Shown here: positions 1-64,000 of the stretch, in pieces
How the letters are laid out: every line of letters starts with the position of its first letter
Numbering within the stretch: the stretch's first letter is position 1
NCBI GenBank assembly: GCA_037178675.1
Contig: JAYMGJ010000210.1
Location: forward strand, 1-64,000
Direction of reading: 5' to 3'
DNA: 64,000 nucleotides
DNA from: Scleroderma bovista
Lineage: Eukaryota; Basidiomycota; Agaricomycetes; Boletales; Sclerodermataceae
The notes under the pieces: generated by a model
What the model was told of the DNA's origin: nothing
Database searches by the model: none
The model's input: the letters and a program-made list of their open reading frames with translations, nothing else
Program-made: the position numbers and the translations under genes

Positions 1-157
1 TAGGAGATGCCTTAGATTGCATAGCCTGTCGACCCTTTCTTCTGGGAGTGACCTTCTGAAACTTATCAATTGATCCTCTAGTTGTTTTCACAGTCTTCCA
101 CACCACATGGGTCACAGAGGTAGAAGAGGTCACTCCAGATATCCTCGACTTCCCCAT
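1..157 (-). CDS. KDZ transposase of element 2, N-terminal fragment (cut by window edge)
   Basis: Reading the minus strand from an ATG at 157 gives a protein start beginning MGKSR, which aligns with the N-terminus of the complete KDZ transposase at 31275 (MGKSK start, a shared VTxVxWKTV stretch, then a basic PRRK/PRKK patch). Only about 52 residues are in the window and the rest lies beyond position 1. The identity is inferred from homology to the complete copy. It is divergently paired with the gene starting at 493, exactly as in the complete element. Confidence 0.8.
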   Translation of the reverse strand, partial: MGKSRISGVTSSTSVTHVVWKTVKTTRGSIDKFQKVTPRRKGRQAMQSKASP

Positions 158-492
158 GATTGATAGGCTTGGTGCAAACTTCAGTAGGAAATGCCTCATT
201 GCAACATCATGGATCACCATCATCGCATCCAGATCTGTGTATCTTGTCTGAGATTGGTACCAATTGGCATCAGGAACATTAGGTACACTGCCTATATATA
301 GTAGGTGATCTGCCAATTTGTGACATCGGCTACTTCTTATGGTTAGTGATCCACTGCACCGGAACCATAGCTAACCTCAAAAGGAAATTGTTCGGATCGA
401 AGGAACTTTACATGACAGCTGAGGGAATTCCATTCAACATGGTGCACGCTATGATATGGAGGGCTTCACCAACAAAGTCTACCACATTCACA
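158..492. promoter_or_regulatory. Divergent spacer between KDZ' and A' (element 2)
   Basis: This 335-bp spacer separates two head-to-head starts (157 on minus, 493 on plus) and contains a TATATATAG run near 293-301. It corresponds to the 426-bp spacer 30849-31274 of the complete element. A shared bidirectional promoter is inferred from the arrangement only. Confidence 0.5.
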
Positions 493-2380
493 ATGACTTC
501 AAGTGACTCAGACTCCCATTCATCTTCTGAATCATCTCATCCTACAGAACCAGAGGATCCCACAACCACCAGACTGGTAGGGGAGAATACTCCAGGGAAA
601 CTCACCTCCGAGGAAATAGAGATTCTTCATGCAAACCTTGAAGAGTGGAAGGCTTTAAAGGGGGACAGGAGGAAGCCTGTGAATAGGAGGGTCCGTGATC
701 TCATTAGACACCTGCCTGCAAATGAGTACATCTTGGGAGAGGACTGGAAAGCTAAGTTGGGTGTAGGTGATGTTGTATTCCGCTCTGCAAAGGCTAACAT
801 TTTATAGCACATCAAAAGCTGGTTTTATAACCATGGCCGGTCCCGAGCACGCAAGGGGATGCTGAAGTGGGGGCAAAATTGGACTGCACGGAGGGTAATA
901 AGGGAGCAGAAGTGAATGGAGATTCAGCAAGAATTCCAACAGCGCGGTATCGGGGTTGGCAGCAAGGAAATGATAGGAGGGTACCAGAAGACCATTGGAA
1001 GGCTGATGAAAAAGGTTACCAAGGATGAAATGAAAGAGGCAGAGCGGGTTGCTCAGGAGTGGAACGAGGTCCAACCACCACCGGAGGTACAGGCTATGTA
1101 TGTACACATTTCTAATCTTTTGTATGATACACCTCACAGGTCTTCAGTGCAGCTGAGAAAAAAGGCCAGAAGTATACTCGCGAGTATGCAGAGACTATGT
1201 GGAAGCAGTGTGGTACCCGGGTGGTGGTGATGGTGGCTTGGAAGGATCAGAACGGAAAGGTGATGGCCGGCATGTAAGTGGAAACATGGCAGTTACACAT
1301 TGAGATGACTGGAACAATTACAGACATGATTTCAATGATGAACTTGGGAATGTGAGTACATTTCCGGACTGGGAAGGAATGGAGGAAAAATGGTCGAGGT
1401 ATGCTTCTGATGTATTCAAGGCCGGCAAGATTCCGGATGGAGACCAGGCAGATGATGAGGATGAGGATGCGGATCAACATCCTCAAAAGATTGTCAAGAA
1501 GTGTAAGAAAAAGGCACAAGTAAGCCTCCAAACCCTTGACAGCGGGATTCCGCAACTTCCAAACATCCTTGACATGCATGTGCCGGAGAAACAGGACATC
1601 ATCCGGGCATTCGTGACCTGTCACTACCGTAAGTTACTTGGATTTAGGTGAGGGGTAACTAACTAAGGCACAATAGGTCGTGCTTGTGGAAAGGAAAGAG
1701 CAACTGTACCATGGATGAGCATCGCAGAAGACCTGCAAGGTTATATTGAAAGCAAGTACCTCCCTTCTGATGTCTCGTTGAAGAAACCTAGCAAAATGGG
1801 TGGTGTGCAAGTGACTCAGATCCTGGAATTCTGGAGGAGGAGACAACAAATCGATCCACAAGATGTATTTAGGTTCATGGCCTGGAAGGATGCTGAGGGA
1901 GCATTACAAAGGTCGGTTGGTGAAGATGAGCACCAGTCAGACAAGGCCCTTGGAAAGAGAAGGAGACAAGGTGAGCGAATTTCTCTGAATTGTGGAGTCT
2001 CTACTAAAAATATTACATAGAGGACCAATAGGATAAGGGTGATTCCCCCAATGAAGGTGTTACTGACCAAACCAGAAATCAGAAGCACAACCGGCCTGCC
2101 CCAAAAGCTCATGCACCGGCCGGTCACACTATCGCAGTTCCCCCCACCCAGCCACGTCCACGCCAGAAGAGAGGAACAGGTATGTTCATTGAATATAATT
2201 GACAGGATAATGTCATTATTATTAGATAATGTGGTTCCGGGGGATATTCCCATAGCCAGTCCTAGCAATAAGGAACCCGGTCCTGGTAATACAGTCCGGC
2301 AGTCCAAAAGGCAAAGAAGGGCAACAGAAAGAGCGGATCATGATGCACCTACACCCCGTGATAAAAGGAAAAAGAGATAG
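493..2380 (+). pseudogene. A' : KDZ-linked protein of unknown function, with an in-frame stop
   Basis: This multi-exon gene is homologous, exon by exon, to gene A (complement 28152..30848). Shared blocks are an acidic/Ser N-terminus, a YNHGR-type basic stretch, a PPPEVQA segment, WKQCGTRVVVM, HDFNDELG, an acidic stretch followed by KIVK, PxxLxM with VRAFVxxHY, and a PWMSIAEDL...ILEFWRRRQ segment. It ends in a basic tail (2222-2380). The start ATG at 493 gives MTSSDSDSH, matching MSESEYSES of A. In the second exon an in-frame TGA occurs at 913-915, directly before ATG GAG ATT CAG, where gene A reads through. The gene is therefore probably dead unless spliced differently. I do not recognise the protein family. 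Its strict linkage to KDZ in both copies suggests a transposon-encoded accessory protein. Confidence 0.65.
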
Positions 2381-3513
2381 ATTACATATATATATTTTAT
2401 GAATGTGTCCTGTTGTCAAATGTGGTACCTATTGATATCATTACCACTGGTCTCATCCCATATGATACCAGTATCCTTATCATCAGCCCGGATCACTGCC
2501 GGTCACCATACTAGCAGTATTGTCAGCACTGGCCCACACAAGACCAGTATCCTTATTATTGGCCAGTACAATCTGTATAATTATTATAGGGTCAATTTGG
2601 AACTGATCTGGTCTGGTATCTAACAGTTGTGTTCTTAGACCATTATGTTTGTATAATGATTACCAGTTCACTACTACCAGTGAGTATACTACCGGTATGA
2701 TCACAACTGGCCGGTATGCTACCGGTATGGTCACTACCAGTAGATATCCTATCGACCGGTGAGTATACAAGCAGTATGGATTATTGGCCAGTACTATCTT
2801 ACCGGTATGGGTACGATCGGCCCACACTATACTGGTATTCATATCAGCGGCCAGTACTATCTGCATGATTATTCCACTGTCAATATTCCACTGATATAGT
2901 CTACTATCCACAGGCCAGTACCATCATCTTAGTATCATAGGCCGGTATCATGACCACTAATGGGATGGTCACCACCGGCCCACACAAGACCGGTATCCTT
3001 CCAGTGCAATCTGTATAATCATTACTAATCAATATGCAACTGATCTGGTCTGGTAGCTACCAGTATGGTCAGTACCGGCTGATATGCTACCGGTATGGTG
3101 ACTACCGGCCGGTATGCTACCAGTATGGTCACCACCGGTCAGTATACTACCAGTATGCGTGGCACCGGCCCACAGAAGACCGGTATCCTTATTATTGGCC
3201 AGTACAATGTGTATAATTATTACCAATCACTATGCAACTGATCTGGTCTGGTAGCTACCGGTATGGTCACCACCAGTCAGTATACTACCGGTATGTGTAG
3301 CACCAGCCCACACAAGACCAGTATCCTTATTATTGGTCAGCACAATATGTATAATTATTACTAAATATGCAACTGATCTGGTCTGGTATCTAACAGTTGT
3401 GTTCTTAGACCATTATGTTTGTATAATGATTACCAGTCAGCACACTCCGGGTGTAGTCACCACCGGCTACATCGGTCTGATGAAGATTGCATTGGTACTA
3501 CAAAAGTACTACA
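2381..3513. repeat. CCGGT-palindrome array between A' and B'
   Basis: No gene is supported here; the short ORFs are repeat translations. The DNA is an irregular array of units such as TGCTACCGGTATGGTCAC and CACCGGCCCACACAAGACC. It is full of ACCGGT/CCGG palindromes and their TpG/CpA derivatives (ACCAGT, ACTGGT). Longer duplicated segments also occur: the phrase CTGATCTGGTCTGGTA recurs at about 2602, 3039, 3238 and 3375. It lies between two convergent genes, like the CCGCGG-rich spacer 27603-28151 in the complete element. Confidence 0.85.
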
Positions 3514-4729
3514 CTACAGAAGGGATGGATCTAATTTTACTGTTGCCAACCATTGCGTCTCCTCCTTTTCTGCTGCTTTGGCCAATTCATCCCGGAATTT
3601 TGACCATACCCAGTGCTGCTGGACCAACTCCCTCCATCGGCTGGTGGCTTCCACCAATCTATTTGCATATTGGGTATATGCTGCAATTAGTTGGCTATCT
3701 TGCATGGGGTGGATTGGTTGCTCATTGAAAAAAGTCACCAATCTGGTGATTCGCCTTGCCATTTCCACTGTGATTGTGTCAGACAGCATAACTGAAGGGC
3801 TCCAGACATACATTGTGTCAGGGGTACATCTCCCTCCCGCACAGCATACCTTGCAGACTCCCTTGCTAATAATTCATAGAGCTCATCTAGCGGTATGCAA
3901 ACATTAGGAATGGGTTCATAGGTGGCATATAGCAGAACCTACCATCATCATTTCGCATCTCCGTAGATGCAGTATTGTGCTTTGAAGCTGGGGGTGTTGC
4001 AGATGCATGAAGTGGACTCTCAGTGAGATCAATAAAAACAGGGCCAGTAGTAGGTTTTGGCCAGACTGCATTGCTGTGGGAGGTATTTGTTCTGTCCGGT
4101 GAGTGCCATGGGGATCCGAGGGGGGGAACAAAGTCCCTGGACTGACTCCTGTGAGGTGAATTGAGGTGTGGAGTGGCAAGAGGAGTAAACACATGCATAG
4201 TAGTAGATGGTGAGCCGATTTGGGGTTGAAATAGAGAACCGGATGGTGAAGACATCGGTGATGCTGAAACCCATGAGTGCCGCGCCACCGGTGAGTCAAA
4301 TGGAGGGGGCGAAAGTGATGCAAATGAATTGGGAGATAATGGGGATGAATTAGATATATCATGGGGGATGGAACAAGACCTTTCCAACATAGGGGAGAAA
4401 GCGATTATTGGTTCTGGCCCACAGGTGAATTCAGTGTCCTCGGAGAATGAGTGGAGAGGAGCCTCAGGAGTTGGGGACGAATCAGGGGAGCCAATGGGGG
4501 GTTCTGAACCTAGTGTGAAGCTTTCATCGGCACTTTGCTCATCAACCGACATGGCATCCTCATCCTCCTCCACTGTGGTGAGTGAACTGGGGCATGAACT
4601 TCCACCAGGTGAAGGTTGAACGACTACAATAGTTTGTCACATATCAATGGGAAATTATTGGGACTTACAGTGCTTCACCTGTCTTGTTGACGAGAACCTT
4701 ACACATTTTGTTGAATGTTTGGTATCCAT
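3514..4729 (-). CDS. B' : KDZ-linked Pro/Ser-rich protein of unknown function
   Basis: The minus-strand gene starts at ATG 4729 (MDTKHSTKCVRF), matching the start of gene B (MTGPARNVRF). A first intron lies at about 4623-4680. The large exon 4570-3940 is acidic at first (SVDEQSADES, compare SIEVDEGS in B) and then Ser/Pro-rich and probably disordered. After two more short introns the C-terminal exon encodes a conserved segment with RRITRL and YTQYANRLVEATSRWREL, corresponding to KITRLDNSYDK and MQYADKLVEETREWRRL in B. This C-terminus looks helical. I recognise no domain. It is paired head-to-head with C' (start 5195) and convergent with A'. No internal stop is evident along the exons I traced. 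Confidence 0.6.
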
Positions 4730-5194
4730 CAATGGAATTGTGTTTTGTGAGAGTAGAACAAATAGGATGCGAACAACCGGGTCAAGGGCAAGAACACCAA
4801 GGTGTATTATATAATCAATATGATCACCAGTGCAGTTTGGGTACCAACAGCCAAGCAAGGACCGGTCACTGGTTCCACCACATTGTCGTGTGTGAATTAT
4901 GTTAATCACTATTATTCATGAGGTACATATGATTACCGGCGACTAATTGAATTCACCGGTGTGTGTTTGTGGCACTGAAGCAACCGGTTATTGATTTTAC
5001 ATGTGTTCCATTTATCTTGTTTTTTGTCTGCATATCATAATTTGTATTGGACCATTGTGCACAATACATGGGAATATGTTATGTAATCAGTTTCAACAAT
5101 ATATAGTGGCCATACCGGCATATTTCCCTTGCCTTTCCTCCACCACATTCACTCCCATCGAATCCCATCGCATTCAACTGCAAAACCTTTATCC
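4730..5194. promoter_or_regulatory. Divergent spacer between B' and C'
   Basis: This 465-bp spacer separates head-to-head starts and contains several CCGG sites (for example ATTACCGGCGAC near 4935 and ACCGGT near 4955). It corresponds to 25336-26191 in the complete element. A bidirectional promoter is inferred from layout only. Confidence 0.45.
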
Positions 5195-7593
5195 ATGTCA
5201 TCACAAGCCAATGCCTTAACCTCCTCCATCGGCACCGGTGAGGACCATGCAAAGGTGATTGTTACCCAGGCAGCCAAGGTCATACGGCAATATACCAATG
5301 GTCTCAAATATAATAGCACTATGGAATACTGGAAGGAAACCACACAGGTTGTGTGGGATAGGCTGGTGAGTTATTAGTACATAGTTTGATATCTGTACCC
5401 ATCAATCCCACAGAAAGAGGTCACTGCCATTGTAGATCAGTTGCCGGCCAGCTTTGCAATCCCGATCCATGTCATCGCGGCCAATGCCTTCATGGTGAGC
5501 CCCGACTCACTTCTTGAGGCGAAGAAATGGCCACCTTGGGAGCGCATCCATCGGGCAAAGGACAAAGACGTTGAGGATCACCCATGGTACAATCTCCGGG
5601 AGCCTGCCCTGCCAGTTCCTCCTGCACCAACAACAACACTGGTAATGCAGGTGAAAGGAAAGGAGAAGGAGAGGAATGAAGACATGGATAGTGGGAAATT
5701 AGGTGAGCACACCACATTTATAATCCCAATTGATTTCTGTTCTGAAGAGCCAAGGTGCAGGAACCGAGGAGAGTGGTGGAGAGTTGGCAGGATGCCGGTC
5801 CCGATCCCAGCCGGCCGGTCCATCTAAGAAAGGGAAGGAGAAGGCAAAGGTAGTGGAAGATCCACAAGGTCACATAAACCAGGGGATGTCTGGTAAGCAA
5901 TATGACTGTTGGATTGACACGAAGGTGTTTTCTGATAAAGGTAATGTGCAGACAAGCAGGATGGTGGTGGCCCGGTGGTAAGACACCGGTCTCGGTCCCG
6001 AGCGACCATGCAGTCAAAGAAGGGGAAGGAGAAGGAAGTGCAAATGCAAGTGGAAGTGGAGGGAGAGTCACAGAGCATGATCACTGGGGGGAAATTGGGT
6101 AAGTGAGGTGCCATTGATACAATGGAGTCAGGCACTGATCAACTCGGAATGTAGACAATGAACAGGCCAGTGGAGAGCAGGCCAGAGGACGGTCTCTTTC
6201 CCGACAAGCTGGTGCATCAAATCGGAATCAGAGTAAATCCCGAGGACGCATGCCACGTATTAAGTCTGCACCTACCGTTGACAGTGAGGAAGATCCTGAT
6301 ATGCCACTGGTCAACCCCACTCAACCAAAAGCATCATTCCTTGTGCCGGTAGGATTTGGCCCTGTTCCACCAGAGGATCGGTGCGATCAATGTCGGAAGG
6401 GTGACAAAATGTGCTTGGTAAAGCCAGGTCAGGCTTGCTTAAACTGCAACAAGGTAAAGATGAAGTGCAGTTTGACCGACAGGCTTCATGCCCAATCTCG
6501 GGCCCCATCTGAGGCAGCCATGACCACAACCCAGCAACATTGCTCCCCTTCCAGGGTTCCATCTGAGGCAGCCCCGACCACAACCCGGCGACGTCGGTCC
6601 CCTTCCAGGGTTCCATTGGAGATCGCCCCTGATTTCACCCCACGGCCAGCAAAGCGACAACGGTCGTCCAGCATCCACCCTACTCCTGGACCATCGAAGG
6701 CCAAGGCAGGACAGGTTGAAAGGTCCTCAGGCAGAGGTGAGTATCATCCATGCTTTGTATCCTTGCATTCAAATCGCTGAACAGGTTTTGAAGTTTATAT
6801 TCAAACACCTTCATTGTTGCCAAAATCAAAGTCCTGTGATACCAGTGTTGCCTCAACCTGTGCAGCATCTGCCACCGACCCTCCAACGACCCCATCTGCT
6901 GTTGCGACATCTGGCATGACCGAGGGTGAGTGGTTGCAGGATGTGGAGGAGGAGGTCTTCCTTCTCAAGAAGGATATTGCGAGGATGAAGGAGGATACCG
7001 AGGAGAACATTGTCCTTCTGAAGAGAGATAATGCAAGGATGAGGGTGGAGTTGGAGCAGAACCGGGAGGAGCTGGAGACACTCCGGGCACTTGTGGAAGC
7101 CATGCGCGAAGACCGGTTCCCCACTGCTCCTGCACTCCATGACCCTACAGTACCTTCTCCGGTCAAATGTCCTCCACCTGGTATGCATGGATCTCTGCCT
7201 TCTGAATATTCTCAATGTCCCAACATTTCCCCATCCATCTGGGCATTGTTTGATCTACCTGCAGGTTTGTGCTTTTGTTTTCCGATCTCTTGAATTCATG
7301 TTTTGAATGGTGCAGGTGACACTCCAGGTCCCAGTGCTGGTACCGACCACCAGGTATCTGCAATTCCAGCCTGTGTCCCTCTGGAGACCTTGGACATGGA
7401 TATTTCAACAGCCTCCACTGACAGACCGTCACAGGTGGACCTGACACCTGCTATTACCATGGGGATTCAGCCATCCCCCATCATTACCGTCAGTCCCCCT
7501 GCACCAGAACCTCAAGATGTTGGTACTCCGGCATCAGAGCAACCAGATGTTGCAATGGGTGAAGGAGGCAGGGACTCCTCACATAAGGACTAA
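5195..7593 (+). CDS. C' : Zn2Cys6 zinc-cluster protein with coiled coil (element 2)
   Basis: This multi-exon gene starts at ATG 5195. Exon 1 (5195-5365) ends in phase 0 before GTGAGT, the same position and phase as in gene C. A conserved domain with QLPASFAIP and EDHPWYN corresponds to NLPHGFSIP and SDHPWCN in C. Three successive exons (about 5750-5890, 5955-6100, 6158-6260) repeat an Arg/Ser-Lys module, then comes the conserved KSAPxVDS motif. At 6379-6471 lies a cysteine cluster CX2CX6CX7CX2CX6C (starting CDQCRKGDKMC), the canonical spacing of a fungal Zn2Cys6 DNA-binding domain. A coiled coil (about 6930-7110) with heptads of Glu/Leu follows, then a Pro/Ser-rich tail ending at 7593. It is probably nuclear and DNA-binding. 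The function in transposition or regulation is inferred. Confidence 0.75.
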
Positions 7594-8230
7594 TTTTGTT
7601 TCATTGCCACAAACTTTGTATTTGTAGTACAATTAGTATCCTTTGTTTGTGTAAGAATATATTCCTGTGCATGGCTATGATTAAATGTGTAAGTGATCTA
7701 CTTGTATGCTTAGCACCGGTCAGTCAGGCCAATGGCCCATTTCTTTACTTATAATTATTGTTGTACCATTGCCAATATTATCATGTGATGAATTACTAGT
7801 TCATATTTGTCACCCAACATTGGATACTACTGGATGATGAATCCCAGTCAGCACACTACTGGCATAATCATGACCGGTCAGTGCACACCAAGTATGATCT
7901 TCCCATGGTGGTTTGCTTACCATAGTATACTAACAATGTACTCATACCTTTGATTAGCTTGAGTGGGCTTGTCTTATAGCACAGCCGGTATGATTATGAC
8001 CAGTATGTACACCGGTGTATTCATGACTGGCAAGTGCAATACTAGCATGTCCATCATCTGCCAGTACTCGGTCTGTTGTTACAATATAATTTTGGTATCG
8101 TTATTACTTGTCAGTGCTGTCCTTGTGAAAGTATCACCGGGCAGCATTCTGCCAGCATGGTGTTGTTTACCACCAAACAAAACAATACCGGTATCCATAT
8201 CATCAGCCGGTGTGCGCCTAAGTGAGGGAA
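7594..8230. repeat. Subterminal region and probable end of element 2
   Basis: No gene is seen. The stretch resembles 2381-3513, with scattered ACCGGT/CCGGT and ACCAGT/ACTGG words (for example near 7705, 7860, 7985, 8011, 8190). At 8212-8219 the octamer GCCTAAGT matches the terminal inverted repeat of the complete element (reverse complement of 15132-15139). This is the only hint that the element ends at about 8230. The boundary is tentative. Confidence 0.4.
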
Positions 8231-9951
8231 GAGGTCAGAACAACCAACAACCAACACCAAATGACAGCAAAATGCGAGTGGTGGTCTTCCTTTGCGTTTC
8301 TGGTATTTAATCTCCTCAGAGGGATGTGCTGCACGCCTTCAGGCAGGATGCAGGAGGGAAGGGAAGGGCTTCTGATGGGGATGGAATGCGACTGGGGATT
8401 GTATTGACTCCTCTTCAGCCTACCACAGTGGTTAGGAAGAGTCCTGGGATTGAGCAGCGATGATAGGTTGGCAACAGGGGTGTAACAGCAGTGATGGAGC
8501 AACAGGGAAGCAAGGGGACAGTTCCTGCTTCAAGAATGCGATGGACAGTGATGGGATAGAGTGGACAGTGATGCTAGACTGCGCTTGAGCCTAGAGAAAT
8601 GATCAGATACAAGATATATCTGATAAACAGCAATATAGGAGCTTTAGGCCAGCACTGGGTGACCTACAAGTCCAAAGACAGAGATAGAGCTTATAGACAG
8701 AGAGGGAGAGTGACTGTGGTCGCTTTATTGAGGGGGAAGCAGACACTTCCTTGCAGCCTTTGGCTGCTGGTTTATATACAGGAGGGGCTGTGGCCCTGTA
8801 AGCACAAATGACTAAGTGCTTGGTAAGAAATTGGTAAGCGATTGATAAGCAGTGTAATCAGGCTGAGTCATTGATGGTGAGAGCCTGAACAAGCTGCTGA
8901 GCCAAGGGAAAGAGCAAAAACATAGGTAAAAAGGGGTGCACAACCAAGAATATGGAAAAATCATTGCATGGGGCCCAAAAGAGAGGGGGGGAAAGCATGG
9001 AATGAGTAGATCGAAGCTAAATGAGCATATGCGATGACATAATGCATATGAATCATAGGGGCATGAGTCATGAATTGATAAGCAGCATGATAAGCATGAT
9101 TTGAAGGATGATTGGTAAGTGATTGGTAAGGGGAGTAATGGGGATTAGTAATGCCAAGAGGGGATGAATAATGCGCAGCAGAGTGAGTCAGAGTGAGCCA
9201 GAGTGACTCTGTGTGACTCAGACAGAAGGGAAGCACAACCTGTGATTGATTGAACTTTAGATCTGGAGATGAGCTTCTGAAGCAGTGCCACTGATGGGAG
9301 TGGCTGGGGGATAATAAAAGAATTGATCCGACCAGAAGAGCAGTGTCAGGGGGCCTGGAATGACAAGTAGAGTCACAGCTGGTCACAGAGTGTCACAAAT
9401 CCCTTGGATTGAGCTTCTGTAGAGCAAAAATGCGAACTTTGGTGCTCCCAAAGTGCAGTCTTCCCTTGAGCAGTAAGGGGAAGGTTCTGTACTCTATTAG
9501 GGCTCCTAAGAAGGGTTCTAGAGCACTGTTTCATTCGTGTTTGTTGCGGGATAGCAGGGAAGTGAAACATGAATAGTGGATTTGATGTGTCCATGGAAGT
9601 GAGATGAATGATAGAGGGAGATGGATGTGACAGGACTCTGGGATGAAAGGACCATATGCAGAGGACTCAGGAGACACAGAGACAACCAGGTATGAATTTT
9701 CAAGTCTAATGATAAACTTGAGACGACCAAAGTACGTGCGTGACACAGGACTGACAAGGAGAACGCGCTGACCGAGAACAAGAGGGACTGGGGGAGCAGG
9801 CTGGGAAGATATGTACCAGACAGTACACAGGAGCTCAGGGAGAGGCTGTCCCAAGAGCAGGACATAGTTGAGGTCTGCGGCAATAGCAGAGAAATGTTCC
9901 AGAGAAAATGCGGACTCCATAGTGAGTGATGAAGTGGGTGTCTGGATTGCG
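8231..9951. other. Unassigned non-coding stretch
   Basis: I find no recognisable gene. The plus strand is G/A-rich, with local repeats such as ATTGGTAAGTGATTGGTAAGG (about 9110-9131) and GAGTCAGAGTGAGCCAGAGTGA (about 9184). A minus-strand ORF of 165 codons (9531-10028) overlaps the start of the tandem duplication but shows no known motif. The stretch could be an old retroelement remnant. Confidence 0.4.
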
Positions 9952-11128
9952 GGTGAAATATCTCCGTGGGAAATAAACAGATTTACGTCTGAACTTGACA
10001 GGCAGATAGACCACGGTCTAGGCTCCATGATGGTATAGTCACATGATTGATAGCTTCAAAAACGGTGGAGCTATTCAAAATATCGGAATGCCGGCACTGG
10101 GCACCTAAATTTGACATTTGGGCACTAAAAATGATTCTTCCTTCCTTCATTTCTCTATTGTTTCTTCTGCTTCTTTGGTTGTTCTGGTATGGGAGTTGGA
10201 CTGCAGTAGGTTGCATTCCTCTCTCATACTGAAATGATCATCATTCCTTGGATTCTTCTGCTTCTTGGTGGTTCTCATGCAATAGATGACTGTCAGTGTT
10301 GGCATTCATCTCTCACATCAGGATAGTCATTCTTGTGCGATAGATGGCTACAACAAGCTTGTATTCATTCTTCGCATAAGGATAGTCTTGACTTTGCGTG
10401 ATATGGATAGCGAGGGCTGTCTGTATCCCTCAAGTCAAAACAATCTTTCAACAGATCTTGGGTGTGTGTTCTTTGCATTAATTTCATTGGCTAACTTTCT
10501 CCATGTCCACAGTACCAAACACGTTTGGTGCGTGACAGTGGGTGGAATATCTCCGTGGGAAATAAACAGATTTACATCAGAACTTGACAGGCAGATAGAC
10601 CATGGTCTAGGCTCCATGATGGTATAGTCACATGATTGATAGCTTCAAAAACGGCAGAGCTATTCAAAATATTGGAATGCCGGCACTGGGCACCTAAATT
10701 TGACATTTGGGCGCTAAAAATGATTCTTCCTTTTCTCCTTCGTTTCTCTATTGTTTCTTCTGCTTCTTTGGTTGTTCTGGTATGGGAGTTGGACTGCAGT
10801 AGGTTGCATTCCTCTCTCATACTGAAATGATCATCATTCCTTAAATTCTTCTGCTTCTTGGTGGTTCTCATGCGATAGATGACTGTCAGCATTGGCATTC
10901 ATCTCTCGCATCAGGATAGTCATTCTTGTGTGATAGATGGCTACAACAAGCTTGTATTCATTTTTCGCATAAGGATAGTCTTGACTTTGTGTGATATGGA
11001 TAGTGAGGGCTGTCTGTATCCCTCAAGTCGGGACAATCTTTCAACAGATCTTGGGTGTGTTCTTTGCATTAATTTCATCGGCTAACTTTCTCCATGTCCA
11101 CAGTACCAAACACATTTGGTGTGTGACA
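9952..11128. repeat. 589-bp tandem duplication (two copies)
   Basis: Copy 1 spans 9952-10540 and copy 2 spans 10541-11128. Both open with GGTGRAATATCTCCGTGGGA and end with the stretch CCATGTCCACAGTACCAAAC(A) followed by (C/A)(G/A)TTTGG. They differ by scattered substitutions and small indels. The right end of copy 2 abuts the truncated Plavaka coding sequence. Confidence 0.85.
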
Positions 11129-12787
11129 ACGCCAAGACACCACTGCACAAGATGGTCGTGGAAGATTCCTTTGTGGAGTTGATGGAGGATGTCGGGTGTG
11201 ATGCAGGCGAAGATGTTGGTGAAGGGGAGGTCTTTCCAAAAAGGTGAGTAGACCTCACGCAAACCTTCCGTATTGAACTTCCAAGATTGTTTGTTTATTT
11301 GCCTCCACCACAAGGTCTTCAACGTGTCAACCATACTGTGGTACATGCATTCCTTGAGCTCTCCACAATCTTTCAATTTAACCAGACAGTGAGGGCATCA
11401 GCTCTCTTTGTTGCAACCCACCAGACACTGCTCTGGAAAGTCGGCGATGTAGGCAGCCAGGATCAGATGGACTCAGTGCATGCAACCATTGGCACAAACC
11501 ATGGCCTTCCCTCGACAACCCACATCAACCAGCAGATGCAACAACAACGACATTGCATAGTGGAATAGACAATGTTCTGCAACAGACCGGGTTTTCTTCT
11601 GGAAGCACTCCAGCTTGGACACAGGTAAGTAGCCAACTAAGATCGTTGCATGCATTGACACTCATCTTTGGACATCTTTTGATATATTCCCAATGGTTAA
11701 ATATACGGGCCATGCCTTCTTGTCCCCACTGAAGATCAACAGCGATGTTTTATCGGATGACAAGATCACTGGTGCCACCACCACCCCCTCCGTCAATTTT
11801 CCCTGTGGATCAATGTTGGCTTGGTTGCCTCCTTTGCCATCCACAGTAAGTACTCACTTGGGTTTCCCACCACCAGTCCCCGGTCCACATTTCATCATAA
11901 ATACAGTTCTCACCCTTGACATCAGCATATGTACATTCTGGGACATATGCCATCATGTCTTGCAACACAGGATTGCCAATGAGGGCCTCCACACATTCCA
12001 CTGGATCCCTTCACCATAATTCCAATGTTTCTCATTTCAGGGCCCCATCCTCACCCTCAACATCACCCTCAACATCAATCGTCTCGCACGTCCAACCCAG
12101 GCCTGCATATAAAGAATCAACACACTTGTGGAATGAGCGCGCATTCTTGAATGAAATGCTACTCTTCTGCACCTACAAACCATGGGCCACTTTCCAGGTA
12201 AATGTATTTTGTTCACTTACAGAGGGTAGCTTCAGAAACTCATCGATTTTCCTTTGTCCAAGGTTTTTCATCAAAAATTGAGTAAGTTCGCATTTGTCCT
12301 CATCTCGGAAAGGTGCCCATTTGCCAATGCTGCTTTCAACCTCTGCGGCCTCCAGGGACTCAAAGACCATCTGTTTCTTGCCTATGATCATAGTGGCAAT
12401 GCCTGGGTACACCTCTGTGAAGCGTCCAGACGCCGGCCAAGGAGGTGACCTTTCATCCTCTTGCTCCACTCACACACACTTGGATGGCAGCTCACAGAGA
12501 TCAGGAGGATCATCTTCAGCATGAGACTGATGAACCAGGTGTCCATCCAGAACATCAAGAGGGTCATCGGCACCATCCATACCATCAAACATGTTTTCCC
12601 AGCCTGGTGCATTGTTGTTCCTCTCCTCCGGCAGCTCATCTTCTGTGTTGTTTGATACAGTCGATTTCATCTGATCAAGCTGCTTTGTCCATTGAGCGCG
12701 ACACAGAGGCAATTGAGCAATATGCCGCTTGATCCCTGCCTCCGTGGCTATTGGCTTCAAGCAATAGTTGCAGCAGTGGGGGGCCAT
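11129..12787 (-). pseudogene. Plavaka transposase, 3'-truncated and broken
   Basis: The minus strand from ATG 12787 encodes an N-terminal Cys/His cluster (CNYCLKPIATEAGIKRHI). Plavaka-type blocks follow: WAPFRDEDKCELTQFLMKN and IDEFLKLP (about 12250-12370), YDEMWTGDWWWETQ (about 11880), LIFSGDKKAWPVYLTIGNIS (about 11690-11750), LVGYLPVSKLECF (about 11600) and TPDILHQLHKGIFHDHLV (about 11150-11200). These are the hallmark motifs of Plavaka transposases, a CACTA-like fungal group. An in-frame TGA lies at 12470-12472. The expected C-terminal third after the HQLHKG block is missing, replaced by the 589-bp tandem repeat. The gene is non-functional as read. Confidence 0.75.
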
Positions 12788-13249
12788 AGTGTGGTAAGTC
12801 AGTCATTCAGTCATTTCTTTTGCAAAGTCTCACTGATTTATCTCTTTGACAGTTGGAAATATACCAGACCATTGCGCAGTCTACAGACAGATAAGTGGGG
12901 CTCCTTGTCAATGTAATATTTCTTTGATTTTACAGCCTATCCCATGATCACGTCGCGATGGGCGTTCGTGTCGCGACTGTTTGTTGATCACTACAAACAA
13001 GCCACACACAAGCGGCAGATATAAGTAAGTCATTTGGGTCCCGCCGTTGTTCCTGCCAACCCCCCACCTCACCCATTCTTGGTTCCAGCTCTTAAGTCCA
13101 ATTCCCATGCAAGCCTCACCACATGGACTCTATTGCAATGCCAACAAAGAGAATTGTAGAGGTCAGTCCAGCCGAACCACACCACAGATTCCCACTGACC
13201 AATGTTCCAAAAAAAAAAAACAGAGTCTGGTGGTCGGGTATGCTGACCA

Positions 13250-14823
13250 TCAGAGAAAGTGATGCAAGCGGTGCATGAACGAGAAGAAATGGTTCAGCAC
13301 CACAATGCCAAGACCCAGAAGGACCAAGAATGACATCGCCGCCACTGCCTAATTGAGGAGGGGAGTGAGAACGAAGACAAAGAGAACAGCGATCAAGGGC
13401 AGGACCTTGAAGAAGAAGAAGAAGAAGAAGAAGAAGAAGAAGAAGAAGAACACACCCAGGTAGGTCCTCCCAACATTTTTGTGGGCACAACACTGACTGA
13501 ACCGTTTCACATTCAGTTTAGTAGCCGACCCGTCCCCACTAAACTTAGTGCAGTGCCTAGGCAGCCCCTCGTGTACAGCAGCAGCAAAGTACCAAAGGTG
13601 GTCAGCGGCCACATTCCCGACCTCAGCAGTGAAGTGAGTACCATTTATGGTTGTAGTATTAATCTATTCTCATTGGGTTACAGAGAAGCTTTTTTCTCTC
13701 GGACGGTAAAGACACAGGACCAACCTCACACCAACGTTCTTTGGAATGACTGGGTGTCAGACACAAAGACAGGCATGTCAAACATGGGAGCTCTGAAGGT
13801 GTGGTGACAGACTCTACGAACTGGTGAGTCTGTCATGCCATCATCAAACAAATACCTCACTGGAAGTACTAGGAGTGATGTTCATGCAAAGAGGCGACGG
13901 GAACCTATCGAAGAAGACGGTCCAGAAACCACCGTCATCAAGGCACAGAAGCTCACAGAACATGAAGGTCAACCACGCACCAAAGACTATGATGATGTCA
14001 CTCAAGAGTTCATCAATGCAGCCATTGGAGACTACTGGGCACGCCTGTGTGCCAAGAGTCCCATGCCTGACCAAACACAAGAGTCCACTCTTCTGAATGC
14101 ATCTTGGGCTAAGGCGCTTCAGACCACAGGCATTAACCTTGTGCAGGCGCCACAGCTCTCCAGACTGGTCAGTACTGTACTGGCTGTTGCAGTATCATGC
14201 TTCCTATGTTATATAGATTACCAGCCATGGCTCGCAAGTTTGCAGCGAGCTCAAGACCAAGCTCCGCCCTCTTGTCAAAATAATATTTAATTTTCACAGC
14301 AGCCAGACAATCGGTGATCAAGAAGAATTGTGCATTAGCGGAAGAGTTAAAAGAGGGTGCGAGCTTTGCATTCAAGGTGGGCTGGTTTGCTGTGGGGCAA
14401 ACTTATAGTAACTGATATGTGAATGGACAGCATTGGGCGCCTGTTCAAGACGAGCGCTGTGGCTTTCTCAAGGTGCCAATCATACAGAAAATCATCAATA
14501 CAATGTGGTTTGCAAACAAGAATGATGAAGGCATCAAGTATCAGACATGGTTCAAGCCATTCCCTGTGCCCACTCTGGCCTTAATACTGACGGTGGTAAG
14601 TGTTATGTTTCATGGCCGTCGCTGGATGGGTCATCACTGACAGCTTGCCTTAGATTGAATGCTGCATAGATGAGTGGACAACTGGCACATGGATGGACAT
14701 CGCCTTTACAGTTCATGACTACCGCATGATATATGCTTCGCATCTCAAGTGCCTACAAGATTTCGATGAGGCAACAAAGGAGTTCAGTGTATTCATCAGC
14801 AAACCAACCCTTTTGCTTAGCTG
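13250..14823 (+). CDS. DUF6532-like protein with an acidic poly-Glu tract
   Basis: Several exons encode a Glu-rich low-complexity stretch (13368-13451), then after an intron a basic region. The core reads KDYDDVTQEFINAAIGDYWARL (13979 onward) with PMPDQTQESTLLNASWAKALQTTG. After further introns the last exon (about 14652-14823) has IDEWTTGTW and HLKCLQDFDEAT. This order matches the DUF6532 family, expanded in Agaricomycetes and of unknown function. The 5' end is unresolved: the frame carrying KVMQAVHEREEMVQHHNAKT upstream of the Glu tract meets an in-frame TGA near 13331, so the gene may be damaged or spliced around it. It lies back to back with the decayed Plavaka gene, and association with it is only positional. 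Confidence 0.55.
13409..13451. repeat. (GAA)n microsatellite
   Basis: About fourteen tandem GAA triplets encode a poly-Glu run in the DUF6532-like gene. Read on the other strand they give meaningless poly-Phe/poly-Leu ORFs. Confidence 0.9.
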
Positions 14824-15123
14824 AGCGCCCAGTTTGGCAAGTCTGGCCCAGCCTGGCCCAGCATTGCACAACAGTGACAGACACTCCAATTAACCCAGTA
14901 GAGTACATACAAGTCCCAACTTAAAATACCAATAAAAAAAAGAGATCACACAAAAGTAATAAGGCAAATGAGTTTTATTCCCGAGTCATACAAGTTCTAA
15001 GTAAGCTAATTAATAAAGTCCTTGTTGCATTGGTGGTGGTTGGTGTTGTCATTGTTGATGCACTCGTGGCCATTGCTGTCGCGTTGGTGGTCGACAACAC
15101 TGCTGGTAGTGGTGGGTGACCCC
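14824..15123. other. AT-rich spacer before the large transposon
   Basis: Nothing recognisable beyond an A-run near 14930 and a TTGGTGGTGGTTGGTGTTG stretch near 15031. It has no similarity to the LTR fragment that flanks the other end of the transposon. Confidence 0.5.
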
Positions 15124-15194
15124 ATGCACCTACTTAGGCCGTCTTACACGGCCACCCGAAGGTGAAAATCGGCCGAGTGTCACGGACCAGCGGA
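15124..15194 (+). repeat. Left terminal inverted repeat of the KDZ element
   Basis: The core starts CCGTCTTACACGGCCACCCG at 15139. It is matched in reverse complement by 41728-41783 almost base for base through ...GTGTCACGGnCCAGCGGA. The outer part ATGCACCTACTTAGG is matched more loosely at the right end (ATGTACCTACCTTGTC). Confidence 0.93.
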
Positions 15195-17227
15195 TGGTAG
15201 CCCAGGAATAATTTGTTATCGATTGCCACGGATGGGCTACCTACTTAGATATTATCACAATGTAATATGGGTGGGCTAGATTGTCAATTAAGGGGAGGGT
15301 GAATGGGTCAAATTAAATATTGTCATGGAAATTAATGGGAGCACATAATTTGTGCTCACTATATCATTCAGGTGGGCCCAGGCCTGCCTTTCATTCATGT
15401 CATTGGACAAGCCCATATTGTATTATCATGTAGGTGTATAGGTGAGCTAAACCAAATCAGAGTAGCAGGGGGCACCAATACACAAATGGCACCGCGGTAA
15501 TTACCCCGGGATTATTGTCAATAATCAGGGGTGTTCCTACCGCGGGTAAAGTGTCACTACCGCGGGTTTGTAATCACTACCGCGGGTTAATAATCACTAG
15601 GTTGGTAATCACTATGAGGGGTTGGTCATCACATCCACGGGGTATGGGTCACTACCGCGGGTTGGTAATCACTACCGCGGGTTAATAATCACTAGGTTGG
15701 TAATCACTACGAGGGGTTGGTCATCACTACCGTGGCTTGGTCATCACTACCGTGGCTTGCTCATTACTACCGCGGGTTGGTTGTCACTACCCTTGGTATG
15801 TGGAATGATTGCAGGCAGGTATAATTCCATATTGTGTGATAATGTAAACCACATGCACCTCCTTAGGCTGATGCATACAACCACACCAGAATAAAAATCG
15901 GCTAATCAGTACAACACAGAACAGGACTATGCTAGAACCATGGTCAGTTATAATAATGGCACAGTAGGTATGACCCATGATTTTATAATATAGGTATATA
16001 GGTGAGCATGTTCAAATCAGTCCAACACAAGGGACACCACTACGCTAATGGCACCGTGGTAATAGCTATTTCAAATAAGCAGTCACTACCGCGGGTGAAG
16101 TGTGACTACCATGGGGGGTGTAATAACTACAATAGGTAAGGGGAACTGCTGCGGGGATGTAATTACAATAGGTAATGGAAACTGCCGTGGGATTAATTCA
16201 ACTACTGGGGGTTAGGTTTAGGGACCACTAGCGTATGAAACAGGATGGAACCAATGTTTGGAAAGAGGACATGCTGCAGCATATAGGCGACTTATTGGTA
16301 TTTGATGTCAGTAACACACCTATTACTGTGGGAACAAAAATACATAGTGACCGCAGGTATATTAAATGATGACTGGTATATAGGTTTATCCTATATAAAG
16401 GAAGTATTAAATAAAAACTAACACTAGGGTTGTTGGATCGCTCTGTGCATGGCAATTATTCAAGGACTATGAATGGTGACATAGTATCAAGTGGAAAAGT
16501 ATTAACTGCGGCAACATTTCCACCGGAACAAAAGTATCAACTGCAGTGACCACCATGGGAGGCATATATTAACATGAAATGGAAAATATAATTTGATTGC
16601 ATTATTGGGGTCATAGATGGGTTATGCAGTACACCGATGCAACCGCGGTAGCTACTGTTGGGTAGTAGAATGACACCGCAAAAGTGGCACAATCCATGGT
16701 GGTGACAGCTCATGCAGGGTAGATAGTACCACACACAATTCAGTGAAATGTACCATTCAAATGAAATTATTTACGATGAATTACTGGACCCCTGGTGATA
16801 AGTGGGCGGGACTCAGTTGGCATACCAGGGCTGCTAAATAATTAACAGCATCTGTGCACAATCGGGGGTAGAATATTTTTTGGGTGAAACAAACAAATTG
16901 CATTCATAAAGTAAAGGACAAAAAAGAATTTAATACATGTGAACCGAAAAAACAATGTCTGGTGGCAAAAAGAAATGTTGTAAAAAAGAAAGTACAAAGA
17001 TGTATGAATAAAGCAAATAGTGTGTGCAAAAACAATGTATGAATGGAGATAAAAAAATATTAAATGTCCATTTTATTCCCTTCCACAGCGCCTACACATC
17101 CCTCATCTGAAACCGCGGGTGCGGGAACTGAGTTATCGGGGACATTGGCGGGACTTATGATGATGATGGGGGGAGGAATCACTTGGGGATCCAGAGGCAT
17201 TCCATCACCTTCTGTAACGTTGGGAGA
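15195..17227. repeat. Left subterminal region with CCGCGG array and a degenerate second terminus
   Basis: No gene is supported. Between about 15491 and 16100 there are about eight CCGCGG sites in a loose unit reading CACTACCGCGGGTTGGTAAT, plus CCGTGG/CCATGG variants. A decayed copy of the element end begins at about 15851 (CATGCACCTCCTTAGGC, then AAAAATCGGC), followed by a copy of 15431-15505 at about 15990-16065. The stretch 16860-17070 is A-rich and probably contains the 3' UTR/terminator of the minus-strand gene C. Confidence 0.8.
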
Positions 17228-20200
17228 CTACAGGGGATGTAAGTAGCGAACCATGGGTGAATCAATAGGACTTACCGCGGTGGTGGGGACAGAATCCCTG
17301 GCTTCATCCACAGCCATTGCATCGTCTGTGGAGATGATGAAGGGAGGGGGGCGTGATGGAGGCACATGGTCATCGCCAGCAGGGCTGGGAGACCGAGGCG
17401 GATGTCTGTCTTCTACCGCGGTTGGACCCCAGAGAGTGTTCAAGAGGTCGGGGGCAATGGATCCCACATGGATCGCGATGGTGGTGGACGCATCAGGCAA
17501 AGATGATGCAGGTGGCTGTGGGGGCGATTCCATGCTTGCAACCGCGGGTGGTGTGGGATCCGGTCCATGGTCTGCAGGAGGGACGTCGGGGGAGCATGCA
17601 GCAGGCGAGGGCGCACGGAAAATTGATGCAGGACTTCCAAGTGGGGTGGAAGTCTGCATGGAAGGGGGAGGGGGCAGTTCTGGATGGACAATCAGCGTAC
17701 CTGACCTCAGACTCTCCATGAGCTGGCGAAGAGTGTCCATTTGAACCTCTTGCGCCTCCAGCCTACGCGTCACATCGCCCAGCTTCTCCTTCAAGTCCAA
17801 ACATTCGCTGCAGGCGCTTGTAGTTGTTGCCGTGGTCATATGTTCGCTGTGTTCGGTGCTTGTACCACGGTCGCTTGATTTTGAAAGCCATTGCGGTTGC
17901 ACTATCAGCACTCCATCAAATTCTGTTTAGATTTTCAGCAGAACGGAGCGAAGGAAATATTTAACCTACTTTCACGTCTGCCCCTTGATGGGCCAAGTGT
18001 GGAAGGTCCAGCTGTGGCTGCTGGACGTGGAGAGGGGACATCCATGGGCGCGGGACTTTTGGCTTTGCGTTTGCGAGCGGAATGGGGAGGGTTGGTACGG
18101 GTTGGGGCAGCAGTAAGTGCTGGTGATGGGGCGGGGTCGGGTTGGCTTGTCCGTGTAGCTGGTGCACGGGACTGCGATCGTGACCTGATGCGCTTGAGTG
18201 ACAAGCTGCACCCATGCTTCCCCTTGTTGCATTGGAAGCATGCACGATCCTCCTTCCTGGCACAGGGTAACATCCGACGGGCGCAGTGGTCACATCGATC
18301 GGCGGCGGGAAGGATTGGGAAGTCGGGAGGGGGATGGTGAAGGTTGTAGGTCTTGGTTACACCACGGCGGGTAGGCTTCGCAGTGTCTTCGTTATCGCTG
18401 TCGACAATGGGGGCGGACTTGACGCATTTACGAGGGCGACGGGATTGGCTACATCCCCGAGTCTGCTCACGTCCACGGTGACGACTTCTTGCCTCCTCTG
18501 CACCAACTGGCTCGGATGGGCTGACCTCATAGCTACTCACCTCATATGCCCTTTGCTTTCCCTTATCAACCCTCTGCATCTCTGCCTGCTCACCATCCAC
18601 CCTGCCTTCGTTGCTTGGTTCCGGAATATTTTCACCGCGGTTGCACCACGGATGGTCAGAGACACTGTCTGCAGGGGATTGGAGCATTTGGGGCCACTTT
18701 GACCATGTTGTAATACCCTCAGATGGATCTTCCAGGTCGCGATCAAGGGCCATGAGCATGGGGGGAATGCTGAAACCGTGCGGTAAGTTCCCCACCACCT
18801 CTCTGACGCGGTTCTGACGGTTGTTAGTGGCATTGAACTATGTTGAATATTGGACTCATGTTACGGTCCAACTTTTTATCTTATCTAATCTGCGATTAGA
18901 TAGCGTTTATCTTATCTTAGTGTACAGCCTCTATCTTATCTACCTAGTCTAGACCTGTACCTCGTGCTGTACACGCTGCCACCCTTGACATCATTACGCA
19001 TAGCCTTCCACCTGCACGTAGCCTCATGGATAGCCTGCGCGTAGCCCTCATGTATAGTAGTATATATACCGTGCAATCCAGCACCCAGAGGCTCCCCATT
19101 CGAGCTCATCTTGGGTCTTTGCTCTAGATACTCGTATCCTATCCTCTCAGAGCCTTAGCGTGTGGTTGGGTCCTTGGTGTTCTGCCTAGGGTCATCTCAC
19201 CTGAGCTCGAATCTAAAACATCTACTTGTTCTTCCACGCGCTGTTCCCCAGCCTAGTAAAGGGAAACTACACCCGGACTCCAGGGTTAAGGAGCTTCTTC
19301 TTCACACCTTCCGTTTCGTTCACGGCCAGCCTTTAGTGCCGTTCCCGTAGTGCTTCGGCATTGGGAGTTCCTAGCACCGTTACCTTACGTACTGTACACC
19401 AGCCCAGGGTCGTGCCTGGTGTCTGAAGGTCGGCGCCCGTTCAAGAGAGGTTCGCAGCCTCAAGGCGATTGAGACATACATACTCCGTAGTTCCTGCGTC
19501 CGTGCAGAGGTAGACCTTGTGATCTGCAGCCGCTAGCCGTTTGTTCTCTGCATAGCTGTGCCACTGCCCTGACCCGGCGAGCGCGACAGGCGAACAGAGT
19601 CTTACGCTTAGTTTAGCGGAACAACTGTGGGGATCTAGTCCCGAAAGTAACCTTACTCCTACGTCACCCCTTACGCTACCACCATACCTTACCAGTTCCC
19701 TCGTCACCTCGTCGAGGCGCAACAGGAGCGCTTGGCGATTATCTACGGTCCCCGCCCTGACACCCTTGTCAAAGTACAGGAAAGGGAGTCAGCCATCGAA
19801 GAGGAGTTCCAGTTTACCAACGCCGTTGCCGCCTACAGTCGCCTTGTCAGCGACTTCGAGATCCAAGTCCTCCTCAGCTTCCACCGTTCCCTTCCTGTTC
19901 CGCCCCTGCCAGACCTCCCGCTCGCTCGCCGCCGCACGTTCCGGTCCTCCCGTCTTCGACCGGTTAAACAAAGACCTACCCCCTATTCCCGCCTCCACCC
20001 CTACTAGGTCCTCATGGCAGACCTTAACCAGCTCCTCGGACAGCTTATCCAGGGGCAAATTGACCTCCAGGCGCATATCGCAGCCCTTGCGGCTGCACAG
20101 CCTCACCCTCCACCGCCGCCGCGCAAGAAGGTGGTCGCGGATCCCGGGAGTTACGATGGCTCCCCTCAGAAGTTCCACGAGTGGTGGTCCAAAATCAAGG

Positions 20201-23200
20201 TTTGGCTACAAATCTCGATGGAGGGGGCAAACGATGCCCAGGTCACCGCAGCAGTTCTCTCCCGGCTCACTGGCCCGAAAGCTGGTCGGTGGGCTCAAGT
20301 CCGTCTGGATAGCTGCATGGCGGCAGCCCAGGCTCTCGCCAACGCCCCGCCCGTCCCAGCCGGACAGCTCCCGCCCCCTCCGGCCTGGCCTGCTTGGGTT
20401 GACTTCGCGGAGGAGATAGAGAGGTTCTTTCTCCCCGGAAACAACGCCGAGTGGGCACGTGCCCAACTTCTCCGCCTTAGGCAGGGCCCAAGGCAAAGAA
20501 TTGATGACTTCTTAGCGCAGTTCGAGGCGCTCAAGAACCAGGGAGACTGTGGGAATGAGTACGCCCGCGACTTGCTCGAACGTGCGCTCCAGAGAAAGCT
20601 CCTGGAGCAAATTTACATACAAGGAATGCGTCGAGACACCTACGAGCGACTCGCAAACTCTGCTCGTGCAATGGGAAGAGCCCAGGAACTCTTCCTCATC
20701 AATCTCCAAGGGCAAGGCTCCGCCCGATATTACCAGGGCCAATCTTATTCGTCTTCAGCCACATCTGGGAGTGGTGTCCCAATGGACATAGGTGCCGTTG
20801 AAGCGAACCAGCAAAGGGGTAAAGGGCCCCAATGCTACAATTGCCAATTGTTTGGCCACATCGCACGTGAGTGCACAAAGCCGCGCCGCCCTCGTCGTGG
20901 GCAACCACAAGCACGGGCAACGCAAGCCCAGCCGGAGGACGACCGGCTAAATGCGGTAAGAGGAATGACGTTTGCAGAAATGCAAGCGTTCTTCAAAGAT
21001 TTAAAAGACTAGTGAGTGAGGATAAAACGGGCATCCTCGCTCTCGAGTCTTCATCGGACTTAGCTGTACGAATTCTGGACTATAGACTTTCTCACGCTAC
21101 TACTCCTGCAGTGCAGGGAATATTTAAATACCGCATTGCTTTGTTACGTACAAAAATAGCGAAAACCCACAAAAAAGTGTCTTCGGTAGTTTCCCCTGTT
21201 TCTGTTTCTCCTTCTCGCTACTCTGTGTTGTCTGTTGATACTATGGACTGTGACTCGAACTGTACTGTACCTTCTAAGGGGGTCCCTGCAAAGGGCTCGG
21301 CGCCGGAAGTAAAATCGAGCGTGCTTAATTCCCGGTCGAATAAAAATGTTTCTTCTCCTTCTTTGGCATCTAAGGAACCGGAAAGTCCCGCCGGCAACTT
21401 GGAAGTTCTCATGGACTTACGAAGGTCCTTCACAATGGAACGTGAAGTGACGGTACCGGTCTGCATCCGCGGACCGCTTAACACTATTAAAGTAGACGCT
21501 CTGCTAGACAGTGGTGCTACTGGTTGTTTTGTTGACAAGAGCTGGGCTTTTGATCGACGACTTCAGTTATCTAAACTGGTGAAACCCGTCCCTGTGCTTA
21601 ACGTAGATGGCACTAGGAATCAGGAGGGTGACATCACGCATTATGTATTGTTGACAGTCGGTATTGGAAAACATGCTGAAAAGCTGTGGTGTGCCGTCAC
21701 GTGCCTTGGAAAAGTGCCGCTTATCCTTGGCCACACCTGGCTTCAGAAGCACAACCCAGATATAGATTGGGTAACAGGCAAAGTTAATTTAACAAGGTGT
21801 CCGCCAGAGTGCAAGTCACTTTTGGAGACACGCTTTGCTAAGTTATTACGAGAAAATGAGTCTCAGGAAACTTGGGTACAAGCTTTGAAAGCTCACGAAT
21901 CAAAGGTCACTATCGATGAGTCGACCCTAGAGGAGGCTCAGAAGCAGGTCCCTAAAGAGTACTGGGAGTTCTTAGATGTGTTTAGTAAAAAGTCGTCAGA
22001 GCGCATGCCGCTAAGAAAACCTTGGGATCATGGAATTGATCTAAAAGAAGACTTCCCGCCCAAAAAGGGAAGACTTATCCCGCTCTCTGTTGATGAGCAA
22101 AAAGAAGTCGAATCATTCCTTGATGATCAACTCGCTAAAGGATACATTCAGCCTTCTATTAGTCAACAGACGTCACCGGTCTTCTTTATCCCGAAAAAGG
22201 ACGGCAAGAAGCGCATGGTACAGGATTACCGTTACGTAAACGACTGGACAATTAAAAATAACTATCCGCTGCCGCTTATCTCTCAGCTTGTTGACAAGCT
22301 TAAGGGTTGTAAACTCTTCACGAAAATGGACCTTCGTTGGGGTTATAACAATGTGAGGATTCGTGAAGGCGATGAATGGAAAGCTGCGTTTGTAACGCAC
22401 AAAGGGGCTTTCGAGCCATTAGTTATGTATTTCGGTCTCTGCAATTCGCCCGCGACATTCCAGAAAATGATGAATGAAATCTTCCATGATATGTCGGATG
22501 TCTGCGTGGTGTATATCGACGACCTTATGATATTTACGGATACGGACAATCAGGAAAAGCATGATAGAATCGTGCTGGAAGTTTTGAAACGTTTACGCGA
22601 TAACGACTTGTTTGTCAAACCTGAGAAGTGTCGCTTCAGAGTCACCGAAGTCGATTTCCTCGGTATGATCGTGTCACGTGAGGGTATCAAAATGGACCCT
22701 GAGAAAGTTAATGCTATTTTGAAATGGCCTGAGCCAACGAACGTAAAGCAGGTTCGCGCGTTCTTAGGTCTCGGTAATTTCTATAGGCGCTTCATTAAAG
22801 ATTATGCAATCATGGCTAGACCCATGACGGACCTTACGTGTAAAGATACGGTATTTAACTTTGGAGAAAAGGAACGCGCTGCGTTTGAGGCTTTGAAAGC
22901 CGCCTTTACTCGTGCTCCGGTACTTCAGTACCCTGACCAGGACCGCGAATTCCGCCTCGAAACCGATGCGTCTGAGTTCGCCGTCGGGGGAGTGATATCC
23001 GTGAAGTGCGAAGACGGCGAATTCAGACCCGTCGCGTACATGTCACATTCCATGACACCTCCAGAACGAAATTATCCTATTCACGATAAAGAGATGCTGG
23101 CCATCATAAAGGCGACTGAGGCCTGGCGTCATTATCTCGAGGCCACTCCTTATGCCTTTGAGATCTACACGGACCATCATAATTTAACGTACTTTACTAA

Positions 23201-25335
23201 GTCGCAGAATTTGTCAAAGCGCCAAGCGCGCTGGCAGATGTGGATGACGCGGTTTAACTATTCGCTTATCTATAAAAAGGGAACCCAGATGCACGTTGCA
23301 GATCCGCTTAGCAGGCGATCAGACCATTACGTATCTAGTTCTGACGATAACAAGGACCAGGTCCTGTTAAACCCGGTATCTATTAAACTGATCGACGTCA
23401 CCGATCAGTCTTACGAAGAGCGACAGTCGCTCATTACGAGTTTTCACGATACTCCTGTTGCTGGTCATAAAGGAGTAAAAGCTACATATAACGCGCTCAG
23501 GAAGCATTATTCTTGGAAAGGGATGAAAGAGCAGATTCAAACCTACGTAAAGCACTGTCAAAAGTGCCAACAGTCCAAGGTGTCGAATCAAAAGACTTCT
23601 GGAAGCCTTATCCCTCTCCCTACCCCTAGCGGCCCGTGGCTTGACGTCACTATGGACTTTACCGAGATGCCGGAATCCCTCGGTTACAATTATATATTAG
23701 TTGTAGTTGATCGGTTTTCCAAGGAGGTCGTGTTTGTACCTTGCACTAAGGAGGAAACCGCCTTGTCAACCGCTGAGTTATTTAGAGATCATGTCTGGTG
23801 TCAGCATGGACTCCCGTCTTCCGTTGTGTCAGACCGCGGATCGGTCTTTGCAAGCAACTTCCTGGGGGAGTTGTATAGACTTTTAGGCGTTAAAAGGAAA
23901 ATGTCCACGGCATTTCACCCTCAGACCGATGGTCAAACGGAGCGGTTGAACCGCGAAATTAATCAGTATCTCCGAACCTACGTCAACGATCGTCAGAACG
24001 AATGGGCCAAGTGGATCAAGATTGCCCAGTTCGTTTGGAACAACACGGTTTCGGAAGTAACCACTGATTCACCGTTTGGAATTACCCGGAGTTACTCCCC
24101 TCGTATGGGTGTTGAGCCGATCGACACAGTAGCCCCAGCGGCTAAGGACTTTGCCGCCATATTTAATAAAGTCGTGGAGTCTTCTGAGAAGGCAAAACGG
24201 AATATGAAGCTTCAGGCGGATAAGCATAGAAATCCCGCCCCGGACTATGTTGTAGGCCAACAAGTTTGGCTTTCTACAGATAACCTTCGTATGCTAAATC
24301 GTGCTTCTAAGAAGCTTACGGAGAAGTGGATTGGTCCCTATGAGGTCACTCGTGTAACTCCGAATGCGGTCGAGCTTAAGCTCCCGAAAACTCTTCGGAT
24401 TCACCCGGTTGTGAATGTTTCTCGAGTTAAACCTTATTTAGGTCCTCTTCCCGGTCAACCCGTGTCTCGGCCTGGTCCGATACATGTCTCTGAAGAACGC
24501 GATGAGGAGTACGAAGTGGACTATATAGTAGCCTCTCGTATTTATAAAAGACAGCTCCAGTATTTGGTACACTGGAAAGGGTACGAAGAACATGAGAGAA
24601 CATGGGAGCCCTCGTCAAATTTAAAGAATTCTCCTCTGGTAGTCGAGCGCTTTTACCAAGAAAACCCCTCTGCTCCTCGGAAACTTCGTATGGCCCGAAC
24701 GGACTTTGACTCGTTATTTAGTCGTATCCCCGAAAACCTCACGGTTTGCGACGCTCAGTTCTGCAGTCTGGAATCCTGCACCTGAGGGGGGAGTAGTGTT
24801 ACGGTCCAACTTTTTATCTTATCTAATCTGCGATTAGATAGCGTTTATCTTATCTTAGTGTACAGCCTCTATCTTATCTACCTAGTCTAGACCTGTACCT
24901 CGTGCTGTACACGCTGCCACCCTTGACATCATTACGCATAGCCTTCCACCTGCACGTAGCCTCATGGATAGCCTGCGCGTAGCCCTCATGTATAGTAGTA
25001 TATATACCGTGCAATCCAGCACCCAGAGGCTCCCCATTCGAGCTCATCTTGGGTCTTTGCTCTAGATACTCGTATCCTATCCTCTCAGAGCCTTAGCGTG
25101 TGGTTGGGTCCTTGGTGTTCTGCCTAGGGTCATCTCAACTCACCAGTTGGGCCCAGACATCGCGATGGACCTCCAGCCATGACGCAGTATCCTTCGTTTT
25201 CTTAATAGCTGCTACTCTGCCGGTAATAATGCTGGTGGCATCCGCGATAACTTCTCCAGGGGTCATGGGTGTTCCGAAGTCTTCGGGAATGTTGGATGGG
25301 GATGGGACTTGGATTTTGGATTGTTGGGTGGACAT
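17228..25335 (-). CDS. C : Zn2Cys6 zinc-cluster protein with coiled coil
   Basis: The gene reads as complement(join(17228..17922, 17970..18813, 25144..25335)), 576 residues with consistent phases. Exon 1 starts at ATG 25335. The first intron, also present in C', now contains the whole gypsy element. Exon 2 has the NLPHGFSIP block, a Ser/Arg-rich linker, the KSAPIVDS motif and a cysteine cluster CX2CX6CX7CX2CX6C (CDHCARRMLPC start, about 18300-18210), canonical for fungal Zn2Cys6 DNA-binding domains, followed by a Lys/Arg-rich tail. The last exon holds a short coiled coil (LKEKLGDVTRRLEAQEVQMD) and a Pro/Ser-rich acidic tail. Zinc-cluster proteins typically contact CGG triplets. The element is full of CCGCGG, so C is the natural candidate reader (inference). 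It is probably nuclear. It is head-to-head with B. Confidence 0.78.
18859..19199 (+). repeat. 5' LTR of the gypsy element
   Basis: 341 bp, from TGTTACGGTCCAAC to GGGTCATCTCA. It contains TATATATACCG near 19060-19070 as a plausible TATA region. Confidence 0.95.
19200..20013. other. Gypsy leader between 5' LTR and gag
   Basis: About 0.8 kb of leader. Short open frames exist (for example a plus-strand frame from about 19732) but none shows a known motif. The primer-binding site should lie directly after 19199 (CCTGAGCTCGAATCT), but I cannot assign the tRNA. Confidence 0.6.
20014..21012 (+). CDS. Gypsy Gag (capsid/nucleocapsid) polyprotein
   Basis: The 332-residue frame has a helical N-terminus (MADLNQLLGQLIQGQ), a Pro-rich linker, a capsid-like retrotransposon gag region (WWSKIKVWL, FFLPGNNAEWARAQL, RIDDFLAQFEAL) and a CCHC zinc knuckle CYNCQLFGHIAREC near the C-terminus (CX2CX4HX4C), followed by a basic tail. 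It assembles virus-like particles and packages element RNA. The pol frame overlaps its 3' end in a different frame. Confidence 0.93.
   Translation: MADLNQLLGQLIQGQIDLQAHIAALAAAQPHPPPPPRKKVVADPGSYDGSPQKFHEWWSKIKVWLQISMEGANDAQVTAAVLSRLTGPKAGRWAQVRLDSCMAAAQALANAPPVPAGQLPPPPAWPAWVDFAEEIERFFLPGNNAEWARAQLLRLRQGPRQRIDDFLAQFEALKNQGDCGNEYARDLLERALQRKLLEQIYIQGMRRDTYERLANSARAMGRAQELFLINLQGQGSARYYQGQSYSSSATSGSGVPMDIGAVEANQQRGKGPQCYNCQLFGHIARECTKPRRPRRGQPQARATQAQPEDDRLNAVRGMTFAEMQAFFKDLKD
20871..24785 (+). CDS. Gypsy Pol: protease, reverse transcriptase, RNase H, integrase, chromodomain
   Basis: A single open frame (-1 relative to gag, overlapping it) suggests expression by ribosomal frameshifting or as a separate product. 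Domains in order are an aspartic protease (DSGAT, about 21508), reverse transcriptase with the VYIDDLMIF catalytic box (about 22510), RNase H (ETDASEFAVGG, about 22960), an integrase HHCC zinc domain (H...H...HCQKC, about 23440-23580), DDE core residues in DVTMDF, VSDRGS and HPQTDGQTERLNRE (about 23640-23960), and a C-terminal chromodomain (YIVASRIYKRQLQYLVHWKGY, about 24520-24590). The chromodomain marks it as a chromovirus, a group often steered to methylated heterochromatin. No stop or frameshift was seen within the frame. The true start is not an ATG I can choose. Confidence 0.95.
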   Translation: MHKAAPPSSWATTSTGNASPAGGRPAKCGKRNDVCRNASVLQRFKRLVSEDKTGILALESSSDLAVRILDYRLSHATTPAVQGIFKYRIALLRTKIAKTHKKVSSVVSPVSVSPSRYSVLSVDTMDCDSNCTVPSKGVPAKGSAPEVKSSVLNSRSNKNVSSPSLASKEPESPAGNLEVLMDLRRSFTMEREVTVPVCIRGPLNTIKVDALLDSGATGCFVDKSWAFDRRLQLSKLVKPVPVLNVDGTRNQEGDITHYVLLTVGIGKHAEKLWCAVTCLGKVPLILGHTWLQKHNPDIDWVTGKVNLTRCPPECKSLLETRFAKLLRENESQETWVQALKAHESKVTIDESTLEEAQKQVPKEYWEFLDVFSKKSSERMPLRKPWDHGIDLKEDFPPKKGRLIPLSVDEQKEVESFLDDQLAKGYIQPSISQQTSPVFFIPKKDGKKRMVQDYRYVNDWTIKNNYPLPLISQLVDKLKGCKLFTKMDLRWGYNNVRIREGDEWKAAFVTHKGAFEPLVMYFGLCNSPATFQKMMNEIFHDMSDVCVVYIDDLMIFTDTDNQEKHDRIVLEVLKRLRDNDLFVKPEKCRFRVTEVDFLGMIVSREGIKMDPEKVNAILKWPEPTNVKQVRAFLGLGNFYRRFIKDYAIMARPMTDLTCKDTVFNFGEKERAAFEALKAAFTRAPVLQYPDQDREFRLETDASEFAVGGVISVKCEDGEFRPVAYMSHSMTPPERNYPIHDKEMLAIIKATEAWRHYLEATPYAFEIYTDHHNLTYFTKSQNLSKRQARWQMWMTRFNYSLIYKKGTQMHVADPLSRRSDHYVSSSDDNKDQVLLNPVSIKLIDVTDQSYEERQSLITSFHDTPVAGHKGVKATYNALRKHYSWKGMKEQIQTYVKHCQKCQQSKVSNQKTSGSLIPLPTPSGPWLDVTMDFTEMPESLGYNYILVVVDRFSKEVVFVPCTKEETALSTAELFRDHVWCQHGLPSSVVSDRGSVFASNFLGELYRLLGVKRKMSTAFHPQTDGQTERLNREINQYLRTYVNDRQNEWAKWIKIAQFVWNNTVSEVTTDSPFGITRSYSPRMGVEPIDTVAPAAKDFAAIFNKVVESSEKAKRNMKLQADKHRNPAPDYVVGQQVWLSTDNLRMLNRASKKLTEKWIGPYEVTRVTPNAVELKLPKTLRIHPVVNVSRVKPYLGPLPGQPVSRPGPIHVSEERDEEYEVDYIVASRIYKRQLQYLVHWKGYEEHERTWEPSSNLKNSPLVVERFYQENPSAPRKLRMARTDFDSLFSRIPENLTVCDAQFCSLESCT
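24797..25137 (+). repeat. 3' LTR of the gypsy element
   Basis: 341 bp, same sequence as the 5' LTR by eye. It is followed directly by the target duplication ACTCA (25138-25142). Confidence 0.95.
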
Positions 25336-26191
25336 AGTTTTGTAGGAGTGAGATGAGTGAGAGAGGAAAACAAGTTTGCGGTGTGGAAGCCGCGTGGTAT
25401 GTTGAACATTTATTATGATTAGGTCAGCAGATGTCACACACCCAGACTGACCATTGGTACGTCATCAGGCGCCAAGCCACATGCTAATAATCTCCGTTTA
25501 GCTAGTCAGGCACCAACATCAACATGTAAATTTAATCACCAAGGTATAAATGGAATTGAAGGTCTCATAGGATTTTTGAAGGGAACCCACCGCGGTAACA
25601 TACAGTATTTTAGATTTAACAGTATAATGGGTGCAGTATTAGTATCAAATAGACCACACACAGCAATGCTTGTACAATTGTGATTGCATATTGTGATTGC
25701 ATAGCTAGTGCAAGCGACATTATTCACACTAACCCTTATTGGATAAAATAGCCGCGGAAGGTAAACACAATCAGAAGGCATTTTCGTCGGGTAAATGTTG
25801 AAATGTAGGCTGGACACCTGAAGTCCACTACAAATATAATGTGTGAAATTTCTCTGCTTTCTTGGAAAGCATAGAAAAGTATACCCGCAATGTCTAGTGA
25901 CGGAACAATGACCGCGGGTGTGCTAAACCTGTTTCATTGTCTATTGTTATCAGCAAATACTGACCTACAGCGCTACAATTAGGCTTGTTCATACCTAAAC
26001 ATTTCTACAAAAAGATAGAACAATTGCAATCCATTGAGAGTGATATATAGTACCCGAATTCCACCCTAGATTCCAGATGTCTTAATGGTGGGAAATATCT
26101 TATGTAAGCATTCGACCCGAACATATATGATCGCGGCCTGTGAACACCAAGCCCTTGCCAGCCTTCTTTATTTCATACACGACCACCAACC
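25336..26191. promoter_or_regulatory. Divergent spacer between C and B
   Basis: This 856-bp spacer separates head-to-head starts (25335 minus, 26192 plus). It carries three CCGCGG sites (about 25591, 25753, 25912). A bidirectional promoter is inferred from layout. No core element is assigned. Confidence 0.5.
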
Positions 26192-27602
26192 ATGACCGGA
26201 CCAGCTAGGAATGTTAGATTTATCGATGATGGAGCAGCCAACCCTGGTAAATTGTTATATTGGAACTGTCTTTGGCATTTGAGATTGATTTTGGGCAGGT
26301 TTATTTGGTAGCCCAGGGTGGACACCTCCAAAAAGACGGTCTCTGAGCAGAACATGTATGTATCCTTCATGTACACTTTAACAGTACTCATTTTATGTTT
26401 ACAGCAAGTGATAATAGCACTGGGTGGTGTCCACCCGATGAACCTCCCCCTCCACCCGCGGCAGACCCGATGTCTATTGAAGTGGATGAAGGTTCGTTCC
26501 CCATGCTTGAATCACCTGTGGGTGCGAGGTCTGACATCTGGGCTGAACCAGGGGTGTTGCCAAGTCCCGAGTGGGACCCTCCTGCATTTCCACCCACATC
26601 AACACCCGACCGCGGGGATGTAGCCAGCACACCCATGCCTCAAACATTGTCTGACTCATCATCCGACACCGACACCTCAGAGGATAGCCAGGGATGGATC
26701 CCTCCCCCTCTACCGCCATCACAAACCTTTCCCGAAGTGTCCCCAAGCCCTACCTCCGATGGAAACTCATCACCCCGGCCGATCACACCCATCCGCGCAA
26801 CATCACCTGACTCCTCCGATACTGACGCGTCGAAGGACAATGAAGGATGGACTCCACCTGCACAGCCAGCATTATACATACCACTGACATCGCCAATGTC
26901 AGTTTCGTCCGTTCAGTCCACCCCTTCAAAGTCACCCCACGGATCACCATCGATGGCTGGGTCCCCACTCTTCTCAGGGACAGGTGAGCCAACTGAGAGC
27001 GGATCTAACCCAGAGGAAAGATTCTTTGAGAATTCCTTGCCAAGGGTAGTTGGTACGAGCCCCATTGCACATCGTAGGTTAGTGGATAAGGGAAAGGGAA
27101 GGGAAGCGGAATCGGGCCCGGTGAGCGGATTCCCTGCAACATGTCCCAAGGATATGGAAGGTTAGTTAGGCCTTGGTTGGAGTTTCCTACACTGACACCA
27201 TCGTAGGGGAATGGTGGCACTTGCTGAGAATGATGGCCGACCTGGAAATTTACAAAGGTAAATTCAATTGCCCGCGGCATGAATGTGAGTGCATTGACAT
27301 CTCTATTAAATTGATATTGACAATCAATAGTAAGCACAGCGCGACAGATTGCAGCCCGCTTCCACCCCAAGGACGGCAAAATTACCCGCCTGGACAACTC
27401 CTACGACAAACCGCTTATTGCGATGTACATGCAATACGCGGACAAGTTGGTGGAAGAAACTCGGGAGTGGAGGAGGCTCATTGCATTGAGGGCACATTAT
27501 GCTGACATCATAGATAAGTTGGAGCAAATTGATAAGGGTGAGATGGAGGGCACACAGATTGCCATGGATCAATTAGAAGATTTACACCCATCAATGTTGT
27601 AA
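26192..27602 (+). CDS. B : KDZ-linked Pro/Ser-rich protein of unknown function
   Basis: The gene reads join(26192..26246, 26299..26355, 26405..27160, 27207..27257, 27331..27602), 396 residues with all phases consistent. The start MTGPARNVRF resembles that of B'. The large central exon is acidic then Ser/Pro/Asp-rich and surely disordered, with two repeats of a SSDTDTSEDSQGWIPP-like motif (about 26659 and 26815). The last exon encodes a conserved helical segment (ITRLDNSYDK, MQYADKLVEETREWRRL) shared with B'. No known domain is visible. It is divergent from C and convergent with A. Conservation across two diverged elements argues for a selected transposon function, possibly a scaffold or cofactor, but none can be assigned. 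Confidence 0.7.
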
Positions 27603-28151
27603 TTACAATTGGTTGTCTGTTTTTATCTTGAACAAAAAACATTCAGTTTGTACAGGGATAAGCACTAGCATGGTGAGTATGATGGGCACCATGGAGTGAT
27701 TGATTTTGGATCCACACATTGTGCTTGTGATAGTCCCCGCAGTAGCGATGGTCACCATGGCTGTAATCCACACCTTTTGTTCTAAATGGTTCTAAACATC
27801 ATGGTACCACGTGAATCATATATACCGCGGCTCTCATATATACCGCGGCTATTACAGACATATGTGCTTGCGACTGTCACCCCAGTTATAATTCAAACCT
27901 TTGGCTGAGGTCAATAGTTGTAAATACCGCGGCTATCATACATATTGTGGATATGGTACATGATGCCACTGTGCTGAGACGCCTTGGTTGTTACTACCCC
28001 GGGCATTATCCATACCGCGGCCTTACGTACAACTCCTATATACATGCTGTGGCTATTATACACATACCGCGGTCGTGATCATCACCTTGTTTTGACCCAC
28101 CCAGTGGTCCCATATTTGATGTATGTACTTTACAATACATATGAAATAAAC
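27603..28151. repeat. Convergent spacer B/A with CCGCGG repeats
   Basis: No gene. There are five CCGCGG sites between 27820 and 28070, in repeats reading CATATATACCGCGGCT(C/A)T and close variants. It is the positional counterpart of the CCGGT array 2381-3513 in element 2. Confidence 0.75.
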
Positions 28152-30848
28152 CTACGTTCGGCGCCTCTTTTGTATACGGGCGTCATCATAATCCTCCAGC
28201 CTGGGCGGGAGCCTTTTTGGCCGGACCGACTGCCGCCTTACTACATTCTTTTCCCCGCCATCGCATTTGTGTTGGAGTTGGAGTGATGAATCTCCTGCAT
28301 CTTCTTTTGAGCCTTATGAGTAATTTGCTTGATGGGGCCACAATGCATACCTTGTGTAATGGCGGCCCTTGAAAGACCCGCGGCTGGCACTTGAACTGAC
28401 GGACCACTCCGTTTGGCAACTTCGGAGGGCTGGGCTGGACGTATATCAAATTTGTAAGAATAAATTTATTTGTGATGCAATACGAAGCACTCTTACCTTT
28501 TGTCTTCAACCTTGGTTGAGCCGCGGTGGAGGAAGGGCCGGCACTTGTCACCTGCATGGAGTGAGTGCTGTTATCAGTGACTCCCTGATGTTTGTCTGCA
28601 TGTAGATATTACATATATTAGCGTCAGGATATATTCAGTCCATCCGAAGATCATTACCTTTGGGCTTAAGCAGTGAGTCAGAGCGGGGTATGTCCGCGGC
28701 AGACACATCCACCGCGGGTTTACTCTTTCCTGCCACTGCACTTTGTTTACCTGGATATTGTATCATATCAATTGTCCTAATTGCATGTATGACTTGATAG
28801 GAACACTCTCACCTTTGCTCTTTGTCAATGGCTGAGCAACAGAAGCACCCGTGGTCACTATCTGATCTCCGGCGGTCTTTTGTTTCTCTGCATATAAATA
28901 TTATATATAAGGTGAGTTCTATGTGGGACTTCATAAGAACACTCCCACCTTTTGTCTTTACCCGTGGCTTGGGTTTGACACACACTGCGGTACCCGCGGT
29001 CGGAGGATTCCCGGACCCAGCAGGCATAAAATATGCTGTGTTTGGGGGGCCCACTTTAATACTGTGATGCCCTGTGGAGTCACCGTCGTACAGATCCGAA
29101 CTGGAATCTATGAAAACATATCAATGTATGTTCCTATAGTAATCCAACCTACCCTCTATATTTTTTCCAGCATGCTTCCGCTTTGATCTTTTTTCGCGGC
29201 CATTCTCAGCATTCCCTGCAACACATCAACAATATCCCATTGCATGAATAGATATTCTTACCTTGCATATGTTCTTGGCCGTGGCTATCCCTCACCACCC
29301 CCGCATCCTTAGCAGGACCCATGGCATTTCCATGAGGCGGCACCGCGGGCTGAGTGTCCTCTTTGTCCTCATCATTTGACGTGTCTATCAATGGCTCTGA
29401 GTGTTTGCAAATTTAATAAGATAATATTTACCTTCCCTGCGCTTTTTGCCTGTTCTCTTTGCCGCACTCTTGTGGTTGGTGTTTGCAACCGCGGCCTGTA
29501 GCGACCCATCCGACTCTAACCACCTCTTAACCTTGAAGGTATTCGTGGGATCACTCAGTTGCCTATCTCGCCACCACTCCAATATTTCTGTCGCCTCCTT
29601 ATTCGTAAGCCTGGATGGTTCCTTGAATGCGACATTGGTGGGCCAATATCTGCCCGATATATATGTGCCGCGGTCAAGCGCAATTGCTGCCCATGGGACA
29701 GCAACGTCGGACCGGCCACAAGCCTGTCCTGTTGTGACACGGTGAGTGTTTGATCCATGGAAATTATTTACATACCATAGTGAAAACTGATGAATGCGCG
29801 TACTACATCCTTTTTGTCCTGGGTGTTCATATTCAGGATGACCGGGATGTAGGGGATGCCATCTGCATCTGTTGGAAGGTCGAACCGCGGGCGCCTTTTA
29901 CATTTGACAATCTTTCTTGGAACCGCATCCTCGGTATCTTCACCACTTTCCTCCTCCACACCAAAGACCTGGTGAGCATATCGCTCCCACTTGTTCTCCA
30001 CGCTGTCCCAGCCCTCAAAGAGTTTCCCATCGCCCAATTCGTCATTGAAGTCGTGCCTATGTGTTTCAGTAATAATATATGCAGTCATTAACCACGCTCA
30101 CAGGCCATACATAACATCCCCCGTGGCACCTTTCCAAGCAGCCATCACAACCACTCTGGCACCGCATTGTTTCCACATTTCCTTTGAAAATTCGCGGGCA
30201 AACTTCCGACCTTTTCCTTCCGCGGTTCTATCTGAAGTTTCAGTACCATGCTGCCACGGGATAAGAGTCTCACCTTGCTTGGATCTCTGGGGGGGGGTGG
30301 GTATCATTCCATTCCTTGGCTGTCTTTTCTGCCCGCTCGATGTTCTCCGCGGTCAGTCTCTTTATCACTTTGCCCACCGCCCTCTGATAATTTTTAATAT
30401 ACCCGCTGGAACCCGGTGCATGTCCTGCTCTGGCAAGCACATCATCTATTTTTGCCTTCTCTTGGTCCGCTATTACCATGCGGGCGGTCCACCTGCGGCC
30501 ATATTTGATGAGCTGTTTTTTCTTCCGAGTGCGAGAGTGATTATACAGCCAATTCTGAATGGCCTATGAAAATACAAAATAAGCCAACCTCTCCATAAGT
30601 GAGGGATCACTCACCTTCTTCTTTATCACCCATTGGTGACTCTTGAGTGTCCTGTTGGCCTCCAGCCTTTGAACACTGCTTGCAATGTCCTTGAAAATGG
30701 ACTTCCTTTTTGTTGCGTCAGCCGCCATCCACTGTTCCAGTTTCTCCTGGACAATGACGACCTCATCTTTGCGAAGGGGGGTCTTGCCTTGCCCAGTGGC
30801 ATCAGACCTCTCACCGCTATCGCTCTCACTGTACTCAGATTCGGACAT
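28152..30848 (-). CDS. A : KDZ-linked protein of unknown function with basic micro-exon tail
   Basis: The minus-strand gene starts at ATG 30848 (MSESEYSESDSGE) and stops at 28152. Exon 1 is acidic and then helical. Exon 2 has NHSRTRKKKQLIKYGRRWTA and PPPEIQA. The next exons have WKQCGARVVVMAAW, HDFNDELG, VENKWERYAHQVFG, RKIVKCKRRPRF, VVRAFISFHY, VPWAAIALD and ILEWWRDRQLSDP. The tail is a series of short Lys-rich exons, four of which end in a KxKG codon group right before the splice donor (about 28500, 28655, 28812, 28945). The C-terminus is basic (IQKRRRT). The splice between exons 2 and 3 (about 30270-30230) could not be resolved in frame. No family is recognised. The basic tail suggests nucleic-acid binding. 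It is divergent from the transposase gene. Confidence 0.65.
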
Positions 30849-31274
30849 GGGTGAGGTGGAATCTTTGCAGCGAGTTCCCAATTCCGGCACACATACCGGC
30901 CTGTTGATTGAAGTTCACGTGGTCACTTGCTTCCCATGTCACAGGGACCCTTGATCTTACTTTACCATGTATGGGCAGATGTAATACGGCGCCCGAGGAA
31001 TATTTGGTAAGGTTCCCTGGGTATCTGCAAAGGTCTTACCATACATGGAAAGGTCCATGTTGCTCAGGGTCCATTTTGACAACGCTTGTGTGCCAATCTC
31101 AAGATCTCAGGCCGTAATTGGTAAGGTTCCATTTGTGCCTGATCGTGGTCCCGACCGAGTGGATTGACACCGGAGGATCCCAATCCGATGCAGTTGGTCG
31201 AGTTCAAGGTATTGCAATGAGGCATTTCAAGGTTAAAAGTGGTTGTTTTGTGAGCTTCACATCCAGAGACAGTC
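30849..31274. promoter_or_regulatory. Divergent spacer between A and the KDZ transposase
   Basis: This 426-bp spacer separates head-to-head starts. It contains a 13-bp direct repeat TTGGTAAGGTTCC at 31004-31016 and 31118-31130, and a pair ACCATGTATGG / ACCATACATGG at about 30964 and 31040. These are possible operator-like sites of a shared promoter (inference). Confidence 0.5.
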
Positions 31275-34200
31275 ATGGGGAAGTCCAAGGTAGTAAAAGT
31301 AGGCCCCTCTACACCTGTAACACAGGTGACATGGAAGACAGTAAGATCTGGTAGACAGTCCAAGGACAAGATTGTCAAGGCTCCACCCCGGAAAAAGGCA
31401 CGCATTGAAAGAGCTGATGATCAGTCTCCCACTCGCGCTGGTTCATCGGCATTGGAGCACACCAGTTTCCTTCCAGATGAGCCTGTAGAGGCATATTCTA
31501 TGACAGATGATCCACCCCTGCGAGCATGTAAATTGCCAAGGAACCAGGTCTGATGCACCTTCCACACTCTTAATATATATCTCATCGAATCATAGGACCA
31601 CTATCTGCGAGACTGGCTGCCCTGGAAAGGCAAATATTTGTCAGTGCTCCTGGAAATGGAGGCACCCCCTGCATCAAGGATCTGTATGCGGTGTGGAAAG
31701 GATGGGGCAATTAGGTGCACTGAATGTGCTCATAGGCCAATCTTCTGCACAAACTGTTGCCTTGATACACACGAGGTCGGTCCCTTCCATCGGATTCAGA
31801 GGTGGACTGGAAGCTTCTTTGAGGACTTCTCTCTTCGCCTGGTGGGTCAGTTCTTTCACCATATCCACATGTTAATTAATAAAGCAGATTGGATTTGTAA
31901 TGCACTTGGGCCACGGTGGAAAACCATGTCCTAGTGGAGGGTATAGCCGCGGGAATAATGCAAGTGATGATGAAGATGCTTGGGAAGATGTGGAGGACGA
32001 TGGGAGCCCACCTCATCTAGCTAGACCACGGGACCGAAGTTTCCTAACTTTGGTGCACACTAATGGGGTGCACTTTTGCGACATTCGGTACTGCAGCTGT
32101 GATGGTTCAGAGGATTCACATCTGCAACTTATGATGGCTGGCCTTTTCCCTGCGACAACAAAAAGTCCCAGGACTGCATTTACCTTCCAGGTGCTGGATG
32201 ATTTTATCCGGGACAATGTGGAATGTGGCACCACTGCGATGAACTACTATAGTAAATTGCAGAGACTAACATCCAATGCATTCCCACATGCGGTGCCAGT
32301 AAGTGAAGTAACCTTTTGTTTACCGCGGCACTGACACCGCGGATGAAATAGAATAGGTACAGAGATCTGCTGAGGTTGTCAAGGGCATGGAGATTGTTGA
32401 AGCTTCTCAAGTGGCAAGGATTCCACGGAATCTCGGAGGAACCTGGGCCAGGGGAGCTGGTCCTCTTTTGCCCCGCATGTCCCCAACCTGGGGTAAATTT
32501 ACCGCCCGCGGGAGGGGTCGATCTCACACAGTGAGTATAGGTTGTAATTATTCTATTATTTGCAAATACAACTGATTTGTACAGCTGGAAATATTCGAGG
32601 ATCATTGCTATGGATGGAAATTTCAAAGCCGAACATATGTTGCTCAAACAAGCTCCAAACGAAGTCTGGTTGATGGATGGAAAAGGGTTCATGGTAACAT
32701 CGCAGCCTTATAAGTCCTATTTAGCAGGAAGCACAAATCGAGTGGAGGTATGACCTCTTTTACTTGAGCAGCGGTAATTCCTCATGTTGCCATTAGAAAT
32801 CGGACTGTAGCAATCATCGTGCGGTCAATCAGGCCAATACTAGTCGAAGTCAGTTGGCATCAACTGGAATTGGTGGATGTGCCTGTGCTAGACATGGGTG
32901 CTTTGTTCCGCATGCCATGGTTGATTTCCAAAAAGGAGAGCAGTATGTCCGCGGCTCCCATATAAAATCGCTTCATTGACCCGCGGATAGGCAAGTCAAC
33001 ATGGATTATTCCTTGGTGCATGCAGTGCATCACAGAATGGACCACCAACAGCGGGTGGTAAACTTCTATGACATCAATTGTCAATACAGCAAAAACCTGT
33101 ATCGGCGTATAGAAGAGAACCGGTTTTTGTCTCTCCCACCCAGACTGAAGATTCAACCCGGCATTGGTATATGGCATGTCCATGGACATCAATCGGAATG
33201 TTTCATGAGGTATTCCCCTAATTTCATTCCTGGAGTAGGCAATGTGGACGGGGAAATAATGGAGACTCTCTGGTCGTCCTTAAATATTATTTCCCCCTCC
33301 ACCCGGGGAATGGCTGCCCCTCATCGGCAGGAAATGCTGGACTTCCAAATGAATGACAGTAATTTCTTGAAGATGGTCCGCATGCGTGAGTGATCCTTAA
33401 TTGCGGGTATTGCACCGGTATTCAAATATTCCAGCTTTGTCATTGAAGAGGAAACTAACTGCCGCCCAACGGAATCTTTCATCATCTCGTTATGCCTTTG
33501 CTACTTTGGATACAACTGTGCCTGAAGACATTCGTGATATTTGGAAGGCCCAAGAGTCGAAGGCACTTGTGGAGAGGCTATCCAATCCAACGGCCATGGA
33601 TATATTTGAAGTTCGGTTAGAAAAGGGTATGTCCTCGTGTAATACATACAGAACAAGGCTGAAATCCCATGGCAAGCACCAAGTATTAAATCCATGGAGA
33701 TTAGCCTCATAGAAATGCAAGCCGCGGCAGGGGCACTGCGAGGATCCGCCACATGGATGGCAAGGGCCTTGAAGGTGGAGGAGTCTCAGATAGTGCTCTT
33801 ATTGGATGCACGCAGGATCGATTCAAGAACTACCGAAAGCCAAAGGCTTGACATTTCCCGCCGTCGCGACAGGCTACAGTCTCAAATCAATAGCTTGTTG
33901 CAGACCGCGGCACCATTTGTTGGGGCCGACTGGGACAGTGGACTTGATAGCCGTGACAATGGTGACCCAGGGAGTGATGAAGATGGTATTTTCGTTACTG
34001 TATCCCCAGGGAATGCAGAACATGCCATACTGCCGCTGCCTTCCTATATGGGATTGCGGCGGTGCGGTGAATTGGAGCTGAATGGCCTGGTGGAGCAAGA
34101 ACTTCAGCTCAGACAAGGCCAGGCCAATGATGCTCTGCATGAAATACGGCTTGCTCTCGCAGACAAGGCAATTTTATTTCGCACAGAGGTCCGACATGGG

Positions 34201-34761
34201 AAAAACTATGCTGTGACAACCCGCGCTTGGAAAAAGGTATCGGACCTGGACACCTTGGTCAAAAGATATTCCGCGGTCTATAATCAGTGTCGAAAGCAAA
34301 TGGTTGCTTTGGGAGCTGACCAAAGCATTCTTGACCGGTATCAAATACTGAACAAGAAGGATCTCACAGTGAGTACCGCGGTGTCCGATCCCAATGCAAG
34401 GGGCCATCGCCATGACTCCTTGGCATGGTTCTGGACTATGGACATTCCAAAGGACACTGATAAAAATGATTGGATGTCAGAGTGTAAGCTTTGAAATCTT
34501 CGGTCATATATACCTACTTAACAATTTCAAATAGTTTACCGGGTTCATTGGTTACGGGCGAAGGCAAGACAAGATCGATGGACTGAGGAGGTGGACCTCA
34601 TAATTTCAGAACAGGGTTGGACACATAACTTCTTCAGAAAGCGGGCAAACTTCTGGGAGGAAAAAGCAGCGAAAGCAGCATTGGACTGTGACCGCGGCAT
34701 GGCATGTTATTCAGCAAGGCAATATGACATGTACAACAAATTGAGTAAACTTTGCCAATAG
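31275..34761 (+). CDS. KDZ transposase with CxC2 cysteine cluster
   Basis: This is the element's transposase. It starts at ATG 31275 (MGKSKVVKV) and ends with a stop at 34759-34761. Early exons are 31275..31547, 31596..31841, 31888..32298 and from 32352, all phase 0. A basic N-terminus precedes the CxC2 cluster (CMRCGKDG, RCTECAHR, FCTNCCLDTHE; 31680-31775), then VMHLGHGGKPCP. The catalytic core shows the KDZ acidic motifs: AMDGNFKAEHM (about 32608), NFYDINCQYSKNL (about 33064) and GVGNVDGEIMETLWSSLN (about 33234), with WHVHGHQSECF between. A long helical C-terminus follows. It should bind the terminal repeats and cut and paste the element. No stop or frameshift was seen, so it may be active. 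It is divergent from A. Confidence 0.92.
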
Positions 34762-35071
34762 ATGATTGTTTGTATTATTTTTACATCCTGGGAATTGGAG
34801 ATGATGAGTCGTGGCCGCGGTGTGCAAAGCTATGGTTGGCAAACATGCTGTGCCAATATTGGTGAATAGCACTTACCCTACCATGTCACCTAAGCCCATT
34901 ACCATCCAAGGCCATCCAAAATATCTCACAGGATACTTGAGTTACTATACCTTTATGCAGCCGTGGTGTTAATGGCTTCCCCAATAAGTATTCTTTTGAT
35001 TGTTCAGAAGCCACCCATTGAACACCACATGCATAATAATTCTACATTTTATGTGTCATTATGGAATACAT
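34762..35071. other. Convergent spacer between KDZ and D
   Basis: About 310 bp between two convergent stops, with a CCGCGG near 34815. No gene is seen. It presumably holds the 3' ends of both transcripts. Confidence 0.6.
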
Positions 35072-35870
35072 TCAATGGTCTGTTCCCCTCCAAAGTTTGT
35101 CCGCGGACACCGCCCACTTCTCCTCCAGCTCATCGGGAGAATCTGTTAGGTATTCCACCATGCTCATGCGGTCGACGAGATGATGTAATCGTGCATTTTG
35201 ACAAAAGATCTTCTCATCCACTTCGTTCAAGAGATGCTGGGTTTGTAATTTGATATCCTCGATCCCCAACCCCGCGGTTTCATTGACTTTGAATAGGCTC
35301 GGAATGCCATAATCCCCTGGCTGCAATGAATGATGATTAGCAATGTGTTTTCATATCGTTGTGAACTCACCTGGTTCTGCGGAAAGAATTGCTGTGCCTC
35401 TCTGACTAGCTGGCTGAGTGTTTGCCGCGGTACCGCATTGCCAGGGATACCCCATACCCACCATTCTCCCGGTGTGGCCCGTGGACTGTGGACTCTGGCT
35501 TCCGCGGGATACGCCTTGAAGACCTCGATGGTTTTGATCTGGCACATCAACGTTGGTGCATCTGGGTCCCCAATAGACACCCATTCCATGACTTGAGCCG
35601 CAACCGCGGGAACCTGCATCACCAGCCCATGCTTGTTGCACACCGCAAGTAATCGCTCCAAAATTGCCTGCAGGATTGGTCAGCCCATTTGATGTGATTG
35701 GAATTCAAGCATCGCACCACTTCCGCCAATACATGGGCATGCCAATCGATCTTCTCCCACAGCGAATCTTCCCCTCTCTGCTGCAAAGCATGTACGAACC
35801 GACGGAATCTGATACCCGCATATTGTAAAGTAGCCGAGAGTGTGCGTGCGTGAATACTGGAGGAATCCAT
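35072..35870 (-). CDS. D : KDZ-element protein of unknown function
   Basis: The gene reads complement(join(35072..35320, 35371..35667, 35721..35870)), 231 residues with all introns in phase 0. The start is MDSSSIHARTLSAT. It is mostly helical, with IRFRRFVHALQQRGEDSLWEKIDW, AILERLLAVCNKHGLVMQVP, EWWVWGIPGNAVPRQTLSQL and a C-terminal acidic helix (SPDELEEKWAVSADKLW). I recognise no domain, signal or membrane segment. It is head-to-head with the Tet/JBP gene and convergent with the transposase gene, which makes it a likely accessory protein. Its counterpart in element 2 would lie outside the window. Confidence 0.65.
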
Positions 35871-36741
35871 GGGTGTAGAATGGGGAGTAATGATTGATAT
35901 TTATAATTGATCCACCAACATTCCCACGTACGGCCTACCATTGTTTATCAAACAATGACCCCCCACCCAGTTGGCATTGATCAATATCACCCATTGCTCC
36001 CGCGGATATATAATTAGTTCATCCCTTTTCTCCTATCTATATGTGATTAGTATGTCTGGATTTCAATTAGATATCTAATCTCCCCGCGATGACATATAAC
36101 CGCAGTCGCAATATAAGTAATCTGCTGTGAATGCCAAATGTAAAGACAGAATTGGTCAGGGAATTGACACCTCATTATTGCCTTTTTCTAATATGAATTG
36201 GCGATCTATTTTGTGAATCTCTCGCCGTGCCTAATGGCTGCGGCAAGTTGACCCATCGATAACAAATATCCCGCGAGATAACAATCATTCCAATGTTGGT
36301 ATTATCCTCTCTTCTTTGTCAGATAATTTCTCTCCTCCTGCATTTGATATCAGCAATCAATCATATGTACTGATACATCACCATTGTCCGATCGGTCACC
36401 GCGGCTGCGAGCAACCTCTCCCATGGACTTTATACCAACCTGTGACATTTCAAATTGTATCAATTGCTCACCTTCTTATGTATTATTTACAGGTTTGGCC
36501 AATCAATGCTTACTGATGTGGGTTCCACCCGCGGCTGATCTTCTAACATGATTTGTATCTACATGTTGGCACCGCTCCAAAACAGTAAATTCCATTTCCT
36601 GTCTTTATTTTTCCTATATAATTTATTTATAGGTTTGAATTTCGTTGATTATCCAGCCATCACCCCTCAATCTACCTGCGGTCGCCACATAAATATTCTA
36701 CAATATCCCGGCTTTGCTTGTGTCCTATTTAGCTCCCCTTC
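35871..36741. promoter_or_regulatory. Divergent spacer between D and the Tet/JBP gene
   Basis: This 871-bp AT-rich spacer separates head-to-head starts (35870 minus, 36742 plus). It contains CCGCGG sites at about 35999, 36400 and 36529. A promoter function is inferred from layout. Confidence 0.45.
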
Positions 36742-38648
36742 ATGGCTGCTTGTTACGACCATGCCCAACTCCGGGTCCTATCCGGTCACTCCGGTCGCTT
36801 CGCAGCTTTACAGCTGAACTCCGGTCGCCCACCAATTACTCCGGTCGCGCTCACGCAGATAACCTTCCGTTAAGCACGACCCTTGGTCTATGCTCTATTC
36901 GTTCGTTACCACACCTCGCCGTCAACCCTGCTTGGTCGTGAGTTCTCCGTGTACTTGTTATATCTCCTGCCTTGTGTTATTTTCACCGGACCTGATTTAT
37001 TTTACCCGGACCTGACTTTATTTTCATCGGACCTGACCTAGTACTTTCTCCGGTTGTCCCTTGTCCGCTATTAGGCCGTTTACTTGTCACCGTATATACT
37101 CGCCCCTAGTTTGCACTTAGTATAAGTACTCTGTAGATTATCCTGTACTCCTCAGTCTGAAATCAACCATAGTCTCTACTCCTGATCTTGCCCGTCTCCG
37201 TCTCTGTCTCCGTCTCCCCTTCTTGACCGGAACCTACGCAAGGGATCAACGCTCGTTGTCCTTAGTCGTTGAATCCAAGCGGTCACCAACTCCGGCCGGA
37301 CTAATCTCTTGTCCAGCCCTCTGCTCTCCCCCTTTGTCCGCTTCTGTCCGGACTTGACCGGACCCCCTACCGGAGTAGACCCGGACTTGACACTGCTCCT
37401 GTGTCTTACCACACTGATTATCATCTTTCCTACCAAGTTGCTGGTTATATGCGACACTGCTTTTGTTCCTTGGCATTCCTGGACTCTGGCACCGCGGCAC
37501 CGCCTGTTCCCCTTGACCTCCCAGTTGACCTTTCTGTTGGGATGCACCAGATGGTTGCAACTTTAGTGACTGCATATAATCATCGCAGTATGCCTTGTTC
37601 ATGTCTCTTCCTCCAGTGCTCATCTGTGTCCAGTTGACTCTGGTGTTGACCTCATCCGGCTCGCTGAATCATTGGCATCCATGGAGCCTGGGACCACCGC
37701 GGATAGGGAGCAAGCCTTCCTTACCAAGTTCCCTGCTACTATTTCAGGTCTTATCGATGAACCAGCGATGATTTTGGGGGAGGGGGGAATTGTAGCTTTG
37801 TGGTATCTTCCTGGTGCCCTGGCACGCCCAACACAGGTATGATCCGATACCTCTTTTGTTCATCATTTTCTATAATACCTGTAGACAAATATTCTGCAGG
37901 CATTAAGTCCACTCCATACACAACTATCCGCCAGTATAACTGGCCAGACATGGCGCTCTGACCCGCGGTACTTTCATCCGGCACAGGCCTTTGTGACTGG
38001 TTGTTTGGAGCTTTCTCCTGCAAGGCATCAAATGGGTCATTATGTGAGTGCTTACCATTCCTGCCATACATTCGTTAATGAAAATATATTCAGCATGAAA
38101 ATGCTTCCATGTCCAGGGACCTTAATACCGCCGCGGGATTCCAGTGGTTACAAGCTATGGTTCAGCCGACCTCAATTATATCGGGTGCATTGTCAATCAT
38201 GCATCCACAGCTGTATGACGATGGAATGCGAGGAATTAAACTATTGGGAGATTGGTCTTCCACAAACGACCCCGGCATGAACAGGGCCTTATCCCTCTGG
38301 CCCACCCCATTTACCAATATTTCCCTTATTGCAAACCGGTCCACCCCCCTCCACCGTGATCCCCAATCCCGTGCCAGTTGGTACGATGTCATAGTAAATG
38401 TGGGTGAATACACTGACTGTGTCATGGCCATCCCTACCCTCGGCATCGAGCTGGTGTACAAGCCAGGTACCGCAGTCGCATTCTCCGGGAGGCTTCTTAG
38501 GCACGGGGTAAATGCTGTAGAAGGAAACCGGCACTGTTTGACCTACTATATGAGGGATAACATTCACCATTGGGTAAGGGTTCCAAGGTGTGCGGATTGG
38601 ATGAGGATTGATAGTGTGGAGAGGTTGTTGAGGCCTACCATACTGTAA
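36742..38648 (+). pseudogene. Tet/JBP-family 2-oxoglutarate/Fe(II) dioxygenase, interrupted by a solo LTR
   Basis: Exons are 36742..36750 joined (across the LTR insert) to about 37398..37587, then 37634..37836, 37900..38043 and 38094..38648, with matching phases. The catalytic domain shows the Tet/JBP signature: the iron-binding H-x-D in TPLHRDPQSRASWYD (about 38340), a NVGEY stretch, IELVYKPGTAVAFSGRLLRHGV with the distal His, and NRHCLTYYMRD with the Arg that holds 2-oxoglutarate. This family oxidises the methyl group of 5-methylcytosine (Tet) or thymine (JBP). Fungal members are known to travel with KDZ elements. The catalytic part is intact. However, a 642-bp solo LTR lies three codons after the best start, and reading through it meets a stop near 36874. 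Translation could still begin at the in-frame ATG 37449 if the LTR or another promoter drives it. Confidence 0.85.
36751..37392 (+). mobile_element. Solo LTR (TGTTACGACC family) in the Tet/JBP gene
   Basis: It starts TGTTACGACCATGCCCAACT, ends CGGACTTGACA, and is flanked by CTGCT target duplications at 36746-36750 and 37393-37397. CTCCGGTCGC occurs three times near its 5' end, and TATATACTCGCC near 37093 may be its TATA region. A truncated inverted copy is at 41806-42079. No internal retroelement sequence remains, so it arose by LTR-LTR recombination. Confidence 0.92.
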
Positions 38649-39590
38649 ATACTGGAAAGGAATTTGTAGAGCTGGGATGTATATTACTATTGATATCTCT
38701 TCATAGGAGAATTAGCAAATGCACATGGAGTGGAATTTTAGAAATGATATTGTGTGCTACAGGTGTCTGGCAACATTGCCGCGGCTACTCAGGGTTGCTT
38801 ATTGGAGAAACAACACTTATTTCACCACGGGTTATCCATATGATACATGGCTGTATGTATACCTGGTACATCAGTGGTGTCCCGCGGGTATGTCTAGGGC
38901 AATCATTGTTGTCTTGATTCCGCCGCGGATTCATTTTGTTGGGACTACTTTGTGCATTTATTCTACTACCGCGGCTTCTTTCAGGTGCGGCATGTTGCTG
39001 CGGCCATTTTGACATACCTTACACCCAGATATCAGTCTCCGTGAGCCCAACTATTACTGTCGGCCAGTCATATATGGGCCCATCCACGTTCGATAGAAAC
39101 ACCATATGTCAGCCTAGCCATGTCAATGCGGGTTAGAAATTATGTGCCCTCCGTTGGGTCCGAGGCCGATGTTATTTTGGCCAACTGGTATTCCAGGTCA
39201 CAACAAATCTATAGCCCACCCTTGACACACCGGATGATGCAGGTATCCACTGGCTCACCATATCTCATTGGACCCATCACACCTCAGCCCACCCGTACTA
39301 CTTGGCATCACGAAATATGGGCTCACCTATACCTTAGTGACAGTTTTACCTTGGCTGGCCCATATGCTACGGCGCCGGGTAATAATAGCCTGTCCATCTC
39401 AAATGAGAACATCATAGTGTAAGCTCACTCGTGGTATACGACCTTAATAGATATGGGCTACCCTTGGTTCAGGGGACATTGCTATTTTGGCTGATGTACA
39501 TGATGAGGGACAGTATATTCAAAGCCCACCCGTGCTACATGGGATAATGGCATCATATATGGGCTAGCCCGTATCACATTGCAATCATCC
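38649..39590. other. Right subterminal region, proximal part
   Basis: No gene. It contains four CCGCGG sites (about 38779, 38881, 38922, 38970) and repeated GGCCCA / GGGCTCACC words that lead into the 168-bp tandem repeats. Confidence 0.55.
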
Positions 39591-40262
39591 ATTCTCAGCC
39601 CACTCATGCTACTCGTGATGATAGAATATGGGCTCATTGGTATCTTAGGGACTATGCTATTTCAGCTCACTCATATTACATGGGCCCATATAATAACAGC
39701 CTGCCCATATGACATGGGATGGTATAATAGTGGCCCATCCATACCCCATGAGGAGGTCAATGTGTCAGCCCACTCGTGCTACTCGGGATGATGCAATATG
39801 GGCTCACCTATACCTTAGGTGAAGGTTATTTCGGCTCACTCATGTTACACAGGACCATATAATAGCAGCCTGCCCATGTGACATGGGATGGTATAATAGT
39901 GGCCCATCCATATCCCATGAGATCAATATGTCAGCCCACTTGTGCTACTCGGGATGATGCAATATGGGCTCACCTATACCTTAGGTGAAGGTTATTTCGG
40001 CTCACTCATGTTACACGGGACCATATAATAGCAGCCTGCCCATGTGACATGGGATGGTATAATAGTGGCCCATCCATATCCCATGAGGAGATCAATATGT
40101 CAGCCCACTCGTGCTACTCGGGATGATGCAATATGGGCTCACCTATACCTTAGGTGAAGGTTATTTCGGCTCACTCATGTTACATGGGACCATATAATAG
40201 CAGCCTGCCCATGTGACATGGGATGGTATAATAGTGGCCCATCCATATCCCATGTCAGCCCA
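39591..40262. repeat. About 168-bp tandem repeats
   Basis: Four consecutive copies of a unit beginning CAGCCCACTCGTGCTACTCG start at about 39597, 39766, 39932 and 40101. Each contains ATATGGGCTCACCTATACC and TGACATGGGATGGTATAATAG. The later three copies are nearly identical. Confidence 0.9.
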
Positions 40263-40299
40263 ATATGGGCTCACCTGTACCTTAGGGGACAGACCCAGG

Positions 40300-41470
40300 G
40301 TGGCCCTATCCTCTGGTACTCAGCCCGCGGTGGGTACTCACTTGGGTAGTCAACCTGTGCTGTGTAATCAACACCAGTGGCTAGCTAACCTGCAGTGGGC
40401 AGCTAACCTGCAGTGGGTAGTCAACCCACCATGGGTGGTAGTGCAACCGCGGTTGGTAGTCAATCCGTGGTGGGGAATCACTCTACTGGGTAGTTAGCTT
40501 TGGGTGCGTAGCCAAGGGCAGTGGCTAGGTAATGGGTGGTTGGCAGCTAACCCGCGGTATGCATTGAACCCGCGGTATAACCTGCAGTGGGTCGTCAAGC
40601 CTGGGTAGGTACTGGTTAGACCTGGGACCTTGGTTGGTGGCCAACCCGCGGTGGGTCAGCAGTAGCTAGCTAACCCGTGGTGGGTAGCCAACCCGCGGTA
40701 TGTATTGAACCCGCGGTGTCACCTGCATGGGATAATCAACCCACAATGGGCGGTCACCCCTGGGTAGGTACGTGGTTGGTAGTACGACCGCGGTTGGTAG
40801 TCAACCCGCGGTGGAGAGTCATCAGTGGGTAGCTAACCCATATTGGTCAGCTAACCTGTGGCATGTATTGAACCCGCGGTGTAACCTGCAGTAGGTGGTC
40901 AACCAGGGGTAGGTACGTGGTTAAAGCTGGGACCACGGTTTGTGGCCAACCCATGGTGGGTACTCACTCCACTGGTTAGTAAACCTGAACTATGTAGTCA
41001 ACAAGGCCAGCTAACCCATGGTGGGCAGCTAACCCGCAGTAAGTATTGAACCTGCGGTTTTTGCAGTGGGAGTCGACCCACAATGGGCAGTCACCCCTGG
41101 GTTGGTAGTGCGACCGCGGTGTAGTCAACCCCCGCTGTGTAGTCAACAGTAGTGGGTGGATAACCGGTGTTGGGCAGCTAACCCGCGGTGTGACCTGCAG
41201 TGGATGGTCAACCCTGGGTAGGTACATGGTTGGAAATAGTTGCTGGCCAACCTAACCCGCGCGAGTAGTTAACCCTGGTTAGTAGTGGGCCCGTAGTGGG
41301 ACCGTGGTTTGTAGTAATCCCGCGGCGTGTAGTAATCCTGCGGTGTGTGATGCCTGTATATGTATAGTCAGCTGTAGTAGTCCATCAATGGTAAGTAGTC
41401 AACCCGCGGTAGTCAACCCCAGTAGTTCACCCACGGTAATGGAGCCAGTTCTGCTGGTAGGTTGATTAGA
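40300..41470. repeat. Right subterminal CCGCGG array
   Basis: About 14 CCGCGG sites occur in an irregular repeat of the form GTAGTCAACCCGCGGTGGGT. Many sister units have TpG or CpA at the motif (CCATGG, CCGTGG, CTGCGG, CTGCAG). No gene is present. The right terminal inverted repeat follows at 41728. Confidence 0.9.
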
Positions 41471-41727
41471 TTCGTTCCTACTGTATGCAGTAGTATCTAT
41501 TTTTGCTAGCCCACCCCATACCTTTGCATTCCAGTAAATCTGGGCTCATCCATTAATGTGCACCCAGTAAGATTGTGGCCCACCAAGATGTCATGATGAC
41601 AATTCCTATATCCCTACCACAACCCCTCCTTAACTACCACCATAGCCCACCCATATCACATGGTAAAAAAATCATAGTGTGTAAGCCCACCCGTATTACT
41701 CGGTGATACTCCATCCATGGGCTCCTG

Positions 41728-41799
41728 TCCGCTGGCCCGTGACACTCGGCCGATTTTCACCTTCGGGTGGCCGTGTAAGACGGGACAAGGTAGGTACAT
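41728..41799 (-). repeat. Right terminal inverted repeat of the KDZ element
   Basis: The reverse complement matches 15124-15194, nearly identical over the inner 56 bases and looser over the outer 16. Six bases later, at 41806, homology to the LTR family begins abruptly. Confidence 0.93.
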
Positions 41800-41805
41800 T
41801 ATGTG

Positions 41806-42079
41806 GAAAATAAAGTCAGGTCCGGGTAAAATAAATCAGGTCCGGTGAAAATGCTACAAGGTATAGGATATATCGAGTTCACGGAGAACTCACGTCAAGA
41901 CAGGGTAAACAGGCAAGTGTGGTAAGGACTGGATGTGGGCTAGACCAAGGGTCGTAGTTAGCGGAGGTGTATCTGCGCAACCGTGACCGGAGTAACTGAG
42001 AGCGACCGGAGTTAGGCTATAGGGCTGCGATGCGACCGGAGTAACCGGATGAGATCCGGAGTTGGACATGGTCGTAACA
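41806..42079 (-). mobile_element. Truncated LTR of the TGTTACGACC family
   Basis: The reverse complement aligns with the first about 270 bp of the solo LTR 36751-37392, from TGTTACGACC to CCTGACTTTATTTTC. It stops exactly at the KDZ element end. Its intact end (42079) abuts the broken N-terminus of the Plavaka gene. Confidence 0.88.
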
Positions 42080-45000
42080 GTGATGATCTCTGTGAGTTCA
42101 ACGCACAACGTGAGACTAAACGGCTCGACAATGCTCCTCACGACTCATCCTCCCCACTTTTCTCCTCTGACAGATGGCACACTACATCTATCCCCATCCG
42201 ACTCCCCTGCGAGAAGGTGAAGCAACCTGAAGACGAGGCTCCCATCTTTCACGTAGAGGGGCTCCATTATCGCCCAATCACAGAGGTCATCAAGTCAGCC
42301 TTTGAGGAGCCCGCTGCTGAAACCTTTCATCCCACTCCATACAAGCTTTACTGGCAACCTGACAAGACTCACCCCCCCCGAACGAGTTTACACCGACCTG
42401 TACACATCCGACGCAATGATTCGCGAGCACGAGAAGATTAAGTGCTCATCAAAGAACCCAGGCTGCAACCTTGAAACTGTCGTGGCTGCCATCATGCTTT
42501 GGTCTGATTCGACCCATCTTGCGAGTTTCGGCAACGCGTCCCTTTGGCCAATATATCTATTCCTTGGTAACCAATCAAAGTACACGTGTGCAAAGCCCAC
42601 TGCTTTCGCTGCACACCATTTAGCCTATATCCCAAAGGTACGTATGTAGCATTTGGTCTTGTGTGTTTTGAACTAATCACATCATCCTAGCTATCTGATA
42701 CCATCCAGGACTTTTACCTGAAGACGTGAGGCACAAGTGCAACTGCTTCAGTACTTACACACTGTAAACGCGAGCTCATGCAGGCCATTTGGTCTTTTTT
42801 ACTCGACTCAGACTTTCTTCACGCATACGAATATGGGATCGTCATCAAGTTTGCAGATGGAATTTTACAGCGGGTGTTCTTGCGGCTATTCACATATGCC
42901 GCAGATTACCCCGAGAAGTAAGGGCACACTGCTTCTATACATATATTAACTATTTATTGTATACATACACAGAATACTCCTTGCATGTATAAAGTTTCTA
43001 GGGAACTGTCCTTGCCTGCGCTGTCTGGTCACAAAAGACAAAATCCACAAACTTGGCACAAAGATTGATCAGCAGGTATGCACAATGAAAGCACGGGTTG
43101 ATAATGAGGCACGCCGTTGGTCAATTGACAATGTACGCAAGTCGATATTCGAATTTGGACGCAGCATCACCAGCAGGCTCATTGAGGCCATCCTTGGCCC
43201 AGCATCGCTTGTGCCCACTCATGTAGGTACCAATTATACCAGCTATGCTCATCGACTCACTCATACAGAATGCTTTCTCTGCCAAACTTTCCGCCTTCGG
43301 TTTCAACTTTTATTTGATGCTCGTGCCTGACTTTATGCATGAGTTCGAACTTGGCGTATGGAAGGCAACGCTGACACACCTCATCTGACTCCCATACGAG
43401 GTTGGGAATGACGCCATGCAGGAATTCAATGCTCGGTATGTGTTATACTTTCTTGTCATACTCAACTCTCAACTGACAATGGTTAGATTTCGGCTTGTAC
43501 CAACGTTCGGGCGTGACACTATCCGCAAATTCAGCAGCAATGTTTCGGGTCTCACCAAACTTGCAGCAAGAGACTTCGAAGACATCCTCCAGGTAGGTGA
43601 TAGTCTAAATAATGTTTTTTTGTGGTTCTCACTCATCTTCAGTGTGCAATACCCGTCATTGACGGTGTAGAGACAGTCCTGTCTCTGGGTGTGTAGATTG
43701 GTAGTACTGATACTGGACTCTTACCTTAGCTATGTAGGCTTGTACTTAGCTTACTAAGCAAAAAAGGATCCTTCTCTTCAGTGTATATCTTTGAGCTCAG
43801 TCTTGGAGTGACTAAACCACCCTTCCACTCTCTAGTTTCTTAGTCTCCTTAGTCCTTGGGAGCCTTGCCAGACCTCCAGAAGTCCCTGGGTCGAATGCAC
43901 CTCATCTGAGGGAGCAGCCACCCAAACACATTGTTATCTTTTCAACTGGAGCCCACCGCGAGGGGTTTCTGTGTCTTGGCACTCCCTATCCTCTTTCTAG
44001 GTCCCTCTTAACCAACTACAGTCACTCCTTTGAAGTTTCCATCATTTTCCCTTGAGTTTTCAGCATCTTCTCCTCCTGCCCCCCTCGAGTTTGGCGCATA
44101 TCTCGCTCCCTTTTGCGCCGGATCTTTCGCTTTTCTGGAATCAAGATCTACTCGTCGAGGGCTTTCGAACGGTGCCTGGGTCATCGCGATTGGGTCAGCG
44201 GTTGCGGAGATATTCGCATTTTCGCATTTGGGTGGAGTTTGGGACTGATAGGTCGATATCTCGGGATCTAAGGCTCGTCCTGCTTCGTCCTTTCGTGTCC
44301 TAACCCCTCTGTACTATGGAAACACCATCCTATCACGCCGCGTCCATCCGTCCAGCCGTTCCCTCGCTATGCTGCGCTTCTCCTCCTCCCCCCTCTTTCT
44401 GAGATTCGTCCATTCTGCCTCTGTTTCTCGACTGGCCCTTTCGTCCTTTTAGTCTCTAGTTCTCTCGATCTCGTTGATTTCGTATATGTTTTTACGTCGC
44501 ACGTTTCCCTTGCCGTTCCGGAGATATTCGCATTTTGGAGTCCAGAGAGGAGGGAGAAAGATCCGCATGTATGTCGACGGTTTCCACGCTGTTCCCTTAT
44601 CGCTTCTAGGGCCAAGTACTCCTCGATGAGGGCTTTCTAACGCCACTCTGATCGCCCCAATCGCCCCAGCCGTTCCGGAGATATCTCCTATTCTTCGCCC
44701 TTGTCCTCCCCCTCCACTTTTTGCCTTTTTTGGGTCCTCTCTCCTATCCTCCTGCCTCAGGACTGCTTCTCCTGTCATTCCCCATCCTTGTTAGTCAACC
44801 TCTTGCCGTCCTTAGGTCTGGGGACCACTCTGATGACGTGCGGAGTGTTCGTGTTCCCAGGGTTATGTGAGTCTGTGCGTTTTTGATGGACTGTTTGGTG
44901 TTTTGGAAGGTTTTAGTGGGTCTTTGGTTGTGGTTTGGTGTGGTTGGTGAGTACCTGACTGGGGACAGTCAGTGTTTCAAGTGCCTGGGAGGTGTAGAGA

Positions 45001-47134
45001 CAGTCCTGTCTCTAGGTGTAGAATTGGTAGTACTGATACTGGACTCTTACCTTAGCTATGTAGGCTTGTACTTAGCTTACTAAAAAACTTCCCTCTTTCC
45101 TCTGTATATGTTTGATCTCAGTCCTGGAGTGACTGAACACCTCTACTCTCCCTACTTCCTCTAGTCTCCCCAGTCCCTGGGAGCTCTGCCAGACCTCCAG
45201 AAGCCCCTGGGTCGAGCGTACCTCACCTGAGGCAGCAGCAACACCCAACCCCCCCCTACAACGGTCTCCTTCCTGAACCATATAATACCATCATCATCAA
45301 CCTCCTGTTCGAACTCACTACATGGCATGCCTTTGGCAAACTTCAGATGCATACCGAGACGACGCTTTACCACTTTGACAACTGCACGACCCACCTTGGC
45401 CAGGACATTCGCGAGTTCTCACGTGATTGCTGTGCTAAATTCAATACTTACGACCTCCCTCGTGAGACGGCAGCTCATGCACGATGCAGGGGTGCCAAGA
45501 ATGCCAAGGCAGGGACAACAAGCAATGTTGCAAGCATGAGCGAGGGACGGAAACGACGCACTTTCAACATGTCCACCTACAAACTGCATGCGTTGGGTGA
45601 CTACATCAAGGCCATCCGGGAATTTGGCATGACTGACAATTATTCAACTCAAATTGTAAGTATCTTTAAATTGGTTATCATTCCCTGATCTACATGTCAT
45701 GACAGGGAGAGTTGGAACACCGGCGGGTCAAACGTTTTTACTCAAGGACGAATAAGATTGGGTTCACGTGGGCGATCACCAAGCACCAACAACGTGAGCG
45801 ATTGCTCCACAAAATCTGCGAGGGGAATCGTTCATCGGCCAAGGCAGATGAAGCTGCGTCAAGCCCATCAACGGCAAGCACAGAACGGCCCTCACTTCAT
45901 TTTGTTGATCAAGAACCTCTGCCGAGTTGTTCCCCCAATGCTCACTACCAGATATCGCAGGGCAAGAAATTTCACTGGGATCTTAGTGCGTGGTTATCAC
46001 GGAACAAGAAGGACAAGGCAGTTGAGGTATGTCAATTATGCTTTCAAAGAAGTGCAGCCCTCAAATTCGATACAGAACTTTCTCCCGAAGCTGAAGAATC
46101 ACATCTTGCGACGTTTGATGCTGGCTGGTGAGCCTGGCGGTGAAGATGACGAATTCACCCAAGCCCAACGCAATGCCCTCACAATCATCAACAATCGGAT
46201 CTATCGTCACAAGGTGCTCCACATCAACTACACGACGTACGATCTGCGGCGGGCCCAGGACTCGCTAAACCCCCGCACGCACTCGGATGTCATGGTCCTC
46301 TCACATGAGGACACTGAAAATCCTCATCCATACTGGTACACCCGGATTATCGGAATCTTCCATGTTGATGTGCGGTATCGCGGCCCTGAGACCCCCAACC
46401 ATGCACCCAAGCGCATTGATCTCCTGTGGGTGCGTTGGTTCGCACGTCATACCCATTCAAAGTGCGGTTGGGCCGTGTGCCACTTGCCTCGAGTTGGCTT
46501 CTACCCCCAAGACGACGCCAACGCGTTCGGATTCATCGATCCGGACGATGTCGTTCGCGCTGTCCATCTCATTCCAGCTTTCCGATTTGGGTGTACAACT
46601 ACATTGTTGCCGCCGTCCATTGCACGCTGCAAGTCTGACAATGATGAAGATTGGGACTGGTACTACGTGAACATGTATGTCTTACAACTCCTACAGTAAA
46701 TTTCTTAACCGACTGTTGCAGCTTTGTGGATCGCAACATGTTTATGAGGTTTTGTGGCGGTGGTGTGGGGCACAAATCAACTCGCGAGGCGACATGGTGC
46801 CTTCTTGATGACCGTGAGACCCTTGACAAACGATCGTGATCCATTCCAAGAAACTGGCGAAAATGATGTTCCTATGGAAGGCACTAGCAACTCGGAGGGT
46901 GATGAAAGTGATGAAAGCGGTGAGCAGGGATCTGACATAGACAGTGTTGGCGGCGGAGACGATGAACCATTGATTGGCGATGAACTTGCAGATGAAATGG
47001 ATGAGTATGGGTATACAGGACTCGATCAAACACTGGACGAAAACGAAGGAGATGCTGAAATCTCTGGCGACGAAGATGCACTTGGGCCTGAGGACGGAGA
47101 AGATCCTGATGGAATTGATGATACCGCCCTTTGA
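42080..47134 (+). pseudogene. Plavaka transposase, broken by an LTR, a frameshift, a stop and a TRIM
   Basis: Plavaka-type blocks run in order: a segment with FHVEGLHYRPITEV; LWSDSTHLASFGNASLWPIY (about 42500); KPTAFAAHHLAYIPK; THCKRELMQAIW and FADGILQRVFLRLF (about 42760-42890); GNCPCLRCLVTKDKI; MLVPDFMHEFELGVWK (about 43318); CAIPVIDG, then after the TRIM LLPEPYNTIIINLLF (about 45268), HTETTLYHFDNC, HVDVRYRGP and FDRNMF-type C-terminal motifs. The tail (46850-47134) is acidic and ends at 47134. Damage: the N-terminus is replaced by the LTR at 42079, a run of eight C at 42370-42377 shifts the frame, and an in-frame TGA occurs near 42727. The introns otherwise look normal. It is a dead copy, probably the oldest layer of the nest. 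Confidence 0.85.
43666..45260 (+). mobile_element. TRIM: non-coding miniature LTR element
   Basis: Direct terminal repeats of 265 bp (43666-43930) and 268 bp (44993-45260), both beginning TGTAGAGACAGTCCTGTCTCT and ending in ACA, flank about 1.06 kb with no convincing protein-coding capacity. A 4-bp target duplication ACGG is present at 43662-43665 and 45261-45264. A short purine run (GGGAGG) precedes the second repeat. Each LTR opens with the inverted repeat AGAGACAG/CTGTCTCT. It must be mobilised in trans. Confidence 0.88.
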
Positions 47135-47214
47135 TTGTTTGTCTTAGTACTATGTACTCTGTACGCACAGAATTTTTGCATCATTTCTTGCTACTTGCAT
47201 GCAAATTTAGTACT

Positions 47215-47949
47215 CTATGAATACGGTGCAAATCCTATACTAATATGATAAAGGCAAGGTCTAGCGAGACCTCGCGAGATCTGGGACAGTGGTGATGTTT
47301 CTGGCCAGCTCTGGCCAGACCTGGTACAGTGGCGACCTTTCTGACAAGATCTGGCCAGAGCTGGGACAGTGACGGCCTTTCTGATGAGGTCTGGTACGAG
47401 TGGGGCGTTTCTTCCTAGACCTTGCAAGGGCTGGTTAGGTGTCACCAGAACCGCCGGATTCCTCCGAGGCTCGCTAGGTGATGCTAGGTTTGGCCACTTT
47501 TGCTGATGAGGCAGTGTTGTCTTTGTGCGGCAGTATAGTTCCTGCATGAGGCTGGTTGTGTGTTCTGGGAGTACAGCGTGGATGGATAGTTTGTTCAGGG
47601 TATCCATGGCGCTCTCGAGGGTCTTGTGTAGGGTCACGAGACATTCTGCTTGCGTGTGCGATTCACCATTTTGGGGTGCTTGGGGTGGGAAGGCATCCTC
47701 GTTATCAGCGTCCCAACCGGGCTTGGATGTACTGATTTCGGGTTGCTCCTCCATTTCCTGGTCTATGTCTGAGGGCATATCAGGGTTGGGTGGGTGGGAC
47801 ACTGCCACTGGTGTGGTGGGGGTCCTACGTCCATCGTTGGGGTTGGAAGGAGTCAGTGGGTCTTTGTGGTGAGGGGGGTTAGGGCCCTCAGTTCGAAGGT
47901 GTTTAACACTGCGTTCGTGATGACTCGCGAGACTATCATTGCACTCCAT
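47215..47949 (-). CDS. Uncharacterised ORF with repeat-derived C-terminus
   Basis: A 244-codon minus-strand frame starts with ATG at 47949. The N-terminal part is Pro/Ser/Glu-rich (IDQEMEEQPEISTSKPGWD), then a helical stretch (VTLHKTLESAMDTLNKLSIHAVLP). The last about 70 codons run through imperfect tandem repeats (47240-47440) containing CTGGCCAGA words, so the C-terminus may not be real. No domain is recognised. It could be a second gene or terminal region of the Plavaka element. Confidence 0.35.
   Translation of the reverse strand: MECNDSLASHHERSVKHLRTEGPNPPHHKDPLTPSNPNDGRRTPTTPVAVSHPPNPDMPSDIDQEMEEQPEISTSKPGWDADNEDAFPPQAPQNGESHTQAECLVTLHKTLESAMDTLNKLSIHAVLPEHTTSLMQELYCRTKTTLPHQQKWPNLASPSEPRRNPAVLVTPNQPLQGLGRNAPLVPDLIRKAVTVPALARSCQKGRHCTRSGQSWPETSPLSQISRGLARPCLYHISIGFAPYS
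47240..47440. repeat. About 54-bp imperfect repeats with CTGGCCAGA words
   Basis: About four degenerate units contain CTGG(G/T)ACAGTGG and TCTGGCCAGA. They lie just downstream of the Plavaka pseudogene and may be its subterminal repeats (inference). A related phrase, GTCTGGCCCAGCCTGGCCCAGC, occurs near 14840. Confidence 0.5.
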
Positions 47950-50900
47950 CTTTACTACCAGACCTCTAGTTTTTCCCGTGGGAAAATTTCCAGATGGTTA
48001 TGGTAACAAGACAAGGCGCGCTTTGACGAAGTCGGACGACCGGATCGCCCGAAATCGGAAAAAATTGCAGCGTCATCCCCCAGGAGATACTGGTAGGGCT
48101 GCCGCCCTTCACAGTCTCGCGGTCTCCCTGCGTGACAAATTCTTGGAGACAGATGTCATTGCAGATTTGGGGGAGGCCATTGCGCTCCATCGATCAGCGT
48201 TGGACCTCCGTCCGGCGGGTCATTCTGATCGGTCAACCTCACTCCATAATCTCGCAGTTTGCCTCAGCGACCGGTACAACAAACAGGGTACCATAGCAGA
48301 CTTGGAGGAGGCCATCACACTCGGTCGAGCTGCGTTAGAGCTCCGTTCCCCAGGCCACTCTCGTCGTGCATCGACTCTCTACAACCTTGCAATTTGCCTG
48401 AGCGACAGGTTCCTGAAACTCGATATGGACTGCGATCTTGATGAGGCAATTTCGTTGCATCGATCAGCGTTGGACCTCCGTCCGGCGGGTCATTCCGATC
48501 GGTCGCATTCATTCCATAATCTCGCAGTCTGCCTCAGCGACCGGTACAACAAACAGGGCACCGTAGCAGACTTGGAGGAGACCATCACACTCGGTCGAGC
48601 TGCACTAGAGCTCCGTTCCCCAGGTCATTCTGACCGTGCCCTTACTCTCAACAATGTTGCAAATTATCTGAGGGACAGGTTCCTGAAATTCGGTGCGAAT
48701 GCTGATCTCGATGAGGCAATTTTACTGCATCAATCAGCATTGGACCTCCGTCCAGCGGGTCATTCCAATCTTTCGACGTCACTCCATAATTTCGCAGTTT
48801 GCTTTAGCGACCGGTACGACAAACAGGGTACCATAGCAGACTTGGAGGAGGCCATCACACTCGGTCGAGCTGCATTAGAGCTCCGTTCCCCAGGACACTC
48901 TCGTCGTGCCCTGACTCTCTACAACCTTGCAAGTGACCTGAGGGACAGGTTCCTGGAACTCGATACGGACTGTGATCTCGATGAGGCAATTTCGCTGCAT
49001 CGATCAGCGTTGAACCTCCATGCACAAGGCCACCATGATCACGCTAAGGCTATAGACAAGCTGCTTCTTCTGGTCTGAAAGCGAATTCAGAGACACGACA
49101 TGATAGCTGACTTGGATGAATGTATCTCACTTGGACGCTCTGCATTGGCATCTTGCGAAGCCGGGAATCCTAGCCGTGCTACATACCTTCACGACCTTGT
49201 TACCGACCTTCACAATAGGCTCCGCAAACTTGAAAATATTTCGAACGTTCAGGAAGCACATCCTGATCATCCGCATCCCTCCACAAACTCCTGATCTATG
49301 TTAAAGACCTGGTTGACGAAGGAGATGTTGCCCCAGTTGTGGATAGGATTGTGGCCATCGCACGAGCTGCATTGAAACCCTGCACTACTGGTCATCCCGA
49401 TCATGTAATGTCTCTTACCACTCTCGCCGCTTTCCTTCGGCGCAGGTTCCAAAAACAGGGTACTGTTGCTGATTTAGATGAAGCCATTATGTTGTATCAG
49501 GAGGTGTTAGAGGTCTGTCCATCAGGGAGTGTGGCCAGTGCGCCACATTTACACGACCTTGCACAATATCTATCAGAGAGGTTCACCAAGCTAGCCATGT
49601 CGACCGATCTGGACGGTGCCATCAAGTTCGAACAAGCGGCATTGGCGCTGCGTCCCCAAGGTCACCCAGACCGTGCGGAGTCCCTCAACAGTCTCTTCAA
49701 TTATCGTCAGCTGAAAATCAAAGGACGAGGTGTGAATACTCAGTCGGCACGTCCCATTGGCACAACCTCTGGTTCACGGTTCAAATCCTTGATTGAAGAC
49801 ATTGTTCTCGATCTCCTGAAGGGATATACCCCTCGCTTGCTGGACACCCGTAATGGAATGCTATGTGACAGAGACTCACAGATCGCACAGTTTGAGAAGA
49901 GCGAAGAATACAACCAGCTACTGTCATCGGCCTCGGTGTTTGATGCTCTCGCCCGGGTCACTCATATCCGCGGAGTAGTATCTACCTACTTCCGGTATGT
50001 CACCCTGTCCCATCGGTGGGGAAAGCTCGAACCATTATTGCGTGACATCGAAGGGCAAGTCATCTATGACTTGGATCTCACAGGTGGTCTTGGGAAACTG
50101 CAATCTTTCTGCCTTACTTCCTTCCGACACGGGTACTTGTGGGCTTGGAGTGATACGTGCTGCATTGACAAGGAAAGCAGCGCGGAACTCCAGGAGGCGA
50201 TAGGCTCCATGTTTTCATGGTATCGGCTGTCAGCTCTCTCCATGGTCCACCTTGCTGACGTCTCGGATACGGGCGGGCTGATCAGTAGCGTGTGGTTTAA
50301 GCGTGGCTGGACTCTTCAAGAATTATTGGCGCCCCATACCATGTTGTTCTTCACTCGAGATTGGTCGCTTTATCGGGACAGTTCCTCTAATCACAAGAAC
50401 GATAGTGTCATACTTGGCGAATTGGAACAGGCGACGGGTATCACCTCACGACATCTTACTGATTTTCATCCGGGAGTGGATGACGCACGTTCGAGGCTTC
50501 AGTGGGCATCCACGCGTTGTACCACTCGGCCAGAAGACGTAGCCTATTCGCTTTTGGGGGTCTTCAGTCTCCACATTCCTGTCCTATACGGGGAATCTGC
50601 GGAAAATGCCCTTGGGCGTCTGCTCGCAGAAGTGATCTCAAAGTCTGGTGACACATCAATCCTAGATTGGGTCGGGCAATCATCGGTATTTCACAGCTGC
50701 TTTCCTGCCACTATCACCTCGTACCAAACTCTTCCTCTGTCTCTGCCAAACCTCACAACACCACCTTCCACACGTAAAATTCGGAAGCTTTTCTTTCTGA
50801 GATCTGCGCGCAGAATGCATCAGGCACTCTCCAACCTGCCACTCGCCAGATTTGCTAACTTCAGGCTTATTCTTCCGTGTATTGTCCACCGCATCAAAGC

Positions 50901-51258
50901 TATGGCTCTGACTCGAGTGGATACCAGTACTGCGACTTGCGTCCACCAAATTCAGGCGGTGGGCCTGGCATCCATTGATATAGCACTGTCGGAGAGGCTC
51001 GAAAATGTGGAGAAAGGAGTCCCATATGTCCTGATACGCCCATGGCACCCCAACTTACTTCATCCTGCCGTCGATACTGATGATGCCTCGACTCACCAAT
51101 GGTTCACACGGCTGGAACAGCCGTTCAGTGCACTTCTATTAATGGAACTACCTCACAAGGAATATCGGAGGGTTGCATCGTTTTGTCATATTATCGCTCG
51201 TCCCACGAACTCTGCTGGTGTATTGAAAGGCGAAGTTAACACGCTGACTATAATATAG
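47942..51258 (+). CDS. TPR-repeat HET-domain protein (incompatibility/immune-receptor-like), apparently interrupted
   Basis: The N-terminal half is a run of 45-residue TPR units (DLEEAITLGRAALELRSPGH...SDRYNKQGTIA type). The C-terminal half is a HET domain: RYVTLSHRWG (about 49993), AWSDTCCIDKESS (about 50143), VWFKRGWTLQELLAP (about 50292), RPEDVAYSLLGVF (about 50529) and VLYGESAENALGRLL. In this family, HET domains trigger cell death in heterokaryon incompatibility, with the TPR repeats as the likely recognition surface. The reading frame is broken by a TGA at 49076-49078 and a frame change near 49280-49295, and no ATG precedes the first TPRs. It is a pseudogene, or has introns or an upstream exon I could not place. 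No NACHT/NB-ARC domain is visible. Confidence 0.75.
48191..49030 (+). repeat. 270-bp higher-order repeats inside the TPR region
   Basis: Units starting CGATCAGCGTTGGACCTCCG recur at 48191, 48461 and (diverged) 48731 and 49001, an exact 270-bp spacing (two 45-codon TPRs). Within-repeat identity is high, indicating recent duplication or conversion. Confidence 0.9.
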
Positions 51259-51805
51259 ATCCATGTAAGAGGATATGGAGTTGGTACGGAGAATTGTATT
51301 CCATTTTTGAACTATCTCGTTGATTCTATCAAGGTTTTGTCACACTTGAGTGGGGTATTCCATTACGAAGGCATTTGCAGCATTATATCTCCGACCCCGA
51401 TGTGCACACTTTAAATGTCGGTTGATTCAGTCGCGAAATTCTGGGCTGTAGCAATCGAGACTCCACATTAGTGTCCCGATCCATTACACAGGTTTCAGGG
51501 GTGTCCACTGATGCCATTGAGCAGTCCTACGACGTACAAGATGTATAATGTGCAATTGGCAACGCAAAAAATGTGTGAAAACGAAGAAGGAAAAAAAGAG
51601 AAACGTGGGTTATCCAACGATTAGGATGAAAAGACAGTAAATGCGGTCGGAGCATAAGGTCCCAGCGATGACAGAAAAAGTCCGCTAAGAACCACGTCAA
51701 TGAAAATTAAGAATACAGCAGCACTTCTGGGAAACTCGGGTCTGTGCCAATCTTACAATTCTTTTTGTTAATAATGTGGGCTGAGAGAGACGGGCCATAA
51801 AGCAG
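51259..51805. other. Intergenic region, HET gene to OPT gene
   Basis: About 550 bp with nothing recognisable. It presumably contains the 3' UTRs of the two convergent genes. Confidence 0.6.
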
Positions 51806-54516
51806 TTATGACCACGACGAAGGACCGAACGTCTGGCCTTCAGCTACAGTGCGCAATGGTGTACCGAGTGCATCAGCCGTGTTCTGCCATGCGACATTCC
51901 CCCACCAGTTGAGCTGGACACCGCCCTTGGGCATCTGCAGTGCGAAGAAAATGAAAATAATACCAATGGCGACGCCAGCGTCAAGGCCGGCAGAAAGAAT
52001 GTAATTGTACCGCATCCACCAGCGGAAGTGGTATCGCCGCATGAACCACTGGAAGATGAAGCCGACCAAAACCCAGGAGGAGTAGTTAATCCCGGATGCG
52101 GGGGGCATCGCACCAATTCCAGCGAAAAATACAGGAATGTTGATGTATCGCCAATAAGAGAGGGGGAAGCGACGGGCAAGATAATAGAACGGGATGGGTA
52201 GGAATGCGCCAACAAAGAAGAACCAGAGCAATGGACTGTACATCGCACCGGGGCTGAACAGGCGGTGTGGTCCGATACCTCCCCAAACCAAGGAAGACGT
52301 GGCGAAAACGTTGGTAGACGGGCATACGAAGTTTTGAGGCTGGTCAGGCTGGCAGATATCGACAATATTGGCAAACATCCAGTTCTGCACAGAGGTTACC
52401 ACAATGCTGCTGACAAAGGCAGCAATGACCTGAGCAAGGAACATGAGACGAGGGGGGACCTTCATGTAGTGTCCGAGCTTCAAATCGCCGGAGAAGCCAA
52501 CTGCTTGACTGGTACCGGCAAATGCCGTTGCCTTGAAAATCATCACAGCTATGGGTCTCCCAGGCAAAAGGTAGCCACCGATAAGCTCATACATGACATT
52601 TAGCGATACCTGTTGGTTTGTGATTGCCTGAAGGATGCCAACTGGAACGGCCATCAATGCAGCAATCAGCAAGGCGATGCAAAGGGCCCAGATAGGGAGG
52701 TCGGTGGGGAAAACCTCGACAACGATGAAGAGAATGATGAGCATGGTAACGCCCAGCGACGCATACCACATTTGGGGAACCTCGGGATATGCCTGCATGA
52801 GGCGGGAATGAACATCCCGTTCGTCCCGGAGGTCGCTTCTGAAACGTTTGATAATGTCACGTCGATACCACACTGGTCATCATAAAGGTCAGCTAACCTT
52901 ATTTAGTATGAATGTGAAGGCACGTACACAAGGTATGCACAACCGTAGATGCAAAAGAAGCAAAGGCAACACCGTATGCAATCGCCAACGTTGCTGGCAT
53001 GAAAGCAGGAGAGTATGCGGCATATTTCGATTCGTCGAAAATGCCGTCCGTGACGATTTGTGTCGGATCGTATGGTGCGCCCGTGTTATCGAATGTGGAA
53101 GTTGCCGAAATGGGCAAGAACTGTGTGTACCAGGTGTTGGTAACTAAAAGCCCGTCAATAAAGAGATTGGTCATGAGAGATGCAACACTTACAGTAAATG
53201 ATCGGTGTAACGATCCAGAAGCAGAGTACCAAACCGACGGCCGTATTTGCCTCTGACCACCACTACAATCCGCATTAGTATACAATTTTGAGATGACTGA
53301 ACTGCAAAACATACTGGCGTCACCAAAGGACTACCGACATAAGATATCATTGACCAGTCGAAAGTAAGGAGCCCCATTCCCAGGCCAGTCGAGGTGCCAA
53401 ACAGAGAGTTAACAGCTACGTTGGCCGGTGCGATCCAGCACACCCAGTTGAAAACGCTTAAACCCGTCCAGAGGTAGCCAGGGACAAAGTACCACAGGAA
53501 GCTGCCCACGACAACGACAGCAAAGAATTTTTGTCTGGAGATATGACGACGCTCTGCTGTGCCGTACGTCCTATGGAGTGTGTTGAACAGCGCCGAGTTC
53601 ACCAAAGCACCTGGCCAAATCATGCTGCACGGATATACGAGGAATCGACGCAAGAGACCTCCCATAGAGAATCCGATGAGCTGGGTTGCAAGCACGAGGA
53701 AGAACTGGTAAGCATCGCTAAATGTTTGGTTGTAGAAGGTACGTTGTGTAGCAATAATATCCGTTGCGTAGGCACCGCTGACGACTACATTGGCCATAAC
53801 TGTAATGAGGACGTGTTCTTTGATGGTGAATGGACCTGGGTTGAGCGACCAGGTGAAGCCAAATGTGCGGAAGCGGGTAGTTGGCAGGATGCGCTCCAGG
53901 CCTTTACCAAGGGGAAGGGCAGTCAACTGTGCGACGATGCCAGTGATGATAACTGAGGGGTCTACGGAAAGTAGCGTTATAAAATATTGTATGAACAAGT
54001 TGGAGGCACATACAACGCATAGAAAAGAACTGGTTCACTGCGGAGACCAAGATCGTATAGCATAAGCCAAGGAACCACATGCGGAAGGTGTTGACGGGCA
54101 TCGTTGGATCGTCGACACTCGACACGGCCGCCCTGACTTCTGGATAAGGGGACTCACTACATGGGGTTGAGTTAACTGACGAATGCTAGAGACTGGTCGA
54201 CTTACTCGTCATACTCGAAGGCAGACGAAGAGGTCTCTGTTCTGGAAGGAGTGGAATATCTTCGAGACCCGCGTGACTGCGCATCAAACTCGGAGGTTGC
54301 AGTGGAGTAGTCATCCACAACCTTGCTACGTTCAAGTTCATATATGTCGGTGCCCGAATCCGCCGTGGAACGGAGCTCTGCTCCATAGTCGAAGTTTGGG
54401 TCGTTCAGGTGCTCCATGAAGAAGTCCACGTCCTCTGGGACATCTGGAACACCGCGATGACGCAGGGCGGGGAGGACAGCGACGTTAGTCGCAGTACTAT
54501 GCGATTTGGACTCCAT
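51806..54516 (-). CDS. OPT-family oligopeptide transporter
   Basis: The gene reads complement(join(51806..52872, 52928..53143, 53193..53262, 53315..53961, 54014..54156, 54206..54516)). The first ATG in frame is 54516 (MESKSHSTATN). A hydrophilic acidic N-terminus is followed by about a dozen or more hydrophobic membrane segments. OPT hallmarks are SLNPGPFTIKEHVLI (the NPG motif, about 53830) and HYMKVPPRLMFLAQV (about 52450), with NSALFNTLH and FGTSTGLGMGLL between. The family moves tetra-/pentapeptides, glutathione or related substrates with protons across the plasma membrane. The substrate cannot be told from sequence. The frame is intact and looks functional. Confidence 0.93.
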
Positions 54517-56295
54517 AATGCGACCGAGTCCAGCGAAAGTCAATCAGAGGATATAATGTGGACGGGCGCACTGGACGTCGGGGTGGGATGGGGGGGAAGG
54601 CTTTGACCTCCTTGTCATGAAGTTCCGAGGCTTTTTGAGGATGTTCGGTTAGAGATCGCTCGAATGCATTCCACTGACCATTTCCCCGGTAGACAGGGTG
54701 TCTCCAAGTATGGCAATGCCGTCCACCCGTGGAAGGCCTTCCGGGGCCTGGCAGGGCGCCTACAATTGGCAAGACAATAGGCCTGATTTGACGAAGTCCG
54801 CTGTGAAACAAAAGGCTGGGAGACCTGGGTCAGACAGAAGCCGGCACAACAAAAACGCGATAAAATCGTACCGAAATTGTTTCTAATTAATCTAGAGACT
54901 GAGCACCCTGTTCTGCTTCGCTGAATAAGTAGCAGGCAAAGGCCCCAGAACTGGACCACGGCCGCCCAGACCGACTATGGCACACTAGCACACGAGAAAC
55001 AGAACACGATGGGCATCGTGGATGAGATCTTGAGAGCGCAAAACGGTCAATTGTGGGATACCAATTTGAGACGGTCCTATTGTGAGTGAGGTGCAACTGA
55101 CAACAATAACCGAGAACTTTGATTTCATTTGCCAAGTATCACAGCACCGGATATCTGACTCACTCCATTATTGTTCTTGTCGATCCCGCGTCTATGCATG
55201 ACGCCTGGGCCTAGAGTTTGAGGTTTTGAGGAACGTCATCTGACAGGCTAATAAGAGTCATAGGCGCTCGCGGACACCCAGCTCAACTTGAAGCCCTGAC
55301 GCTATCGTCCATGTATAATCGGACGATGATATGATACCCCTCGTATGCTGCCGCGTGAAACGGAAGTACAAGAACCATGCCTATTGGCCTGTTGTCCCAC
55401 TCCATCTTGAACCGGCCCGATTCCTGTGATACGCCAGTGGCCACCATTACCAGCTGCGAAAATGGCAAGGTGCGTTGGTGCTAATGAGCTACATTTAACA
55501 CTCTCCGAGTCCAAAGATCCTTGGTTAATAGTACTGGGTATGGCAACTTTGTTGTCCAATATTGCCAATGTCATACATTGATCTCAAGCCCAGTCCAATT
55601 GCAGTGTTTGAAAGGGATGCAACCAGCCTACCCCACACTGAAGCCTTCCGCGGAGTCGCACTGAAAGATCTCGACAGTACTTGTTTGTTACCCTGAAAAG
55701 CAGGGTCCCGACTGGAATGAAGATTTCGGTCACGCAATGAACTGCAAAGCGGGGATCTGAAAATGGTGTTCTCAGAGTCCACAAAATAGGAACCAGAAGA
55801 TTTAGGAAGGGTCGGTGGAACTCGTTTTCATTGTTGGCCTACAGTGGTCATAGCTATTTCCCCTGACATGATGGTAGCCAATGTAACACGGCGACGACCA
55901 AGATGCCCACGAGTCTCGACTACCTCCTGAAAGTCAGTAGCAAAGCATCGAGCAGGTTTGGATCCCATTCTATTCAACCCCTTCCAACACTCGACTATCG
56001 CGATGTGGAACTTGCTGTAGCTATTTCGCCGCTGCTAGTTCTTTGCACACCGCAACGTGCGTCGTAAACCCTCCTACCCTATACATAGCCCAAAGTACGC
56101 AGTCACAGTAAGATATAATTTGCATTGGTTGGGCGTGCAAACTCTATATGTATCAAGTATTTGCTGAAGGGAGGGCTAGCTCTGCTATTAGTTACTGCCA
56201 CTGTAGTGCTAAGCAGGATGTCGATTCTGAAATAGGTAATTGCAACGTCTTCCAAATTCCCTCAGAGCTGCAGCAGACCGTCACTGGCGCCAGCC
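54517..56295. other. Intergenic region upstream of OPT and ALG10
   Basis: About 1.8 kb between two divergent genes. Only short ORFs without motifs are present, and I see no repeat or RNA gene. It should include both promoters. Confidence 0.55.
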
Positions 56296-58125
56296 ATGTC
56301 GGAAAGGGTGCTCTATCTAGTTTATTGCTGCGTCGGAGCAGCCACTCTCATGGCCTTTAACAGCGAGGTGACGCATCCATACATGGTGAGCTACACGAAA
56401 TAACCCTTTCCAATCAAACTGTTCAGTACGTGTCATGGTCATGGTCACCCTCAGGACGAGCCGTTCCATGTCCCGCAGGCGTTAGCATACTGCATGGGCG
56501 AGTGGTCCACTTGGGATTCAAAAATAACTACCCCACCAGGATTGTAGGTATGGACCTAATATTCGCCAGACAGTCATGCTTATTAGAATCAGATACCTAC
56601 TGAGCGTGCTGCTGCACCGCGTCCTCATGTTTCGTTGCAACCTGTCTACCTTGCGTTCCACGGTGACTTTTATGACTTTTACTCTTCCGCCTTTCCTTGC
56701 TCGGCTTCTCTCCTTGCACCGACAACATCCGCCTCCTCCTTTACTCTCCCCCACCTGGGAAGCCGTCGTCCTGTCTACCTTTCCTCTCGTTTGGTTTTAC
56801 GGATTCTTATATTACACAGAAGTCCCGAGTCTCGTGTCAGTACTTGGAACCATTGTGTTTTCTATGCAGGACCAACACTGTATAGCCGCTGTGGTATGTG
56901 ACCACTCCTACGTCAATAAATCAGGAACCGTGCATAAAGCAGGCGCCGATAGCTTGGCTTTACAAGTTGTTTCTTCCGTCAAACGAACATTATCTGGGTT
57001 TTTTATGCCTTTTGTGCGTGTCAGCTGATGCGTTTCCGCTGTAAACGCGGAGACGGATCACTGTACGACCCGCCTGCGCGGACCGCTGGTCTGGGTAAGT
57101 AGCAGGTGCTCCAATTTGACATTGATAGAGTGCTGATCGGTTCATAGCGGATTTCATAAAATCGATCATCAGCCTCCCGAATGCAGTTCCGGAATTACTT
57201 CCTCCATTCGTGCCATACATGCCTGTACTGGCCCTCTTTGGCGGATTCGTATTCTGGAATGGCGGCATCGTGTTAGGTGCGTGTATCTGGGGTAGATATG
57301 CAGGCACGCTTTCGGTAATTTAATGCCTTGTGTCCGGGCTTGTGGTACAGGTGATAAAGCAAACCACGTTCCAGTGATGCATGTGCCTCAGCTGTACTAC
57401 TTCATTGCGTTCGCTACATTGTTGGGGTGGCCGGCGGTGGCTCTGAATCATGACGGTCCCACGAAGTTGGCTGTGGAAGTGCTGAAGCGAATGATCGGAA
57501 CAAAAAGGTTAGCATAGAAGTTATCTCTGGATGATACGTGGAAGTTGATATTCCGTACAGAAGAATAATTCTTACCGCCTTTCTTTCGGTATTGATGGCA
57601 GTATCAGTGAATCGATTCACGTGGGTCTCACTTGGATACCTTTTTTCCTGACCTTATGTGTTCGCCGTGGAATGCGGTCACAGAATCCACCATCCGTTTC
57701 TCCTTTCTGACAACCGTCACTACACCTTCTACGTGTGGCGTCGGGTATTCATGAAACACCCAGTTGTACCATACTTATTCATACCAGGATATCAAGCATG
57801 CGCCTGGGCATGGTGGCTTCGTGTTGGTAAGACGCAGCCTTATCTAGCATAGCATGTTGACCCTAAACGTCATCACGCAGCTCGTAACCAGTCACTATTG
57901 CAAACTCTGGTTTTGCCTCTGGCAATTATACCTACCCTGTTGCCCACACCCCTTTTGGAACCGCGGTACTTTTTGATACCATATATTCTCTTGCGCGTAC
58001 AGGTGGTAGATATGGGTCGTTTTGCGTTGGTTTTCGAGGGACTATGGTATGCAGCGATTAATCTAGCCACGACATATGTATTTCTCTACAAGGAGCGGCC
58101 AGGGGTGGGTCGATTTATGTGGTGA
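56296..58125 (+). CDS. ALG10: ALG10/DIE2 alpha-1,2-glucosyltransferase
   Basis: The gene reads join(56296..56385, 56455..56543, 56593..56893, 56953..57094, 57148..57276, 57351..57507, 57561..57620, 57684..57826, 57881..58125), 451 residues with consistent phases. ALG10 landmarks are [13 protein letters not shown] near the N-terminus with [58 protein letters not shown] and [15 protein letters not shown]. The protein is polytopic in the ER membrane. It adds the third and last glucose to the dolichol-linked N-glycan precursor, using dolichyl-phosphate glucose, so that oligosaccharyltransferase recognises the completed donor. Its length is in the family's usual range. It is a normal host gene. 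Confidence 0.93.
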
Positions 58126-58191
58126 TGAGGACAAACAAAGCCATACGCGTTTTGTTGGTGCCACAGCGCGAAAACCAACTTGAACGCTGTT

Positions 58192-58192
58192 C

Positions 58193-58224
<32 letters not shown>

Positions 58225-58227
58225 CGG
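58192..58227. repeat. (CGA)n microsatellite
   Basis: A run of GAC/CGA triplets in the spacer between ALG10 and the gene at 58317, probably within the 5' UTR of the latter. Confidence 0.9.
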
Positions 58228-58316
58228 CAGCGGACCGCCGTCTTTGACGACCCTCAAGACACTATCACTATCTACACCACGCAGCTGGAACCTTCACATT
58301 TCATCTACTAGTCCTC

Positions 58317-60446
58317 ATGTCCCCGGAAACTACCTCGAAGCCGTCTCGGCCTGCAAAGCCCACCACGCGTACCTCCCTGCGGCAATCGTTGAACTTCACC
58401 TCAGTGGGAAAGGCTTTGGCAGACGTGATCAACAAGGAGCCCCGTGAGCGCGAGGAGAAAGCCCCCAAGAAGTCAAAGGAGTCCTCTTGTCGCCTCAGCA
58501 CCGCTGCTCTCATGAATAGCAGGACGGCGGTTTCCCAAGCCACTGCTACTGCCCATTCAAGGTCTCCTAACCCCGCATGCAACAAGGAGGATGGATCTCC
58601 CACAAATAAGACTATAACTCGTAATACGAGGAGACAGTCTGGTCTCTTCAAGGGCACATCTTCTGCTGATGAACATGGTGTCAGAGCACTGGATACTCGG
58701 ACTGCGAGCCCTGTCTCTAGACGGTTGTCCACCCTCCGTCCCAGGACAGCTACCGGTACGGTCACTTCTGCCCTGCCCAAGTATCGGCCAAAGTCAGTTG
58801 TCGAGCCCACGAAGAAGCCCGCCTCACCTGCTCATGGCTCTAGGAGGCGTCTCAGCACTTCCGAGGAAGATGACAGGGATCAGAGGGAATCTCCCAAGAG
58901 CAAAGGCACTCTACGTATCGCTGAGGCGAAAACAAAGAGGCCCATTAGCCCCTTGCCACACAGGGCACTGGCAGTCAAAGTTAATTTGCCTAGTCCTACA
59001 ACGCCTTCGACACCTCAGAAGACTAAATCCACTCCCTCTAAGATTAAATCAGGTGCTTCTCCTGCTCGTACCGACTCTACACGGCCTGCAAAGTCCTTGA
59101 AAACAGAGAAGGGGTCACCCTTACGGTCAACTTTGGCGCGGCCTTCATCATCGGCTTCATCGTGTACCTCCTCTCGTAGCCAGGATTCTCCGTCGACGCC
59201 GTCGTCACTTAAGAATGCATTTGGTCTTAAACGTTCGAAGGCTTGCAGTCAAATCCCGACCCCATCACGTAGTGCCGTTCGCCCTCCTCCCGAGTCACCG
59301 CTTGCAAACCACTCGCGCAACAACTCATCTTGCGGTCTTGGAGTTAAAAATGTACCCACTAGTCTTCCAGAAATCACCGGAATTTTCAGCGATGATAGCA
59401 TGGAGGTTGGTGAGGTAGACATGTTACTCGCGCCTGTGGCATCACTGGCAGCACCCACACCAGCAATCCCGAGAATCCGATATCAGCCTACTGATTCACA
59501 GTTACAAACACCCTCCCACCCATCTACCCCCCTCCCAAGTCGTGCGAATCTTTCATATTTATCGCCTGTTCCTCTGAATTCTGAAAGCTCGCCCGCGCTG
59601 CGCCCGAAAGGAGCTAGCTATGATCGCAATCGTGGTTCTATCTTTTTGTGGGATCAGATAGCCGATCATTCGCAACTGTTGGCCCACGATGAAGTGGAGA
59701 GTATGTTGGCTGATGTCACAGCACCATTTACTCCTGGAGGCATTTCACCTAATGTGAGCGCCATGGGGTTGGACATGCCTGACAGTCCGAGTCTGTCTGC
59801 TCTGCCTTCCCCAATGGGCTATGGCTCCATCTCGCAGGTTCTACTTCCAGATGCCACCCCTTCACCTGCCGTCCATCACCTCACACAAGTGTTCGAAACC
59901 TCGACCGAGCTCCCGTCCCCGGCGGATTCTGGTACCGTCGCCCTCCTTCGTCTTCAAGTTGCCCAGGCAGAGAAAACGGCAAAGGAACGCCTCTCACTTG
60001 TGCATGAGTTGGAGGAGCAGCTCCACGCTTTGAGACAGTCTCGTTTGAAAGAGACCGAAGAATTGGCAAAGCAAATATCTTCTCTCGAGGACCAGCTACA
60101 CGCGAACGTCCAAAACAGGGAGCGAATGGATGAGGAACGGGCTGCTTTCACTGCCTCATTACAAGATGAGTTAAGACGGGCGGAGGTTTGTCGTGAACAA
60201 GCTACTCAGGAAGCCTTTGTCAAAGGACAAGAGGAGGCTCGTGCTTCCCTGGATGCTATGTTTGATTCCTTGCAGAGGAAATGGGAAACTTCTTTCGCTG
60301 CCCGGGAAGCGACCTTTTTGTGGACGTCTGTGAAGGTTCAGGCTGAGGATGATCGACGTAATCTTCAAGAAGGTCGTGAGATGCTGCGTGTCTTCTTGGC
60401 TGTGCTGGACCACTGTCAGGATCAGGTTCTGGAATCCTCCTTGTGA
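58317..60446 (+). CDS. Single-exon disordered, coiled-coil protein
   Basis: The 709-residue intronless frame starts at ATG 58317. About the first 500 residues are Ser/Pro/Thr/Lys/Arg-rich and surely disordered, with many SP/TP sites such as STPSKIKSGASPARTDS. An acidic patch (IFSDDSMEVGEVDM, about 59380) and VPLNSESSPALRPKG lead to a helical region IFLWDQIADHSQLLAHDEVE (about 59640). The last about 180 residues form a coiled coil (LVHELEEQLHALRQSRLKE, then RMDEERAAFTASLQDELRR). The pattern of proline-directed phosphorylation sites plus coiled coil suggests a cell-cycle or cytoskeletal protein, but I recognise no family. The frame is intact. Confidence 0.8.
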   Translation: MSPETTSKPSRPAKPTTRTSLRQSLNFTSVGKALADVINKEPREREEKAPKKSKESSCRLSTAALMNSRTAVSQATATAHSRSPNPACNKEDGSPTNKTITRNTRRQSGLFKGTSSADEHGVRALDTRTASPVSRRLSTLRPRTATGTVTSALPKYRPKSVVEPTKKPASPAHGSRRRLSTSEEDDRDQRESPKSKGTLRIAEAKTKRPISPLPHRALAVKVNLPSPTTPSTPQKTKSTPSKIKSGASPARTDSTRPAKSLKTEKGSPLRSTLARPSSSASSCTSSRSQDSPSTPSSLKNAFGLKRSKACSQIPTPSRSAVRPPPESPLANHSRNNSSCGLGVKNVPTSLPEITGIFSDDSMEVGEVDMLLAPVASLAAPTPAIPRIRYQPTDSQLQTPSHPSTPLPSRANLSYLSPVPLNSESSPALRPKGASYDRNRGSIFLWDQIADHSQLLAHDEVESMLADVTAPFTPGGISPNVSAMGLDMPDSPSLSALPSPMGYGSISQVLLPDATPSPAVHHLTQVFETSTELPSPADSGTVALLRLQVAQAEKTAKERLSLVHELEEQLHALRQSRLKETEELAKQISSLEDQLHANVQNRERMDEERAAFTASLQDELRRAEVCREQATQEAFVKGQEEARASLDAMFDSLQRKWETSFAAREATFLWTSVKVQAEDDRRNLQEGREMLRVFLAVLDHCQDQVLESSL

Positions 60447-60811
60447 TTCATGTACGTAGCCACCTGTATGCGTTGCAGGGGTATGAACTCATCGGTTTCC
60501 TCCCTTCACAGGACATTTATGATATTCATTTAACGCATTTTGCATTATTGTAATACCCTCATCACTATGTTCACTCCCTTTCTTTTACACCTCTTGTCCT
60601 GTAATGGCTGTACACAGTTTCGTATGTGAATCCGATCACGACGTTTAATGTGCTCCCTGATAACTCGTATGAAATTTCGTGGTTCGCATCTACCTAGTGA
60701 TGTAGCATGAATAGACATAGTACATCAATCATTACAGATCATTTGCAGATAGCTTAGTGACCACATAACAACTATGAAGCAGCGCTCATAGAGACATACT
60801 TGCGTGCATGA
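60447..60811. other. Intergenic region, convergent genes
   Basis: About 365 bp of 3' sequence between two convergent stops. Nothing else is seen. Confidence 0.6.
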
Positions 60812-63800
60812 TTAACTTGTTCTGGCCATGCGCCTGATCCCCCTCCGTTCAGCGTCTGTGTTCTGCTCCATCACCCCCACAACGCGTGTCACTTGTTCTT
60901 CAGTGACGACAGACTTTGTACCCAGCTGCCTAAACATGATAAGTAAATATGTGTGCCATGATCTGAGGGTGACAGTACCTTTTCTTCTTCTTTACAGTGT
61001 CTACTTCGCCCTTCTGTGGGATATATTCGACGCCTAGCCCACCTACTTCCGCAGCTACCTGTCTTGTCTTTCTATTCGGGACGATTATAACCGAATCTTC
61101 GGCCTCGGGAACCACATCCTCTATCTTTAGCACATTCATCTCCTGCTGGAGTTTGGAGATCGATGATTGACGGGTTTTACCCGTAGTTGTGGCAGCGGCA
61201 GGTTTAGTTCGTTTTTTCTGTTGCGAAGCTTTCATCGTTTGTGCAGCCGGTGGGACGTAATCATCATCTTCACCTATTGACGATGGCTCCTCTTCCTCGA
61301 CTATATTATCGGATCCATCCGAAATGTCTTTGGCTCCTCCTGGTTCTCCCTCTGCTGATTTCGGCGGTGAGGCGTGCTGCTTTACAATAGTTCTGGCAGG
61401 CACTGAAAATTTGCCTTTTCCATGGAGTGGTGAGGAAGGTAGGTCCATGTTCATCACGGATTCTTTGTCAGAATCTGTGAAATCCTGTATGGAGTCGTGG
61501 ACTTCCTACGAAAAATAATCAAAAGCGGTAAGAACCAAACTATTCGGCTGACATACGACTTCTTCGGCCTCGTCAAAGCTTTCTATCTCGCTTTCTGATA
61601 CTACAGTAGCTTTTTTCCCAGTACCGAGTAAACCGGCCTGGTGGAGCATGTCGATCTTGGCGTCCATCTTTCGCTCGTTACGTTCGACCTGGTTACATTG
61701 ATCAACCACCGCAGAATGTCATCCTGTAGCTGACAAACCTCATTCATCAACCTCTGCGCATACGTCCTCTCAACTTCACGCATTCTTTCTTCCATTTCTT
61801 TCATTACTTCCTCTCTTGTCTCAACCTCCACAATGGCACACCGAAGTTCTGCTTCGTACAGCTGTAGAGGGAAAGTTGAATGCACTTTTCGAGCATACCA
61901 ACACTGGACCCACCCTCATCCTGAGGTCTTCTATTTCATCAAACAGCGCATCCACCAAGGGATTGATGGGTTCGTGGCTGGATTCGCCGTCGTCCCCATC
62001 TGACTGCTCGTCCTCTAAAAGTTAATACATCTAAATGAATTCAAAGAAAGCAGAGCATGGACGGAGACTCACCCTCAAGTATATCAAGATGGGCCTCGCT
62101 AACTTTCTTCCCAGGACCAACACTGGAGATGGTTACCTTACGCATAATACCTCGTGGTATCCCAGAAGGTGGAAGTCTTGTATAGGGACCAGACCCCGGC
62201 TTCGTGGGGCTAGCGTGTAGCCGGGGTACAGGGGCATTATTCACCACAGTTGAAACCTCCCTTGCTAGAGCAGAGAATTTCATGACGTGAGAGTTCTCTT
62301 CAAACCCGGTGTCGCACGGATTCACATTGACGATCATGACCTGAAGGGTAGCAGAAAGCTCAGAAATAGCTTGGTCGACTTTTAGCAAAAACTACTCCCT
62401 TACCACTCTTCCGTCTCCTGCAAAGTAGTCCATTAAAATTTCTGTCAATTTGGTGTGCCTGAACGGCACAACTGCTAAAGCCTTCTTTATATCACGCGTG
62501 TCAGTTCGGCCCGGTACTGCGAGGCTTTGAGCCAAGCGTTTTTGATTTGCACGCATAACCTGAAATTATGTGAAGAAGGCACAAGTTCAGGGAGCACGGT
62601 AAATACCTCCATGCACTGGCCGAGGACCATGAGCGACTTATTGATATTACCAGCTTCCTTCAAGCGATCACCACTGGTCTGCGTATATTTTGCACGTTCT
62701 GAACCAGCGAGATCAACTATTGTCAACCGTGACATTTGCAGGGAGCCGGGATCCTGAACATCCTTCTGTGAACATGCGCCAAGTGGTGCTATGGAGTACC
62801 TTACATCTCTTTCGCCACGGTGGCCTTTGAGTAGTTTAATAGTAACCATGCTGTGACTCCGACTACTCTGGCTGTTTGCAAGCGTGCCAAAAACGCGTCG
62901 ATGTAGTTGGCCAAGTTTGAGTAATTCCTTTGCCTGTGCAGCATCTGTCACGCGGAATTGTTTCAGGCCCGAGATGTATCGTCCAGTGCTTGCGCCACTC
63001 TCGTCGGCAGCATCCGTTGACGGTGAAGGCTTTACCATGAGTGCCTTGCGCGTGACCACTAAAGGATGTGCTCCCTGTCCTTGGTAAAATCCACTATCTG
63101 TTTCCTTCTCGGTGACGGATGCAAGTAGGTCATACACCTTCTCGTTGTAGACTTCCGCGTAGGAAATCCAGACGGAATATTCATAGTTGCGGTCTATCTT
63201 GATTACCGTCGGATCAGTGCTGCCAGTAGAGTGGCCTGGGGTAGCCAAGTGTTCAGCCAAAACTTCAGCGAGCGCGGTTTTGTTAGGAACCCCCATGCCC
63301 ACAGGTGGAGCCGACTCCGAAGGATCAGCCTCCTCTACACCATGGAGTCGAACGGGCCGATACTGTAATCACATTCAGGAGCACACTCGGAATGCATTTT
63401 GACCACTCACTCGACCATTGCTATGTAAGTCATCAATGCTATTGAATAGTACATCCAGACTCCTTGGCAGGATACCAGCCGATCCAGGTTCGCTGCCGCC
63501 TTGAATTGTATATGTCTTTCCTGAATTCGTCACACCATACGCAAATAGCAGTCCATTTTGGCCATCTAATAGATCACGGACGAGAGGGAGCGTCGTTCTG
63601 GAGAAGAACTCTTCTTGTACCGTTGCAGGTGGAAACACGTGGGAGAATGTGTAAATAGAAGAAGGCGCAATAGCAGATGCCCGATAATGTATCTTCGAGG
63701 CACCTTGGGCGTCGCTGCTGGGATCTGTCATTCTTACCGATGTATCCGACAAAGGCTCGAGGTACGGAATCGATGTGGGTTCGTCCCCAAAATGAGGTCT

Positions 63801-64000
63801 GATACGGAGATATGCCTGAGATGCTTCAATGACCCAATCGCCTGCACGTCATATTAAAACGTACCAAGATCGGCTCGCGTTCCGCGGTGGCAGCCCTAGC
63901 CTGCAAAGGTTTTCCTGCAACAACATTCCTTTGTGCTGCCGGCTTAATTTCATGGACATTTGCTCCGTTGACCAGAGGTTTTCGTAGTGCAGCTGCCCTC
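60812..64000 (-). CDS. Kinesin-6-like motor protein, N-terminus beyond window
   Basis: The stop is at 60812 on the minus strand, and the gene continues past 64000. Motor-domain motifs in order are AYLRIRPHFGDEP (about 63805), the P-loop AYGVTNSGKTYT (about 63530), SYAEVYNEKVYDLL (about 63150), switch I NSQSSRSH (about 62870), switch II IVDLAGSER (about 62720) and NINKSLMVLGQCMEVF. After them come MIVNVNPCDTGFEENSHVMKFSALA and then coiled-coil stalk segments (EMEERMREVERTYAQRL). The C-terminus is basic (PPAAQTMKASQQKKRTKP). The long insert before switch I and the VMKFSA end of the motor point to the kinesin-6 (MKLP/KIF20/KIF23) class, which acts on the spindle midzone and in cytokinesis. There are many short introns and no break was seen. 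Confidence 0.85.

Follow-up and report, generated by a model that had tools for sequence, protein, structure and literature searches.

A TET-carrying, Kyakuja-like KDZ transposon of Scleroderma bovista with element-wide CCGCGG words and a putative zinc-cluster reader

A stretch of 64,000 nucleotides of the Scleroderma bovista genome (the window) harbours an autonomous-type, TET-carrying, Kyakuja-like KDZ DNA transposon of about 19.4 kb without inserts, and about 80 CCGCGG words span this whole element and are kept against CpG decay. Kojima 2025 (PMC12730594) has already published elements in which KDZ is linked to TET and which make 7-bp duplications; the CCGCGG motif is a new observation beyond the published KDZ-TET elements. 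We suggest, with a probability of roughly 55%, that the zinc-cluster protein encoded by gene C of the element reads CCGCGG as the address of its own copies, serving either activation or anti-silencing by means of TET.

Table 1. Features of the element and of the truncated relative, in window coordinates.
Feature	Position	Strand	Remarks
Left 7-bp target duplication GGTGGGT	15111..15117		Partner absent at 41806
Left end and terminal inverted repeat	15118..15301	+	5'-GACCCCATGCACCTAC...; 38 left ends aligned, TIR alignment
Left subterminal tandem array	15537..15791		6 CCGCGG
Gene C	17228..25335	-	Zinc-cluster protein, 506 aa in copy C145
Gene C exons	25335-25144, 18813-18541, 18462-18057, 17922-17617, 17571-17228	-	Two-copy comparison
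Nested Ty3/gypsy retroelement	18859..25137	+	Intron 1 of gene C; foreign to the unit
Gene A	26192..27602	+	405 aa, 5 exons; N half proline-rich, C half helical-looking
Gene B	29388..30848	-	423 aa, 5 exons
KDZ transposase	31275..34761	+	991 aa, 10 exons, CxC2 and KDZ domains
Gene D	35072..35870	-	232 aa, 3 exons
Solo-LTR-like insert, 642 bp	36751..37392		Immediately follows codon 3 in the TET model
TET/JBP dioxygenase	37393..38648	+	371 aa in copy C145, 4 exons; CcTET-like
Right subterminal arrays	40343..41348		12 CCGCGG
Right end and terminal inverted repeat	41620..41805	-	...GTACATTATGTG-3'; 35 right ends aligned, TIR alignment
CCGCGG sites, n=78	15118..41805		Inserts excluded; all six genes, introns, spacers
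Truncated relative, family F2	1..7293	+	Motif ACCGGT
F2 genes	KDZ start 157-2 (-), B 601-1975 (+), A 3753-3553 (-), C 5258-7293 (+)		

Alignment of 38 left and 35 right ends (40 of each were listed) placed the termini of the element at 15118 and 41805, which corrects the first-pass annotation, where they stood at 15124 and 41799. The terminal inverted repeats it had read are present but imperfect (about 180 bp, 77%), their core being near-identical, and the termini are 5'-GA..TG-3'. Among the 38 x 35 end combinations compared, 12 pairs carry exact 7-bp target duplications; control lengths gave one exact match at 5 bp and none at 6, 8, 9 or 10 bp. Left and right termini co-occur on 12 contigs of the genome. 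Their occurrence at unrelated elements, named beforehand as evidence against the unit, did not come about, with the one reservation that an identical flank borders seven of the 38 left ends, which indicates that one repeat carries an element terminus through duplication.

Two inserts and mismatched flanks mark the window copy, and the earlier reading had overlooked these together with the relative at window 1-7293 and the CCGCGG words. The LTRs of the nested Ty3/gypsy retroelement (18859-19199 and 24797-25137, 341 bp each) are 100% identical, with a duplication of ACTCA, and the 642-bp insert is best described as solo-LTR-like, apparently with a 5-bp duplication; neither is present at the corresponding sites of the copies C145, C86, C21 and C227. 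GGTGGGT, to the left of the window copy, has its match at the right end of another copy, at 190.7 kb on C86, and not in the window copy's own right flank. The two flanks of the window copy stem from different insertions, and this copy is therefore either recombined or misassembled.

Six genes follow one another in the order zinc-cluster gene C, A, B, KDZ, D and TET. The models are our own, derived from genomic sequence only by comparing two copies of the element, and all six genes are under purifying selection (dN/dS 0.14-0.35: B 0.14, KDZ 0.20, D 0.23, C 0.23, TET 0.26, A 0.35). The full KDZ transposase and the Tet/JBP dioxygenase of the first-pass annotation were both borne out, the former by matches to PF18758 (E 1.4e-52) and to the CxC2 family PF18803 (E 1.1e-24), the latter by a match to PF12851 (E 2.9e-17). 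The TET aligns with the CcTET structures 7vpn and 8jkk at E ~3e-26, including the HRD motif; it keeps the equivalent of Asp337 and has Ser in the place of Gly331 (CcTET alignment; numbering from PMC12730594). The element TET is CcTET-like, with the iron-binding and cytosine-contact residues in place.

Genes A, B and D, originally described as belonging to no recognisable family, still do so after Pfam searches, in which A, B, C and D had no match above the cut-offs, the A query being a fragment and the B and D queries, here and in the protein searches, preliminary models (B with a wrong exon 2/3 join, D with a partial exon 2). With these queries the protein searches returned 15 relatives of gene B, every one from Pisolithus or Scleroderma, and five of gene D; a search with gene C returned 12. 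The AlphaFold model of a gene B relative is poor (pLDDT 44.5), is helical in its N part and had no PDB match at E <= 0.001 in Foldseek. This model bears on whether B has the HMG fold of the divergent, KDZ-linked HMG protein that Iyer is reported to have described in 2014. A KDZ or TET match stands no farther than 20 kb from gene D at at least 66 of 70 loci, from gene B at at least 43 of 62 and from gene C at at least 26 of 45, and the share of the genome within 20 kb on either side of KDZ is at most about 11%, among the KDZ matches listed. Accessory genes occurring mostly without KDZ, the second pattern that had been named as counter-evidence, were thus not what we found, and the proposal of a defined KDZ unit with two ends and six genes was borne out. 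The conserved six-gene set and the exact ends give a firm definition of a large, recently active KDZ-TET group, the motif aside.

In the passages of Kojima 2025 (PMC12730594) that describe them, TET+ Kyakuja elements of Agaricomycotina combine KDZ, an AG-type TET and 7-bp duplications, and our element has in common with them KDZ, the AG-type TET (HxD, Asp337 equivalent, Ser/Gly at 331), 7-bp target duplications and many copies per genome. However, two Laccaria Kyakuja families in these passages have 5'-CA..TG-3' ends without inverted repeats, unlike the GA..TG ends and the inverted repeat of our element, so we use only the label "Kyakuja-like", drawn from the published description of traits. 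It is improbable that the element is a plain TET+ Kyakuja and nothing further; its KDZ, AG-type TET and 7-bp duplication fit the published type, but the relevant passages of PMC12730594 mention neither a family-wide motif nor a zinc-cluster gene in Kyakuja, and the six genes and the element-wide CCGCGG are on our element's side of this comparison. The Cryptococcus KDZ elements KDZ1-KDZ3 are likewise mobile and bear long inverted repeats, but in the relevant passages of PMC12810828 they measure 9-11 kb, have CxC1 and make duplications of 8 bp (KDZ1) or 4-8 bp, and those passages name no TET gene, whereas our element carries TET.

The zinc-cluster protein recognised in the first-pass annotation is supported by the cysteine pattern CX2CX6CX7CX2CX6C in gene C (at about 18294); by our own reading there is also a coiled coil in exon 4. 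Frames with CX2CX6CX5-12CX2CX6-8C number exactly two in the window, one each in the element and in the relative at 1-7293, and ten mononucleotide shuffles of the window yielded zero. The Pfam Zn2Cys6 family had no match in gene C or in nine of its relatives; as the cysteine pattern is present and the model unmatched, we call gene C Zn2Cys6-like. A PDB search returned only GAL4 matches (E 0.29 to 2.2), and a profile built from relatives of gene C had only an unrelated match (E 3.6). For one of these relatives, AlphaFold gave a poor model (pLDDT 44.6), to which Foldseek found no match. Pattern and coiled coil together suggest a putative dimeric Zn2Cys6-like protein, similar to GAL4 and Pdr1/Pdr3 in having this cysteine pattern followed by a coiled coil and a CGG-triplet palindrome as likely site, but unlike them in lying below Pfam detection, being transposon-borne and having a largely disordered-looking remainder. 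Everted CGG triplets are the kind of site that fungal zinc-cluster proteins read, and CCGCGG, which gene C would bind, is such an everted pair.

The sister copy C145 contains 80 CCGCGG, compared with a mean of 2.4 (maximum 7) in 100 resampled sequences; outside the element of the window there are none in the 15-kb left flank and four in the 22-kb right flank. Coding sequence of C145 accounts for 30 of the 80, in several codon phases, versus 3.9 on synonymous-codon shuffling (maximum 11 in 2000 shuffles), and CCGCGG ranks first among all hexamers in this test. Codon usage was dropped as a source of the word, since the exonic count exceeds synonymous shuffling; even spacing of the sites was also considered and dropped, as their spacing is random. 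In the diverged copy C258b, CCGCGG was kept at 21 of 40 aligned sites versus 58 of 199 other two-CpG hexamers (p 0.006), although 21/40 is about the value of the average hexamer (49%) and the excess exists only relative to CpG- or GC-rich words; in family F3 the word was kept at 14 of 28 sites versus 32 of 150 comparison hexamers (p 0.004). Retention of CpGs was 57/81 inside versus 195/420 outside the sites in C258b (p 9e-5) and 37/59 versus 126/320 in F3 (p 0.0015). Such outlasting of other CpGs in two separate comparisons makes it very improbable that CCGCGG has no function and merely arose through mutation, gene conversion or the growth of tandem arrays, as the position of some sites in tandem arrays near both ends and the random spacing might suggest. 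Moreover, 66 sites remain in C145 after masking of the arrays, for which reason an array by-product was dropped, and the exonic sites, with their several codon phases, exceed synonymous shuffling.

Related gene sets were found in three further families, and the gene order of the element recurs in another family. Family F2, at window 1-7293, has 21 ACCGGT versus 1.05 expected and zero CCGCGG; its coding stretches are nearly free of ACCGGT (1 in ~2.56 kb), and its gene C has its own zinc cluster (at 6382), which shares 16 of 34 residues with that of the element's gene C. F3 has 30 CCGCGG versus 1.2 expected and shares 30 of the 34 residues, and F4, after array masking, shows a weak word signal (CGGCA 47 versus 14.4, GCCGGC 9 versus 1.6). 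KDZ loci of 3.4-3.7 kb (L001-L003, L005-L008) have no comparable palindrome, the best reaching six copies; L004, which has the same word counts as L003, was for that reason omitted from this comparison. Yeast Pdr1/Pdr3 are zinc-cluster proteins that act, in the pertinent parts of PMC5539612, through PDRE elements (TCCGCGGA), which contain the same core as CCGCGG. With CCGCGG-type elements in use by fungal hosts, a host zinc-cluster regulator or silencing factor might read the word, the element having gathered sites; we regard this as improbable, because this genome also holds a related element with ACCGGT and no CCGCGG at all, and because nearby host sequence is poor in the word.

The pairing of word and gene C is not unique, for KDZ, B and TET also differ from family to family. 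All six genes co-vary between families, hence each is a possible reader, and the CxC2/KDZ transposase or B, for example, might use CCGCGG for transposition or element-wide packing, with C otherwise employed. Such a protein would resemble the motif-binding helpers of plant transposons, e.g., TnpA of Spm, and the motif-rich arrays at both ends and the position of B as the most constrained gene are in line with it. The TnpA motif of Spm is subterminal, whereas CCGCGG runs through the entire 19 kb, beyond the end regions; in addition, the CGG-triplet form fits a zinc cluster, and within the window that cysteine pattern occurs in gene C only. Another protein of the element as the reader appears unlikely to us.

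The KDZ transposase probably moves the unit. If gene C is the reader, it would, through CCGCGG, mark each copy of its own family over its full length and recruit TET or clear the path for it, perhaps also for A, B and D. TET would then oxidise methylcytosine at the marked copies, so that the element stays expressed and other DNA is left alone, and families would diverge through joint change of zinc cluster and word. More tentatively, at somewhat below even odds, the transposon may recognise itself in a new way, by about 80 CpG palindromes, including those in codons, together with its own reader, which would direct demethylation or activation to its family. Sister families in this genome may have gone over to other palindromes along with altered zinc clusters, forming a set of matched reader-address pairs. 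Non-targeted oxidation in mushrooms is discussed as a possibility for transposon TET in a passage of Kojima 2025 (PMC12730594); if gene C and CCGCGG form a reader-address pair, TET targeting could be tested with single proteins and short probes. Fungi would then have a second, independent counterpart of the plant VANC systems, with the address written into coding sequence, and programmable demethylation modules could naturally be drawn from the matched pairs of a single genome.

VANC proteins are the anti-silencing proteins of VANDAL transposons in Arabidopsis (Hosaka 2017, PMC5735166), and the parts of that study on their targets describe several likenesses to the proposed pair of gene C and CCGCGG: the transposon encodes a protein to which a short motif, repeated within that transposon family, corresponds; the targets differ in related families; and motifs lie in tandem arrays as well. 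However, VANC sites are there described as non-coding only, whereas CCGCGG is also exonic, and VANDAL has no TET; protein kinship of gene C and VANC is not expected. TnpA of maize Spm is, in the relevant section of PMC10398659, an element-coded activator tied to the demethylation of its own element. A genome pattern search gave 292 matches versus 51 for the reversed control pattern, and among the 50 places listed, 43 are on contigs and at positions of the element group (ends or genes) and seven lie elsewhere.

Searches of the genome assembly (51.8 Mb, 850 contigs; the window is the start of the 111-kb contig C210) with the ends of the TET+ KDZ element, here family F1, gave at least 40 left-type and at least 40 right-type matches, of which 38 left and 35 right ends were read. 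Left ends begin GACCCCATGCACCTAC, 26 of the 38 being identical across 23 bases and the remainder carrying single changes, and right ends terminate in GTACATTATGTG; the element therefore occupies 15118-41805. The first-pass annotation, which had proposed a defined unit at 15124..41799, was right in substance but not in its exact ends, which are replaced by those of the aligned left and right termini. The two ends form an inverted repeat of 180 bp with 77% identity (BLAST, left end vs right end). Of 1330 left-right pairs, 12 are joined by exact 7-bp duplications, where base chance would give ~0.08. Among the other lengths, a single exact duplication occurred at 5 bp, and 6, 8, 9 and 10 bp gave none.

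Left and right ends in correct orientation were found on at least 12 contigs (C210, C145, C86, C21, C227, C258, C20, C380, C202, C488, C201, C178), among which the 7-bp duplication is exact in five, matches at 6/7 bases in C227 and is absent in six. Several of the unmatched ends pair with those of other copies, C210 and C145 with the copy at C86:190.7 kb and C201 with C178; ends have therefore been swapped between copies, the window copy among them, either by recombination or by assembly. The left flank is common to C210 and C145 (99.6% identity). Over 25138-36750, identity to the window copy is 99.4-99.9% for the copies on C305, C145, C86, C21 and C227, and the second copy on C258 (C258b), at 79-90%, represents a second subfamily. 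The window copy carries two inserts, a Ty3/gypsy element in intron 1 of gene C (RT, RNase H, integrase and chromodomain; LTRs identical to each other; duplication ACTCA) and a 642-bp insert located three codons into the TET model, downstream of which an in-frame ATG is present; both sites are empty in C145, C86, C21 and C227.

Gene models were obtained with a comparison-based gene finder (C145 vs C258b) and then corrected from the sequence, giving the order C(-), A(+), B(-), KDZ(+), D(-), TET(+), where C is the zinc-cluster gene and A, B and D are accessory genes. All six are open in C145; in the window copy the frames of A, B, KDZ and D are likewise open and differ by 1, 1, 2 and 0 residues, respectively, and the exon lengths of gene C are unchanged. 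Other copies show damage: B has lost its frame to a one-base gap in C305, C86 and C21; in addition, gene C has a stop in C305 and a gap in C21, A has a stop in C21, D has a stop in C86, and KDZ has a gap in C86 and a one-base gap in C227. An insertion of ~1.1 kb is also present in the KDZ gene of the C86 copy, within its first coding exon, at a site matching window 31352-31360. The dN/dS values against C258b (B 0.14, KDZ 0.20, D 0.23, C 0.23, TET 0.26, A 0.35) represent constraint mixed with later decay, because C258b is itself worn: A, B, TET and C have both frame-breaking gaps and premature stops, and KDZ has gaps of this kind too. The TET protein aligns with the comparison protein CcTET (E ~3e-26) and has the HRD motif, the equivalent of Asp337 and Ser at the place of 331, in agreement with the AG-type TET features described in PMC12730594. 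In a protein search, all 15 relatives of protein B came from Pisolithus or Scleroderma, which makes a host related to these fungi probable.

The gene set recurs in related KDZ families of this genome. F3 (C288) reproduces the full six-gene set of F1 in order and orientation, F4 (pieced together from C72 and C157) has six with D/TET and C turned, and the F2 stretch, cut by the contig start, keeps the F1 order for the KDZ start, B, A and C, with D and TET absent from it. By our grouping of loci, at least 66 of 70 loci of gene D, 43 of 62 of gene B and 26 of 45 of gene C lie within 20 kb of a KDZ or TET match, these being lower bounds as they count only the matches listed.

Among hexamers, CCGCGG shows the strongest enrichment in the element, with 78 copies in the window element and 80 in C145 (mean 2.4, maximum 7 in 100 resampled sequences), 66 being left once tandem arrays were masked; C258b has 52 (resampled mean 1.9) and F3 30 in 14.4 kb (expected 1.2). 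Outside the element's own sequence there are none in 15.1 kb to the left, four in 22.2 kb to the right and two in the Ty3 insert. The motif occurs in exons, introns and intergenic DNA (3.4, 2.8 and 5.0 per kb in C145), and in the six coding sequences it is the top hexamer by synonymous-codon shuffling, with 30 copies vs 3.9 (maximum 11 in 2000 shuffles). Close pairs (4-34 bp apart) number 292 genome-wide vs 51 for the reversed pattern, and 43 of the 50 places listed belong, by our reading, to this element group. In C258b, 21 of 40 aligned sites are intact vs 58 of 199 other two-CpG hexamers (p 0.006), an excess that holds relative to CpG-rich words only, because 49% of all other hexamers are also intact. 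Single CpGs are kept at 57/81 inside vs 195/420 outside sites (p 9e-5), and many of the 19 lost sites are of C-to-T type (CCGCAG 7, CCGTGG 4, CCACGG 2). F3 gave 14/28 intact sites vs 32/150 (p 0.004) and 37/59 CpGs kept in sites vs 126/320 outside (p 0.0015).

The cysteine pattern of gene C is CX2CX6CX7CX2CX6C, a class found twice in the six frames of the window, once per KDZ element, and in none of 10 mononucleotide shuffles of it. The F3 zinc cluster is identical to that of F1 at 30/34 positions and shares the word CCGCGG. The F2 cluster (16/34) accompanies ACCGGT (21 vs 1.05; masking leaves 19, and 11 lie beyond one array region, against a mean of 1.0 and a maximum of 4, n=200), and CCGCGG is absent from F2; close ACCGGT pairs number 905 vs 491 for the reversed pattern. 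ACCGGT is nearly missing from the coding stretches of F2 (one in ~2.56 kb), so a spread of the family word into exons is observed in F1 and F3 only. In F4 (15/34) the word signal is weaker (CGGCA, GCCGGC). Seven other KDZ stretches (3.4-3.7 kb) yielded no comparable palindrome, the best having six copies; one of them, L002, has CCGGAG 7 times vs 0.37. A pairing of the gene C zinc cluster with a family word is thus suggestive only, because the families number just four and genes other than C diverge alongside it.

Beyond the observed structure, copies, genes, motif and constraint, we propose that CCGCGG, an everted CGG pair, would be read by gene C dimers, that the TET enzyme would act at places occupied by C, and that the KDZ transposase would move the unit. 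Pdr1/Pdr3 elements, TCCGCGGA in the passages of PMC5539612, contain a CCGCGG core too. The closest working model is VANC of the VANDAL elements, which is described as binding YAGTATTAY within non-coding sequence of the family it belongs to and as removing methylation across the element, related families having different targets (Hosaka 2017, PMC5735166). TET+ Kyakuja elements with 7-bp duplications already appear in Kojima 2025 (PMC12730594), and the element as such adds a member to a known kind of transposon; the new part is the element-wide candidate address motif, whose high interest lies in how cheaply it can be tested. We found no paper on the motif or on a zinc-cluster gene in KDZ elements, with subscription journals, supplements and Repbase outside the search.

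Seven left ends (C546, C489, C193, C181, C12 and two places on C1) lie in one identical flank and have an altered terminus, GGCCCC, and one repeat seems for this reason to carry the left end by duplication. Right-type ends also occur in facing pairs, the layout of non-autonomous derivatives that are bounded by a right end on each side (Table); C43, which has such a pair, also contains close CCGCGG pairs.

Table. Features in and around the window element and unusual end arrangements elsewhere in the genome.
Location	Feature	Remarks
Window 1-7293	F2, second, truncated KDZ-type element	Own B, A and zinc-cluster gene; palindrome ACCGGT
Window 36751-37392	642-bp LTR-like insert	TG..CA ends; duplication CTGCT
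Window 39595-40254	Tandem repeat between TET gene and right end	Unit 169 bp, ~3.9 copies
Window 41806-42079	Reversed copy (82%) of the 642-bp insert	Opens the right flank directly
Window 47939-51258	TPR-type frame, then HET-domain frame	270-bp tandem repeat (48173-49019) in TPR-type frame
Window 51806-53998 and 62487-63302	Frames for an OPT oligopeptide transporter and for a kinesin	Host genes right of the element
C43:18187-22400	Facing right-type ends	
C263:38032-50880	Facing right-type ends	
C572:56775-61837	Facing right-type ends	
C816:507-3518	Facing right-type ends	
C236:21296-29281	Left and right ends, common 7-bp duplication AGAGTTC	Orientation not bounding one element; inversion or misassembly
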